A stretch of DNA of 39,424 nucleotides from Candidatus Poribacteria bacterium (GTDB lineage Bacteria > Poribacteria > WGA-4E > WGA-3G): NCBI GenBank assembly GCA_028824125.1, contig JAPPES010000100.1, positions 1 to 39,424 on the forward strand, in the 5' to 3' direction. This document shows, piece after piece, positions 1 through 39,424 of the stretch. Within the stretch, counting starts at the first letter, position 1; each line of letters begins with the position of its first letter. A program made the position numbers and the translations under genes. The notes beneath the pieces were generated by a model, which saw nothing but the letters and a program-made list of their open reading frames with translations, searched no databases and was not told the origin of the DNA.

Positions 1-188
1 ACAACACTGGGACCGAACTTTCCATGTTTCTATTCCAAACTGGTGCGATTAAAAGTGCAGGTCAGCCCACACTTGGTATATTGTATGCAAAGTTTCTATT
101 CCAAACTGGTGCGATTAAAAGCGATGCTCACCACCACCAGTCACGAGTTGAAAATTACGTTTCTATTCCAAACTGGTGCGATTAAAAG
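1..188 (-). CRISPR. CRISPR array, leader-proximal end (3 repeats, 2 full spacers)
   Basis: Three identical 30-nt repeats at 26-55, 92-121 and 159-188 begin GTTTCTATTCC and end GCGATTAAAAG on the plus strand. They enclose unique spacers of 36 nt (56-91) and 37 nt (122-158), and a further spacer runs off the left edge (1-25). Read on the minus strand the repeat ends in ATAGAAAC, the usual form of the 8-nt 5' handle left by Cas6 in type I-B systems, so crRNA is probably transcribed right to left. That places the leader between the array and cas2. Bases 122-158 are then the newest spacer. The array must continue outside the window. Confidence 0.96.
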
Positions 189-434
189 CCTATCCAAAAC
201 TTGCATCAATATCCTACCAACCCTTACAGTCCCTGTCAAGTTCGATTTCAACTCTCGTGTCGTCTGCTGTCGACTTCCAATCAAGCAAAATCTCTGGGAG
301 GTTGACGGGGCGTTGTGTAGCAAGGATTTATCGGCTATATTTCACTAAATCCCTAAAATTATCCAGCAAAGTAGTTGTCATTTATCGGAGGTCGACAGCA
401 AAAAAACGATACAGAAATACCGATGACACCTTGT
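189..434 (-). promoter_or_regulatory. CRISPR leader region
   Basis: This 246-bp stretch between the last repeat and the cas2 stop has no convincing gene. Its position next to the adaptation genes, and the repeat polarity, make it the leader that carries the array promoter and the adaptation signals. It contains a perfect 10-bp inverted repeat, TGCTGTCGAC at 265-274 and GTCGACAGCA at 391-400, with arms 116 bp apart. No integration-host-factor consensus was verified. Confidence 0.7.
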
Positions 435-698
435 CTAAAGCAGGTTCGTTGCTGGGTTCTTATCTACGCCCATCACCTCTTTTGTCATCCATTTTGCATC
501 GCGCAATTGATAGATGATAACAGAATCTTTTTCTGGGTTAGTGATCTCTGCTAACCCAGATTTGACACGGGCAAATTGCGCTTTGGTCAATTGTCCTTCA
601 AATACGGAGTTTTGTATCCAATTGAGATGTTGACGCAGATATTTGCATACTTTTGCGACACGTTCTACTTCTATGTCATAGACAAGAATGATATACAT
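435..698 (-). CDS. cas2: CRISPR-associated endonuclease Cas2
   Basis: This 87-residue protein has the usual Cas2 length. Its first strand, MYIILVYDIE, carries the conserved Asp of the ferredoxin-like fold, and the family motif WIQNSVFEG follows. Cas2 forms the dimer core of the Cas1-Cas2 spacer integrase. A good ribosome site (GGGAGG) lies upstream of the ATG. It starts 15 bp after the cas1 stop, is the last gene of the cas operon, and sits beside the leader. Confidence 0.97.
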   Translation of the reverse strand: MYIILVYDIEVERVAKVCKYLRQHLNWIQNSVFEGQLTKAQFARVKSGLAEITNPEKDSVIIYQLRDAKWMTKEVMGVDKNPATNLL

Positions 699-713
699 AC
701 GGATGCCTCCCTT

Positions 714-1709
714 TTACCACCATGGGCGGAGTGCTTGATACGTCTCCATCCCAACAAGATGTTTGATAAGTTTGTAACATTCTAATCTGATAAGCCGCTG
801 ATATGATACATGCCGTTTCAATTTACGATGCGAAACCGTCTGCTTGAGTTGTTCGTCAAATGCTCCGATAAAGGTTTTACGTCCCTGTTCATTCAGATAA
901 CACTCTCCGACCTTTGTTTCAAAATGTTTTGACTCGTTGAGTTGCCCGCGGTTGAACAATCGGAAAATGATTCTATCAATTATCAGTGGTTTGAAGATTT
1001 CGGCAAGGTCAAGACTAAGCGAGAAACGACGATCTCCCGGTTCATGTAGAAAACTAATAGTCGGGTTGAGTTGTGTCCGATAGATCTCTGTTAGACACGC
1101 AGGATACATCAGCGAGTTACCGAATGAGATAGCAGCGTTTATAGGATTGTCTGGAGGACGCCGAACACGCTGCTCAAAAGGCGTTTTCAACTGCAGAATG
1201 GTGTTGAAGGCGGTGTAATATGTGTCACGGATTGTCCCTTCGTATCCCATCAACTCATTTGTATTTTTGGCGGATTGGGATTCAGCAAGAAATTTCTCAA
1301 TTGTTTTAATCTGTGTGCTGCAATCTTTACCGCGATTGGTGTGGTACCGTAAAATTCGGAGCATGTTGAAAACTGCGGAGGCGACAAATTCGTGTGCGAT
1401 CACCATCCGTTTAGCTGGTTTTTCATAGTGCTGCACCTGTTTAACGAGTAGTGAACCGGAGTTTAGATATTCTCTTGGATAGTAACTCCCGGAATAGTAG
1501 CCGTAATAGTTGAATACATGGAACGCTATCTTCTTTTGTGCAAGGAAGTTGAGCAGTTTGGTGTTTAAGTCAAGTTCTCCGTAGAAGTAAAGTGCGTCAA
1601 TATCTTCTACAGGGATCGGAATGCGGGGAGCGTCTTCTGGTTCAAGATAGATCGTGTTATCTTTTCGGCGTATTCTACCGGGTTGTGTGATGTAATAATT
1701 GCGTGACAT
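714..1709 (-). CDS. cas1: CRISPR-associated integrase Cas1
   Basis: This 331-residue protein has typical Cas1 length. The N-terminal beta domain carries NYYITQPGRIRRKDNTIYLE. The helical catalytic domain contains YEGTIRDTYY, SFGNSLMYPACLTEIY, FLHEPGDRRFSLSLDLAE and FKPLIID, which supply the conserved Glu, His and acidic metal ligands. It catalyses spacer integration with Cas2. An AAAGGA ribosome site lies 8 nt before the ATG. About 100 bp separate it from cas4, including a hairpin at 1772-1790, so the operon is less compact here than between the effector genes. Confidence 0.98.
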   Translation of the reverse strand: MSRNYYITQPGRIRRKDNTIYLEPEDAPRIPIPVEDIDALYFYGELDLNTKLLNFLAQKKIAFHVFNYYGYYSGSYYPREYLNSGSLLVKQVQHYEKPAKRMVIAHEFVASAVFNMLRILRYHTNRGKDCSTQIKTIEKFLAESQSAKNTNELMGYEGTIRDTYYTAFNTILQLKTPFEQRVRRPPDNPINAAISFGNSLMYPACLTEIYRTQLNPTISFLHEPGDRRFSLSLDLAEIFKPLIIDRIIFRLFNRGQLNESKHFETKVGECYLNEQGRKTFIGAFDEQLKQTVSHRKLKRHVSYQRLIRLECYKLIKHLVGMETYQALRPWW

Positions 1710-1771
1710 AATTTGTTTCCTTTATTGGTCGCGATTCGGAGATCGTTCCTACCCTTTCAGATTATAGTCCA

Positions 1772-1806
1772 GTGCGGTTAGAAACCGCACCTACCGGATT
1801 AAGGTA
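1772..1806. repeat. REP-like palindrome between cas4 and cas1
   Basis: GTGCGGTT (1772-1779) and AACCGCAC (1783-1790) form a perfect 8-bp hairpin. CCTACC follows and can pair with GGTAGG shortly after. A related hairpin, GGGGTT-gaa-AACCCC followed by TCCTAC, sits at 2336-2356. The shared loop and the trailing CCTAC suggest a small dispersed palindromic element rather than a terminator, because no U-tract follows on either strand. Confidence 0.5.
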
Positions 1807-1810
1807 GGTT

Positions 1811-2320
1811 TTAGCTCCAACAGAGCTCTTGATAGCTGCAGGATTTACATATCTTCATATACTCTGCATGCGGTGGTGTCGGTAATGCGGTGATTTCGTT
1901 TACTTTTGTCATGGCTTCTTCTATCTCTTTTTCTCTTTCGGGTGTGAGTTCAACTTCAGTCGTCTGTCGTTGGCGCGGGTAATTGATGATGCCTTTTTTG
2001 TTGGTGACGCCTTTCTGTTTGAGCAGGTAGAGGTAATAGCATATCTGCATGATGTGCGCGGTTTCCATTGCTGGACCGGATTTGATGTCGTGGAGGATTC
2101 CTTGTTTGTCAACGAAGTCTATGTTGATAAGGTTGTCAATGTTCCATTCTCTGCGTTTTTCTCGGGGATAGCTCTTTTCGTGGAGGTGTTTGCCGAGGTC
2201 AACTTTTTCGGAGGTGTGCTCCATTTCGAGATGGTGTGCGTAGAACCAGAGTTTGCGTTGGCAGATGTAGAGGTAGTTGATGGCTGTGCCTGTGATGTTG
2301 GGGTGTTCTGGGTTTTGCAT
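1811..2320 (-). CDS. cas4: CRISPR-associated exonuclease Cas4
   Basis: This 169-residue RecB-like nuclease includes the early Cys of CQRKLWFYAHH, the GKHLHEKSY segment, a nuclease strand DKQGILHDIKSG with the Asp-x-Lys catalytic pair, and a C-terminal CKSCSYQELCW cluster that with the early Cys would hold a [4Fe-4S] cluster. Cas4 trims prespacers and selects the PAM in type I systems. It lies upstream of cas1-cas2 in the same orientation. At 169 residues it is close to the compact Cas4 form. Confidence 0.96.
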   Translation of the reverse strand: MQNPEHPNITGTAINYLYICQRKLWFYAHHLEMEHTSEKVDLGKHLHEKSYPREKRREWNIDNLINIDFVDKQGILHDIKSGPAMETAHIMQICYYLYLLKQKGVTNKKGIINYPRQRQTTEVELTPEREKEIEEAMTKVNEITALPTPPHAEYMKICKSCSYQELCWS

Positions 2321-2335
2321 TGGGTGTTTCCTTAT

Positions 2336-2356
2336 GGGGTTGAAAACCCCTCCTAC
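2336..2356. repeat. REP-like palindrome upstream of cas4
   Basis: GGGGTT (2336-2341), loop gaa, AACCCC (2345-2350), then TCCTAC. It has the same design as the hairpin at 1772-1790 and lies between cas4 and the unknown gene, so cas4 is bracketed by two copies. Confidence 0.4.
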
Positions 2357-2365
2357 AAGAGTGTT

Positions 2366-3052
2366 CTATGTGTCTGTGAGTTGCTTCGTGTTTTGAGGTG
2401 TGACATCTATGACTTCTTGCCTCGCGTTGATGGCGTTGGACGTTGCGATGGTTTTGAGGATATTGTGCGCTAAGTTTACGTGTTTCATTGCTTCTTTCGG
2501 ATTCACTTCTTGAAAGATACGTTGTTTGACGTAGCCGTAGAGGGTTTCTAATTCCAGGATAACGTTATCAGAGTTTTGTAAGTTTTCGGTGCGGTAGCTC
2601 ACGAAGTATTCTTTTCGCGTTTGGTTGAATAGGTCTCGGTATTTTTCTGGGAATTGGCGATGTGTGATGTTCAGTCTGCGGAGGCGATCTGAGAGGTTGG
2701 CTTTTAGTTTTATTAAGTATTCTCTAACCATTTGGGAGGCAATTATTCGGTCGCGTTGTTCTTCGCTTGCATTATCAAACTTGTTGCTGGCACTTTTCAA
2801 CATCTCCAATTTCCGCATCGCTGTTCTGTAAGCTGCATCCTTGGGTATTTCCTGTGCCGCCTCTGTCATCAGTTCTTCTACTAATGCCTGAGGCGTTTCT
2901 GATTTGGATGTTTCAAGGTATGCGTTAGCTATATCGGTTGCAAATTCTTCCATGAATGCGTTGGTGACTTCGGCTCGTTTCATGAATCGTGCGTAGCATC
3001 TGACTGCGAATTCTTTGTGTCTTTCCTCAAGTTTCATGGGTTGGAAGTCCAT
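2366..3052 (-). CDS. Unrecognised protein encoded within the cas operon
   Basis: This 228-residue, highly helical and charged protein matches no Cas family I know. Its first 45 residues (KLEERHKEFAVRCYARF, then RAEVTNAFMEEF, then DIANAYLETSK) read like the helix-turn-helix of phage-type small DNA-binding proteins such as terminase small subunits or DUF2280. The resemblance is by eye only. The rest is alpha-helical with many Arg/Lys. It starts with a strong AAGGAGG ribosome site at 3059-3066 and lies between cas3 (161 bp upstream) and cas4. A palindrome with three GGTAAC half-sites sits directly upstream, so it may be an autoregulated DNA-binding protein or regulator of the adaptation genes. 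Confidence 0.8.
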   Translation of the reverse strand: MDFQPMKLEERHKEFAVRCYARFMKRAEVTNAFMEEFATDIANAYLETSKSETPQALVEELMTEAAQEIPKDAAYRTAMRKLEMLKSASNKFDNASEEQRDRIIASQMVREYLIKLKANLSDRLRRLNITHRQFPEKYRDLFNQTRKEYFVSYRTENLQNSDNVILELETLYGYVKQRIFQEVNPKEAMKHVNLAHNILKTIATSNAINARQEVIDVTPQNTKQLTDT

Positions 3053-3067
3053 TGGTTGTTCCTCCTT

Positions 3068-3114
3068 AAAAAGTTACCAAATGGTAACTTTTTTGGGTTT
3101 TCGGGTAACTTTTT
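3068..3114. promoter_or_regulatory. Three half-site palindromic operator candidate
   Basis: AAAAAGTTACC (3068-3078) and GGTAACTTTTT (3083-3093) form a perfect 11-bp inverted repeat with a 4-bp centre. An exact third copy of GGTAACTTTTT follows at 3104-3114, 21 bp (two helical turns) from the second. It lies just upstream of the ribosome site of the unknown gene at 2366-3052. The helical phasing favours a protein operator over an intrinsic terminator, although the AT-rich stem followed by T's could also act as a weak terminator. Confidence 0.6.
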
Positions 3115-3213
3115 GAAATTGGTTGTGAACCTTGCTGCTGTATGGATTTATAGGCGTTTTTCCGCTGTGAAAAGTTTTTTGGTGAAGGTGTAACGTTTTG
3201 CCACGTATTTCAC

Positions 3214-5694
3214 CTATAGCAAATTCGGGATTGCTTCCTCATCAAGTTCAAGTCCAATTTCAAATGTATAACGCGATTTAATGGCTTTAAAGCGTATCTT
3301 GATTTCTCGTGTTGTTCCTTGTCGACTGGTCAATCTTTGCGTTGCTTCTCGCGATAGTATCTTTTCTTTTTTTCTTGCACCGTGGAATATTCTCTGCGAA
3401 ATACTGAGATGATGCGCCTTGTAATTCCTATAATTTTCTTCAACACACTCCACAAATTCATAAGGAACAACATCGTAAGTTTGGTAATTACTTTTGCGAA
3501 TCACAACATGTCCTTCTTCTTCAATATCTTCTCCGTAATTATCTTGTGGTTTTTTGCCAAATACTATATCTGTATCAATGGCGATCGCAAGTTCGCTATG
3601 CATAAGTGGAGGGCTTTCAGGGTATACATCATTTACCCAAACACAAGCGTTTTGAAAGGTATAGTCCTGCCCAAAAACTTTCCATGAACTTTGCAAAATA
3701 TCCTGCTCATAAGGCAGAGACGCATTTTCGCTCTTGTAAGGTGGGGCAATATACATCCGATGAACGTAGCCGTTATCATGTGGATACTCACCTTTTCGGT
3801 GAAGTCTACCGCCGCGTTGGACAATAGAATCAATTGGTGCGATTTCAGAATACATCACATCCGCGCTAATGTCTAAGCTCAGTTCGCTGACTTGTGTAGA
3901 CACAAGGATACAAGGTTCAGTGTTGTAAAAATTACGACATTCTAACGCGTTAATATCCGCTTCCTTTCTATCTTCAGACTTTTTGAAAAGGGCACGTATT
4001 ATTTTTTCTTTTTCGTTTCGGTGCTTACTTATGAAACCTGAATGATAACATATCAAATTTTCATCAAAACCAGATTCAGATAAAGTTTGGTAGATCTTCT
4101 TTGCACGAGCAACCTGATTGACAAATATAATCTGCCTTCGGTCAATGTTTTGCTGGACGAGTCCCAACAGTTCATCTGATACGGATCCATCATCCTCATC
4201 TATCAAGGTATCATTTAACCGCTTAATTTCAAACGGATTTTTGGGTTCTGCTGTTTTTCCAATAACTGCTGGTGCTCGTTGAAAGGTATACGGCTGATTT
4301 GTTCCCAATGTATCTAACTTTTTACGCACAGCACACGGGATTGTAGCGGTCATAACAAGGTGTGGAATCTGTAATTCGGTTAACCTCCGCATCGTTTCGG
4401 CAATTGCTCCCATCGTGTGTTTTTCATAATAGTGGACTTCATCAAAAACCACCAGTGAAGATGCAACATTTGAAAATGCTTTATCCGCATATTTGTAGCC
4501 ATGGTAGAGACTCATAATCAGGTGATCTACTGTAGAGATCGTTATCGGTTTAGCATAGATACTATTTTCAAAGACTTGTGCCATAATCAAGTTATGGGTT
4601 TCATCTTCGTCATTTTCTTGGACTCCATGTTGGTTTTCGGTTTCATATAGGCTTTGACGAAGAAATTCAGAAGCATCTCCGTGGGTGATTCCAACAAGTT
4701 CTTCAGGTATCGCATACTTCTTTTTATCAGTTAAATCTCTACTGAGGTTATTCGCTGTGAATTTTGTTGGTAACGTGAAAATAATACGGTCAATGCGGTT
4801 TTCTTTTAGCAATTTTTGTGCGAAAAGCAGGGCGGCAGCAGTTTTGCCCTCACCACATCCTGCATTTAGAATAATCCTCTCCGAGTCTTGCTGAACGATT
4901 TCACATTGCATTTCGTTTGGTTTACTGTCTTTCGGAACAAAAGGGAGTTCTTTTAACAGAATGTTATTGTAAAACGGGAATTCATTCTCAACACTTGAAA
5001 GTTTTTCACGAATTAGGTGATGTTCACGGGGGTTTTCAGGGCTGCCACCGTACGGGGCGTTTTTACTTGCGTAACTATCGGAGGTAGTTAAGACATTCAG
5101 CATAAGTGAATAAAGAACTTTAAACTGTAAACTCCTGTTCACATCAACAGCGTATTTTAATTTTTCAACGAACTTACATGCATCAACAAGTGAGAGCGTG
5201 TTTGATTGCCAAGTTTTCAGGTTAAAACCATGTTTCTGTTGGAATAAACTAAAGTGAGCATCAATATAGTCAGCAGGTAATGTAACGTTTTTCAATTGGA
5301 GATTATTTTCTCGGAACGCATCCTTGTGCAATTGTCCGTGATGTGCTAATACTGATAACAGAGCTGCATAAATCGGTTCGTCATTAGGAAATCGTCGTGG
5401 TTGAAGCGTCCAAAGTCCCACACCAAAAGATGGAAGGGCATGTGTAATTTTATATTTCCAACGATCATCTTCAGGTTTTCGGATATAATCCTGCCATTCG
5501 TCGGAAGATTTTCCAACGTCATGACACCAAACAGCAAAACGTAAAGCCTGCCTCACCTCTTCCCAATTCCAGCCGAACCTTTTGCAAAACTGGCGCAGAA
5601 AAGGTTCACGGCGCGCTATTATTTCGTCACAGACCGTCAAACAATCTTGAATATGTCCTTGTAAAGTTTGATTAGTTTTCCCTAAAATTTCCAT
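3214..5694 (-). CDS. cas3: CRISPR-associated helicase-nuclease Cas3
   Basis: This 826-residue protein fuses an N-terminal HD nuclease to an SF2 helicase. The HD domain shows WCHDVGKSSDEW at about residues 57-67 and VLAHHGQLH. The helicase shows NAGCGEGKTAAALL (Walker A, around residue 278), VVFDEVHYYE (Walker B), TATIP (motif III) and DISADVMYSEIAPID followed by QRGGRLHRKG (motifs V and VI). All key residues look intact. Cas3 is recruited by Cascade to unwind and degrade target DNA. It overlaps the end of cas5 by about 23 bp, consistent with translational coupling. Confidence 0.98.
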   Translation of the reverse strand: MEILGKTNQTLQGHIQDCLTVCDEIIARREPFLRQFCKRFGWNWEEVRQALRFAVWCHDVGKSSDEWQDYIRKPEDDRWKYKITHALPSFGVGLWTLQPRRFPNDEPIYAALLSVLAHHGQLHKDAFRENNLQLKNVTLPADYIDAHFSLFQQKHGFNLKTWQSNTLSLVDACKFVEKLKYAVDVNRSLQFKVLYSLMLNVLTTSDSYASKNAPYGGSPENPREHHLIREKLSSVENEFPFYNNILLKELPFVPKDSKPNEMQCEIVQQDSERIILNAGCGEGKTAAALLFAQKLLKENRIDRIIFTLPTKFTANNLSRDLTDKKKYAIPEELVGITHGDASEFLRQSLYETENQHGVQENDEDETHNLIMAQVFENSIYAKPITISTVDHLIMSLYHGYKYADKAFSNVASSLVVFDEVHYYEKHTMGAIAETMRRLTELQIPHLVMTATIPCAVRKKLDTLGTNQPYTFQRAPAVIGKTAEPKNPFEIKRLNDTLIDEDDGSVSDELLGLVQQNIDRRQIIFVNQVARAKKIYQTLSESGFDENLICYHSGFISKHRNEKEKIIRALFKKSEDRKEADINALECRNFYNTEPCILVSTQVSELSLDISADVMYSEIAPIDSIVQRGGRLHRKGEYPHDNGYVHRMYIAPPYKSENASLPYEQDILQSSWKVFGQDYTFQNACVWVNDVYPESPPLMHSELAIAIDTDIVFGKKPQDNYGEDIEEEGHVVIRKSNYQTYDVVPYEFVECVEENYRNYKAHHLSISQRIFHGARKKEKILSREATQRLTSRQGTTREIKIRFKAIKSRYTFEIGLELDEEAIPNLL

Positions 5695-6355
5695 TGAAAA
5701 TTATGTTCCTCCCTTCAATGGGATACGCAAGGCGTGGTTCACTTAGTGAAACCGATTCCCCATCCGGTGGGATAGAGTATATTTGTCGATGCATCTGCCA
5801 TTGTGTCCTTGATGCTTCGGTGAACCGAGTTGGCACGTTTACCAGCTGACAACCTTCTACAAAACCTGGGATAATTGAGTGAATTTGTTGTGTCTCAGTG
5901 AGTTGGCATTCAATAATACGCGGGTTGATAATATCAACGACATCATCCGATTCACCAAGATAAAGAGGCCAATGTGGTGATTTCAGGGCTTGTTCTGCTT
6001 CAACAAGCATAGATTCATCCGATTTTAGGTAGATCGTGTAATGAACCTTTACCATTTTCTGTCGCATCAAAATTGTTCTGTCAAATATACCTTCACCTTC
6101 TTTTTCTCCACGTGAGGGTTTAAAAATTTTGCTAAACGTTTCAAGAAATGTTCCTTTAGATTCCACTATAAGCGAGATTTCCCAATTATCTCTATCTGCG
6201 TTCCAATCTTGCGGTTTTCCCCGTGCTGCATTCAACATGCCGTAAAGAGTTGGTGGCGGCGGAATCGGATACGTGACATGAACATTCACAGACTGCGGTT
6301 GACGAAATGATGCCCAAAATGGACAGATTACGCCGAAAGTAAGTATCTTTTCCAT
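5672..6355 (-). CDS. cas5: Cascade subunit Cas5 (type I-B)
   Basis: The start chosen gives 227 residues, because MEKILTFGVICPFWASF begins the family-typical RAMP strand and a GGAGGG ribosome site stands 6 nt before this ATG. An upstream in-frame extension to 6418 lacks both. The segment VHVTYPIPPPPTLYGMLNAA is the characteristic Cas5 region that recognises the crRNA 5' handle. The 5' end lies about 50 bp after the cas7 stop and the 3' end overlaps cas3. Confidence 0.94.
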   Translation of the reverse strand: MEKILTFGVICPFWASFRQPQSVNVHVTYPIPPPPTLYGMLNAARGKPQDWNADRDNWEISLIVESKGTFLETFSKIFKPSRGEKEGEGIFDRTILMRQKMVKVHYTIYLKSDESMLVEAEQALKSPHWPLYLGESDDVVDIINPRIIECQLTETQQIHSIIPGFVEGCQLVNVPTRFTEASRTQWQMHRQIYSIPPDGESVSLSEPRLAYPIEGRNIIFNGNFREN

Positions 6356-6407
6356 AGCACCCTCCGCTAAATGCGGATATCTTTGAGAATACCCGCATTC
6401 CGTTAGA

Positions 6408-7358
6408 TTATCCTGCAAGTGTTTCTTGCACGTATGTCGTGAGATTCTTCAAGGCACGAAGTGGGTTAGACCTTTCTACCCCAAATTCATCCAAAACCTG
6501 AGTTAACGGATCATCGTTTTCAACCACTCCTGGTGTAAATCCACAGAAAAGTTTTGCACCGTCGTCTTCCAAATCTTGCAATATAACGCGCAGTGTATCA
6601 GTGTTTACGTTTCCCTCATCGTCAAGTTCTAACGCCCTTAAGGTTCTATGTGAATAACGAGTGTGGGTGGATGCTATGAAAATATCTGGGGCAAGCGATG
6701 CCGCGTTCCGAGCTTGTTTTGCAAAATCAGCAATTCCACCAATTGCTTCCAAAACGGCAATAGTCCGTTCAATCTTCTTTTCTTTTTCAATTTCAACCGT
6801 GGTTTCCCATTCTTTGAATTTAGCATTTTTGCCCTTTCCATCATATTGCGGTGTAATCACTTTGCCGATGTTCGCAACATCAAGGGACAACCCAATTCGA
6901 TAGACATTTGCCATTATCTGCACATAAGCGATTCGTTGGTCCGCTGTTTTTTTATCTTCTTTCTCTATACCACTCATGCGAATTAGCAAATCTGTGACCA
7001 CATCAGAAGCGATCTGTCCAAGCGCAGGTGTTGCTTTGATCGGTGACCATCGTCTGTCAAAGCCTTTATCAGCTATGGGATTAAGAAAACCGAACAGATC
7101 ACAGAGCCAACATTCTGCAACTTTGGTACAAGGTGTTTCAGGTACACAAAGAAATACGCCTGGGTTATTCCGATGAATTGCTTCGCGTAAGGCATGCCGC
7201 ACCGATTGACCAGATGCATAAGGCTTCCGTCCGTTGTCATACGTTTTTAGTTCTGTGACGTTACCACCGCCACCTTCACCAGCATTCAAGTTGCTCAAGT
7301 CGGTTTTGCTGAGCCACACCATCGCAACACCTTTCAATTCATTTGCGTTATTTTTCAT
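6408..7358 (-). CDS. cas7: Cascade backbone subunit Cas7 (Cst2/DevR family)
   Basis: This 316-residue RAMP protein would coat the crRNA spacer in the Cascade complex. The start MKNNANELKGVAMVWLSKTD follows a GGAGG ribosome site and overlaps the end of cas8 by 11 bp. Reading further upstream only adds residues antisense-like in composition. Family signatures include LSNLNAGEGGGGN followed by YASGQSVRHALREAIH, and the Cys-rich segment CTKVAECWLCDLFGF. The Cst2/DevR character supports a Tneap-like type I-B assignment. Confidence 0.94.
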   Translation of the reverse strand: MKNNANELKGVAMVWLSKTDLSNLNAGEGGGGNVTELKTYDNGRKPYASGQSVRHALREAIHRNNPGVFLCVPETPCTKVAECWLCDLFGFLNPIADKGFDRRWSPIKATPALGQIASDVVTDLLIRMSGIEKEDKKTADQRIAYVQIMANVYRIGLSLDVANIGKVITPQYDGKGKNAKFKEWETTVEIEKEKKIERTIAVLEAIGGIADFAKQARNAASLAPDIFIASTHTRYSHRTLRALELDDEGNVNTDTLRVILQDLEDDGAKLFCGFTPGVVENDDPLTQVLDEFGVERSNPLRALKNLTTYVQETLAG

Positions 7359-9066
7359 TTTGACTTCCTCCATTATCAGATTTAGATTCAAACACTTTAG
7401 CATTGTAAGCATTAAGACAAACATAAGTAGAAAGCGTCTCAGCGATCTCCTTGTAATTCCCATCTGTAAGTTCGTTCAAAATGTGGTCAATACGTTCCTG
7501 CTTAACAGGAACCGTTTTATTAGCATCTTCGCCAGTACTAAACTTATATAAGCGAAACATGACTGTATTGAGAGCCTCTCGAAAGGCGTTTACACTGGAA
7601 ATGTTGAAAAGTTTGCTAATGAGCGTAACATCTCTGTAAAAGATAGTTCCAATTGTTGTGCCTATTGCACGTAAATCTTCACGTAATTTTTCGTCTAACA
7701 CTTTATTTACCTCCAAAAAATGGTTTATAAATGGTTGTAATAGTCTTGCAGGATGCGGTGCACCCCGTTGTGGAGAAATCAGAACAGCATCCTGATGCTT
7801 CCATAAGTTAAACAAAGCAATCTTCATAAGAGAAGGCGTGCTGGTTGCAATAGCTTGGCTTATCTGTCCGAGTGCATTCTCACCATCAGGGGTTCGAGAT
7901 GACATCCTAACTAAAATATCTGGAACAAGCTGAATTGGTCTGGGTGTGAAATCAATCGGTTTAATGAAATCATATAACCGCGTATCCATTTCAACAGTAT
8001 GAAAATTTTGAAAGATGACACTCTGCCCTTTTGTAAAGGGGATAATAACCCATCGCGTAAGTTGTTTAACAGCTTCGGTCGTTTGTTCCACTAAAGATGA
8101 AAAATCCCATTCACCTTCGTTTTCTTCGTCATCGGATGGTGTAAACTCATAAAAGATATTATGAAACAACGAGATAGCAAGTGAATATCGGTTAGACGAT
8201 CCGAACATAGTTCTCAAATTCGTGAAAGTCCAAAGTTCTTTGGGTTGATCGAGATCCTTAAGATTGCCCTTCAATCGGGCATAAACTTTGGTTAACAATC
8301 CAAGATCCTGGATATCAGGCAAGATTAAGCGTGTTATTCGCTTAGCAGTGTTGACACTAAAAGGGATGTCTTTATCAAGTGTCGCACAAAGACTAATCAG
8401 GTAATAGAGTTGTCCAACCGTAGGATTAGTGCTGCTGCTATGTGCGCCTCTCGCTTTTGTATTGTGATGCTTCGTTGCGAACGGATTTACCACTTGAAGT
8501 AGTTTTTTTGGTTTGGCAGTGGTTCTTCCGGACATTTCACAAACCTTTTTTCCGACAGGGTTTTGCCAATTCTCAATAAATTCTCTAATATTGGCTTGTT
8601 GTTCGGTTCTGAATTTATCAGCGTTTCCATTTATACCGATAAAATTAGACCTTAACTGTGTAAGAGCCATTGTATCGCGAATATTACTGTTTTTCCATTT
8701 TTCCTTAATTTGTTCCCGATCTCCATCAGTAATCGGCATCTGCGAATTATCGCGATCAACATAGCCTTCATTATACCTCAAAGATGAGCGCCCACGTCCA
8801 AGAATCTTCGCACCACGACTCAACCAATAGAGTTGATTCCACCTTGCCCGTAACATCTGATCCATCCATTCTTCAAACTTGTCAAGATTTACCGCATCAA
8901 TTGTAATCATTGCCTCATACGGTGTTAATTTTACATTGCAGCTAAACGACGCAGATCGTAACTCCTCACAGAGACTCACAATACCAAAATCTGTCCACGG
9001 ATTGCCTGTTAACTCTAAAACCAACGTAGATATATTGCTTAAACCTAATTCTAATTGTTCTTGCAT
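7348..9066 (-). CDS. cas8: Cascade large subunit Cas8 (Cst1-like)
   Basis: This 572-residue protein is counted from MQEQLELGLSN, which follows AAGGAGGT by 7 nt. The N-terminal LELTGNPWTDFGIVSLCEEL is the hallmark of the Cst1/Cas8a1 family (usually LTGNPFVDxGI). The zinc-binding CxxC pairs that normally follow appear reduced: only a single Cys is clear in KKVCEMSGRT. Cas8 recognises the PAM and stabilises the R-loop. Position between cas6 and cas7 agrees. The possible loss of the zinc knuckle is an oddity worth aligning. Confidence 0.9.
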   Translation of the reverse strand: MQEQLELGLSNISTLVLELTGNPWTDFGIVSLCEELRSASFSCNVKLTPYEAMITIDAVNLDKFEEWMDQMLRARWNQLYWLSRGAKILGRGRSSLRYNEGYVDRDNSQMPITDGDREQIKEKWKNSNIRDTMALTQLRSNFIGINGNADKFRTEQQANIREFIENWQNPVGKKVCEMSGRTTAKPKKLLQVVNPFATKHHNTKARGAHSSSTNPTVGQLYYLISLCATLDKDIPFSVNTAKRITRLILPDIQDLGLLTKVYARLKGNLKDLDQPKELWTFTNLRTMFGSSNRYSLAISLFHNIFYEFTPSDDEENEGEWDFSSLVEQTTEAVKQLTRWVIIPFTKGQSVIFQNFHTVEMDTRLYDFIKPIDFTPRPIQLVPDILVRMSSRTPDGENALGQISQAIATSTPSLMKIALFNLWKHQDAVLISPQRGAPHPARLLQPFINHFLEVNKVLDEKLREDLRAIGTTIGTIFYRDVTLISKLFNISSVNAFREALNTVMFRLYKFSTGEDANKTVPVKQERIDHILNELTDGNYKEIAETLSTYVCLNAYNAKVFESKSDNGGSQNEK

Positions 9067-9143
9067 CTCAAACACCTCCTTCAATCTACTATGTAAAGTT
9101 AATTGTAACGTAAGTAAATAACGATTGTCAAATTAAAATAAAC

Positions 9144-9896
9144 TTAAACCTCAACCATCCCGAATCCTGCGCTGTTTTTATCGCCAAATCCGCATTCATA
9201 GCCGGTCTGAATCAACGCCATACTGCCAGACACACGAAACGGACACAATATCCCGCGTATCTTGATACCCTTGAAATCTACCAATCGGGTGACGCGTCCT
9301 TGTTTCCTGCGGATATAATTGTCATCAAAACGGAAGGTCAGAGTATCGTCTTGCGGGGTGCATCCGTGTATCGCTTCGTGTTTTCGGATAAGGTTTTGAC
9401 GGATGAGTTCGGAGAGTTGGGGATCGTCAGGCAGGCAGTAATGCGTGCGGCGTTTGCCATCGTGTTCACGCACAGCGGACATCACAATCGGAGAGAGGCA
9501 TCGAAACTCCATTTCAGATTGGAAACTTGGTGTACGGGGGATGTTTACATCTATAATTTTGAGTCGGTGCTGTCCAACGGATAATCTGCCTTGGGTGAGA
9601 AGCGTATCAGCAAAATGTGACAGGAATTGTTCCATTGGGGAAGATAGGAACCACGTCAAAGTAGACCGAAAATGTATCTGTTCGCCAGTGATACGTCTAC
9701 GTTCTGCCATCAGTTGAGAGAAGGTGAAAAGCTTGAAACGTTTTTCGGCGGCAAGATAGCCTTCGTCGTGTAGAAAGTCAGCGTATTCGGGGTTAGACTC
9801 TTCGAGAAATCTGTAGATTGCACCTACAAGGAGATGGTTGTAATTGATGGGAAGGGTGATTCCATTGCTGACGTTGGCAAGGATTTGTATTCGCAT
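9144..9896 (-). CDS. cas6: CRISPR RNA endonuclease Cas6
   Basis: This 250-residue protein has two RAMP-like halves and the C-terminal glycine-rich motif GYECGFGDKNSAGFGMVEV, diagnostic of Cas6. An early His in NYNHLLVGAIYRF is a possible catalytic or structural residue. Cas6 cuts pre-crRNA within repeats, leaving the 8-nt handle (here ATAGAAAC). It is the first gene of the cas operon, 77 bp before cas8. Its own ribosome site is weak: GGAG lies about 14 nt upstream. Confidence 0.96.
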   Translation of the reverse strand: MRIQILANVSNGITLPINYNHLLVGAIYRFLEESNPEYADFLHDEGYLAAEKRFKLFTFSQLMAERRRITGEQIHFRSTLTWFLSSPMEQFLSHFADTLLTQGRLSVGQHRLKIIDVNIPRTPSFQSEMEFRCLSPIVMSAVREHDGKRRTHYCLPDDPQLSELIRQNLIRKHEAIHGCTPQDDTLTFRFDDNYIRRKQGRVTRLVDFKGIKIRGILCPFRVSGSMALIQTGYECGFGDKNSAGFGMVEV

Positions 9897-9927
9897 TAGA
9901 GTATATTTTCTCCGTTCCTACATCCAG

Positions 9928-9933
9928 ATTATA
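9928..9933 (-). promoter_or_regulatory. Candidate -10 box for the cas operon
   Basis: On the minus strand GGGTTATAATCTGG lies about 32 bp upstream of the cas6 start and holds a perfect TATAAT. No good -35 box stands at 17 bp, so the promoter may be weak or need an activator. Confidence 0.35.
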
Positions 9934-9986
9934 ACCCATTAACTTGCTTTATATAACACTATCAAACGACCTACGTTACACACTTT

Positions 9987-10058
9987 GCATGTAAGGTATG
10001 ATTTCATGTAAGCATTGCTTATATGAAAGATATGTTTGTTTGTGAGTTTTGCTTACAA
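9987..10058. repeat. Left copy of GTAAGCATTGCTT repeats flanking the par module
   Basis: This segment has ATGTAAG twice and ATGTAAGCATTGCTTATATG (10008-10027), followed by AAGATATGTTTGTTTGTGAG and a final GCTTAC. The same series, in the same orientation, recurs upstream of parA at 11857-11919. AAGCA-t-TGCTT is itself palindromic. Paired copies either side of parA, the RHH gene and DUF3800 suggest a centromere-like or operator site for the RHH protein, or the duplicated ends of an inserted module. Confidence 0.55.
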
Positions 10059-10081
10059 ATAGTTGGTTGTGCGAAAACTCC

Positions 10082-10110
10082 TTGACATTACACACAAAAT
10101 GATGTATACT
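10082..10110 (+). promoter_or_regulatory. Near-perfect sigma70 promoter for the tandem RNAs
   Basis: TTGACA at 10082-10087 and TATACT at 10105-10110 are separated by exactly 17 bp, one mismatch from the housekeeping consensus. Transcription would start near 10117, a few bases before the first structured RNA unit. There is no protein-coding gene downstream on this strand. Confidence 0.8.
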
Positions 10111-10116
10111 TTACAG

Positions 10117-10331
10117 AAGACACCAGAAGTAAAAATGCAACTGAAGACTATTGCGTAAGCTAAGCTGCTTGTTGACCGGTCAGCAGGATAGGTTGCCCAC
10201 TTCTCACGATGTGGTTTTCTGTTGAAGACCAGAAGTAAAAGAACAGCCAAAGACTATTGCGTAGGCTGAGCTGTCTCCCAGCCGGCTGGGAGAATAGGTT
10301 GTCCACCCTCACAAGGGTGGTTTTCTGTTTA
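10117..10331 (+). ncRNA. Tandem pair of 98-nt structured RNAs
   Basis: Two homologous units at 10124-10221 and 10230-10327 (period 106 bp) share one architecture. A closing stem pairs CAGAA with TTCTG. A first region carries the conserved AAGACTATTGCGTA, presented in unit 2 as a loop on a CAGCC/GGCTG stem. A second hairpin differs greatly in sequence but keeps pairing: CTTGTTGACC/GGTCAGCAGG in unit 1 and TCTCCCAGCC/GGCTGGGAGA in unit 2. A conserved ATAGGTTG(C/T)CCAC segment and a third hairpin (CCACCCT/AGGGTGG in unit 2) follow. The loop CTAT can pair with ATAG in the conserved junction, a possible pseudoknot. The last hairpin plus TTTTCTGTTT is a plausible intrinsic terminator. It is not a family I recognise. 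Confidence 0.75.
10301..10331 (+). terminator. Intrinsic terminator of the tandem RNA transcript
   Basis: CCACCCT and AGGGTGG form a GC-rich stem with loop caca, followed by TTTTCTGTTT. It coincides with the end of RNA unit 2 and with the convergent stop codon of the DUF3800 gene. Confidence 0.65.
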
Positions 10332-10919
10332 AAGCGAGACAAGTATTCCGTCTTGCTCAGCTTGAGAAAAGAGTTCGCTAAGGTCGCTCTCCTGATATTT
10401 TATCAACTCCGCCGAAGCACCTGCTAAAGCATCTGCTAATCTTATGAGTGGCTCATTCTCATCTTTTGCTACGCGGCTTACCTTTTTTACAGGGCAACTG
10501 AGCCTTCGCAAGCGAGTCTTGTAAGCATTGCATTTAGATTTGGAAAGACCATCAACATATACGTATACGCGAGAGCCGGGAATGCGCAATCTGCGAATCG
10601 ATTTTGCAATCCCTTCAATCGTTGCTGAATTGTAATCAGTTGTCTGACGAAACACACTATAGAATAAAGTAACCCCAAGAGAAGACGCTCCCGACATGAC
10701 AGAACGTAGATAAGCCAAGCGTCTTTTTCTTTCTGCAGATCGCCACTTGACTTTTCCCTTACCTGAAGACTCCTCAAAAGATTTACAGCGCAGGCGAAGT
10801 TCATCGCTATTTTCTACTGCTACTACCGCGACAACAAATAATTTTCCTTTGGTATCCTGTCCAGATTCATCAACGTAAAGGTCAATCCGCTTTGTTTCTT
10901 TTTTAGTTGGTGAAACCAT
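10329..10919 (-). CDS. DUF3800 domain protein
   Basis: This 196-residue protein opens with RIDLYVDESGQD, the signature Asp-Glu strand of DUF3800, then FVVAVVAV, a middle VYVYVDGLSKSK and the late acidic motif DENEPLIRLADALAGA. DUF3800 proteins are believed to adopt an RNase H-like fold with acidic catalytic residues, and they often lie in mobile or defence loci. Their substrate is unknown. It begins 8 bp after the RHH gene, so it belongs to the parA operon, and its stop codon meets the terminator of the convergent tandem RNA. Confidence 0.88.
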   Translation of the reverse strand: MVSPTKKETKRIDLYVDESGQDTKGKLFVVAVVAVENSDELRLRCKSFEESSGKGKVKWRSAERKRRLAYLRSVMSGASSLGVTLFYSVFRQTTDYNSATIEGIAKSIRRLRIPGSRVYVYVDGLSKSKCNAYKTRLRRLSCPVKKVSRVAKDENEPLIRLADALAGASAELIKYQESDLSELFSQAEQDGILVSL

Positions 10920-10927
10920 TATTCCCT

Positions 10928-11206
10928 TTACGCGATTGTCGGCTTACCTTTCTGATCAAATAAAGCGTTCAAGGCATCGCCTAAAACTTCTTGCAGGTTC
11001 TTATCTTCTTCAGCTGCAATCACACGCAACTGCCGATGCACCTCTGGCGCAAAATAGCCAGAGATGTTCTTTTTACCGCGGCGTGATGGTGCGATCTTCT
11101 CATTGACAGATGCCGATTCAACGGCTTCAGGTGCGTTTGTATCCTGCTGCTGTTCTTCATTTTCTTTGAATACTTGTGCGAGATTCACTTTTTTATTTTT
11201 TGACAT
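10928..11206 (-). CDS. Ribbon-helix-helix partition partner (ParG-like)
   Basis: This 92-residue protein starts at MSKNKKVNLAQVF after a GGAGG ribosome site. The N-terminal half is low-complexity and Gln/Glu rich. The C-terminal half, KKNISGYFAPEVHRQLRV followed by IAAEEDKNLQEVLGDALNAL, is a ribbon-helix-helix DNA-binding domain. Small RHH proteins encoded immediately after ParA (here 1 bp apart) act as centromere-binding proteins and autorepressors. It probably binds the GTAAGCATTGCTT repeats upstream of parA. Confidence 0.85.
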   Translation of the reverse strand: MSKNKKVNLAQVFKENEEQQQDTNAPEAVESASVNEKIAPSRRGKKNISGYFAPEVHRQLRVIAAEEDKNLQEVLGDALNALFDQKGKPTIA

Positions 11207-11207
11207 A

Positions 11208-11837
11208 CTATACCTCCTGTATGTCCAGTTCACTTGTTAGATATTTATAGAATGCGTTCACTTCACCTGATGCTTTACCCCTCGGTTCAAATTCCTGAAC
11301 TGTAAGCCCCGCATTGTAAGCATGTACAAACGCAATACGGTGTCCGAATCCGCACGGCGCACATGGCACGTTGTAGATACTAACTGCTTCTTCGGCTTGT
11401 TTTGTTAGATCGCCGCGTGGAGGAATGCTGTTGAAAACGATACGGGCAGGCACTTTTGCCAAACGGACGACATCTATTGTTGAACCGATTGCCTGTAAAT
11501 CTATGAGTGCGGGTTTACATGGGATCACTGCTATGTCTGCAGCACGAGCTGCATCTAATGCGGATGCCTCAGTATGTGGGGCTGTGTCCAAAATGGCGAG
11601 TGTCGCACCGTTCTCTGCTGCCAGTTGCAATATCTTTGGTAATCGTTCTGAGTGTGTAGAGATCACCGCTGGGGTGTCATCTTTACGATTGTCTCCCCAT
11701 TTTGCAGCACTGGATTGCGGGTCAAGATCGATCAACGCTATTGTATGTCCCGCATTTTCCGCTGCGATGGCAAGGTTCGTCGCGATAGTGGTTTTTCCCG
11801 TTCCACCTTTGCGAGATAAGATAGCAACCGTTTTCAT
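11208..11837 (-). CDS. parA: ParA-family partition ATPase
   Basis: This 209-residue protein starts at MKTVAILSRKGGTGKTTIAT, with a deviant Walker A motif (KGGTGKT), the switch LIDLDPQSSAAKWG and AILDTAPHTEA as Walker B. The start was chosen because GGAGGG stands 4 nt before this ATG; an ATG four codons earlier is also possible. It lacks an N-terminal helix-turn-helix, as in small type Ib ParA proteins that rely on a separate RHH protein, which is the next gene. It indicates a plasmid or integrative element origin. Confidence 0.95.
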   Translation of the reverse strand: MKTVAILSRKGGTGKTTIATNLAIAAENAGHTIALIDLDPQSSAAKWGDNRKDDTPAVISTHSERLPKILQLAAENGATLAILDTAPHTEASALDAARAADIAVIPCKPALIDLQAIGSTIDVVRLAKVPARIVFNSIPPRGDLTKQAEEAVSIYNVPCAPCGFGHRIAFVHAYNAGLTVQEFEPRGKASGEVNAFYKYLTSELDIQEV

Positions 11838-11854
11838 CCGTCCCTCCATGTTTG

Positions 11855-11950
11855 CGTGTAAGCATTGCTTGCATGTAAGTGTTGTTTGTATGTAAGATAC
11901 GCTTGTTTATGGGGTGAGGTTACATGTAATTTTGTAAGACGGGTTTACAT
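11855..11950. repeat. Right copy of GTAAGCATTGCTT repeats upstream of parA
   Basis: GTGTAAGCATTGCTTGCATG, GTAAGTGTTGTTTGTATG, GTAAGATACGCTTGTTTATG and later TTACATGTAA and TTTACATG form a run of degenerate direct repeats within 100 bp of the parA start. The first three units have a period of about 19-20 bp. The location fits the operator and centromere of a ParA/RHH partition system. The same sequence occurs at 9987-10058. Confidence 0.6.
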
Positions 11951-11962
11951 GAAAGCGTCGCC

Positions 11963-12145
11963 ATGCATTGTCAAGGTCGTTCAGTGTCCAGGAGTCTTTG
12001 AAGGCAGCACCAGCGGCTTCGCTGCCGATCGGTGCTTCGAAGTTCTTATTGGAGTTGAAAGGCAGGTCTATGCATTCGGGTCTATGCCACGAAGGATGGG
12101 GAGGTTGTCGCCTTCCAAGATGGTGCGGTTTTGGATTTGGGGCAT
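11963..12145 (-). pseudogene. N-terminal fragment of a DNA methyltransferase
   Basis: From 12145 the minus strand encodes MPQIQNRTILEGDNLPILRG, then hits a stop. In another frame it continues DLPFNSNKNFEAPIGS and AAGAAFKDSWTLNDLDNAW. This is the start of an N6/N4 adenine or cytosine methyltransferase of the type III or solitary class, in which (Y)LDPPFNSNKN is the catalytic motif. A deletion with frameshift has removed the LDP of DPPF, and the rest of the enzyme is missing. It is non-functional. Confidence 0.75.
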
Positions 12146-12147
12146 GG

Positions 12148-12441
12148 TTACAGATTTCTTTTTAGATAATCTAAACCTGCTTGTGTTATTTGCCAATGTT
12201 TGGGAGGCAGATTAGCATTGATCTTGCTGTTTTCCACAAAACCTTTTTCATCACGCCAATATGTTGTCAATATACGACTCCAAGTAAAATAGGGATATCC
12301 ACCTCGACGTTCACTTTCTTTTGGACGTTGTCCACTCTCTTTGGGTAAACCTAATAGTTCAGCGGTTTTAATTGCCAGATCACAATATTCTATGGGGAGT
12401 CCATCTCTTAAAGCGTAAAGTATTGCATATTTTTCAGTCAT
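12148..12441 (-). CDS. Small winged-helix-like protein
   Basis: This 97-residue protein reads MTEKYAILYALRDGLPIEY, then YFTWSRILTTYWRDEKGFVE and HWQITQAGLDYLKRNL. The ending is typical of a winged-helix wing and last helix, as in N-terminal domains of Mrr-type restriction proteins, but no nuclease domain is attached. Its ribosome site GAAGGAG is supplied by a second copy of the methyltransferase start (12454-12484), so the gene is wedged between two copies of that start. Function is unknown. Confidence 0.65.
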   Translation of the reverse strand: MTEKYAILYALRDGLPIEYCDLAIKTAELLGLPKESGQRPKESERRGGYPYFTWSRILTTYWRDEKGFVENSKINANLPPKHWQITQAGLDYLKRNL

Positions 12442-12451
12442 ACGGTATCTC

Positions 12452-12484
12452 CTTCAAAGATGGTGCGGTTTTGGATTTGGGGCA
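12452..12484 (-). pseudogene. Second methyltransferase start fragment
   Basis: On the minus strand, ATG at 12484 encodes MPQIQNRTIFEGDT before running into the next gene. It is almost identical to the start at 12115-12145. The two copies flank the gene at 12148-12441, as expected when a gene inserts into or recombines with the 5' end of a methyltransferase. Confidence 0.65.
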
Positions 12485-12502
12485 TATTGCATTAGCATAT
12501 CC

Positions 12503-12646
12503 TTATTTCTTTTGGCCTGGGAATACGTAAATATAAATCATTATTGCTACAAGCATAATGGCGTATCCCACTACTTTCGGGGGATCAAGGAACCCGAGAA
12601 CAACTCCGAGAATGAGAGAACAAACGATAAGAATCAACCAGTCCAT
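12503..12646 (-). CDS. Small two-helix membrane protein
   Basis: This 47-codon ORF encodes MDWLILIVCSLILGVVLGF, then LDPPKVV and GYAIMLVAIMIYIYVF, ending PGQKK. Two hydrophobic helices are separated by a short loop and end in a positive tail. No ribosome site is evident, so the call rests on composition. Not recognised. Confidence 0.4.
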   Translation of the reverse strand: MDWLILIVCSLILGVVLGFLDPPKVVGYAIMLVAIMIYIYVFPGQKK

Positions 12647-12651
12647 TTCAC

Positions 12652-12802
12652 ATTAAAACTTAACGGTGGGATTAAGTCAAGTCAAATCTAAACAGGGTGT
12701 TGGGTGGGGTGTTCACCTTGTAAATCAAGCGTGCCATGCTGTATTAAAACTTAATGGAGGAATTAGGTCAAGCGATATTTTAACGGTTCGTTAAGCGATA
12801 TC
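12652..12802. repeat. Direct repeats and palindrome, about 150 bp
   Basis: A 30-bp imperfect direct repeat beginning ATTAAAACTTAA lies at 12652-12681 and 12743-12772 (about 26 of 30 match; period 91). It is followed by the palindrome TTAACG-gtt-CGTTAA (780-794 within this kilobase), itself flanked by two copies of AGCGATAT. No gene is seen here. It may be the end of a mobile element or a regulatory site. Confidence 0.45.
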
Positions 12803-12858
12803 ATTTTTCAAGTTGTCACACAGGGAATTATATTACGCGTTAAACGAAAACCTGGAAG

Positions 12859-13127
12859 TTACTGGTCATTGATCCAATCCTTGAGGGCTTGGAGTTCTTC
12901 GGTCGTCACGGGTGCAACAACACTGCTCGGTGGTGGCATTTTACCCGCAACGATTTCCTTAATGATTTTACTTCCATCAACATCCCCTGGAATGAATATA
13001 GCTCCTTCGTGTCCACCTGCAATAAAGGAGTCGTATGTGGTGTAATCCAAATAATTGCACACTTCGCTGAAAGGATGGGTGCTACGTTTTCTTGAAAGGA
13101 TGCCCTGATGACCTCATCATCACTACT
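12859..13127 (-). pseudogene. Remnant of a planctomycete-type cytochrome c lipoprotein
   Basis: On the minus strand one frame encodes GCSSDDEVIRASFQENVAPI then LSAKCA, and a second frame resumes LDYTTYDSFIAGGHEGAIF, IPGDVDGSKIIKEI and TTEELQALKDWI. Together they match the PSCyt1-like cytochrome c domain (CxxCH after AKC, then LDLTTYDxF). The haem-binding CxxCH has been deleted at the frame junction, and a stop precedes the former lipobox. An intact 67-codon reading frame remains at 12859-13062 but lacks the haem site, so it is likely dead. Confidence 0.65.
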
Positions 13128-13401
13128 ACAACCGATTTATATGCAGAATTGGCATTAATTTACGGTTTTTTAAGGTGATTTTCAAGGATTTTACTCTGCA
13201 AATTGCAATTTAGTGCAATTTTACTTTGACTTTTCGCACTGCCTTTGAAAAGTCAAATGGACAATTTTGTTTTGTCTGCGTAACGCCGTGAAACTCATCG
13301 TGTTAGATTTTTGCTATTGCATGGTTGGTAAGTTAGGAGAAAAATGATAACTTACAACGCATTTTTACACCTCATTTTAATTTGCCATAGTGTAACTTAA
13401 C
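13128..13401. other. Intergenic region upstream of the OLD-like gene
   Basis: There is no large gene here. TTGCAAT at 13203 and GTGCAAT at 13213 (10 bp apart) match the iteron-like repeats at 15581-15660. Near the end, an AGGAG site precedes an 18-codon ORF at 13344-13400 (MITYNAFLHLILICHSVT) whose stop lies 1 bp before the ATG at 13402. It could be a leader peptide coupling translation of the next gene. Confidence 0.4.
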
Positions 13402-15327
13402 ATGTTATTATTAGGAATAAACAAACCAATATTAAAACCAAGATTACCAATTTCTAAAAGAGACTCTATGTATCTCCATGAAATCTTTTTACAGAATACT
13501 GGACCTATTACTGAATGCCATGTCAATCCTCAGTTTGATGAAAATGGGAATCCGCTGCCTATAGTGATTGTGGGACCCAACGGATCGGGCAAAACAATTT
13601 TTCTTTCCTACATTGTTGACGCACTCACTGAGTTTGCTAAAAAAGCCTTCGTTGACGTAGTTCCTTCTGATAGTCCAGGACGCACGCCATATTTCCGAAT
13701 GATTCATCAAAGGGCAATAAGAAGTGGAGAGCGTTTTAGCTTGAGTCTTCTTCATTTCAAAGCTAACAACATTCATTCCATACATAATAACGATAGTGAT
13801 CTGCACTACTGTGAGAAATCAGGGTATCTTGATCCCGCCTCCTATTCCCCGTGCGTAAAATCTGTGTTTGATCCAGTGTGGAATTGGAAATCTAATGGAG
13901 ATTACAAGTTGGTTTCTGTCGACATAAAAACTGTTTATATGGAAATGCGAAAGCAGGCACACGCTTTTTTTCCTGCGAGTCGACGGGAAGACCCGGATTG
14001 GTTAAATCCTAAGAGTCTGCAAGCGCGCCTCGTAGATTATGAAGGTCGCGGCTTTAATAATGAACTTAACAAACCTTTATGGGTAGAAACTTGTGCTGAG
14101 GAAAATATATCTTGGGTTTTGGATGTATTTCTTGATTCTTTCATTGATCCTGATGAACAACAAATTGAAAATTATTTTAAGTATCTGGAAGAATATACTA
14201 TGGGACAACAAATTACACTGCAGCAAAGTCGAGAGAATGTTGAACAGATACTGCAAACAATACTTCAAGATGAAACTGCGAAATTATTTCTAAACTTTCG
14301 CTACTTTGGACCATCAAGGATTAGTATAAAGATGGACGATGAACGAATTACTATCCCTGCGCTACAGTCACTATCAGCAGGACAATCGCAATTATTCAAT
14401 CTCTTTGCGACAATTATTCGATATGGTGAATGGAGAAATCTTAATAATAGCCTGGATCTATCACGGATCGCAGGTCTTGTGGTCATAGATGAAATTGCTG
14501 CTCATTTACACCCAATGCTCCAGCACGATGTCCTCCCTGAACTTATAAGTTTGTTCCCGAAAGTTCAGTTTATTGTATCGTCTCATGCTCCCTTATTTCT
14601 GATCGGTATGGAAAAAAGATTTGGCCGGGATAAGGTTACAATTCTTGAGATGCCCAATGGAAATAGGATTAATAGTGAACGGTATTCTGAATTTAGAAAT
14701 GCATTTGAAATTTATAAAACTACAGAACGTTTTGAAGAAGATATAAAACAACTTATCGCTAATGCAACAAAACCTGTTGTGTTGACAGAAGGAAAGACAG
14801 ATGCGAAATATATTCAAACAGCGTTGCAGCTGCTGGGAGAAGAAACGCTCCTTAATTCATTGGAGATTCAACCTGTCGGTGTTAAAGTTGGGCAGGAGTG
14901 GAAATATGGAGGGAAGGATGGATTGAATCGTGTCAAAACCTTTTATAGAAAAGATCCATCACTGCTTGATCGGATGTTACTACTTCTTTATGATTGGGAT
15001 ACGCCTAAGACCGAAAAATCGGATGGGAAAATTTGGGTAAGATCTATTCCAAAGAACACTGATGACCCTGATAACAAGGGGGGCATTGAAAACTTATTTC
15101 CAGTAGACCTTTTCGGGGACCAATTTTATGATGAGGAACCTAAAAAAGGTGTTCATGGTAGGGATGAGATTAAACCTGAGTTCAAGAAAAAGGATTTCTG
15201 TGAATGGATTTGTGGAGAACGGAGGAATCCTGCCGACTTTGACAAGTTTAAGGGAATAGTGGAAATTCTAAAAGAATTTCTTGAAGCCGCTCAGACACCT
15301 CCGATTCAACAACCACTATCCGAATAG
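13402..15327 (+). CDS. OLD-family ATPase with TOPRIM domain
   Basis: This protein has 641 residues from the first ATG, or 619 from MYLHEIFLQNTGPI at 13468, which matches the family N terminus better. It shows Walker A GPNGSGKT (58-65), a signature LSAGQSQ (about 324), Walker B GLVVIDEIAAHLHP (about 359) and an H-loop SSHAPLFL (about 394). A TOPRIM follows: VVLTEGKTDAKYI (about 463) and LLLYDWD (about 530). ABC-type ATPase plus TOPRIM nuclease is the OLD architecture, known from phage exclusion and from GajA of Gabija. No UvrD-like partner is adjacent, so it is probably a solitary OLD. Its context next to CRISPR-Cas suggests defence. Confidence 0.88.
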   Translation: MLLLGINKPILKPRLPISKRDSMYLHEIFLQNTGPITECHVNPQFDENGNPLPIVIVGPNGSGKTIFLSYIVDALTEFAKKAFVDVVPSDSPGRTPYFRMIHQRAIRSGERFSLSLLHFKANNIHSIHNNDSDLHYCEKSGYLDPASYSPCVKSVFDPVWNWKSNGDYKLVSVDIKTVYMEMRKQAHAFFPASRREDPDWLNPKSLQARLVDYEGRGFNNELNKPLWVETCAEENISWVLDVFLDSFIDPDEQQIENYFKYLEEYTMGQQITLQQSRENVEQILQTILQDETAKLFLNFRYFGPSRISIKMDDERITIPALQSLSAGQSQLFNLFATIIRYGEWRNLNNSLDLSRIAGLVVIDEIAAHLHPMLQHDVLPELISLFPKVQFIVSSHAPLFLIGMEKRFGRDKVTILEMPNGNRINSERYSEFRNAFEIYKTTERFEEDIKQLIANATKPVVLTEGKTDAKYIQTALQLLGEETLLNSLEIQPVGVKVGQEWKYGGKDGLNRVKTFYRKDPSLLDRMLLLLYDWDTPKTEKSDGKIWVRSIPKNTDDPDNKGGIENLFPVDLFGDQFYDEEPKKGVHGRDEIKPEFKKKDFCEWICGERRNPADFDKFKGIVEILKEFLEAAQTPPIQQPLSE

Positions 15328-15461
15328 CAGGCATTATGAAACAGATTCCAACCAATATTTATTTGGATAGTACAACGTTTGGTATTTTATCTCACTTTAT
15401 TTTACCTTCCCTACATATTTTTGACAATCATTGTATCGGTTTGTTTTCAGTTGTCATAGAC
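15328..15461. other. Intergenic region after the OLD-like gene
   Basis: AT-rich sequence without a recognisable gene, separating the OLD-like gene from the repeats of the replication region. The two large genes converge here. Confidence 0.4.
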
Positions 15462-15660
15462 TTGCCCAATTTTGCCCAAATTTACCCAATTTTGCAACCC
15501 TAACAGAGACGGATAATCACATCTGTTGCTCGGAAAAAGCGAAAAAACGTGGCAAAAAAAGGCAAAAGGTAGTCGGTTTAGTGCAATAAAAGTGCAATTT
15601 AGTGCAATGAAAAGTGCAATTTAGTGCAATTTGCAATAGAAAGTGCAATAAAATTGCAAT
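15462..15660. repeat. Helically phased iteron-like repeats (candidate origin)
   Basis: Two series lie in this AT-rich gap. The first is TTGCCCAA, TTGCCCAA, TTACCCAA and TTGCAACC at 15462, 15472, 15482 and 15492, an exact 10-bp period. The second is GTGCAAT or TTGCAAT at 15581, 15592, 15602, 15614, 15624, 15631, 15643 and 15654, mostly 10-12 bp apart. Such phased arrays are typical of plasmid iterons and replication origins. They lie just beyond the 3' end of the primase-like gene, and two more copies lie at 13203 and 13213. Confidence 0.6.
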
Positions 15661-15694
15661 TATATTTCCTTTCAAAATTGATTGAACTTTTACT

Positions 15695-18556
15695 TTACGC
15701 CTCTGGCAGTGTATACACACCCCGTTTGACCTTTACAATTTCGCCCATATTTACAAGGCGCGTGAGTTCTGTATTTATTGCTTTTGGATGTCCTTCAATT
15801 GCCTCAACGATTTCCGGTGTTTTTTTCTCTCCGTCAGCGAGAAGTGCGATAATTTGTTCACGGAAAGAAACACGTGCAAGTTTTCCGCCCCTCATCCTTT
15901 GCAACACTCGTTGCGCCTGCCTTATGGAGCATCCCAGAACCATTTCTACCTCTTTGCTGCTGGATTCAGAAGTCAAATTGTCGCGTTTCGTCTCAAAACG
16001 TTGGCGTGTCGCTATCGCCTCGGAAAGTTTATCTAATCCACCGGCAATCTCGAGATCTTCCCAGTCAAAAAGGAGCGTTTCGGGTCTATCGGTGATCTCA
16101 GGAATTCGCAAGCCCGTAATCAACATAATTTTCTTGTTTGTCAAACGGTTGAGTTGAGCCATGTTTATAACTTGTGTGAATATATGGACGATATCCTTTT
16201 CATAAACGCTCTGGACGCGTTCGTCTTTGTAAAGGCAGGATTCAAGTTCCATTTCATAAGAAAGAGGTTCTTCGTCGTTTCCAAACAAGATCTGAGTGCG
16301 CTCCAACATGGCGCGGGGTCCCATTTCCGGCATGCCGACTATCCAGATGACCTGCGCCTTTTGAAAAGCGGTTTCCAATCCTTCTCTATTTCGGAAGCCT
16401 GTCAGGAAACAGACATTCTCATTTTTCGCTATATTATCCAGATATCTAATTGTGTGAACGTGGGTTATAATGCCGTGCTTAACATTCAGATCCCTTTGTA
16501 TTTCAGCTTGGATTCTGGAGAAAATGTGCTGTCCGGTTTCAGATATCCCAAAAACGTCCCAAGTGCTGTAGAGGTCTAAAATTGTCTTCCGTGGATAAAT
16601 ACCGGTGCGGATCTGAAAAACGCGGTTTCCAGGAACCCACGCCATCGGTTGGGAGAGAAGGATCTCAGTTTCCTCATGCAAGAACGCCCGCCGTAGATGT
16701 TCGTCGTAGAGAGCAGATGAGGTGACCAAAAGGTGTCTGATGCTTGGATGCAGCACCGGTGGCACCCAGAATCGTAGTACTTTGTCCTCCCATCGCATCG
16801 GTGCATCAGCATCTCTTGTGTAATGTGCAAAGAAACGTTTGATTTGATGCCAAAACGTCCAGTTTGGATTTGAACAAACCGTTGGGAATTCCTGAATGTT
16901 TTCAACGGCGTGGCACATCTGTCGGATGAGTTCTTCTTCCAGCCATTTATATGTCTGTATTACTGTCCGAATTCGTCTGATAGAATTGTCGTGAGATTTG
17001 TCTCTGATTTCTAATGCATTTAGTAGGGCTGTGGCAAAGTTTCCTAAAGCATGACCTTTCCAGTTGACAACCCATTTTTCCAATGTAATTTTTGATAATT
17101 CGCATTCAAGAAACAGTTGATCTTCTCTTGTGACATTGATAATACAAAGCTGCTGTGTTCCATCGCGCCGTTCGAGGATTTGTTCCGCTATTTTTGCGTA
17201 TTGCGGGTCCAAAAACAATCGGTGATCCTCGAGTATTTTTGCTTTTGTAAGCTCAGCATCTGGCACATTTAAACAGATTGATTCACTATTACGCAGAATG
17301 GATTCTACTTTACCGTCTTTCTCTGAATCTGCATCGGGAATGAATCTGAGAGCACTAACCCTCCTATTGAGAGCGCGCTGCATCTGAACCCAAATTTCTT
17401 CGCGTGTTTCATCAATCTTTTTGGTAGGTCGCAACTTGTGTAACACGGGAGGCGGACGTTTTATTGCCAGCGGACTGAGTTTCCCAGCCCGCACGGTGAG
17501 TACCTTATCGTCTATAGGCAACCCCGTCTTAGGGATTGGTGGCAGGATACCGGTATCGTTCCAAACATCTGTGATGAGCGTTGCCTCTACAGGCAGCCCA
17601 ATATCAGGCGTGGATGCGTATATCCACACATTCCCTTCGCTTTCCCATAACGATACCTGTGTGTCAACTTTACCATCTCGCCGTCTCCAATAGTGAAATC
17701 CATCCGCTTGTTTGACGTAAGAAAACCCGCGCTTGAAAAATGCTTCTTTGGCGAGGTCAAGTTTACCTGATCCGAGAGAGTATGGTGCGTTGAGGACGTT
17801 CTCCTCGTGTTGGATGGTTTGCGGCATCGGTTTGTGAAGTGCAGCGCGAAGGGCATCAATAGACGGGAGAAGCACCTCTTTGGAAATCACAGGTGGATCT
17901 AACAGATCGCCAAGCAGAATTTCATAGCGCGCATCCCAGCGTCCATATCCTTTCTCACCCAAAATTTCAAGATACGTGTCGTGTTGGTGAGGATTCTCTG
18001 ATGTTGGTGTGTGCTTATGAATATACAACCGTGCCTGCTTGGTGTTCGGGTGCAGATATCCGGGTATTCTGCAAGAAAAGCGCAGCCCACCAGACTTTGA
18101 AATAGTCAACAAAGGGTTCGCAACGGCATTAACAAGTGCTTGAACGCAGGTAAGAACAGTATCAGGTGCGGCACAGAGTGCCTTATATTTAAAGTCGATG
18201 TCGTGCCATGACGCGCCATCGCGTGCCGATGGGTTGCCTGTATATATTTGAATTCCCCACGACTTGTGCCATCGGAGAGTTTCCCAGTCTTTCGCCTGTT
18301 GGCGTTTCAAGAACCGTTCGCCAAAAGACCGTGGAGGTCGGTCATTGCCGGGGAACTGTCCTATCGGCATAAAGGAAATATCTGCTGCCTCCAAGTCTTG
18401 AAGCATCACAGGATATTTGTGTGCACAATAGACTGTGAAATAGTGAGAGAGCCCTTTGTAAAGCAGAGGTGCTACGATTGACTGCCGTTGCTTAAGTGGT
18501 GCCTCGTGCCGTTGGTGGCAACGTGAGATAATATCTTGTAGAACATTGGTTGTCAT
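15695..18556 (-). CDS. Primase-like replication protein with C-terminal winged helix
   Basis: This 953-residue protein resembles plasmid or phage replication proteins. Residues 100-160 (GIQIYTGNPSARDG, WHDIDFK with Asp119/Asp121, then TISKSGGLRFSCR) look like the metal-binding DxD and following basic motif of an archaeo-eukaryotic primase/polymerase domain. The central part has no clear Walker A motif. A later stretch, AQVIWIVGMPEMGPRAMLER, recalls the C-terminal half of DinG-like or SF2 helicases. The last 90 residues form winged helices: VEMVLGCSIRQAQRVLQRM, then LVNMGEIVKVKRGVYTLP. With parA/RHH and the adjacent iterons it points to an integrated replicon. The domain calls are by eye. Confidence 0.65.
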   Translation of the reverse strand: MTTNVLQDIISRCHQRHEAPLKQRQSIVAPLLYKGLSHYFTVYCAHKYPVMLQDLEAADISFMPIGQFPGNDRPPRSFGERFLKRQQAKDWETLRWHKSWGIQIYTGNPSARDGASWHDIDFKYKALCAAPDTVLTCVQALVNAVANPLLTISKSGGLRFSCRIPGYLHPNTKQARLYIHKHTPTSENPHQHDTYLEILGEKGYGRWDARYEILLGDLLDPPVISKEVLLPSIDALRAALHKPMPQTIQHEENVLNAPYSLGSGKLDLAKEAFFKRGFSYVKQADGFHYWRRRDGKVDTQVSLWESEGNVWIYASTPDIGLPVEATLITDVWNDTGILPPIPKTGLPIDDKVLTVRAGKLSPLAIKRPPPVLHKLRPTKKIDETREEIWVQMQRALNRRVSALRFIPDADSEKDGKVESILRNSESICLNVPDAELTKAKILEDHRLFLDPQYAKIAEQILERRDGTQQLCIINVTREDQLFLECELSKITLEKWVVNWKGHALGNFATALLNALEIRDKSHDNSIRRIRTVIQTYKWLEEELIRQMCHAVENIQEFPTVCSNPNWTFWHQIKRFFAHYTRDADAPMRWEDKVLRFWVPPVLHPSIRHLLVTSSALYDEHLRRAFLHEETEILLSQPMAWVPGNRVFQIRTGIYPRKTILDLYSTWDVFGISETGQHIFSRIQAEIQRDLNVKHGIITHVHTIRYLDNIAKNENVCFLTGFRNREGLETAFQKAQVIWIVGMPEMGPRAMLERTQILFGNDEEPLSYEMELESCLYKDERVQSVYEKDIVHIFTQVINMAQLNRLTNKKIMLITGLRIPEITDRPETLLFDWEDLEIAGGLDKLSEAIATRQRFETKRDNLTSESSSKEVEMVLGCSIRQAQRVLQRMRGGKLARVSFREQIIALLADGEKKTPEIVEAIEGHPKAINTELTRLVNMGEIVKVKRGVYTLPEA

Positions 18557-19008
18557 GGGATGTAGATGTTCACAAACTTCGTATTTTTACATAATTTTAG
18601 AGTATATATTATCAAGAATTCTATTTACAGTCAAATGTTGAAGATCTGTTGCGGTATTGGAAAAGAAGGTTTTCTCACAATAAATTGGTGAGGTGTTGTG
18701 CGCTTCAAGCAAATAAGCGACCTTCATGGACATAATTTGTCTCGGAAATACGTTATTATATTGGTTATAAACGACTAATAAAATATAATTTGATTAAAAA
18801 AGTAAATTGTCGTATTATAACGAAATATAGACTAAATATAGTATGAGTTGTAGTTGTTTTTGCTATTTGTACCTTTTGAGAAAAGAGGGAAACCACAGAT
18901 ATCCCAACGTCATTGAGGTAATTTCTGAAGGGGGAAGCGATACGTTCCAAACAGGTGCGTAGTAACATAACGTTGACGCTGCAAGGTGTTTCCCCGTAGG
19001 GAGAGATC
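18557..19008. other. AT-rich intergenic region with a possible structured leader
   Basis: No gene is seen. The first 300 bp are AT-rich. Towards the end, GGGAAAC (18887-18893) can pair with GTTTCCC (18988-18994), enclosing about 94 nt that include a CGTCA/TGACG pair. This may be a structured 5' leader of the broken gene at 19009. It matched no riboswitch consensus that I know. Confidence 0.3.
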
Positions 19009-19295
19009 ATGAATAAGCTAAGTTTTAGATACATATTCACATTCTTCACCCTGCTAATAGTTATGTTAGTTTCAATTATGTCATCAAGTTTTGCGCAAGA
19101 GGATGTAATAGATATTATTTTTGGCAAGAATCTTAATTGGTATCCAGCGTTGATGGCGACACAATTACATTAACAGGTATCGCTGGAGCAGAACTTGAAT
19201 ATGAAACAATATACGTAATCACAGGAACAGTTGCGGATGCAGCCGGAAACGAAACGACTATTGATATATGGTTCGTCACAGAATCTTTAGAATAA
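19009..19295 (+). pseudogene. Remnant of a secreted Ig-like domain protein
   Basis: MNKLSFRYIFTFFTLLIVML then VSIMSSSFAQEDV is a clean signal peptide after a GGGAGAG ribosome site, and its frame ends at 19173. A different frame overlapping it encodes DGDTITLTGIAGAELEYETI and TGTVADAAGNETTIDIWF up to 19295. This is the last part of a bacterial Ig-like (Big_5-type) domain. The start and end of a large surface protein appear fused by an internal deletion that shifted the frame. Confidence 0.65.
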
Positions 19296-19363
19296 GAATA
19301 AGCAAACTTTGGTTAAAGAAAAGTTATCGCTCACTTTGAACCGCACCCACAAGGAGGTTTCAA

Positions 19364-20077
19364 ATGAACCGAAAAGCATTTTGGATAGTCAGTATTCTCA
19401 TCAGCATCATCATCGCTGCAACTGCCTTCATATACTGGCAAGCAACAGAAATGAAACACATGAGGCAACAAGCAGCAGAATTTGAGAAACAACTTGAAGA
19501 AAAAGAGAAACCTACCATCGTGAAAGAGGAAAAGCCCCCACCACCGGGTGCATCCCCTAACGGACACTGGCACAACGGCGTATGGTGTGAAGATACACAC
19601 ACAACACCTAACAGCCAAAACCCAAGTGACGTGAATACAGTGCAACTACCTGTATCCACTCATCCCGATGCAACCGAATTAGTTGATATAGATACAGATA
19701 AACTTATGAAGTCTCACCCCGCCTTCCAGGAACAAGCAATCGCTGATCGCAAAGCAGTTGCAGTATATCATCAGAAATACAAAGAACACACGAAGATATA
19801 TGATGAAATCAACACGGAATGGTGGGCTATAAAGAAAGAGATGGACGTTCTCAACAAGATGCCCAATGATGAGTTCAACAATCTACCAGAGGCAGAGAAA
19901 AAGGAACTTGCCAAGAAGTATGTTCAACTCCAACAACAATGGGACGAAAACAGGAAAAGGTTAGCGACACATAAGGAAACCAAACCTGTTCGTCCTAATG
20001 ATGCTTTCAGACGTATTCAAGAGTTAGAGGCAATTATGCCCACACACATTGATATAAATACAAAAGGATGGAAATAA
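19364..20077 (+). CDS. Type A membrane-anchored His-motif protein
   Basis: This 237-residue protein has an N-terminal membrane helix (about 7-25) and a charged coiled-coil stalk (26-55). A Pro-rich His motif, PPPPGASPNGHWHNGVW, lies at about 58-74. The long helical C-terminal domain ends with ETKPVRPNDAFRRIQELEA, similar to NKPVRPDEALHRYQE in the type A protein at 32467. The start follows AAGGAGG. A signal-anchor topology would place most of it outside the inner membrane. The His cluster suggests metal binding, which is unproven. The type B gene at 20098 follows after 20 bp and forms its pair. Not recognised beyond the family. Confidence 0.85.
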   Translation: MNRKAFWIVSILISIIIAATAFIYWQATEMKHMRQQAAEFEKQLEEKEKPTIVKEEKPPPPGASPNGHWHNGVWCEDTHTTPNSQNPSDVNTVQLPVSTHPDATELVDIDTDKLMKSHPAFQEQAIADRKAVAVYHQKYKEHTKIYDEINTEWWAIKKEMDVLNKMPNDEFNNLPEAEKKELAKKYVQLQQQWDENRKRLATHKETKPVRPNDAFRRIQELEAIMPTHIDINTKGWK

Positions 20078-20097
20078 CCACCAGAGGAGGAAAAACC

Positions 20098-20823
20098 ATG
20101 TTGTTTCTGCGTTACTGTTTTACAATATTTATCGGAATGATGCTACTATCAATTATCCCTTTAGATATTTCTGCATGCTATAAACTTCCAGTTGTTTCAC
20201 CCGAAACCTACAAAGCTGCAGAGAAAGAACTGGACAAAGCAAAAGAGAGTTTAGACAAGGCACAAAAAGCCTATGACACTTTATCAAAGGACTACAACAA
20301 AGGTAAATTTGCCCCATTCATTCTAAACTTCTTCGACGGTCTCAAATATAGAGGAACATCTATGAATTCCGAACAAGCTCCAGATAGAGCTGTCCATGAG
20401 GCAACACAAGGAATCCGTGATTTACAAAACGTCCACGCAAACACAAAACGAAGGCTAGAAATGGAAGCGGCAGAAAACGCTCTCAATGCAGCACAAGCAG
20501 CGTATGATGCAGCACTCAAGAAGTTCAACTCATATCAGCCTGAAACACGGCATATCAAATTAACGCTCGGTTGTGGCAACCCCGATCACGCGGTTATCGT
20601 ATGCCAATTCAACGATCCTTTATATTGGAGTCAGGCGGAACGTTCATCATACTTATTCAGACATAACAAGCTACAAGCCAGCTGCACAATTGGCAAGATC
20701 GTAAATGGCAAAAGAGTGAAATGCACAGTAACAGGATTCTATTTTTGCCAAAACCACACATGCGTACATCCCGCACCCGATGAGAGCGGTAGCGGAAGTA
20801 GCAGAGATCGCTATGCCCCATAG
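20098..20823 (+). CDS. Type B exported coiled-coil/Cys-His protein
   Basis: This 241-residue protein starts at MLFLRYCFTIFIGMMLLSII after AGAGGAGG; earlier in-frame codons overlap the upstream gene and lack a site. A signal peptide ending near DISA|C is followed by Ala/Lys-rich coiled coil (about 40-150). The C-terminal part keeps a reduced Cys/His region (LGCGNPDH, ASCTIGK, VKCTV, FYFCQNHTCVHP). It lacks the regular CGHxxxxC repeats of the other type B proteins, so it may be a divergent or decayed member. Partner of 19364. Confidence 0.82.
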   Translation: MLFLRYCFTIFIGMMLLSIIPLDISACYKLPVVSPETYKAAEKELDKAKESLDKAQKAYDTLSKDYNKGKFAPFILNFFDGLKYRGTSMNSEQAPDRAVHEATQGIRDLQNVHANTKRRLEMEAAENALNAAQAAYDAALKKFNSYQPETRHIKLTLGCGNPDHAVIVCQFNDPLYWSQAERSSYLFRHNKLQASCTIGKIVNGKRVKCTVTGFYFCQNHTCVHPAPDESGSGSSRDRYAP

Positions 20824-20838
20824 ACAACTCTTAACAAC

Positions 20839-20864
20839 ATACGGGGAAATACAAATCCCCGTAT
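20839..20864 (+). promoter_or_regulatory. Hairpin related to the CGGGG/CCCCG leader element
   Basis: TACGGGG and CCCCGTA pair around aaatacaaat, about 65 nt upstream of the gene at 20927. It resembles the second pseudoknot of the recurring leader but lacks the GTCCTG core, so it is a divergent copy or unrelated. Confidence 0.35.
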
Positions 20865-20926
20865 CTACAACTAACAACTCAGAAGATTTTATACGATGAA
20901 ACAATTAAGCAAGGAGCTCACATTCC

Positions 20927-21493
20927 ATGAAAAAACTACAATTCCTTATCACAATTCCTATTGCAGTCGCTATCGCTATCTGCAGCTTTACCACAGAAGC
21001 TATACCTAACGATTTCGATCTTGGAACTCAATTGGGAGCATCCCTTGTTCACGATGCTGATGGCACTTTAAGCACCATTAGCTCTCCAGCTTCCGTCCCA
21101 ACTGCAGGAACATCTTTGCCCTCACTCTATATTACATGGTATCCAAATGAATATATGGGCATAACACCTGAAGCAAGCTACGGAAATTCGTCAGATACAG
21201 GTTACATAGGTTATTTTGGAATCCGCCTCTCAGGACTACTTCAAGGCTACACAGTATCCACCCCATACGCAGCAGTCGATTTCTCTCTCTATGGAATAGG
21301 TTTACCTAAATACGAAAGATTAAGATTAATGGGTTTAGGGGGAAGTCTCGGTTATCACTTCAACATTAATTCACAATTCATCTGTCGGGTAGAAGCTCAA
21401 TACAGACGCTTAATAAGCATCAGCGATCAAAGAGAAGAAGCGAATAAAGTCTCATTAGTAATTAGTCTCGGTACCCTATTTTCAGTAAATTAA
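20927..21493 (+). CDS. Predicted outer-membrane beta-barrel protein
   Basis: This 188-residue protein has a signal peptide MKKLQFLITIPIAVAIAICS ending near TTEA. It is followed by alternating hydrophobic strands (SLYITWYPNEYMGITPEASY, YIGYFGIRLSGLL, LRLMGLGGSLGYHF, FICRVEAQYRRL, VSLVISLGTLF), typical of a small eight-stranded barrel such as the OmpW or opacity type. It contains no His motif and differs from its neighbours. It would sit in the outer membrane. Start after AAGGAG. Confidence 0.75.
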   Translation: MKKLQFLITIPIAVAIAICSFTTEAIPNDFDLGTQLGASLVHDADGTLSTISSPASVPTAGTSLPSLYITWYPNEYMGITPEASYGNSSDTGYIGYFGIRLSGLLQGYTVSTPYAAVDFSLYGIGLPKYERLRLMGLGGSLGYHFNINSQFICRVEAQYRRLISISDQREEANKVSLVISLGTLFSVN

Positions 21494-21495
21494 AA

Positions 21496-21630
21496 CGTGC
21501 AAAAAAGTAGAAAAACCTGCTATGCACGCACCACCTCGCCACACAGGAGGGCGTGTAGAGAAAATACTCCTGATGTGAATATTAGTTGAATATTTCCGAC
21601 GTCCTGCGGGGAGACACTAAACCCCCGCAC
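21496..21630 (+). ncRNA. Double-pseudoknot leader element, copy 1
   Basis: The outer stem is CGTGCA (21496-21501)/TGCACG (21523-21528). Pseudoknot 1 has stem GCC (21538-21540)/GGC (21550-21552), and its loop AGGAG (21545-21549) pairs with CTCCT (21567-21571). A short AATATT hairpin lies between. Pseudoknot 2 has GTC (21601-21603)/GAC (21613-21615), and its loop GCGGGG (21606-21611) pairs with CCCCGC (21623-21628). The element ends 18 nt before the type A start at 21648 and overlaps no gene, so it is a 5' leader. Related copies elsewhere keep the pairing with different bases. Confidence 0.75.
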
Positions 21631-21647
21631 ACTCAAAGGAGATTCTT

Positions 21648-22346
21648 ATGAACAAAAAAGCATACTGGGGACTCGGAATTCTTATCAGCATCATCTTCAC
21701 AATTATAGGTTTTGCCTTGATACGCCAATCACAGGAAATAAAACAGCTCAGGCAGGAAGCTGCTAATTCCCTCAAACAGATTGAAACAAACACGGCAAAA
21801 CCGGTAATTGTGGAACAAGAGGATAATAGACCCCCTCCACCAGGTAAATCGTTTGAAGGCGGCGGACACTGGCATGGTGATGAATGGCATGATGCTCCCC
21901 ATACCGCTGATCCAGAAGTTGTTATGGAAGATGGTTTTTCTTTCTCAGACACTATTCCACTTGACGTAACCAATCTATCTCAAGAGGAACTTGTAGGCTA
22001 CTATGTAAAACTTCATAAAGAGAAGTACCCTGATTGCACACAGGACGCAGCTACATTATCAGACGCAAAACGACGCGTGCAGTGGCTTGTAGCTTACAAG
22101 ATACACGCTGAAAAAGAAAGGCAACTTGATATTCAATCCAAAGCCATTGACGCCGAAATTAAAGAGATTGTTGGGGATAGTATTGAAGATTACCATAAAC
22201 GTATCAACTCTCTCAGTGATACCGAGAAAAAATCACTGGAGAAAAGAGTCAAGGCTTTGTATCAACAAATGCTCAGTTTAGATACAAAGTACGAAACATT
22301 GTCTCAGGAAAAACCCAAATATCCTGAAGGCTTACATACCCATTAA
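21648..22346 (+). CDS. Type A membrane-anchored His-motif protein
   Basis: This 232-residue protein has membrane helix YWGLGILISIIFTIIGFALI, then coiled coil QSQEIKQLRQEAANSLKQIE. The Pro-rich His motif PPPPGKSFEGGGHWHGDEWH and DAPH span about residues 62-85. The C-terminal domain is helical and ends KPKYPEGLHTH. The His motif is identical in protein sequence to that at 32467 although many third codon positions differ, so it is under purifying selection. It precedes its type B partner by 16 bp. Metal or ligand binding outside the membrane is an inference. Confidence 0.88.
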   Translation: MNKKAYWGLGILISIIFTIIGFALIRQSQEIKQLRQEAANSLKQIETNTAKPVIVEQEDNRPPPPGKSFEGGGHWHGDEWHDAPHTADPEVVMEDGFSFSDTIPLDVTNLSQEELVGYYVKLHKEKYPDCTQDAATLSDAKRRVQWLVAYKIHAEKERQLDIQSKAIDAEIKEIVGDSIEDYHKRINSLSDTEKKSLEKRVKALYQQMLSLDTKYETLSQEKPKYPEGLHTH

Positions 22347-22362
22347 TTAAGGAGATATACTC

Positions 22363-23220
22363 ATGAAAACTAACACTATTTTCGCTTTGCTTATCCTATT
22401 GATCCCAATTTTAGTTGTAAACACTTTAGATGCCTGCGATTCACAGGAACAAGCTGTTAAAGACGCTCAAGATGAAGTAGATACTGCCGATTACGATTAC
22501 AGACAAAAACGCAGAGCATACTGGAACAACTCAATCTTAGGCCCCCTTGTAAAACCCTCTACAAATATGGGACTATACAATTCAGTAAGAAATGATTACG
22601 AAGCATCACTTATCACATCTGCATATTTAGGTGCTGAAAGAGTACTAAACGAGAAAAAGGATGCACTTAAAAAGGCACAAGAAGCATTAGATGAATGCTA
22701 TCAGAAGTATAATAGATGTCCCGCATGCGACCAAGTACCCGCACATAGCCAAATAACAATGAGTGGGTGTGGACACGTTGACTATTTCTGTAGGAGAGGT
22801 AGACACGATACCCGATCATGCCCCAAAAATGCCAATGGCGACACATGCACTACAATGGAAGGCTTATACCTCACGTGCAGAGAACACACGCACAAATATC
22901 CTGACGCTGTAGGTCCTTGTGGGCATCGGTATGACACAAGCTCATCTGCTGCACACGACCACCGTTCCGAAAAATACCCGTGCGGCAATCATTCTTACTA
23001 TGTATGCCAGTCACAATCGGGTTACGATAGATGGAAACATAGTAACGGGACACTACCATGTGGAAACCATACAGGGTCCCCTTGTAGCGTTGATAGTAGC
23101 CATACAGCATACACAACTTGCCCTAAACACAAGGGTAGAAAATGCGATATTGGCAAGACATATAGATGCTCACCTCATCAGCATACATACACAGGCAGTA
23201 ATTCTGAAGATCAAATTTAA
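22363..23220 (+). CDS. Type B exported Cys/His-repeat protein
   Basis: This 285-residue protein has a signal peptide (MKTNTIFALLILLIPILVVN...DA|C). A coiled coil covers about 25-115 (EQAVKDAQDEVDTADYDYRQ, later AERVLNEKKDALKKAQEAL). CPACDQVPAHSQ is followed by a run of Cys/His knuckles: SGCGHVDYFC, GPCGHRYD, YPCGNHSYYVC, LPCGNHTGSPC and TTCPKHKGRKC. The spacing CGxH-x3-5-C suggests several zinc sites in an oxidising extracytoplasmic compartment, where disulfides are the alternative. Pairs with 21648. Confidence 0.88.
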   Translation: MKTNTIFALLILLIPILVVNTLDACDSQEQAVKDAQDEVDTADYDYRQKRRAYWNNSILGPLVKPSTNMGLYNSVRNDYEASLITSAYLGAERVLNEKKDALKKAQEALDECYQKYNRCPACDQVPAHSQITMSGCGHVDYFCRRGRHDTRSCPKNANGDTCTTMEGLYLTCREHTHKYPDAVGPCGHRYDTSSSAAHDHRSEKYPCGNHSYYVCQSQSGYDRWKHSNGTLPCGNHTGSPCSVDSSHTAYTTCPKHKGRKCDIGKTYRCSPHQHTYTGSNSEDQI

Positions 23221-23228
23221 CACTCTTT

Positions 23229-23260
23229 CCATCAAATCCCCACGCTTTAGCGTGTGGGTA
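23229..23260 (+). terminator. Hairpin after type B gene
   Basis: CCATCAAATCCCCACGCTTTAGCGT continues into GTGGG, forming CCCACGC-ttta-GCGTGtGGG. The same CCATCAAATCCCCA...TTAGCGT stretch follows the type B gene at 31093-31977 (31986 onwards), so the 3' flank was duplicated with the gene. The hairpin also recalls ends of IS200/IS605 elements, but no transposase is present. Confidence 0.45.
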
Positions 23261-23361
23261 CTATGACAGTGTTGTAATACGTTAATGTGTTAATAAATTC
23301 TACTCAATTAGGCAAGTTTGTAACAACGATCTTGTCTAACTGAATACTAAGGAGGTTTATT

Positions 23362-23976
23362 GTGAAACCTAAATTTTTTTGGTCGATTATAATTTTTTGT
23401 AGTTTATTTGTATCACTAAGTATATACATCTTCATTAAAAACAATCATGAACTTGAAGAAATGAAGAAGGTTTTTGAAGCAGATATTTTACAAGCAACTG
23501 AACATTCCGAGTTGAAATCTAATGATAAGCCAGTTGTTACTGAATTGAATTTGCATAGTAATGAGCAGTCCGATACATCTGATATTACTATTCAAAATCA
23601 ACATGATTTAACTGTATCGGATATCGATATTTCAGATATTGAACTGCCTATAATTCACACACCTGTTCCGATTAAACCAGATTTTGATATACCTAATAGC
23701 GTTGATGCAGAAAAACTTAAACATGAATATAAGGTATGGCGTGAGAAACATACAAAAGCCTATAACAATATCATGTCTTTGAGTAAAGATTTGCATAAGA
23801 CGGATGATAAAGGTACAGATTTTGTGAGTTATATGAATTCCTTGACTGAATATCAACGCAATGTATATATGTCAGAAATGAAGCTAAAGATGGAGGCGTA
23901 TAAACTTGCATACTCCGAATTTCAACGGATACAATCTGAAAATCCGATTTTGAAATTTAAAGGAGGCAAGAAATAA
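23362..23976 (+). CDS. Type A-like membrane-anchored protein
   Basis: This 204-residue protein has membrane helix FFWSIIIFCSLFVSLSIYIF and an acidic linker. Its C-terminal helical domain (KHEYKVWREKHTKAYNNIMS, then TDFVSYMNSLTEYQRNVYMS and KLAYSEFQRIQSENP) closely resembles that of 30498 (FFKYINSLTEQEKDEFH, KYAYTKFEMLSTLNP). The His motif is absent. It overlaps its type B partner by one base at AATAATG (stop TAA, start ATG), so translation is coupled. Base composition is more AT-rich than neighbours. Confidence 0.85.
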   Translation: MKPKFFWSIIIFCSLFVSLSIYIFIKNNHELEEMKKVFEADILQATEHSELKSNDKPVVTELNLHSNEQSDTSDITIQNQHDLTVSDIDISDIELPIIHTPVPIKPDFDIPNSVDAEKLKHEYKVWREKHTKAYNNIMSLSKDLHKTDDKGTDFVSYMNSLTEYQRNVYMSEMKLKMEAYKLAYSEFQRIQSENPILKFKGGKK

Positions 23977-24872
23977 TGTTGAATAAAACAACACTCAACA
24001 GAGCTTTACTTTTACCGTTAGTATTTCTATTTGTTATTATATGTTCACTCTCTGCCGTTATATCGTTTTCGAGTGATTCTGAAGATTGGGATTGTCAAGA
24101 CGAAATAGATAAAGTTGCAAAATTAGAAAAGGATCATGCTGAAGCCGTTAAAAAGTATGACAACCAAAATGCTAAAATTTTTCGCATGAAGGTATCTTAC
24201 AAGTATGGTGCAGCTAGTAGAACTGATCCGTTTACTTTAAAGCTTGAAGCGGCAATAAATAAGTTGCAGGAATTATCAGATGAAGCGACACGAATATGGA
24301 AACTATTAGAAGCTGCCAGAAAAGATCTTGATGAATGCACGCCTCCATGTGGTCATTATTATCCACCTGACGAAGCATATATGCATGTAGAGGTCGGTTA
24401 TGAATGTGGCGATCACAAATACTGGACTTGCAAGACAAAAGAATCTGGACATGATGTTACTGAAAGAACTTGTGGTCATACATGGGCAGATTGTCAAAAT
24501 CTGGATAAGTTTTATGATGGACATGCCCGTGTATCATATCAATGTCGTAATCACCATTATTGGCTCTGCTGGGACACAGATAAATTAGATCATAGTGCTC
24601 ATGCAAAAGAGCTTGGATTGTGCGGACATACTTATTGGTTGTGTTTGAAAAATCAAGGTAACCATTATCAATATAATAGGCTTGCTTGTGGTCATACGCT
24701 TTGGAAGTGCAGAGATCCTAAAGGTTGGGGAAACAGGGAAGCACATGGTATTGTTCGATGTCCACATGTTAAATTAGGTAAACGTTGTTATTACAGTTGG
24801 TATGCTTGTAAGTATTCAGGTTCTGGCGATTATCCGAGTCATACTCATTATTACAGTAGGCCTGATATTTAG
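23976..24872 (+). CDS. Type B exported Cys/His-repeat protein
   Basis: This 298-residue protein has a signal peptide (about 1-35) and a coiled coil with KVAKLEKDHAEAVKKYDNQN and LEAARKDLDEC. At least seven Cys/His knuckles follow: PCGHYYP, YECGDHKYWTC, RTCGHTWADC, YQCRNHHYWLC, GLCGHTYWLC, LACGHTLWKC and VRCPHVKLGKRC. Intervening His residues (HDV, HAR, HSAH, NHYQ) could complete four-ligand sites. It is the most regular repeat protein of the array and closely resembles 31093. A strong hairpin follows at 24893-24939. Confidence 0.9.
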   Translation: MLNKTTLNRALLLPLVFLFVIICSLSAVISFSSDSEDWDCQDEIDKVAKLEKDHAEAVKKYDNQNAKIFRMKVSYKYGAASRTDPFTLKLEAAINKLQELSDEATRIWKLLEAARKDLDECTPPCGHYYPPDEAYMHVEVGYECGDHKYWTCKTKESGHDVTERTCGHTWADCQNLDKFYDGHARVSYQCRNHHYWLCWDTDKLDHSAHAKELGLCGHTYWLCLKNQGNHYQYNRLACGHTLWKCRDPKGWGNREAHGIVRCPHVKLGKRCYYSWYACKYSGSGDYPSHTHYYSRPDI

Positions 24873-24892
24873 AAATAATCTTGTATCATGAA

Positions 24893-24939
24893 AATCATAT
24901 CTGTATTAAGGTATTTTTAATCTTAATACAGATATGATT
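24893..24939. terminator. Perfect 18-bp hairpin after type B gene
   Basis: AATCATATCTGTATTAAG (24893-24910) is perfectly complementary to CTTAATACAGATATGATT (24922-24939), with an 11-nt loop. AT-rich, it probably terminates the 23362-24872 unit and stabilises its 3' end. Confidence 0.55.
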
Positions 24940-24964
24940 TATCTTAACAGATAAAGGGATCATA

Positions 24965-25093
24965 ATGGAAATTTTGAAAATAATCGGTTTAGTTGCTCTC
25001 GGCATCTTTGGTTTAATACTACTTATCAAGGACTTATCTGCCTTGACACCGAGTGAAAGAAAGGAATATTTTCGCAGTCGATGGTTCTCATAA
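24965..25093 (+). CDS. Membrane microprotein, 42 residues (copy 1)
   Basis: MEILKIIGLVALGIFGLILL then IKDLSALTPSERKEYF and RSRWFS: one membrane helix plus a short basic tail. A near-identical gene lies at 34376-34501. Conservation of the protein between two dispersed copies makes it a real gene. The ribosome site is an AAGGGA just upstream. Function unknown. Confidence 0.75.
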   Translation: MEILKIIGLVALGIFGLILLIKDLSALTPSERKEYFRSRWFS

Positions 25094-25134
25094 AGTGTTA
25101 ATTTGTAAGCTAAGTATCAAGCATTGTCTTGGCA

Positions 25135-25175
25135 AGATTCTGAATATCCTAAGGACTTGCATATACATTAATTAA
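25135..25175 (+). pseudogene. Tail of a deleted type A gene
   Basis: One frame encodes SEYPKDLHIH then TAA, followed by TTAAGGAGATAT. This matches the end of the type A gene at 21648 (KYPEGLHTH, TAA, TTAAGGAGATAT) immediately before its type B partner. The rest of the type A gene is missing here, so its body was lost by deletion between 25094 and 25135. Confidence 0.6.
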
Positions 25176-25187
25176 GGAGATATTTCA

Positions 25188-25559
25188 ATGAAAACCAAAA
25201 TAGTGTTAGTTTTACTTATTCTATTAATCCCAGTTTTAACTATAGATATTACATCTGCTTGCCAAAATCAGGAGAAAGCAGTCAAAGATGCGGAAGCTGA
25301 AGTTACCATCGCAAAAGTAACCTTTAGAGAAAAGCGAAGGGCATACCTTGCAAATTCAGTTCTTGCACCCCTTGGTTCACATAACACAAGTATAGAGTCA
25401 TCAGAAACAATAACCCAATATTTACGATCTCTCAGAATATTGAAAGAGAAAGAGGATACACTCACAGCTGCACAGACCGCATTAGACAAATGCTATAAAA
25501 GGTACAACGTATGCCCCGCATGTAAGAAAGTTCCTATATGTCCACAATATACCATGTGA
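25188..25559 (+). CDS. Truncated type B protein
   Basis: This 123-residue protein is homologous to the first 130 residues of 22363: a signal peptide MKTKIVLVLLILLIPVLTID, coiled coil EKAVKDAEAEVTIAKV, ALDKCYKRYNVCPACKKVP, then a stop after QYTM. The full-length copy continues with CGH knuckles from the same point. It is therefore a truncated paralogue, possibly a pseudogene, though the signal peptide and coiled coil are intact. Its type A partner is deleted. Confidence 0.7.
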   Translation: MKTKIVLVLLILLIPVLTIDITSACQNQEKAVKDAEAEVTIAKVTFREKRRAYLANSVLAPLGSHNTSIESSETITQYLRSLRILKEKEDTLTAAQTALDKCYKRYNVCPACKKVPICPQYTM

Positions 25560-25597
25560 GGTAATAAAATTGGCAGAACAAGACACGAACACCTTAT

Positions 25598-25728
25598 GCG
25601 TGCAAAGAGTAAAAAACCTACCATGCACGCACCATCTCGCCACACAGGAGGGCGTGTAGAGAAAATACTCCATCCACAATAGTAGGTGGATATTCCTCAG
25701 TCCTGCGGGGAGACATAAAATCCCCGCA
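25598..25728 (+). ncRNA. Double-pseudoknot leader element, copy 2
   Basis: Outer stem GCGTGCA (25598-25604)/TGCACGC (25624-25630), then CTCGCC and GGCGTGTAGAG. The loop GGAG pairs with CTCC (25668-25671). The following hairpin is ATCCAC/GTGGAT, where copy 1 has AATATT/AATATT, so pairing is kept with different bases. Pseudoknot 2 has GTCCTGCGGGGAGAC (25700-25714) pairing with CCCCGC (25722-25727). It lies 36 nt before the gene at 25764. Confidence 0.75.
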
Positions 25729-25763
25729 CATAGAACATTAAGCATTAAAAGGAGAAATACAAA

Positions 25764-26093
25764 ATGCTAATATCAAACAACACAAATATCGTAGATAGTT
25801 CAAAAATTCCACTCGACCAAATTCCACTTGATGAACTAAGTCATATATTACTAAAATTCTTTTCAGAAGAATTAAATAAACAAAACAAAGAATCACTACA
25901 CGCTCCTGCACTAATTTGCTTAGCAGGCGCTGCTGAAAACTCACAGTATTTTGATATACTTGCAGAAGCTTTACAATTGTTAGAGAATCAAGGTTTAGTC
26001 AGAAACACCTTTGATGCCAGCTCACACTATATATATAAGATAACTCGGAAGGGCATTAAGGCCCTAAAGGAGACAAAAAATGATAACCAATAA
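25764..26093 (+). CDS. Predicted winged-helix protein
   Basis: This 109-residue cytoplasmic protein lacks a signal peptide. Its second half, YFDILAEALQLLENQGLV then YKITRKGIKALKET, reads as a winged helix (recognition helix, wing, final helix). The start follows AAAGGAG. A small ORF begins within its stop region at 26080. It may be a local regulator of the array, inferred from position only. Confidence 0.65.
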   Translation: MLISNNTNIVDSSKIPLDQIPLDELSHILLKFFSEELNKQNKESLHAPALICLAGAAENSQYFDILAEALQLLENQGLVRNTFDASSHYIYKITRKGIKALKETKNDNQ

Positions 26094-26202
26094 AAGAGAG
26101 TCAATGGCCCTTAGCATAATTAAAGATTTCGTAATAATAGAAGCCAAAAGGCAATTTTATCATGAGTATAGATTAGAACATCTACTCACCAATAACTATT
26201 AA
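26080..26202 (+). CDS. Small ORF overlapping the winged-helix gene
   Basis: The 40-codon frame MITNKRESMALSIIKDFVII then EAKRQFYHEYRLEHLLTNNY starts 14 bp before the upstream stop with an AAGGAG site, suggesting coupled translation. It has a basic, helical composition. Not recognised. Confidence 0.45.
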   Translation: MITNKRESMALSIIKDFVIIEAKRQFYHEYRLEHLLTNNY

Positions 26203-26225
26203 GAAGTATTTAAAAGAAGTTTCTT

Positions 26226-26900
26226 ATGAACAAGAAAATGTACTTAGGGCTTGGAATTCTCATTATCTTCGTCACAATTGCCGGTTTTGTCTTTATACAA
26301 CGATCACAAAAAATAGGACAGCTAAAGCAAGAGGCCACTGATTCCATAAAACAACTTAAGGAGAGCAGAGCAAAACGGGCAATTGTGAACGGAAATACAC
26401 AGCATGATGCTCCCCATAAAGCACCACCTATAGACCCCGAACCAGGAAGCCTTACAGCACCCAAAGGACATTATTATCCCACCAACGAGGAAACAGGCGA
26501 CTACTACCTCAATGAGGATGGGGAACCAATACTTATGAAGAAAGGCCAACCCTTTATAACAATAGAAACTTTTATCGGATTTGCACCTACAAAGGAAGTC
26601 TATAACCAGTATCTTGAACTCTCTACTCGATATGAAGAAGCTAAAAACTCAGGCAATAGTCCGAAAGCATCCGAATTGAAATCCAAAATAGATCAGATAG
26701 TAGCGGATTCTCAAGGAGAATTACCAGAAATTTCTACAATCATTGTATTTGATGCAGATGTTACCCAAGAGAAGAAAGAGGCAACACTCAAACATATAAA
26801 TGAGGTTGAAAAGACAGCACTCAAACAGGTATTAATGGATATGGAACTTATCCATCTTTACAGAGGTGGACATCTAACAGAACAATCAGACTCACATTAA
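26226..26900 (+). CDS. Type A membrane-anchored protein, GHYY/DG subclass
   Basis: This 224-residue protein has membrane helix YLGLGILIIFVTIAGFVFI and coiled coil QRSQKIGQLKQEATDSIKQL. A domain follows with PKGHYYPTNEETGDYYLNED, GEPILMKKGQPFITIETFIG and FAPTKEVYNQY. The same domain recurs in 26913 and 29638, each with Gly-His/Tyr, DG, a Gly-(E/D)P strand and a F(A/R)PT helix start. The N terminus is shared with the HWH subclass, so the family is modular: common anchor, different distal domains. Reading starts 23 bp after the previous small ORF. Confidence 0.82.
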   Translation: MNKKMYLGLGILIIFVTIAGFVFIQRSQKIGQLKQEATDSIKQLKESRAKRAIVNGNTQHDAPHKAPPIDPEPGSLTAPKGHYYPTNEETGDYYLNEDGEPILMKKGQPFITIETFIGFAPTKEVYNQYLELSTRYEEAKNSGNSPKASELKSKIDQIVADSQGELPEISTIIVFDADVTQEKKEATLKHINEVEKTALKQVLMDMELIHLYRGGHLTEQSDSH

Positions 26901-26912
26901 AAGGAGCATACC

Positions 26913-27743
26913 ATGAATCGTAAAACGTATTGGGGACTTGGCATCCTCGCAACGCTCATCATCAGTTTTGGCGCATTTGTGTTCTACGGCCAATATACAC
27001 AGATGCAACAGCTGAAACAGATTACTGAGCAAAATAAGAAAGAACTTGAACCAAAAGAGAAACCTGTTACAAAAGTTAACAGAAAACCTACAGATAACAA
27101 GCAGGATAATACTCCGCAAGAGACAATACCCGATCCCCTTGCAGGTTTAACATGGCAAGAACGGACGGATAAGCTATACCCTGCTTTAAAATTATCTTCA
27201 CTGGACTGGGAAAATCTAACTGATAATGAAATTGTGACCCTCCTCAATAGAAAGGAGCAATGGAATTCTATTACACAGGATCAACGCGACACTGTCGTAA
27301 GAGAATTCTATAAACGTGCATTAGGCAAAATGCCTCCACCCGAAGGGCATTTCTATGTGTGTAATCCAGATGGAAGCGTGAAGCTCGGTGAAGATGGACT
27401 ACCTATTTACTACAAACACGGTGAACCCGTCTTTAAAATCAAAACAATGATCGGATTTAGACCTACACGCGAACAGATTATTATACATAAAACATTGCTT
27501 GACCTATACGAGGATGCAGTCAATAGAGATGATCAAGAGACTGCCGAAATGGTTGACTCAGAGATTCAAGCATTAGAGGAACACGCAGTTGGGGAAATTC
27601 CACTTATCACTGCCAGCACCCAGTCACCTGGAGGTGTCAATCGATCTGAATGGCGGAGAAAACTCAGTGAGCGTGCCAGAGAAGAATACAGAAAAATGGG
27701 CATAGAATACGTCTACGACTATACTTCCAAAGGAATTTACTAA
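26913..27743 (+). CDS. Type A membrane-anchored protein, GHFY/DG subclass
   Basis: This 276-residue protein has membrane helix YWGLGILATLIISFGAFVFY and a coiled-coil stalk. A unique insert (LTWQERTDKLYPALKLSS...) is followed by the shared domain PPPEGHFYVCNPDGSVKLGE, DGLPIYYKHGEPVFKIKTMI and GFRPTREQ, then a helical tail. PPPE before the domain parallels PPPPG before the HWH motif. It lies 12 bp after 26226, a tandem duplication of type A genes without a type B between. Confidence 0.82.
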   Translation: MNRKTYWGLGILATLIISFGAFVFYGQYTQMQQLKQITEQNKKELEPKEKPVTKVNRKPTDNKQDNTPQETIPDPLAGLTWQERTDKLYPALKLSSLDWENLTDNEIVTLLNRKEQWNSITQDQRDTVVREFYKRALGKMPPPEGHFYVCNPDGSVKLGEDGLPIYYKHGEPVFKIKTMIGFRPTREQIIIHKTLLDLYEDAVNRDDQETAEMVDSEIQALEEHAVGEIPLITASTQSPGGVNRSEWRRKLSERAREEYRKMGIEYVYDYTSKGIY

Positions 27744-27788
27744 CCAACCTAATATAAGAAAATTAATCAATAATCAAAGGAGATTATT

Positions 27789-29145
27789 ATGAATAATAAG
27801 TTTTGCGTTTTAGTTATTACACTCTTATCAATTTTTACTATGAATATGATTGCAGAAGCCACAATCACTGTTGGTAATATCTCTATCACCAGTTCCCCCA
27901 AGTAACATTGATAGAAAACGATCATGTTCACTTTCAAGCGAGCATACACATACAGCTACATGCCACACCGAATCATACCACAGTGTAAGCCAATCGTGGA
28001 ATCCTTCATTAGATATAGAACTAACAGTGGAATGTACAATTACAGGATACGGATGGGCAGGTGGACTCTTTCGCCAAGCAATTGTCGACGGTGTCTACAT
28101 TGCACAGTGGAATGGGCCCACAGGTACACAGAGAGATTCCGACGATGAATTTGGACACTGGGGATTTAGCGGACCCACACCTATAGCAATACCCAACGAA
28201 AAATTACCATCTCCAAATGTAGTTACATTTAGCATCTACGGAACATCTAAAACAAAGCCCGAAGGAACCCATAAGTGGAGCGCCGTTGGCGGTGCATTCA
28301 CACGCAGTGTAATATGGGAAGGCAGCCACGAAACTTCAGTCCAAACAGGAGGAAGCATTGGATGGGGGCCCAACGATCCGTTACCATCACTTACAGTTCA
28401 CGCTAATAACACTGAAGCATCTGGAATGAGAGCCGTACAGAGCAAGTCTGAAGGACTTAGAACATCAAGTCAAGAAGGCAGCTGGACTCTAACATATAAA
28501 GAGTATTGCAACTCGCACGGCACGGAAACACTTATTGATGGCGAGCATTCACACCATTGGGTCTGTCCATCAGGATCAGGCAGTATGAACGGCGGATGCG
28601 GTAAGCATATACAATGCAAAGACTTTATCCCCGAATGGCATAAATTACAAGATAAATGTCCTGGAAACACCACAGGTCCAGATGGGAATTGTTCTGTAGG
28701 GCCTCCCTATAGAATGTGTACCCATAAATGCGAATACTATAACCCCGAAGATCAACCAGACCCTGAACTTGTATGTATTCGGCGTAAGTATCGGAATAAA
28801 TGTTGGATAGAAGATTCCAATATAACACACGCCAACTTTACATATCATAAGGATCATGAAGTTTTAGAATGCGGGGAAGAAGATGCTAATGATCAAAACA
28901 CATCTGGGTGTGGAGACCCTTACTTTACATGCTCAATCTCAGACCAATTTAGGCACGGTGTTCGCATCTGCACAAAAATGCGATGGACATGGATAGGCAA
29001 AGGTTTAGGAGGCAGAAAAAAAGTTAAAAAAGTATGCGGTATGAAATTCAGATTTTGCACAAATAATGGCAGAGACTCCCACGTTGATAAACTCAGACCA
29101 CATGCAGGAAACCTGGTTACAGTATTATCAGGATCATCAGACTAA
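27789..29145 (+). pseudogene. Frameshifted secreted Cys/His protein gene
   Basis: ATG at 27789 gives a signal peptide MNNKFCVLVITLLSIFTMNM and IAEATITVGNISITSSPK, then stops at 27903. A second frame continues QVTLIENDHVHFQAS to about 27940. The third frame then runs EHTHTATCHTESYHSVSQSW to the end at 29145. Two small indels, one in the CCCCC run at 27895-27899 and one near 27940, restore a protein of about 450 residues. It ends in a Cys/His-rich region (GGCGKHIQC, CTHKCEYY, CGDPYFTC, CTKMRW). It could be a recent pseudogene or contain sequencing errors. The main intact frame is 27850-29145. Confidence 0.65.
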
Positions 29146-29187
29146 TTACCTTACGTTTAGGAAACCAAAATAACCTGCACAACCAAC

Positions 29188-29215
29188 GTCCTGCGGGGAG
29201 ACGCACATTCCCCGC
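29188..29215 (+). promoter_or_regulatory. Leader element, second pseudoknot only
   Basis: GTCCTGCGGGGAGAC at 29188-29202 followed by CCCCGC (29210-29215). Located 55 nt upstream of the gene at 29270. The upstream CTCGCC pseudoknot is not recognisable here. Confidence 0.65.
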
Positions 29216-29269
29216 ACTTGAAAAAGTACCCACACAGAATAGATATTAAATCTATAAAGGAGAATTACA

Positions 29270-29611
29270 ATGAGAACGTTCCTGTTTGTCACACTCATAA
29301 TTTCAATCAGTATATTCGCAATATCCAGCTATGCTTTCATCCAAATAAATAATGAAATAGTTCATAATTTCAAAGAGATAGAACAGAACTATAAAGCCAG
29401 TAGTTCTGGGTCGCATTGCCCGATATGTTTTGGATCGTGGGGTAGCGGTAACCATACTGAGTATGAATACATAGTTTTTAGATGTAAAGAATGTAATGTA
29501 AGATGGGGAAATGGCAAAAGGCCCCTTAGTGCTGCCTACTGGTATTGTTTCTATAGCTCGGTAGTCACAAATACACAATATAAATGCCATTCATGTAAAC
29601 ATGATAGCTAA
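29270..29611 (+). CDS. Exported zinc-ribbon-like protein
   Basis: This 113-residue protein has an N-terminal membrane or signal helix TFLFVTLIISISIFAISSYA and three CxxC knuckles: HCPICFG (about 50), RCKECNVRWGNG and KCHSCKHD. Together they resemble a zinc ribbon. The start follows AAAGGAG. It does not share the CGH repeats of type B. It begins the transcription unit that contains 29638 and may share the extracytoplasmic location. Confidence 0.75.
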   Translation: MRTFLFVTLIISISIFAISSYAFIQINNEIVHNFKEIEQNYKASSSGSHCPICFGSWGSGNHTEYEYIVFRCKECNVRWGNGKRPLSAAYWYCFYSSVVTNTQYKCHSCKHDS

Positions 29612-29637
29612 AACCACCACAACTCAGGAGAAACAAA

Positions 29638-30423
29638 ATGAGCAAACCAATTTTAGCCGTTTCTATATTTCTGATTATTTCGTGTATATGTGTTGGTCTC
29701 TATTTTATCACAAATACCAACAAGAATGTAGAACCAGCCATAATTTACAAAGTTCCTTCAGATACTGAAGTTGATAAAACGAACCAAGATAGTAAACAAG
29801 TTAACCAACCTAAACCGATTGAAACAGATACGGAAACAGTAGACGTAGACCTCACTAATCAGTCTCAGGAAAAGTCTTACGTACTCATTGCCGAGAACGA
29901 AAGTGGCGAGAAAGTATCCGTAAGAGTTACAGCTGATCACTTAGAAAAACTAAAGAAAGAAGCAGGCAGAAAATTCTATAAGAATATACGTGGTGTATCA
30001 GGCCCGCCTCCAGAAGGCTACAAGTACATCATAATGCCTGATGGCAAAGCAAAACGTGATGAAAATGGAAATCCTATAACTTACAAGATAGGTGATCCAA
30101 TCTTTGAAATAGTATTACGCGAAGACTTTGCTCCTACGATAGAACAATTTAATCAATTGAAAAACCTTGAACAAGAATTAGTAACTGCAATACAAAATGA
30201 AGATTTTGATAAGGCCGACAATATACGTGACCAAATATCAACGTTAAGACAAGAATCCAATGGCATGCTCCCTTATGTGAATATAACAGTGACAGTAGAA
30301 ACTCCTAATGAAACTGAATATGATGCAAAGTACAAACGCGCTGAACAACTATCAAAACCCGTGCTTTATCAAGCATATAGGGAACATGGGTTTGAACATT
30401 TAATACCAGAGGGGTATAAATAG
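29638..30423 (+). CDS. Type A membrane-anchored protein, GYKY/DG subclass
   Basis: This 261-residue protein has membrane helix PILAVSIFLIISCICVGLYF and an acidic linker. The shared domain PPPEGYKYIIMPDGKAKRDE, NGNPITYKIGDPIFEIVL and DFAPTIEQFNQLK follows, with the helical QEDFDKADNIRDQIS-type repeat seen also in 26226 and 26913. It starts after AGGAG, 26 bp from the previous gene. Confidence 0.82.
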   Translation: MSKPILAVSIFLIISCICVGLYFITNTNKNVEPAIIYKVPSDTEVDKTNQDSKQVNQPKPIETDTETVDVDLTNQSQEKSYVLIAENESGEKVSVRVTADHLEKLKKEAGRKFYKNIRGVSGPPPEGYKYIIMPDGKAKRDENGNPITYKIGDPIFEIVLREDFAPTIEQFNQLKNLEQELVTAIQNEDFDKADNIRDQISTLRQESNGMLPYVNITVTVETPNETEYDAKYKRAEQLSKPVLYQAYREHGFEHLIPEGYK

Positions 30424-30497
30424 TCAACAACCCCATGTTAGAACAACAGGGTCTACACACCCAACATTCGATGAAACAACTAAGCAAGGAGAATCCA

Positions 30498-31103
30498 ATG
30501 AATAAAAGGCTTTCCCAATTAATTGTAGTAATTACTATAATTGCTGCGAGTGCTTTACTTGCAGTCGTGCTACGCGATTATTTTTCTGTCAAACAGATGG
30601 AAAAAGATTATGAAAAATCACAAGCACATTCAAGTAAACAAACCACCCCAACCGACAAACCACCACTCCCGATAAGTAAACCAACAGAAAATGAAGATCC
30701 CTCACCTGAGGATCTACATGATGAAGTTGTTGTTACAAAAACAGTACCCGATACCTCTATAACTGAGGATCAACAAAGAGAACTTGACCTAATTATTGAC
30801 GACTACAAATCAAAAATTAGTACTATGAGCCACAGGCGAGAAAAATACGACCTATGGAGTTCCATGCGCAGCGATGCCTATCAAGAAATGCAAGAAGCAC
30901 AAAAATTGCTTCATGAAAAGGATTTTATTGGAACTGACGTAGACCAATTTTTCAAGTATATTAACAGCCTTACCGAACAGGAAAAGGATGAATTTCACCA
31001 AGAATATGCTAAGAATCTAAATGCCTACAAATATGCCTACACAAAGTTTGAGATGCTAAGCACCCTCAACCCCTTAGCAAAGGAGAATTCTAATGAAAAA
31101 TAA
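30498..31103 (+). CDS. Type A-like membrane-anchored protein
   Basis: The start ATG at 30498 was chosen for its AAGGAG site; the frame upstream to 30435 overlaps non-coding leader. The 201-residue protein has a membrane helix LIVVITIIAASALLAVVL, a Pro-rich acidic linker and a helical C-terminal domain homologous to that of 23362. It overlaps its type B partner by 11 bp, parallel to the 23362/23976 pair, so these two pairs are sister copies. Confidence 0.85.
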   Translation: MNKRLSQLIVVITIIAASALLAVVLRDYFSVKQMEKDYEKSQAHSSKQTTPTDKPPLPISKPTENEDPSPEDLHDEVVVTKTVPDTSITEDQQRELDLIIDDYKSKISTMSHRREKYDLWSSMRSDAYQEMQEAQKLLHEKDFIGTDVDQFFKYINSLTEQEKDEFHQEYAKNLNAYKYAYTKFEMLSTLNPLAKENSNEK

Positions 31104-31977
31104 CGTGTTATCCATCAGTATACTTCCTATTATAGCGATAGCCTCTGTAATGCTATCTGTTATCTACGTCACTCATATCCGCGCTAACGGTGATGAGGAA
31201 GATTACTCACATTATTACGACTGCGCTGATGAAGAATTAGAGGTAACTGAACTTCAAGCTGAGCTTGATAAAGCCGTCAAAAAAGTCAGAGACCATGAGG
31301 ACTATATTCAAGGCCTTATCTGGCACACCAAACAGGGGCAGGGCGATCAAAAGGATCCACTCGGCCTCAAATATAGAGATGCCAAACTGAAATATATAAA
31401 ACTAACTGAAGCTGCAAATGCAATAGACAAAAAATTGCAAGCGGCCCAAGCTGCACTCGCTATGTGTAAACCCCCATGCGGACATTACTACGCCCCTTAC
31501 GGTGACGGCCCCTACAGCCATAGATGGGAACTCTATCCATGCGGAGAACACGGCAGATTTGTATGCCATCCCTATGAAACTGGCCATACTAAATCGGGAC
31601 GTGAATGCGGACATAAATGGGCAGATTGCCAAGATGAAGAAATGCGAAAAACCCACAAAAAGGAAAAGCATGTATGCGGTCTTCATACTTTTTGGGGATG
31701 CAAAACAGTCAGATATAGCGAAAGGTCCAAACATTTCTTCACCAAACCAGGATGCGGGCACACAGTACCCAAATGCAGACCTGGTAACCACACACAAACT
31801 AGACGCCAATGCGGACATCTCACATGGAACTGCCAACCAGCAGGAAACCACTCCTTAAGTAGCTGTCCATACAGAAGTTTAGACGGAAATAGTATATGTA
31901 TCTATACTTGGTGGAGGTGTAAACATAAAAGCATGCCAGCCCATAGACATATCCTTATAAATCTAAACGAGATTTAA
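31093..31977 (+). CDS. Type B exported Cys/His-repeat protein
   Basis: This 294-residue protein has a signal peptide (about 1-32), an acidic segment, and a coiled coil (EVTELQAELDKAVKKVRDHE, KLQAAQAALAMC). Knuckles follow: PCGHYYAP, YPCGEHGRFVC, RECGHKWADC, HVCGLHTFWGC, PGCGHTVPKC, RQCGHLTWNC and SCPYRSLDGNSIC. It is the same order and length as 23976, with many Cys/His positions conserved although the intervening residues differ, indicating selection on the ligands. Confidence 0.9.
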   Translation: MKNNVLSISILPIIAIASVMLSVIYVTHIRANGDEEDYSHYYDCADEELEVTELQAELDKAVKKVRDHEDYIQGLIWHTKQGQGDQKDPLGLKYRDAKLKYIKLTEAANAIDKKLQAAQAALAMCKPPCGHYYAPYGDGPYSHRWELYPCGEHGRFVCHPYETGHTKSGRECGHKWADCQDEEMRKTHKKEKHVCGLHTFWGCKTVRYSERSKHFFTKPGCGHTVPKCRPGNHTQTRRQCGHLTWNCQPAGNHSLSSCPYRSLDGNSICIYTWWRCKHKSMPAHRHILINLNEI

Positions 31978-31985
31978 CATACTTC

Positions 31986-32012
31986 CCATCAAATCCCCAT
32001 ACCTTAGCGTAC
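31986..32012 (+). repeat. Copy of the post-type-B motif
   Basis: CCATCAAATCCCCATACC then TTAGCGTACAGG, matching 23229-23254 after another type B gene. The hairpin is disrupted here. Confidence 0.4.
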
Positions 32013-32087
32013 AGGATATAGATGAGAAAAAACTTAGCAGATAGTACACCTATGTACTGTCTATAAGGTATACTTAACTTTAGCATT

Positions 32088-32130
32088 GTTTGGTAGGGAA
32101 CGCGTCAGGATGACGCGTTCCCTACCAAAC
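32088..32130. repeat. Perfect 20-bp palindrome with 3-nt loop
   Basis: The arm 32088-32107 (GTTTGGTAGGGAACGCGTCA) is exactly complementary to 32111-32130, with loop gga. There is no U-tract. Such a long, error-free palindrome in an intergenic gap suggests a REP/MITE-like dispersed element or a very recent insertion. Confidence 0.65.
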
Positions 32131-32167
32131 ACAATACGCATATCAACTCCAAAAGGAGATTAAACCC

Positions 32168-32470
32168 ATGTGGATAATATTTGAAACACCTGATAAACCT
32201 ATTGATTTTGTCCTTTTAGCTGTACATACAGAGAGCCTTGTTGAACTCTTACTTGGGAAAACAACAGAAAAATTTCAGGTAACGCTTCAGAAACCTTTTG
32301 ATGCTCACGGTTCAAATCATTCATCGCTTTATGACACTCTCGGCATTTTTGACACTTACAATGAGGGTTTAACATTTGCCCTTGACATAATTGAATCTCT
32401 AAAGAGTGGAAAGCCAGCCCTTGAGTTACCCCAGTACGTCCCCCAGAATACTAAAAAGGAGATTTTATGA
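32168..32470 (+). CDS. Hypothetical cytoplasmic protein
   Basis: This 100-residue protein has no signal peptide: MWIIFETPDKPIDFVLLAVH, then TESLVELLLGKTTEKFQVTL. The start follows AAAGGAG. Its stop overlaps the start of 32467 by 4 bp (ATGA), so the two are translationally coupled. Not recognised. It adds a non-secreted member to an A-B pair. Confidence 0.7.
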   Translation: MWIIFETPDKPIDFVLLAVHTESLVELLLGKTTEKFQVTLQKPFDAHGSNHSSLYDTLGIFDTYNEGLTFALDIIESLKSGKPALELPQYVPQNTKKEIL

Positions 32471-33132
32471 CCAAGAAAATGTACGCGGGACTCGGAGTTC
32501 TCATCATCTTCCTCACAATTATAGGTTTTGTCTTTATGCACCAATCACGAGAAATAGAGCAGCTACGGCAAGAAGCTGCGGATTCTCTCAAACAGATTGA
32601 AACGAGCACGCCAAAACCGGTAATTGTGGAAAAAGGGAACACCCGACCACCCCCACCTGGAAAATCATTTGAAGGCGGTGGACATTGGCACGGCGATGAA
32701 TGGCACGACGCTCCACATATAGATGCCCCTACCAATGATATTGCACAACAGGATAAAGTCAAGCTGTTAACACCTGAAGAAATCAACCAAGTTGCAATAA
32801 GCCAAAATGCTCGTGAACAGGCACTTAAAGATCATGAGACTATTGCAATGTACTATCACAACGAAAAAGTGTATTACAGTAAGTATGAAAGGTTACGTGA
32901 AGATAATAAGAAAATACAGGAGGAATTCGATAAATTTTATGTTCCTCAAGACAAGATTAACGAGCTATCAGAAATAGAAAAAATACAGCATGCTGATAGG
33001 CTCAAATTAATTCTGAGAAAGTTAGATTTGAATCAAGCAAGATTCGATACCTTAAAAAAGAATAAACCTGTACGTCCCGATGAGGCTCTACATCGGTATC
33101 AGGAATACAGCAAACTTGCAACCAGCAAATAA
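32467..33132 (+). CDS. Type A membrane-anchored His-motif protein
   Basis: This 221-residue protein has membrane helix YAGLGVLIIFLTIIGFVFM and coiled coil QSREIEQLRQEAADSLKQIE. The Pro-rich His motif PPPPGKSFEGGGHWHGDEWH-DAPH (61-84) is identical to 21648. The C-terminal domain ends NKPVRPDEALHRYQEYSK, like 19364, so the protein combines the N-terminal half of one paralogue with the C-terminal half of another. This indicates recombination or mosaic evolution. Type B partner follows after 11 bp. Confidence 0.88.
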   Translation: MTKKMYAGLGVLIIFLTIIGFVFMHQSREIEQLRQEAADSLKQIETSTPKPVIVEKGNTRPPPPGKSFEGGGHWHGDEWHDAPHIDAPTNDIAQQDKVKLLTPEEINQVAISQNAREQALKDHETIAMYYHNEKVYYSKYERLREDNKKIQEEFDKFYVPQDKINELSEIEKIQHADRLKLILRKLDLNQARFDTLKKNKPVRPDEALHRYQEYSKLATSK

Positions 33133-33143
33133 AGGAGATTTCA

Positions 33144-34016
33144 ATGAAAGTTATTAAAGTTCTATCCATAGTATTAATTGCATCACTTATATCAACATCT
33201 AATCTTAATTTTGCTAATGAAAATAGTAGCGACGAATTTCCATGTAAATCTAAAAAAGAGATACTTGATAAAAGAAAAGAGGCACTTGATCAAGCACAAG
33301 CTGCTTATGATACAGCCACAAGAAGATTAATTACCTTTGGTATTACAGGACTTGTAAGATCAATGGGCAAAGACTCTACTGATAGACAACAAATGGACGA
33401 CGGAAAGGCCACTGGCAAAGATATGCTCGACAGAAAGGCCGCCAAAGCAGCTCTGGATCAAGCACAGACTGATCACGATCAAGCAGAGCAAGATTACAAT
33501 GACTGTAGAGAAAAACACAGATGCGAGGGGTGCGGACAGGTCCCTAAGCATCCTTTACATGCTACCTGCTGGAATAGTGGCAATGGATGCAATGCACCTA
33601 ACGTTAGGCAATGCACACATGATTGCGATTATGAAGATTCAAAAATGATTACTGGAGCGTGCGGACATAAATATCCAAAAGTTCACGCAAGAATGCATCG
33701 TCAAATCGGGTATGATTGTGGAAAACATTCATGGTTCTGGTGTAAGCAAGATTATGATAGCTTAGGTCACGTTGAATCTTACTATAACTGCTACTCTCAT
33801 TCATATCATGAATGCGATAATCCTTCAGATGAAACAAAAGAAGGACATAAACATCAAATGTATCCATGCGGACTTCATGGTGATTACAAATGCCAACACG
33901 CTGCAAAGGAAGCAAGTCATCCAGCAAGAAAACTGTGTCCGAAACAAAATGGCAAAGCATGCCTTTACAAGTATCATAGAAAATGTTCGCCACATGTGCA
34001 TTATTATGATTATTAG
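33144..34016 (+). CDS. Type B exported Cys/His-repeat protein
   Basis: This 290-residue protein has a signal peptide (MKVIKVLSIVLIASLISTSN...FA) and a long Ala/Asp-rich coiled coil (KRKEALDQAQAAYDTATRRL, AALDQAQTDHDQAEQDYNDC). Then CEGCGQVPKHP, matching CPACDQVP in 22363, leads into knuckles GACGHKYP, YDCGKHSWFWC, YNCYSHSYHEC, YPCGLHGDYKC, KLCPKQNGKAC and RKCSPHVHYY. The C-terminal CSPHxHxY ending is shared with 22363. Pairs with 32467. The stop is followed by another leader hairpin at 34037. Confidence 0.9.
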   Translation: MKVIKVLSIVLIASLISTSNLNFANENSSDEFPCKSKKEILDKRKEALDQAQAAYDTATRRLITFGITGLVRSMGKDSTDRQQMDDGKATGKDMLDRKAAKAALDQAQTDHDQAEQDYNDCREKHRCEGCGQVPKHPLHATCWNSGNGCNAPNVRQCTHDCDYEDSKMITGACGHKYPKVHARMHRQIGYDCGKHSWFWCKQDYDSLGHVESYYNCYSHSYHECDNPSDETKEGHKHQMYPCGLHGDYKCQHAAKEASHPARKLCPKQNGKACLYKYHRKCSPHVHYYDY

Positions 34017-34036
34017 AAACGCATGCCCTCTAACCT

Positions 34037-34059
34037 GCGGGGAGACACAAACTCCCCGC
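34037..34059 (+). promoter_or_regulatory. Leader element, second pseudoknot only
   Basis: CCTGCGGGGAGAC (34034-34046) followed by CCCCGC (34054-34059), 55 nt before the gene at 34115. The GTC of the short stem is changed to AAC here, which would break the GTC/GAC helix but keep the GCGGGG/CCCCGC pairing. Confidence 0.55.
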
Positions 34060-34114
34060 ATTTACAACTAACAACACACCCAAAAAGGTGTATCAACCCT
34101 ATAGGAGAAATAAA

Positions 34115-34333
34115 ATGAGATACGGTGCATTCTGCGCTACTTGTGGCATAAACTTCAATATTACACCAGCACACAAGAATGAACACATGGGAATGGCGCA
34201 AAACCATAGCCGAGAACAAGAACATTATTGCATAGTCTACAGCTTAGTATCTACTGATACAAAATCACCAGACGAAGCAGAAGCTGAATTTGATATAGTA
34301 GCAAGATTTCATTGCGGGAAACAGATCAAATAG
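34115..34333 (+). CDS. Small Cys-containing hypothetical protein
   Basis: The ATG at 34115 follows TAGGAGAAAT and gives 72 residues: MRYGAFCATCGINFNITPAH, then NHSREQEHYCIVYSL, ending FHCGKQIK. CxxC, an isolated HYC and HC resemble a small zinc site. No signal peptide. Not recognised. Confidence 0.6.
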   Translation: MRYGAFCATCGINFNITPAHKNEHMGMAQNHSREQEHYCIVYSLVSTDTKSPDEAEAEFDIVARFHCGKQIK

Positions 34334-34375
34334 TATTAACACTCCACTTCAACACCCTTTACTAAGGAGATTCCA

Positions 34376-34501
34376 ATGGAAATTTTGAAAACAATCGGTT
34401 TGGTCGCTCTTGCCATCTTTGGTTTAATACTGCTTATTAAGGACTTATCCGCTATGACACCGAGTGAAAGAAAAGAATATTTTCGGCGGCCGTGGTTCTA
34501 A
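34376..34501 (+). CDS. Membrane microprotein, 41 residues (copy 2)
   Basis: MEILKTIGLVALAIFGLILL then IKDLSAMTPSERKEYF and RRPWF, with an AAGGAGA ribosome site. It differs from the copy at 24965 at only a handful of residues, with several silent nucleotide changes. One membrane helix with a basic C-terminal tail. Function unknown. Confidence 0.78.
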   Translation: MEILKTIGLVALAIFGLILLIKDLSAMTPSERKEYFRRPWF

Positions 34502-34575
34502 AAATATAAAAAACGATGAATCGGAATTTTACTTCAGATTGTATAAATAGAGACAAACCCACCCCTAACGCCTTA

Positions 34576-34712
34576 TGTGTACGGGATTTACCTTAGGTCT
34601 GACAGCGCACACCGGCTCGCCAAGCAGGGGCGTGTATTAACAATACCTGCACATTTAACTGTTTCAATAGAATTAATAGTTTTAGAACGCCTGTGGGGAG
34701 CGTATCCCCGCA
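34576..34712 (+). ncRNA. Double-pseudoknot leader element, copy 3
   Basis: Outer stem TGTGT/GCACA. Pseudoknot 1 has GCC (34619-34621)/GGC (34629-34631), and loop GCAGG (34624-34628) pairs with CCTGC (34646-34650). Pseudoknot 2 has CGC (34688-34690)/GCG (34700-34702), where other copies have GTC/GAC, a compensatory change. The loop GTGGGG (34693-34698) pairs with CCCCGC (34706-34711) with one G-U pair. It lies about 60 nt before the gene at 34773. Confidence 0.75.
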
Positions 34713-34772
34713 CTCAACATCGGCAAGGTACGGTATGTAGCGTGCTCGTGCCTGCCCACTTTTAAGATAGAG

Positions 34773-34994
34773 ATGAATATATTGAATAAACTAAATAAAC
34801 TATCTGAGAAGATGGATATATCGGAGAAACTAACGAAACTCCCCAAATCTGTACAGTGGTTGATTTTTATCGCTTTCTGTATCATTATTCCGTTGCTGCC
34901 TATCTCCGATTTTCATCAAGGCATGCTTGCGGGGTTTGTTATTATGATATTCATCCTCATAGACAGCGTAGAGAAGAAAGACGAATCAAAATAA
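34773..34994 (+). CDS. Small membrane protein
   Basis: This 73-residue protein has an amphipathic N terminus (MNILNKLNKLSEKMDISEKL) followed by WLIFIAFCIIIPLLPI and GMLAGFVIMIFILIDSV, two membrane helices, with a charged KKDESK tail. The ribosome site is weak. It lies 14 bp before the lipoprotein gene at 35009. Not recognised. Confidence 0.6.
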   Translation: MNILNKLNKLSEKMDISEKLTKLPKSVQWLIFIAFCIIIPLLPISDFHQGMLAGFVIMIFILIDSVEKKDESK

Positions 34995-35008
34995 AAAGGA
35001 AATATAAA

Positions 35009-35746
35009 ATGTTAAAAAGAGTTGCATCAAATTGTGTTGTTTGGATATTTCTATTTGTAATATTTTGTTTAGGATGTGCTAACAGTACATTGAATAAATT
35101 TGTCAATAATCTTTCTCAAGAACAAGTATATGATTTTCATAAGACACGATGGGGAATGTCACAAGCACAAGTAGAATATTCTGAAATAGAGCAAAAGAGT
35201 ATAATAGTTTACAGAACACCAGAGACGCTTATTTATAAATGTAGGTTAGGTGATGTTAAAGCATTGCGCATATACACATTCAAGAACAACAATCTGCGGT
35301 GCGCAGGGTATGTCACGCAATATCCGGTAAAAGGCAAAGTAGACAACAGATTTCATGTATTAAGCGAAGAAAAATACGGCACACCTACATTTAATCAATC
35401 CAACGGTTATGTATGGATACACGGCAATTCCGTTATCTATGCAAAATCGTATACATCGTATGTAAGATTAGTTGTTCCATCAACTTTACCTACGTCAAGA
35501 TATATAATATCTACTGTAGGTGGAATGTTTGCCGAATTAGACTCAGGTTTGCCAAGCAAACGTTCTACACACCCAAATATAATACATAGGTGGAGCAGTG
35601 TATGGAGTTATACGGACAGTAAATTTTATGATGAAATCTACGATGTAAAATTTCCGTCACATGAACTATCGCGTGCTGAACAAGTGTTGTTTGGTTTAAA
35701 AGAAGAACGAGTTATTTTAGATATGATACAAGTGTCGGTGTTTTAG
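35009..35746 (+). CDS. Predicted lipoprotein
   Basis: The ATG at 35009 after AAAAGGAAA gives 245 residues. MLKRVASNCVVWIFLFVIF is followed by the lipobox CLGC, so Cys is about residue 22. The frame extends upstream to 34856 but overlaps the previous gene and would bury the signal peptide. The mature part has TRWGMSQAQVEYSE, as in small lipoproteins of unknown function whose TPWGMSxxxV motif opens a beta-rich domain. Not recognised further. Confidence 0.75.
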   Translation: MLKRVASNCVVWIFLFVIFCLGCANSTLNKFVNNLSQEQVYDFHKTRWGMSQAQVEYSEIEQKSIIVYRTPETLIYKCRLGDVKALRIYTFKNNNLRCAGYVTQYPVKGKVDNRFHVLSEEKYGTPTFNQSNGYVWIHGNSVIYAKSYTSYVRLVVPSTLPTSRYIISTVGGMFAELDSGLPSKRSTHPNIIHRWSSVWSYTDSKFYDEIYDVKFPSHELSRAEQVLFGLKEERVILDMIQVSVF

Positions 35747-35781
35747 TCTTGAATTATGCCGCAAATTTAAAGGAGAAATAA

Positions 35782-35937
35782 ATGTGTAATAAAGTATCAA
35801 ATAATCCAGATATTGTAGAGAAGTTTATAGAAATTTTGCACGGTTATCAGTATCTAACGTATGATAAAAACAGGTCTGAAGAAGCCGAAGATTGTCTATA
35901 CGCTAAAACAGAACTCGCGATCGATGGACGCGTGTAG
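35782..35937 (+). CDS. Small ORF ending inside a leader element
   Basis: MCNKVSNNPDIVEKFIEILH then GYQYLTYDKNRSEEAEDCLY and AKTELAIDGRV (51 residues), after an excellent AAAGGAG site. Its last codons and TAG stop lie in the CTCGCG...CGCGTGTAG stem of leader copy 4, so ribosomes finishing this ORF would unfold that pseudoknot. Not recognised. Confidence 0.6.
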   Translation: MCNKVSNNPDIVEKFIEILHGYQYLTYDKNRSEEAEDCLYAKTELAIDGRV

Positions 35938-36009
35938 AGAAAGTTTCCATCAACTTAACTTAGGTTTTTACTTAATAACAATGTCCTGCGGGGAGACAAA
36001 AAACCCCGC
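35914..36009 (+). ncRNA. Double-pseudoknot leader element, copy 4
   Basis: Pseudoknot 1 has GCG (35917-35919)/CGC (35929-35931), replacing GCC/GGC of other copies. Loop GATGGA (35923-35928) pairs with TCCATC (35946-35951). Pseudoknot 2 has GTC/GAC at 35983-35997, and GCGGGG (35988-35993) pairs with CCCCGC (36004-36009). It lies about 70 nt before the LamG gene. Both helices of pseudoknot 1 differ in sequence from copies 1-3 but keep the pairing. Confidence 0.75.
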
Positions 36010-36077
36010 ATTTTAGGATAATAATATGAAAAGACTGAACATTTTACATTCAGAATTTTCACACAGGAGAAAAGAAA

Positions 36078-36881
36078 ATGAAACACGGAAGACTATATAT
36101 CATAATGATAGGTGTTGTGCTAAGTACTATCATTTTTACACTGTCAATCACGGGTTTGGTCTCAGCGGCTGTGATTGATAAAAACACTGTTGAGTTTGCC
36201 TATCTCTTTGATGAGGGAGCAGGTGTCGTTGCGAAAGATGCCTCTGTGAATGGGCGAGATGGTGCTATATCCGGTGCGAAATACGTGGAAGGTAAGTTTG
36301 GAACGTGCTTGGAATATGATGGCGTAGACGACAATCTGGTTGCGACAGATTACTTCGGCGTTGGTGGCATTAACCCCAGAACAACAGTTTTCTGGTTTAA
36401 ATCAAGAGAGACACGGGAACATTCATGGGTAAAATGGGGCCCGGATTCTCCGGGGGAAAAATACTATATTCGCGCGCACGTAAGAGGCGCAGCGTGCAAT
36501 TTGAGAGTTGAGGTCAACGGTGGCAATAATTTTGGGACAGACAACGTGTGTGATGGCGAGTGGCATCATTGTGCTGTTGTCTTTCCGAAAGGTTCAGATG
36601 CTGTGAAAGATCATGATCTCTATGTTGATGGTAAACTTCAAGTCAAAGAGGGTATTGAAAAAGCAATGAACACGAACGATCGAGTCCAAGAAGTCAACAT
36701 GGGGAATTTTCTGGCAAGTCATAGTTTTATGTTCGGTCTTTTTGATGAGGTAGCTGTCTTCAATGTGGATTTGACTTTAGATCAGATCAATGCCATTCGG
36801 GAACAGGGTTTAGGTCAGGCACTCGGTGTTGATCCGCGCGGTAAATTAGCCACGAATTGGGCGATGATTAAGACGTATTAG
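36078..36881 (+). CDS. Secreted LamG-domain protein
   Basis: This 267-residue protein has a signal peptide (MKHGRLYIIMIGVVLSTIIF...VSAA). FAYLFDEGAGVVAKDASVNG, RDGAISGAKYVEGKFG, CLEYDGVDDNLVA, DGEWHHCAVVF and DHDLYVDGKLQV are the successive strands of a LamG/concanavalin-like domain, ending LFDEVAVFNVDLTLDQI. Such domains bind glycans or proteins and are abundant in Poribacteria-like genomes. The start follows AGGAGAA. Confidence 0.9.
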   Translation: MKHGRLYIIMIGVVLSTIIFTLSITGLVSAAVIDKNTVEFAYLFDEGAGVVAKDASVNGRDGAISGAKYVEGKFGTCLEYDGVDDNLVATDYFGVGGINPRTTVFWFKSRETREHSWVKWGPDSPGEKYYIRAHVRGAACNLRVEVNGGNNFGTDNVCDGEWHHCAVVFPKGSDAVKDHDLYVDGKLQVKEGIEKAMNTNDRVQEVNMGNFLASHSFMFGLFDEVAVFNVDLTLDQINAIREQGLGQALGVDPRGKLATNWAMIKTY

Positions 36882-36905
36882 TTCCACGAATCAATAGAAG
36901 TGCAA

Positions 36906-36971
36906 ACCCGCGAACCTTACGGTGAGGAATAGCCGCCATTATCGTCCTGCGGGGAGACGCGAAACTCCCGC
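36906..36971 (+). promoter_or_regulatory. Leader element, copy 5 (divergent first half)
   Basis: Pseudoknot 2 is clear: GTC (36944-36946)/GAC (36956-36958), with GCGGG pairing to CCCGC (36967-36971). The upstream part is divergent; CCT...AGG with loop CGG and a downstream CCG may be a shortened pseudoknot 1. It ends 24 nt before the start at 36996. Confidence 0.55.
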
Positions 36972-36995
36972 ACTCATATAAACAAGGAGGATTTT

Positions 36996-38144
36996 ATGTT
37001 ACGTAAAATAGTAATGATACTCATCATGGTATTCAGTAGCGTCATAATGGGTTGTGAGAGAATGCAGGTGCCGTTGATCCCTGTAAAGGGTACGTTGAAA
37101 GTTGGTGTGCTGCAACCACCCAGTTATTATCCAAGTTACACCAAAGGTGTAGAACTTGCGCAAGCGGAAATTAACCAAAGCGGTGGGATACTCGGTATGG
37201 ATGTGGCACTTGTGCAGCGAGACGAACGGACCGATACCTTTGCAGAAACGCTCACGGAATTCGTTGAAGTTGAAAAGGTTGTCGGTCTTATCGGTCCCGT
37301 TTTTTCCAGTCATGCTGTCAGAATAGCCCCGGATCTTCAACTGCCGATACTTGCGGGTGCAACGGATGCGAATAGGGTCACTCAGACGAACGATTTTATT
37401 TTTCTTGTGGGTGGTTCCAATGCTTTACATGCCCAACACATCGCGCAATTTGCTGTCAGCCAACTGAGATCACAAACGGCAGCTATGGTTTGGCAAGCGG
37501 ATGATGTTTATTCTATGGGACTCGTTGATGCTTTTGATGTGAGGTTCCAAGAACTCAGTGGTGATATTGTTGGCCGTCATACATATCAAGTCGGGGCGAC
37601 CACCTTTACTGAACAACTTACATCTATCCACGCACTGCAACCGGATGTGGTTTTCCTTGCGAGTTTTCCACCTGAAGTGCCGCTGTTCATCGAAGCAGCA
37701 CGGGACATGGGAATTGAATCTGTTTTTATTGGTGGAGACGGCATGGAAGACCCTGAAAATATGTTGGGCACTTTGACGGATAACACACCCTTGGAGGGCA
37801 CATACTATACAACAAACCTGGATCTGACATCAGATAATCCGAATATACGTCAATTCACTGATGCGTATCAATCGGAATATGGAGAGACGCCTGACGGTGT
37901 TGCTGCATCAGGGTATGATGCACTCCATCTATTGAAAGTCGCAATTGAAGCAGCCGGCACAACAGAACCTGTCGCTGTGCGGGATGCGTTAGCGAAGGTA
38001 ACGAACTATAGCGGTGCGACCTATATTGCGAACTTTGATGTGAACCGGCATCCTGTCAAAGGTGTTGGCATCATGAAGATTGAAAATGGAATGATAGCCC
38101 CGCATACGTTTGTTTCTCAAGATGCACCGAATGCGTCCGAATGA
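36996..38144 (+). CDS. ABC transporter substrate-binding lipoprotein (LivJ-like)
   Basis: This 382-residue protein has a lipobox VIMGC (Cys about residue 19). The mature part fits the type I periplasmic binding fold (Peripla_BP_6): LKVGVLQPPSYYPSYTKGVE, AEINQSGGILGMDVAL, VVGLIGPVFSSHAVRIAPDL, IPTxG-like LPILAGATDANRVTQ, DVVFLASFPPEVPLFIEAAR and GVAASGYDALHLLKVAIEAA. It is expected to bind branched-chain amino acids, amides or similar ligands. No permease or ATPase gene is adjacent, so it is an orphan binding protein here. Confidence 0.93.
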   Translation: MLRKIVMILIMVFSSVIMGCERMQVPLIPVKGTLKVGVLQPPSYYPSYTKGVELAQAEINQSGGILGMDVALVQRDERTDTFAETLTEFVEVEKVVGLIGPVFSSHAVRIAPDLQLPILAGATDANRVTQTNDFIFLVGGSNALHAQHIAQFAVSQLRSQTAAMVWQADDVYSMGLVDAFDVRFQELSGDIVGRHTYQVGATTFTEQLTSIHALQPDVVFLASFPPEVPLFIEAARDMGIESVFIGGDGMEDPENMLGTLTDNTPLEGTYYTTNLDLTSDNPNIRQFTDAYQSEYGETPDGVAASGYDALHLLKVAIEAAGTTEPVAVRDALAKVTNYSGATYIANFDVNRHPVKGVGIMKIENGMIAPHTFVSQDAPNASE

Positions 38145-38167
38145 CAATGTGTACTGGGTTCTAAGGT

Positions 38168-38246
38168 CTCGCCCCCGTGGAGGCGTGTCCAAATATCCGC
38201 GGCTCTGAAATTTTAGCACGTCCTGCGGGGAGACGCAAAACTCCCG
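38168..38246 (+). ncRNA. Double-pseudoknot leader element, copy 6
   Basis: Pseudoknot 1 has GCC (38171-38173)/GGC (38182-38184). Loop CCGTGGA (38175-38181) pairs with TCCGCGG (38196-38202), including one wobble. Pseudoknot 2 is GTCCTGCGGGGAGAC (38220-38234), with GCGGG pairing to CCCGT (38243-38247, one wobble). It lies 25 nt before the GTG start at 38272. Confidence 0.72.
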
Positions 38247-38271
38247 TAATAACGAGTAAGGAGGAGATGAC

Positions 38272-38442
38272 GTGGCTTTTATTTTGGCATTGATTTATTT
38301 TCTCTTGTGTATCATGAATCTGATATACAACATTTTCATAGAAAAATACCAACATGGATGGGAAGCATTATTGATCATGGGCATCACTGGGATCGGTCTC
38401 TGGTTGTCGTGGACTGTGATGAAAAGTAGTTTTAAAAAATGA
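38272..38442 (+). CDS. Small two-helix membrane protein (GTG start)
   Basis: From GTG at 38272, preceded by AAGGAGGAG: VAFILALIYFLLCIMNLIYN, then IFIEKYQHGWEALLIMGITG, then IGLWLSWTVMKSSFKK (56 residues). Two membrane helices with a positive tail. An ATG at 38267 in another frame stops quickly, which supports the GTG. Not recognised. Confidence 0.6.
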   Translation: MAFILALIYFLLCIMNLIYNIFIEKYQHGWEALLIMGITGIGLWLSWTVMKSSFKK

Positions 38443-38444
38443 TT

Positions 38445-38472
38445 GTCTTGCGGGGAGGCGAAAACTCCCCGC
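38445..38472 (+). promoter_or_regulatory. Leader element, second pseudoknot only
   Basis: GTC (38445-38447)/GGC (38457-38459, wobble-compatible), with loop GCGGGG (38450-38455) pairing to CCCCGC (38467-38472). It begins at the end of the previous ORF and ends 19 nt before the start at 38491. Confidence 0.6.
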
Positions 38473-38490
38473 ATGCTCATAGGTTGGACA

Positions 38491-38763
38491 ATGCTATTAT
38501 CACGAAAAACAAAAGTCATAGAGGCACTCAATTATGTTCTAAAAGACTATAGTTACTTGGTATACGACATATCGAAATCTCGGAATAAACCGTATCTTCA
38601 GGTAAGTGTTATCAATCAAGGTCACACGAAGCACGATATTAGCGTTGCTGGTTACGTCTGTCGCGAATTAGAACAGATGACAGGAGAATGTTTTTACGTC
38701 CGTGCTTATGTGTGTGCGGATGTGTGGACACATTTCAGAATCAGTGAAGATAAACTATTATGA
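38491..38763 (+). CDS. Hypothetical protein
   Basis: This 90-residue protein starts at MLLSRKTKVIEALNYVLKDY. The frame opens earlier, at 38443, but that part is the leader element. It continues SYLVYDISKSRNKPYLQVSV and TGECFYVRAYVCADVWTHF. It looks like a small globular alpha/beta protein without a signal peptide. The ribosome site is weak. Not recognised. Confidence 0.6.
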   Translation: MLLSRKTKVIEALNYVLKDYSYLVYDISKSRNKPYLQVSVINQGHTKHDISVAGYVCRELEQMTGECFYVRAYVCADVWTHFRISEDKLL

Positions 38764-38782
38764 CCTGTTTTTCCTGATCTTA

Positions 38783-38858
38783 TGTGTGCGGATGATGTCA
38801 GATCGAAGTTACCGCACGCACCGTCTCGCCCCGCGGAGGCATGTCCAAATATCCGCGG
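38783..38858 (+). ncRNA. Leader element, copy 7 (first pseudoknot only)
   Basis: Strong outer stem TGTGTGCGG (38783-38791)/CCGCACGCA (38812-38820). Pseudoknot 1 has GCC (38828-38830)/GGC (38838-38840), and loop CCGCGGA (38831-38837) pairs perfectly with TCCGCGG (38852-38858). GTCCTGCGGGGAGAC does not follow. The next start is at 39032, so this copy is farther from its gene than the others. Confidence 0.65.
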
Positions 38859-39031
38859 TAAAAAACGTTTCAGACGAGTAAAACCTTTTAACGAAGAAAA
38901 TCAACTGGCAGGTATCCTTCAGGGTATCTACTCTTCAACTGACCGAAATGCATGGGATAACAGTGTGACCCACTGTAAAACGCATTTAATGTTTTATATT
39001 TAGCTATACTAATTTAAAGAAGGGAGAACTT

Positions 39032-39331
39032 ATGCGAAACTCTAACCCACCAGTAAATGGAGAAAGGTTTGGAGAAGGGACATGGATTGGTAAACTTTGG
39101 CCTGTCAACCATGACGGCACCTCCTCCCACATGACATCTGTGACGATCAACACTGAGGGGAAAGTGTCTCAAGCCTTTTCTAATTCCTGCCGCGGTATCA
39201 CTTATGCACCCGGCCACATCCGCAGCGGAGCAGACGGTGGCTATTGGTGCCACTGGGACCGAGTTTCGCACTTTGAGGACGCGGTGGGAAACAGATACGA
39301 AAAAGAAACGCAATCATCTAAAGTATCCTGA
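39032..39331 (+). CDS. Hypothetical protein
   Basis: This 99-residue protein starts after AGAAGGGAGA: MRNSNPPVNGERFGEGTWIG, then KLWPVNHDGTSSHMTSVTIN and GGYWCHWDRVSHFEDAVG. It is Gly/Trp/His-rich with no signal peptide. Not recognised. Confidence 0.6.
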   Translation: MRNSNPPVNGERFGEGTWIGKLWPVNHDGTSSHMTSVTINTEGKVSQAFSNSCRGITYAPGHIRSGADGGYWCHWDRVSHFEDAVGNRYEKETQSSKVS

Positions 39332-39344
39332 AGGAGGGATAAAA

Positions 39345-39424
39345 ATGTTTTTCAAGTTTTTCTATAGTATACCCAAGTTGCTACCTATCGCCATAAAGTT
39401 GTTTTATATTAGTTGCAATGATAA
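39345..39424 (+). CDS. Start of a gene cut by the window edge
   Basis: An excellent GAAGGAGGG ribosome site precedes ATG at 39345: MFFKFFYSIPKLLPIAIKLF then YISCND up to the edge. A hydrophobic N terminus with basic residues suggests a membrane segment. It starts 13 bp after the gene at 39032. Confidence 0.5.
   Translation, partial: MFFKFFYSIPKLLPIAIKLFYISCND

Follow-up and report, generated by a model that had tools for sequence, protein, structure and literature searches.

The question raised by this locus was what a short hairpin, recurring in front of unrelated genes, stands for in the window (the whole 39,424-nt stretch of Candidatus Poribacteria DNA analysed here). All six predicted copies of the CTCGCN...N'GCGTGT-like hairpin were present, with CTCGC starting at 21535, 25636, 34616, 35914, 38168, and 38825; for four of the six, the coordinates given in the original prediction started at a separate 5' hairpin (P0). 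Copies 1 and 2 were 95% identical over 60 nt, so the window amounted to about five independent copies. When both strands of the window were scanned mechanically for the P1-TG motif, six matches came up, namely five of the six copies plus one other site, whose best pairing was 4 bp. The full element was about 35 to 130 nt long, and its modules and neighboring genes are collected below.

Table. Modules of the leader element, solo PK-B modules, and genes behind the copies in the window
Feature	Position	Strand	Basis
P0 hairpin copy 1 (CGTGCA/TGCACG)	21496..21528	+	sequence; P0 covariation over 10 copies
PK-A copy 1: P1 CTCGCC/GGCGTG, P2 CAGGAG/CTCCTG, linker TGTAGAGAAAATA	21535..21572	+	
PK-B copy 1 (CGTC-C-TGCGGGG-A-GAC..CCCCGCA)	21600..21629	+	R3 match, 39.1 bits
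Gene behind copy 1: membrane-anchored protein, paralogous set	21648..22346	+	
P0 hairpin copy 2 (TGCGTGCA/TGCACGCA)	25597..25631	+	
PK-A copy 2: P2 GGAG/CTCC; near-identical to copy 1	25636..25671	+	
PK-B copy 2	25699..25728	+	R3 match
Gene behind copy 2: DUF4364 match below Pfam cut-off; no hydrophobic N-terminus	25764..26093	+	
Solo PK-B, upstream of ORF 29270-29611	29187..29216	+	R3 match
Solo PK-B, upstream of ORF from 34115	34031..34060	+	R3 match
P0 hairpin copy 3	34576..34611	+	
PK-A copy 3: P2 GCAGG/CCTGC	34616..34650	+	
PK-B copy 3: CGC/GCG in place of GTC/GAC (two compensatory changes)	34687..34712	+	
Gene behind copy 3: small protein with hydrophobic segment	34773..34994	+	
PK-A copy 4: P1 CTCGCG/CGCGTG, P2 GATGGA/TCCATC	35914..35951	+	
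PK-B copy 4 (TGTC/GACA)	35982..36010	+	
Gene behind copy 4: exported LamG-domain protein	36078..36881	+	
Solo PK-B, upstream of periplasmic-binding-protein gene 36996-38144	36943..36972	+	R3 match
PK-A copy 5: P2 CCGTGGA/TCCGCGG	38168..38202	+	
PK-B copy 5	38219..38248	+	R3 match
Gene behind copy 5: small membrane protein, GTG start	38272..38442	+	
Solo PK-B, upstream of ORF with ATG at 38491	38444..38473	+	R3 match
P0 hairpin copy 6 (TGTGTGCGG/CCGCACGCA)	38783..38820	+	
PK-A copy 6: P2 CCGCGGA/TCCGCGG; no PK-B behind	38825..38858	+	
Gene behind copy 6: 99-aa protein, no hydrophobic N-terminus	39032..39331	+	

The core of the element, PK-A, would fold as an H-type pseudoknot: a hairpin CUCGCN/N'GCGUG (P1) with a conserved U.U mismatch at its second position, and a second helix (P2) of mostly 4 to 8 bp and freely varying sequence, formed by the hairpin loop and a strand behind an A-rich linker. 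The loop was complementary to a strand 10 or 13 nt behind the stem in all six copies, with the loop/downstream pairs as originally listed (see table). The predicted linker was found, but its length had to be corrected to TGT plus 7 or 10 nt from the P1 stem to the downstream strand. Covariation had also been claimed for the closing stem; the change from C-G to G-C was seen, but in the copy at 35914 alone, and copy 6 carried a C.A mismatch in P1 (GGCATGT). Across the family the P1 pairs were mostly near-invariant, a single one of them covarying.

Covariation was scored in two wider alignments of 35 and 22 sequences, whose rows had mostly been found with models rewarding P2 pairing and whose register was set by N padding; three sequences were excluded, namely L127 (3 bp), L116_14882 (a degenerate PK-A), and L121 (an insertion of 6 nt). 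The predicted covariation was borne out, the score lying above all 500 shuffles and all slid controls: in the 22-sequence set, picked for distinct loop hexamers, it was 0.591, compared with 0.180 +- 0.027 for shuffles and no more than 0.145 for slid controls. Five measures were applied, and two of them did not stand cleanly above shuffles: (i) the number of pairs changed on both sides, reached by 172 to 263 of 500 shuffles, and (ii) further pair types, reached by 8 to 23 of 500. The two outer P2 columns were unpaired in 24/35 and 10/35 sequences. A run of at least 5 bp between an element's own loop and downstream strand was found in 86% (19/22), versus 17% for swapped element pairs, most elements in this comparison having again been collected with P2-rewarding models. 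A search of 18 genomes with a pattern that ignored the pseudoknot returned 14 distinct matches. Twelve of them formed five to seven pairs, while the two that did not pair sat inside open frames of 520 and 169 codons; the reversed pattern gave one match in the same search.

The predicted outer stem was seen in four of the six copies, but it turned out to be P0, a separate hairpin before the pseudoknot, which covaried and was found in 10 copies. Behind PK-A, a second module (PK-B) with the consensus nGTC-Y-TGCGGGG-A-GACn-AAAA-CCCCGCA was found in 33 of 55 elements; it had been missed by the original prediction, which likewise made no mention of its position close to the ribosome-binding site or of the association with exported proteins. 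PK-B calls were made by a script that accepted 50 of 59 candidates, and those scoring at least 20 were kept (33 elements and four solo modules). PK-B, too, resembles an H-type pseudoknot, and both of its helices contain pairs altered on both sides: in an alignment of 30 sequences (excluding four length variants and three duplicates), 98.1% of the stem cells and 90.8% of the nGUC/GACn cells were paired, six pairs had changes on both sides (1.8 +- 0.8 in shuffles), and covariation was 0.231 (0.134 +- 0.012 in shuffles). Model R3 gave nine PK-B matches on the + strand of the window at E<=0.042. PK-B often lay just before a Shine-Dalgarno sequence: a start codon was identified for 28 of 33 elements examined, lying 14 to 37 nt from PK-B in 12 of these 28, and 8 of 10 solo PK-Bs examined had, by inspection, a Shine-Dalgarno sequence and a start within about 40 nt. 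No tRNA was found by ARAGORN at solo PK-Bs L173 and L177. PK-B was missing from 22 of the 55 elements and from 10 of the 12 copies of the most conserved locus, and thus it would not be essential.

Within its genus, 14 of the 18 genomes examined contained the element, compared to 1 of 66 other genomes of the phylum Poribacteria; the RNA family is nearly limited to one genus of uncultured, sponge-associated Candidatus Poribacteria. The count of 55 elements refers to a curated set, with weaker matches of model R2 outside it left unjudged. Exact matches outside Poribacteria (L078, L080, L136, and L137) were taken as chance, showing by eye no P2 of 5 bp (at most 4 in L136); R2 scored them at 16 to 19 bits, below all curated copies except L132_4135 (14.8 bits). 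The R2 matches L124, L128, and L129 (E<=0.001) and the weaker L134 were dropped as lying inside long open frames.

This wider search upheld the claim that unrelated genes are preceded by a conserved RNA fold with a pseudoknot. By mechanical ORF calls, 37 of 42 elements had their nearest downstream gene on their own strand (11 of the 42 being orthologues of one locus), while three were followed by a gene on the - strand and two had none nearby. The upstream gene was co-directional in 36 of 42, equal to the 86% expected from genomic background; co-directional upstream genes were thus dropped as evidence of an intercistronic role, and the position is also compatible with a link to the 3' end of the upstream gene. 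In front of one lipoprotein gene, the element was present in all 12 genomes holding the gene, and its P2 strands did not differ among them. Products behind elements were exported in 22 of 32 cases, versus 14 of 50 in a background drawn from one genome (G009) by a simple hydrophobicity rule (p = 0.0005), and 5 of 10 downstream proteins scanned had a family above cut-off (LRR, LamG, dockerin, cohesin, Ig-like, or periplasmic binding protein). A riboswitch class is expected to place a conserved RNA fold ahead of genes, in the same sense as their coding strand, and at the sequence level the element does so. No intrinsic terminator was found at the elements within 21300-39424 of the window, so this region lacked the terminator in an expression platform that marks a transcription attenuator; its terminator-like sites numbered 18, versus 13.5 +- 3.3 in shuffles, and the two of them on the + strand (29407 and 30563) both lay elsewhere.

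The prediction that the copies belong to no known RNA family agreed with Rfam 15, which gave no match at gathering score in the window or in 16 loci with other copies. Within 21400-39424 of the window, no Rfam family covered PK-A of any copy up to E 10; a preQ1-II match (25976-26082, E 8.6) fell outside the copies, and a freshwater-2 match (25685-25766, E 7.6, far below gathering score) spanned PK-B and the ribosome-binding site of copy 2. The SAM-II riboswitch is likewise an H-type pseudoknot aptamer in a leader; its conserved loops differ from those of the element, which had no Rfam match. The preQ1 class I aptamer is a small H-type pseudoknot with an A-rich minor-groove sequence in bacterial leaders, often acting on the Shine-Dalgarno sequence (PMC11625349). 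The element shared with it the small H-type pseudoknot in a leader and the A-rich sequence, but it differed in conserved sequences, in a P2 strand without Shine-Dalgarno sequence, in the second pseudoknot often lying behind, in having no Rfam match, and in preceding exported-protein genes instead of queuosine genes; no queuosine family was found among the 10 downstream proteins scanned and the genes behind copies 1, 2, 4, and 6. The element was not described in the accessible parts of the literature, including sponge metatranscriptome work (PMC5087111); a large survey of bacterial candidate RNAs was covered as far as it is in Rfam.

The reading we favor, with a probability of about 0.55, is that the element represents a new family of mRNA leader RNAs, almost restricted to one genus, which act in cis and probably at the level of translation. 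Both pseudoknots are supported by covariation in the alignments. The elements are observed to lie before genes in sense orientation, PK-B is close to the ribosome-binding site in many of them, and one gene co-occurs with the element, which probably controls the reading of the downstream genes. We infer regulation as such, action at translation (because PK-B lies near the ribosome-binding site in many copies), and the following module roles: PK-A, with its conserved core and interchangeable P2 sequence, would be the recognition module, and PK-B would be the output module that sets ribosome access or mRNA lifetime, the targets being genes mostly encoding exported proteins. PK-A might instead serve, in a leader or between cistrons, as the binding site of a host protein, a ribosomal protein, or a processive antitermination factor, which would tune transcription or stability of exported-protein operons; this reading, possible though doubtful, would suit the between-gene position with exported-protein genes on both sides in several cases, the lack of terminators at the window's elements, and the FlgD-Ig/sorting-tail-like ends of upstream proteins in 10 of 60 rows (by eye; Pfam FlgD_ig confirmed for one), while the closeness of PK-B to the ribosome-binding site points to translation. 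The favored reading includes, as a special case, a small-molecule riboswitch proper, in which PK-A would bind a metabolite as preQ1-I does and PK-B would be the expression platform; this case is rather doubtful: an H-type pseudoknot with an A-rich third loop, a conserved core and freely varying P2, the leader position, and tandem copies about 100 nt apart in one genome (G010, 15147 and 15047) argue for it, whereas the downstream proteins examined have export in common instead of a metabolic pathway, no Rfam relative was found, and the element is nearly limited to one genus, unlike known aptamers, which are usually widespread. In many copies CTCGC of PK-A is complementary to GCGGGGAG of PK-B, but a bistable switch between the two was rejected as a conserved feature because the complementarity, by inspection, was lost in stem-compensated PK-B variants (TGCGCGG/CCGCGCA), a loss that also speaks against the riboswitch proper. 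The P2 3' strand (CTCC) as an anti-Shine-Dalgarno sequence was likewise set aside, suiting few copies by inspection. Unlikely is the more specific proposal of a new riboswitch class of two serial H-type pseudoknots, in which the first would sense a small molecule and the second gate the ribosome-binding site, coordinating exported LamG/LRR/dockerin-type proteins in this sponge-associated genus, possibly on a host-derived or cell-density signal.

Spread by copying, as a mobile repeat or integron-like cassette boundary with RNA structure as a by-product, is improbable. Clustering in the window and on three other contigs (G003:C33, G010:C100, and G010:C343), the co-oriented ORF arrays, and near-identical copies 1 and 2 would fit it; against it stand the diversity of the loops (22 different hexamers, of which 19 pair with the downstream strand of the same element over at least 5 consecutive bp), the sense orientation to the next gene, and the locus with the element in all 12 genomes. 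The integron attC site is, like the element, a structured repeat between co-oriented small ORFs; the element differs in leader position, in a locus kept in 12 genomes, and in pairing kept despite sequence change, and no attC core sites or boxes were seen by eye in the listed copies. A self-cleaving ribozyme or processing site is most improbable of all. In the pistol ribozyme, which it would resemble, a hairpin loop likewise pairs with a strand that follows an A-rich linker, and the compact pseudoknot and conserved core nucleotides agree with this, but by inspection PK-A lacked both a third stem carrying a conserved cleavage site and any conserved flanking stretch resembling such a site, the pistol model gave no match in the window or the 16 other loci, and the lack of Rfam matches over PK-A of the window copies up to E 10 weighs against this reading.

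The favored leader-RNA reading would give an RNA family that is absent from Rfam 15 and has strong covariation support, in a phylum for which the accessible parts of the literature on Poribacteria name no leader RNA or riboswitch. Exported proteins of such kinds are often linked with sponge-host contact, and bacteria of this genus have, to our knowledge, never been cultured; the element, standing before genes for these proteins, would thus offer a handle on gene control in uncultured bacteria. Its tandem-pseudoknot design, which combines an interchangeable P2 sequence with a conserved core, is small enough to be studied directly by structural and binding methods.

Each of the six window copies contained CTCGC, a loop, and then a GCGTGT-like strand (hairpin stem P1); the 3′ part of the loop was complementary to a strand beyond the linker (helix P2). 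The original prediction of six such copies was reproduced by sequence reading, and a mechanical scan recovered five of the six. The P2 pairing directly adjoined the P1 3′ strand in all six, making up the core H-type pseudoknot PK-A. The linkers after TGT were AGAGAAAATA (two copies), ATTAACAATA, AGAGAAAGTT, and CCAAATA (two copies), and copies 1 and 2 were nearly identical. Rfam gave no match across the window at gathering score, and no family matched PK-A of the copies at E up to 10 (window 21400-39424); a weak freshwater-2 match (E 7.6, 23.4 bits versus gathering score 49.9) spanned the second pseudoknot PK-B (see below) and the ribosome-binding site of copy 2. As predicted, no known family was recognized: the elements are a real RNA family not in Rfam 15.

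In 35 aligned sequences, P1 (minus its U·U position) was 94.9% paired and P2 84.5% paired. PK-A covariation was 0.552 versus 0.166 ± 0.019 in 500 shuffles (slid controls at most 0.124), and 0.591 versus 0.180 ± 0.027 in shuffles for the 22 sequences with distinct loop hexamers. Paired-cell counts also exceeded shuffles, but the count of both-side-changed pairs did not (reached by 263/500 shuffles for 35 sequences and 172/500 for 22), because the P2 columns were so variable. All seven P2 pairs displayed both-side changes, and the two outer ones were unpaired in 24/35 and 10/35 sequences. Covariation of the closing stem, also predicted, held at the innermost P1 pair (CG 17, GC 9, UG 4, UA 2, other 3) and failed at the other P1 pairs; the second P1 position was non-standard (U opposite U) in 32/35. 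Since covariance models reward P2 pairing, a control pattern that says nothing about P2, CTCGCN{6,14}GCGTGTN{2,7}AAATA, was applied to 18 genomes: (i) 16 matches were found, 14 of them distinct, versus one for the reversed pattern; (ii) 12 of the 14 had 5-7 continuous P2 pairs; and (iii) the two non-pairing matches fell inside open frames that are 520 and 169 codons long. Pairing of at least 5 bp was formed with the element's own downstream strand in 86% (19/22) and with a wrong element's strand in 17%. The covarying loop pairing was thereby borne out. The predicted outer stem of differing sequence is a separate hairpin, P0, which preceded PK-A in ten copies (after TTA in 9/10), with 91% of cells paired and both-side changes in 6/9 pairs, and its arms differed in sequence in L122_3023 (TGAGCAGGG/CCCTGCTCA). 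In a PK-A subtype (L048, L034, L117 5547, L120 3235, and L123), GGCGTGT was replaced by GGCGATA or GGCGAGA and no PK-B followed; L048, L117, and L120 had an AT-rich hairpin of the GACTATAGCACATA..TATGTGTTATAGTC type instead.

PK-B corresponds to a hairpin repeat family (D2), and its stem began 17-41 nt 3′ of P2 in 33/55 elements (score cut 20). Thirty sequences were aligned (33 elements plus four solo PK-Bs, i.e., those without PK-A upstream, minus four length variants and three duplicates). The stem TGCGGGG/CCCCGCA was 98.1% paired, with variants including TGTGGGG/CCCCACA and TGCGCGG/CCGCGCA, and 90.8% of cells were paired between the loop GACn and the nGTC that immediately precedes the stem. 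Six pairs had both-side changes versus 1.8 ± 0.8 in shuffles, and covariation was 0.231 versus 0.134 ± 0.012. The second helix rests on few changes, because its inner three pairs were nearly invariant; the outer pair occurred as CG, UG, AU, and UA (unpaired in 8/30), and copy 3 had CGC/GCG for GTC/GAC. The strands follow the order a-b-a′-b′, the first loop being one base long and the third A-rich, as in an H-type pseudoknot. Solo PK-B occurred four times in the window and also elsewhere: no PK-A was seen upstream by eye at 10 of 13 PK-B loci read, and at 8 of these 10 PK-B was followed within ~40 nt by a Shine-Dalgarno sequence and a start codon. A ~40-nt segment preceding a solo PK-B in the window, nearly identical upstream of PK-B in two genomes of another genus (L174 and L175), is perhaps a second conserved leader module. 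tRNA T-arm-like stretches GGTTCGACTCCT lay 5′ of solo PK-B in L173 and L177, where ARAGORN found no tRNA.

At E<1e-4, the covariance model R1, built from the six window copies with P2 entered as paired and P1 as sequence, matched 11 sites in the genome that the window comes from, six of them inside the window. R2, built from 35 copies, was run with strict filters on 84 genomes of the phylum (R1 and R2 E-values are rough); at E<=0.001, this search of related genomes, as had been proposed, matched at least 15/84 genomes, namely at least 14/18 of the genus and at least 1/66 elsewhere in the phylum. Among the matches listed, the sole positive genome outside the genus was G025, of the same family, with both PK-A and PK-B at one locus (L126). 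Three R2 matches at this threshold were dropped as coding repeats; the genomes concerned hold other copies. Phyla beyond Poribacteria were searched by exact pattern alone: among named genomes, 7 of 9 matching stretches were Candidatus Poribacteria, and the other two look like chance matches. One pattern scan of a viral collection gave two matches, neither showing a 5-bp P2 by eye. PK-B at E<=0.01 was found in 12/18 genomes of the genus and 2/66 elsewhere in the phylum and, like PK-A, is almost confined to the genus.

Mechanical ORF calls for 42 elements placed the nearest downstream gene on the same strand in 37, consistent with the predicted position upstream of genes; the nearest upstream gene was co-directional in 36, equal to the genomic background of 86% (164/191, pair counts). 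A start with a Shine-Dalgarno-like site was found for 43/54 elements. Of 33 elements examined for the spacing of PK-B, a start was identified in 28, and in 12 of these about 14-37 nt separated the end of PK-B from the start codon. A simple rule based on hydrophobicity, rather than a signal-peptide predictor, assigned a hydrophobic N-terminal segment to 33/43 downstream proteins; once the 11 orthologues of a single locus were set aside, the count was 22/32 versus 14/50 in a background of 16 stretches of one complete genome, G009 (p = 0.0005), and 19/29 (p = 0.002) with three shared genes removed and one further shared gene kept. Five of 10 downstream proteins scanned, from other genomes or contigs, had Pfam matches above cut-off (LRR, LamG, dockerin, cohesin, Ig-like, FlgD_ig, and periplasmic binding protein), and in the window the gene behind copy 4 had a LamG domain. 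These data show a structure of the RNA strand, in sense orientation before genes and enriched before those for exported proteins.

At one conserved locus, the element lay between a gene read from its C-terminal sequence only and a lipoprotein gene found in 12/18 genomes of the genus (E<=1e-10). PK-A was present in all 12 (with a 6-nt insertion in one), with P2 strands identical in 12/12 and the entire core in 6/12; the locus adds nothing to covariation, because P2 is invariant there. Sequence farther upstream differed in at least two genomes (L008 and L027), and the PK-B segment (~95 nt) occurred in only 2/12, so PK-B can be gained or lost; retention of PK-A amid this variation argues for selection on PK-A and its linkage with the gene. 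In leaders of this locus (e.g., L028, L032, and L038), GAGATATGCCC behind PK-A can pair with either a nearby GGGCA strand or distal GGGCATATCTC, both conserved, making a bistable leader possible.

Coordinates of the elements and neighbouring features in the window
Feature	Position	Strand	Remark
PK-A copies 1-6 (CTCGC)	21535, 25636, 34616, 35914, 38168, 38825	+	
Segment AAACCCGCGAACCTTNCGGTGAGGAATAGNCGCCATTATC	36904-36943		precedes solo PK-B
Array of related genes	19364-34016	+	paralogy by BLASTP
Membrane-anchored proteins of array	19364, 21648, 23362, 26226, 26913, 29638, 30498, 32467	+	
Exported Cys/His-rich proteins of array	22363, 23976, 31093, 33144, 25188 (shorter)	+	
Long inverted repeat TTTGGTAGGGAACGCGTC..GACGCGTTCCCTACCAAA	32088-32130		before ORF at 32168
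CRISPR-Cas genes	714-9896	-	Cas1, Cas3, DevR/Csa2-like, Cas6 matches

Pfam scanning of four array genes (19364, 20068, 21648, and 22363) gave no matches, and the long inverted repeat was a different leader hairpin within the same array.

No + strand terminator-like site was present at the window elements, and attenuation by an intrinsic terminator is therefore unlikely there. The element would be transcribed together with its downstream gene, PK-A being the putative recognition module and PK-B, close to the ribosome-binding site, the putative output module; the controlled step would be translation or mRNA stability, with three candidate partners: a small molecule, a protein, and the ribosome. 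The family is new, and its kind, the pseudoknotted cis-acting leader, is known.
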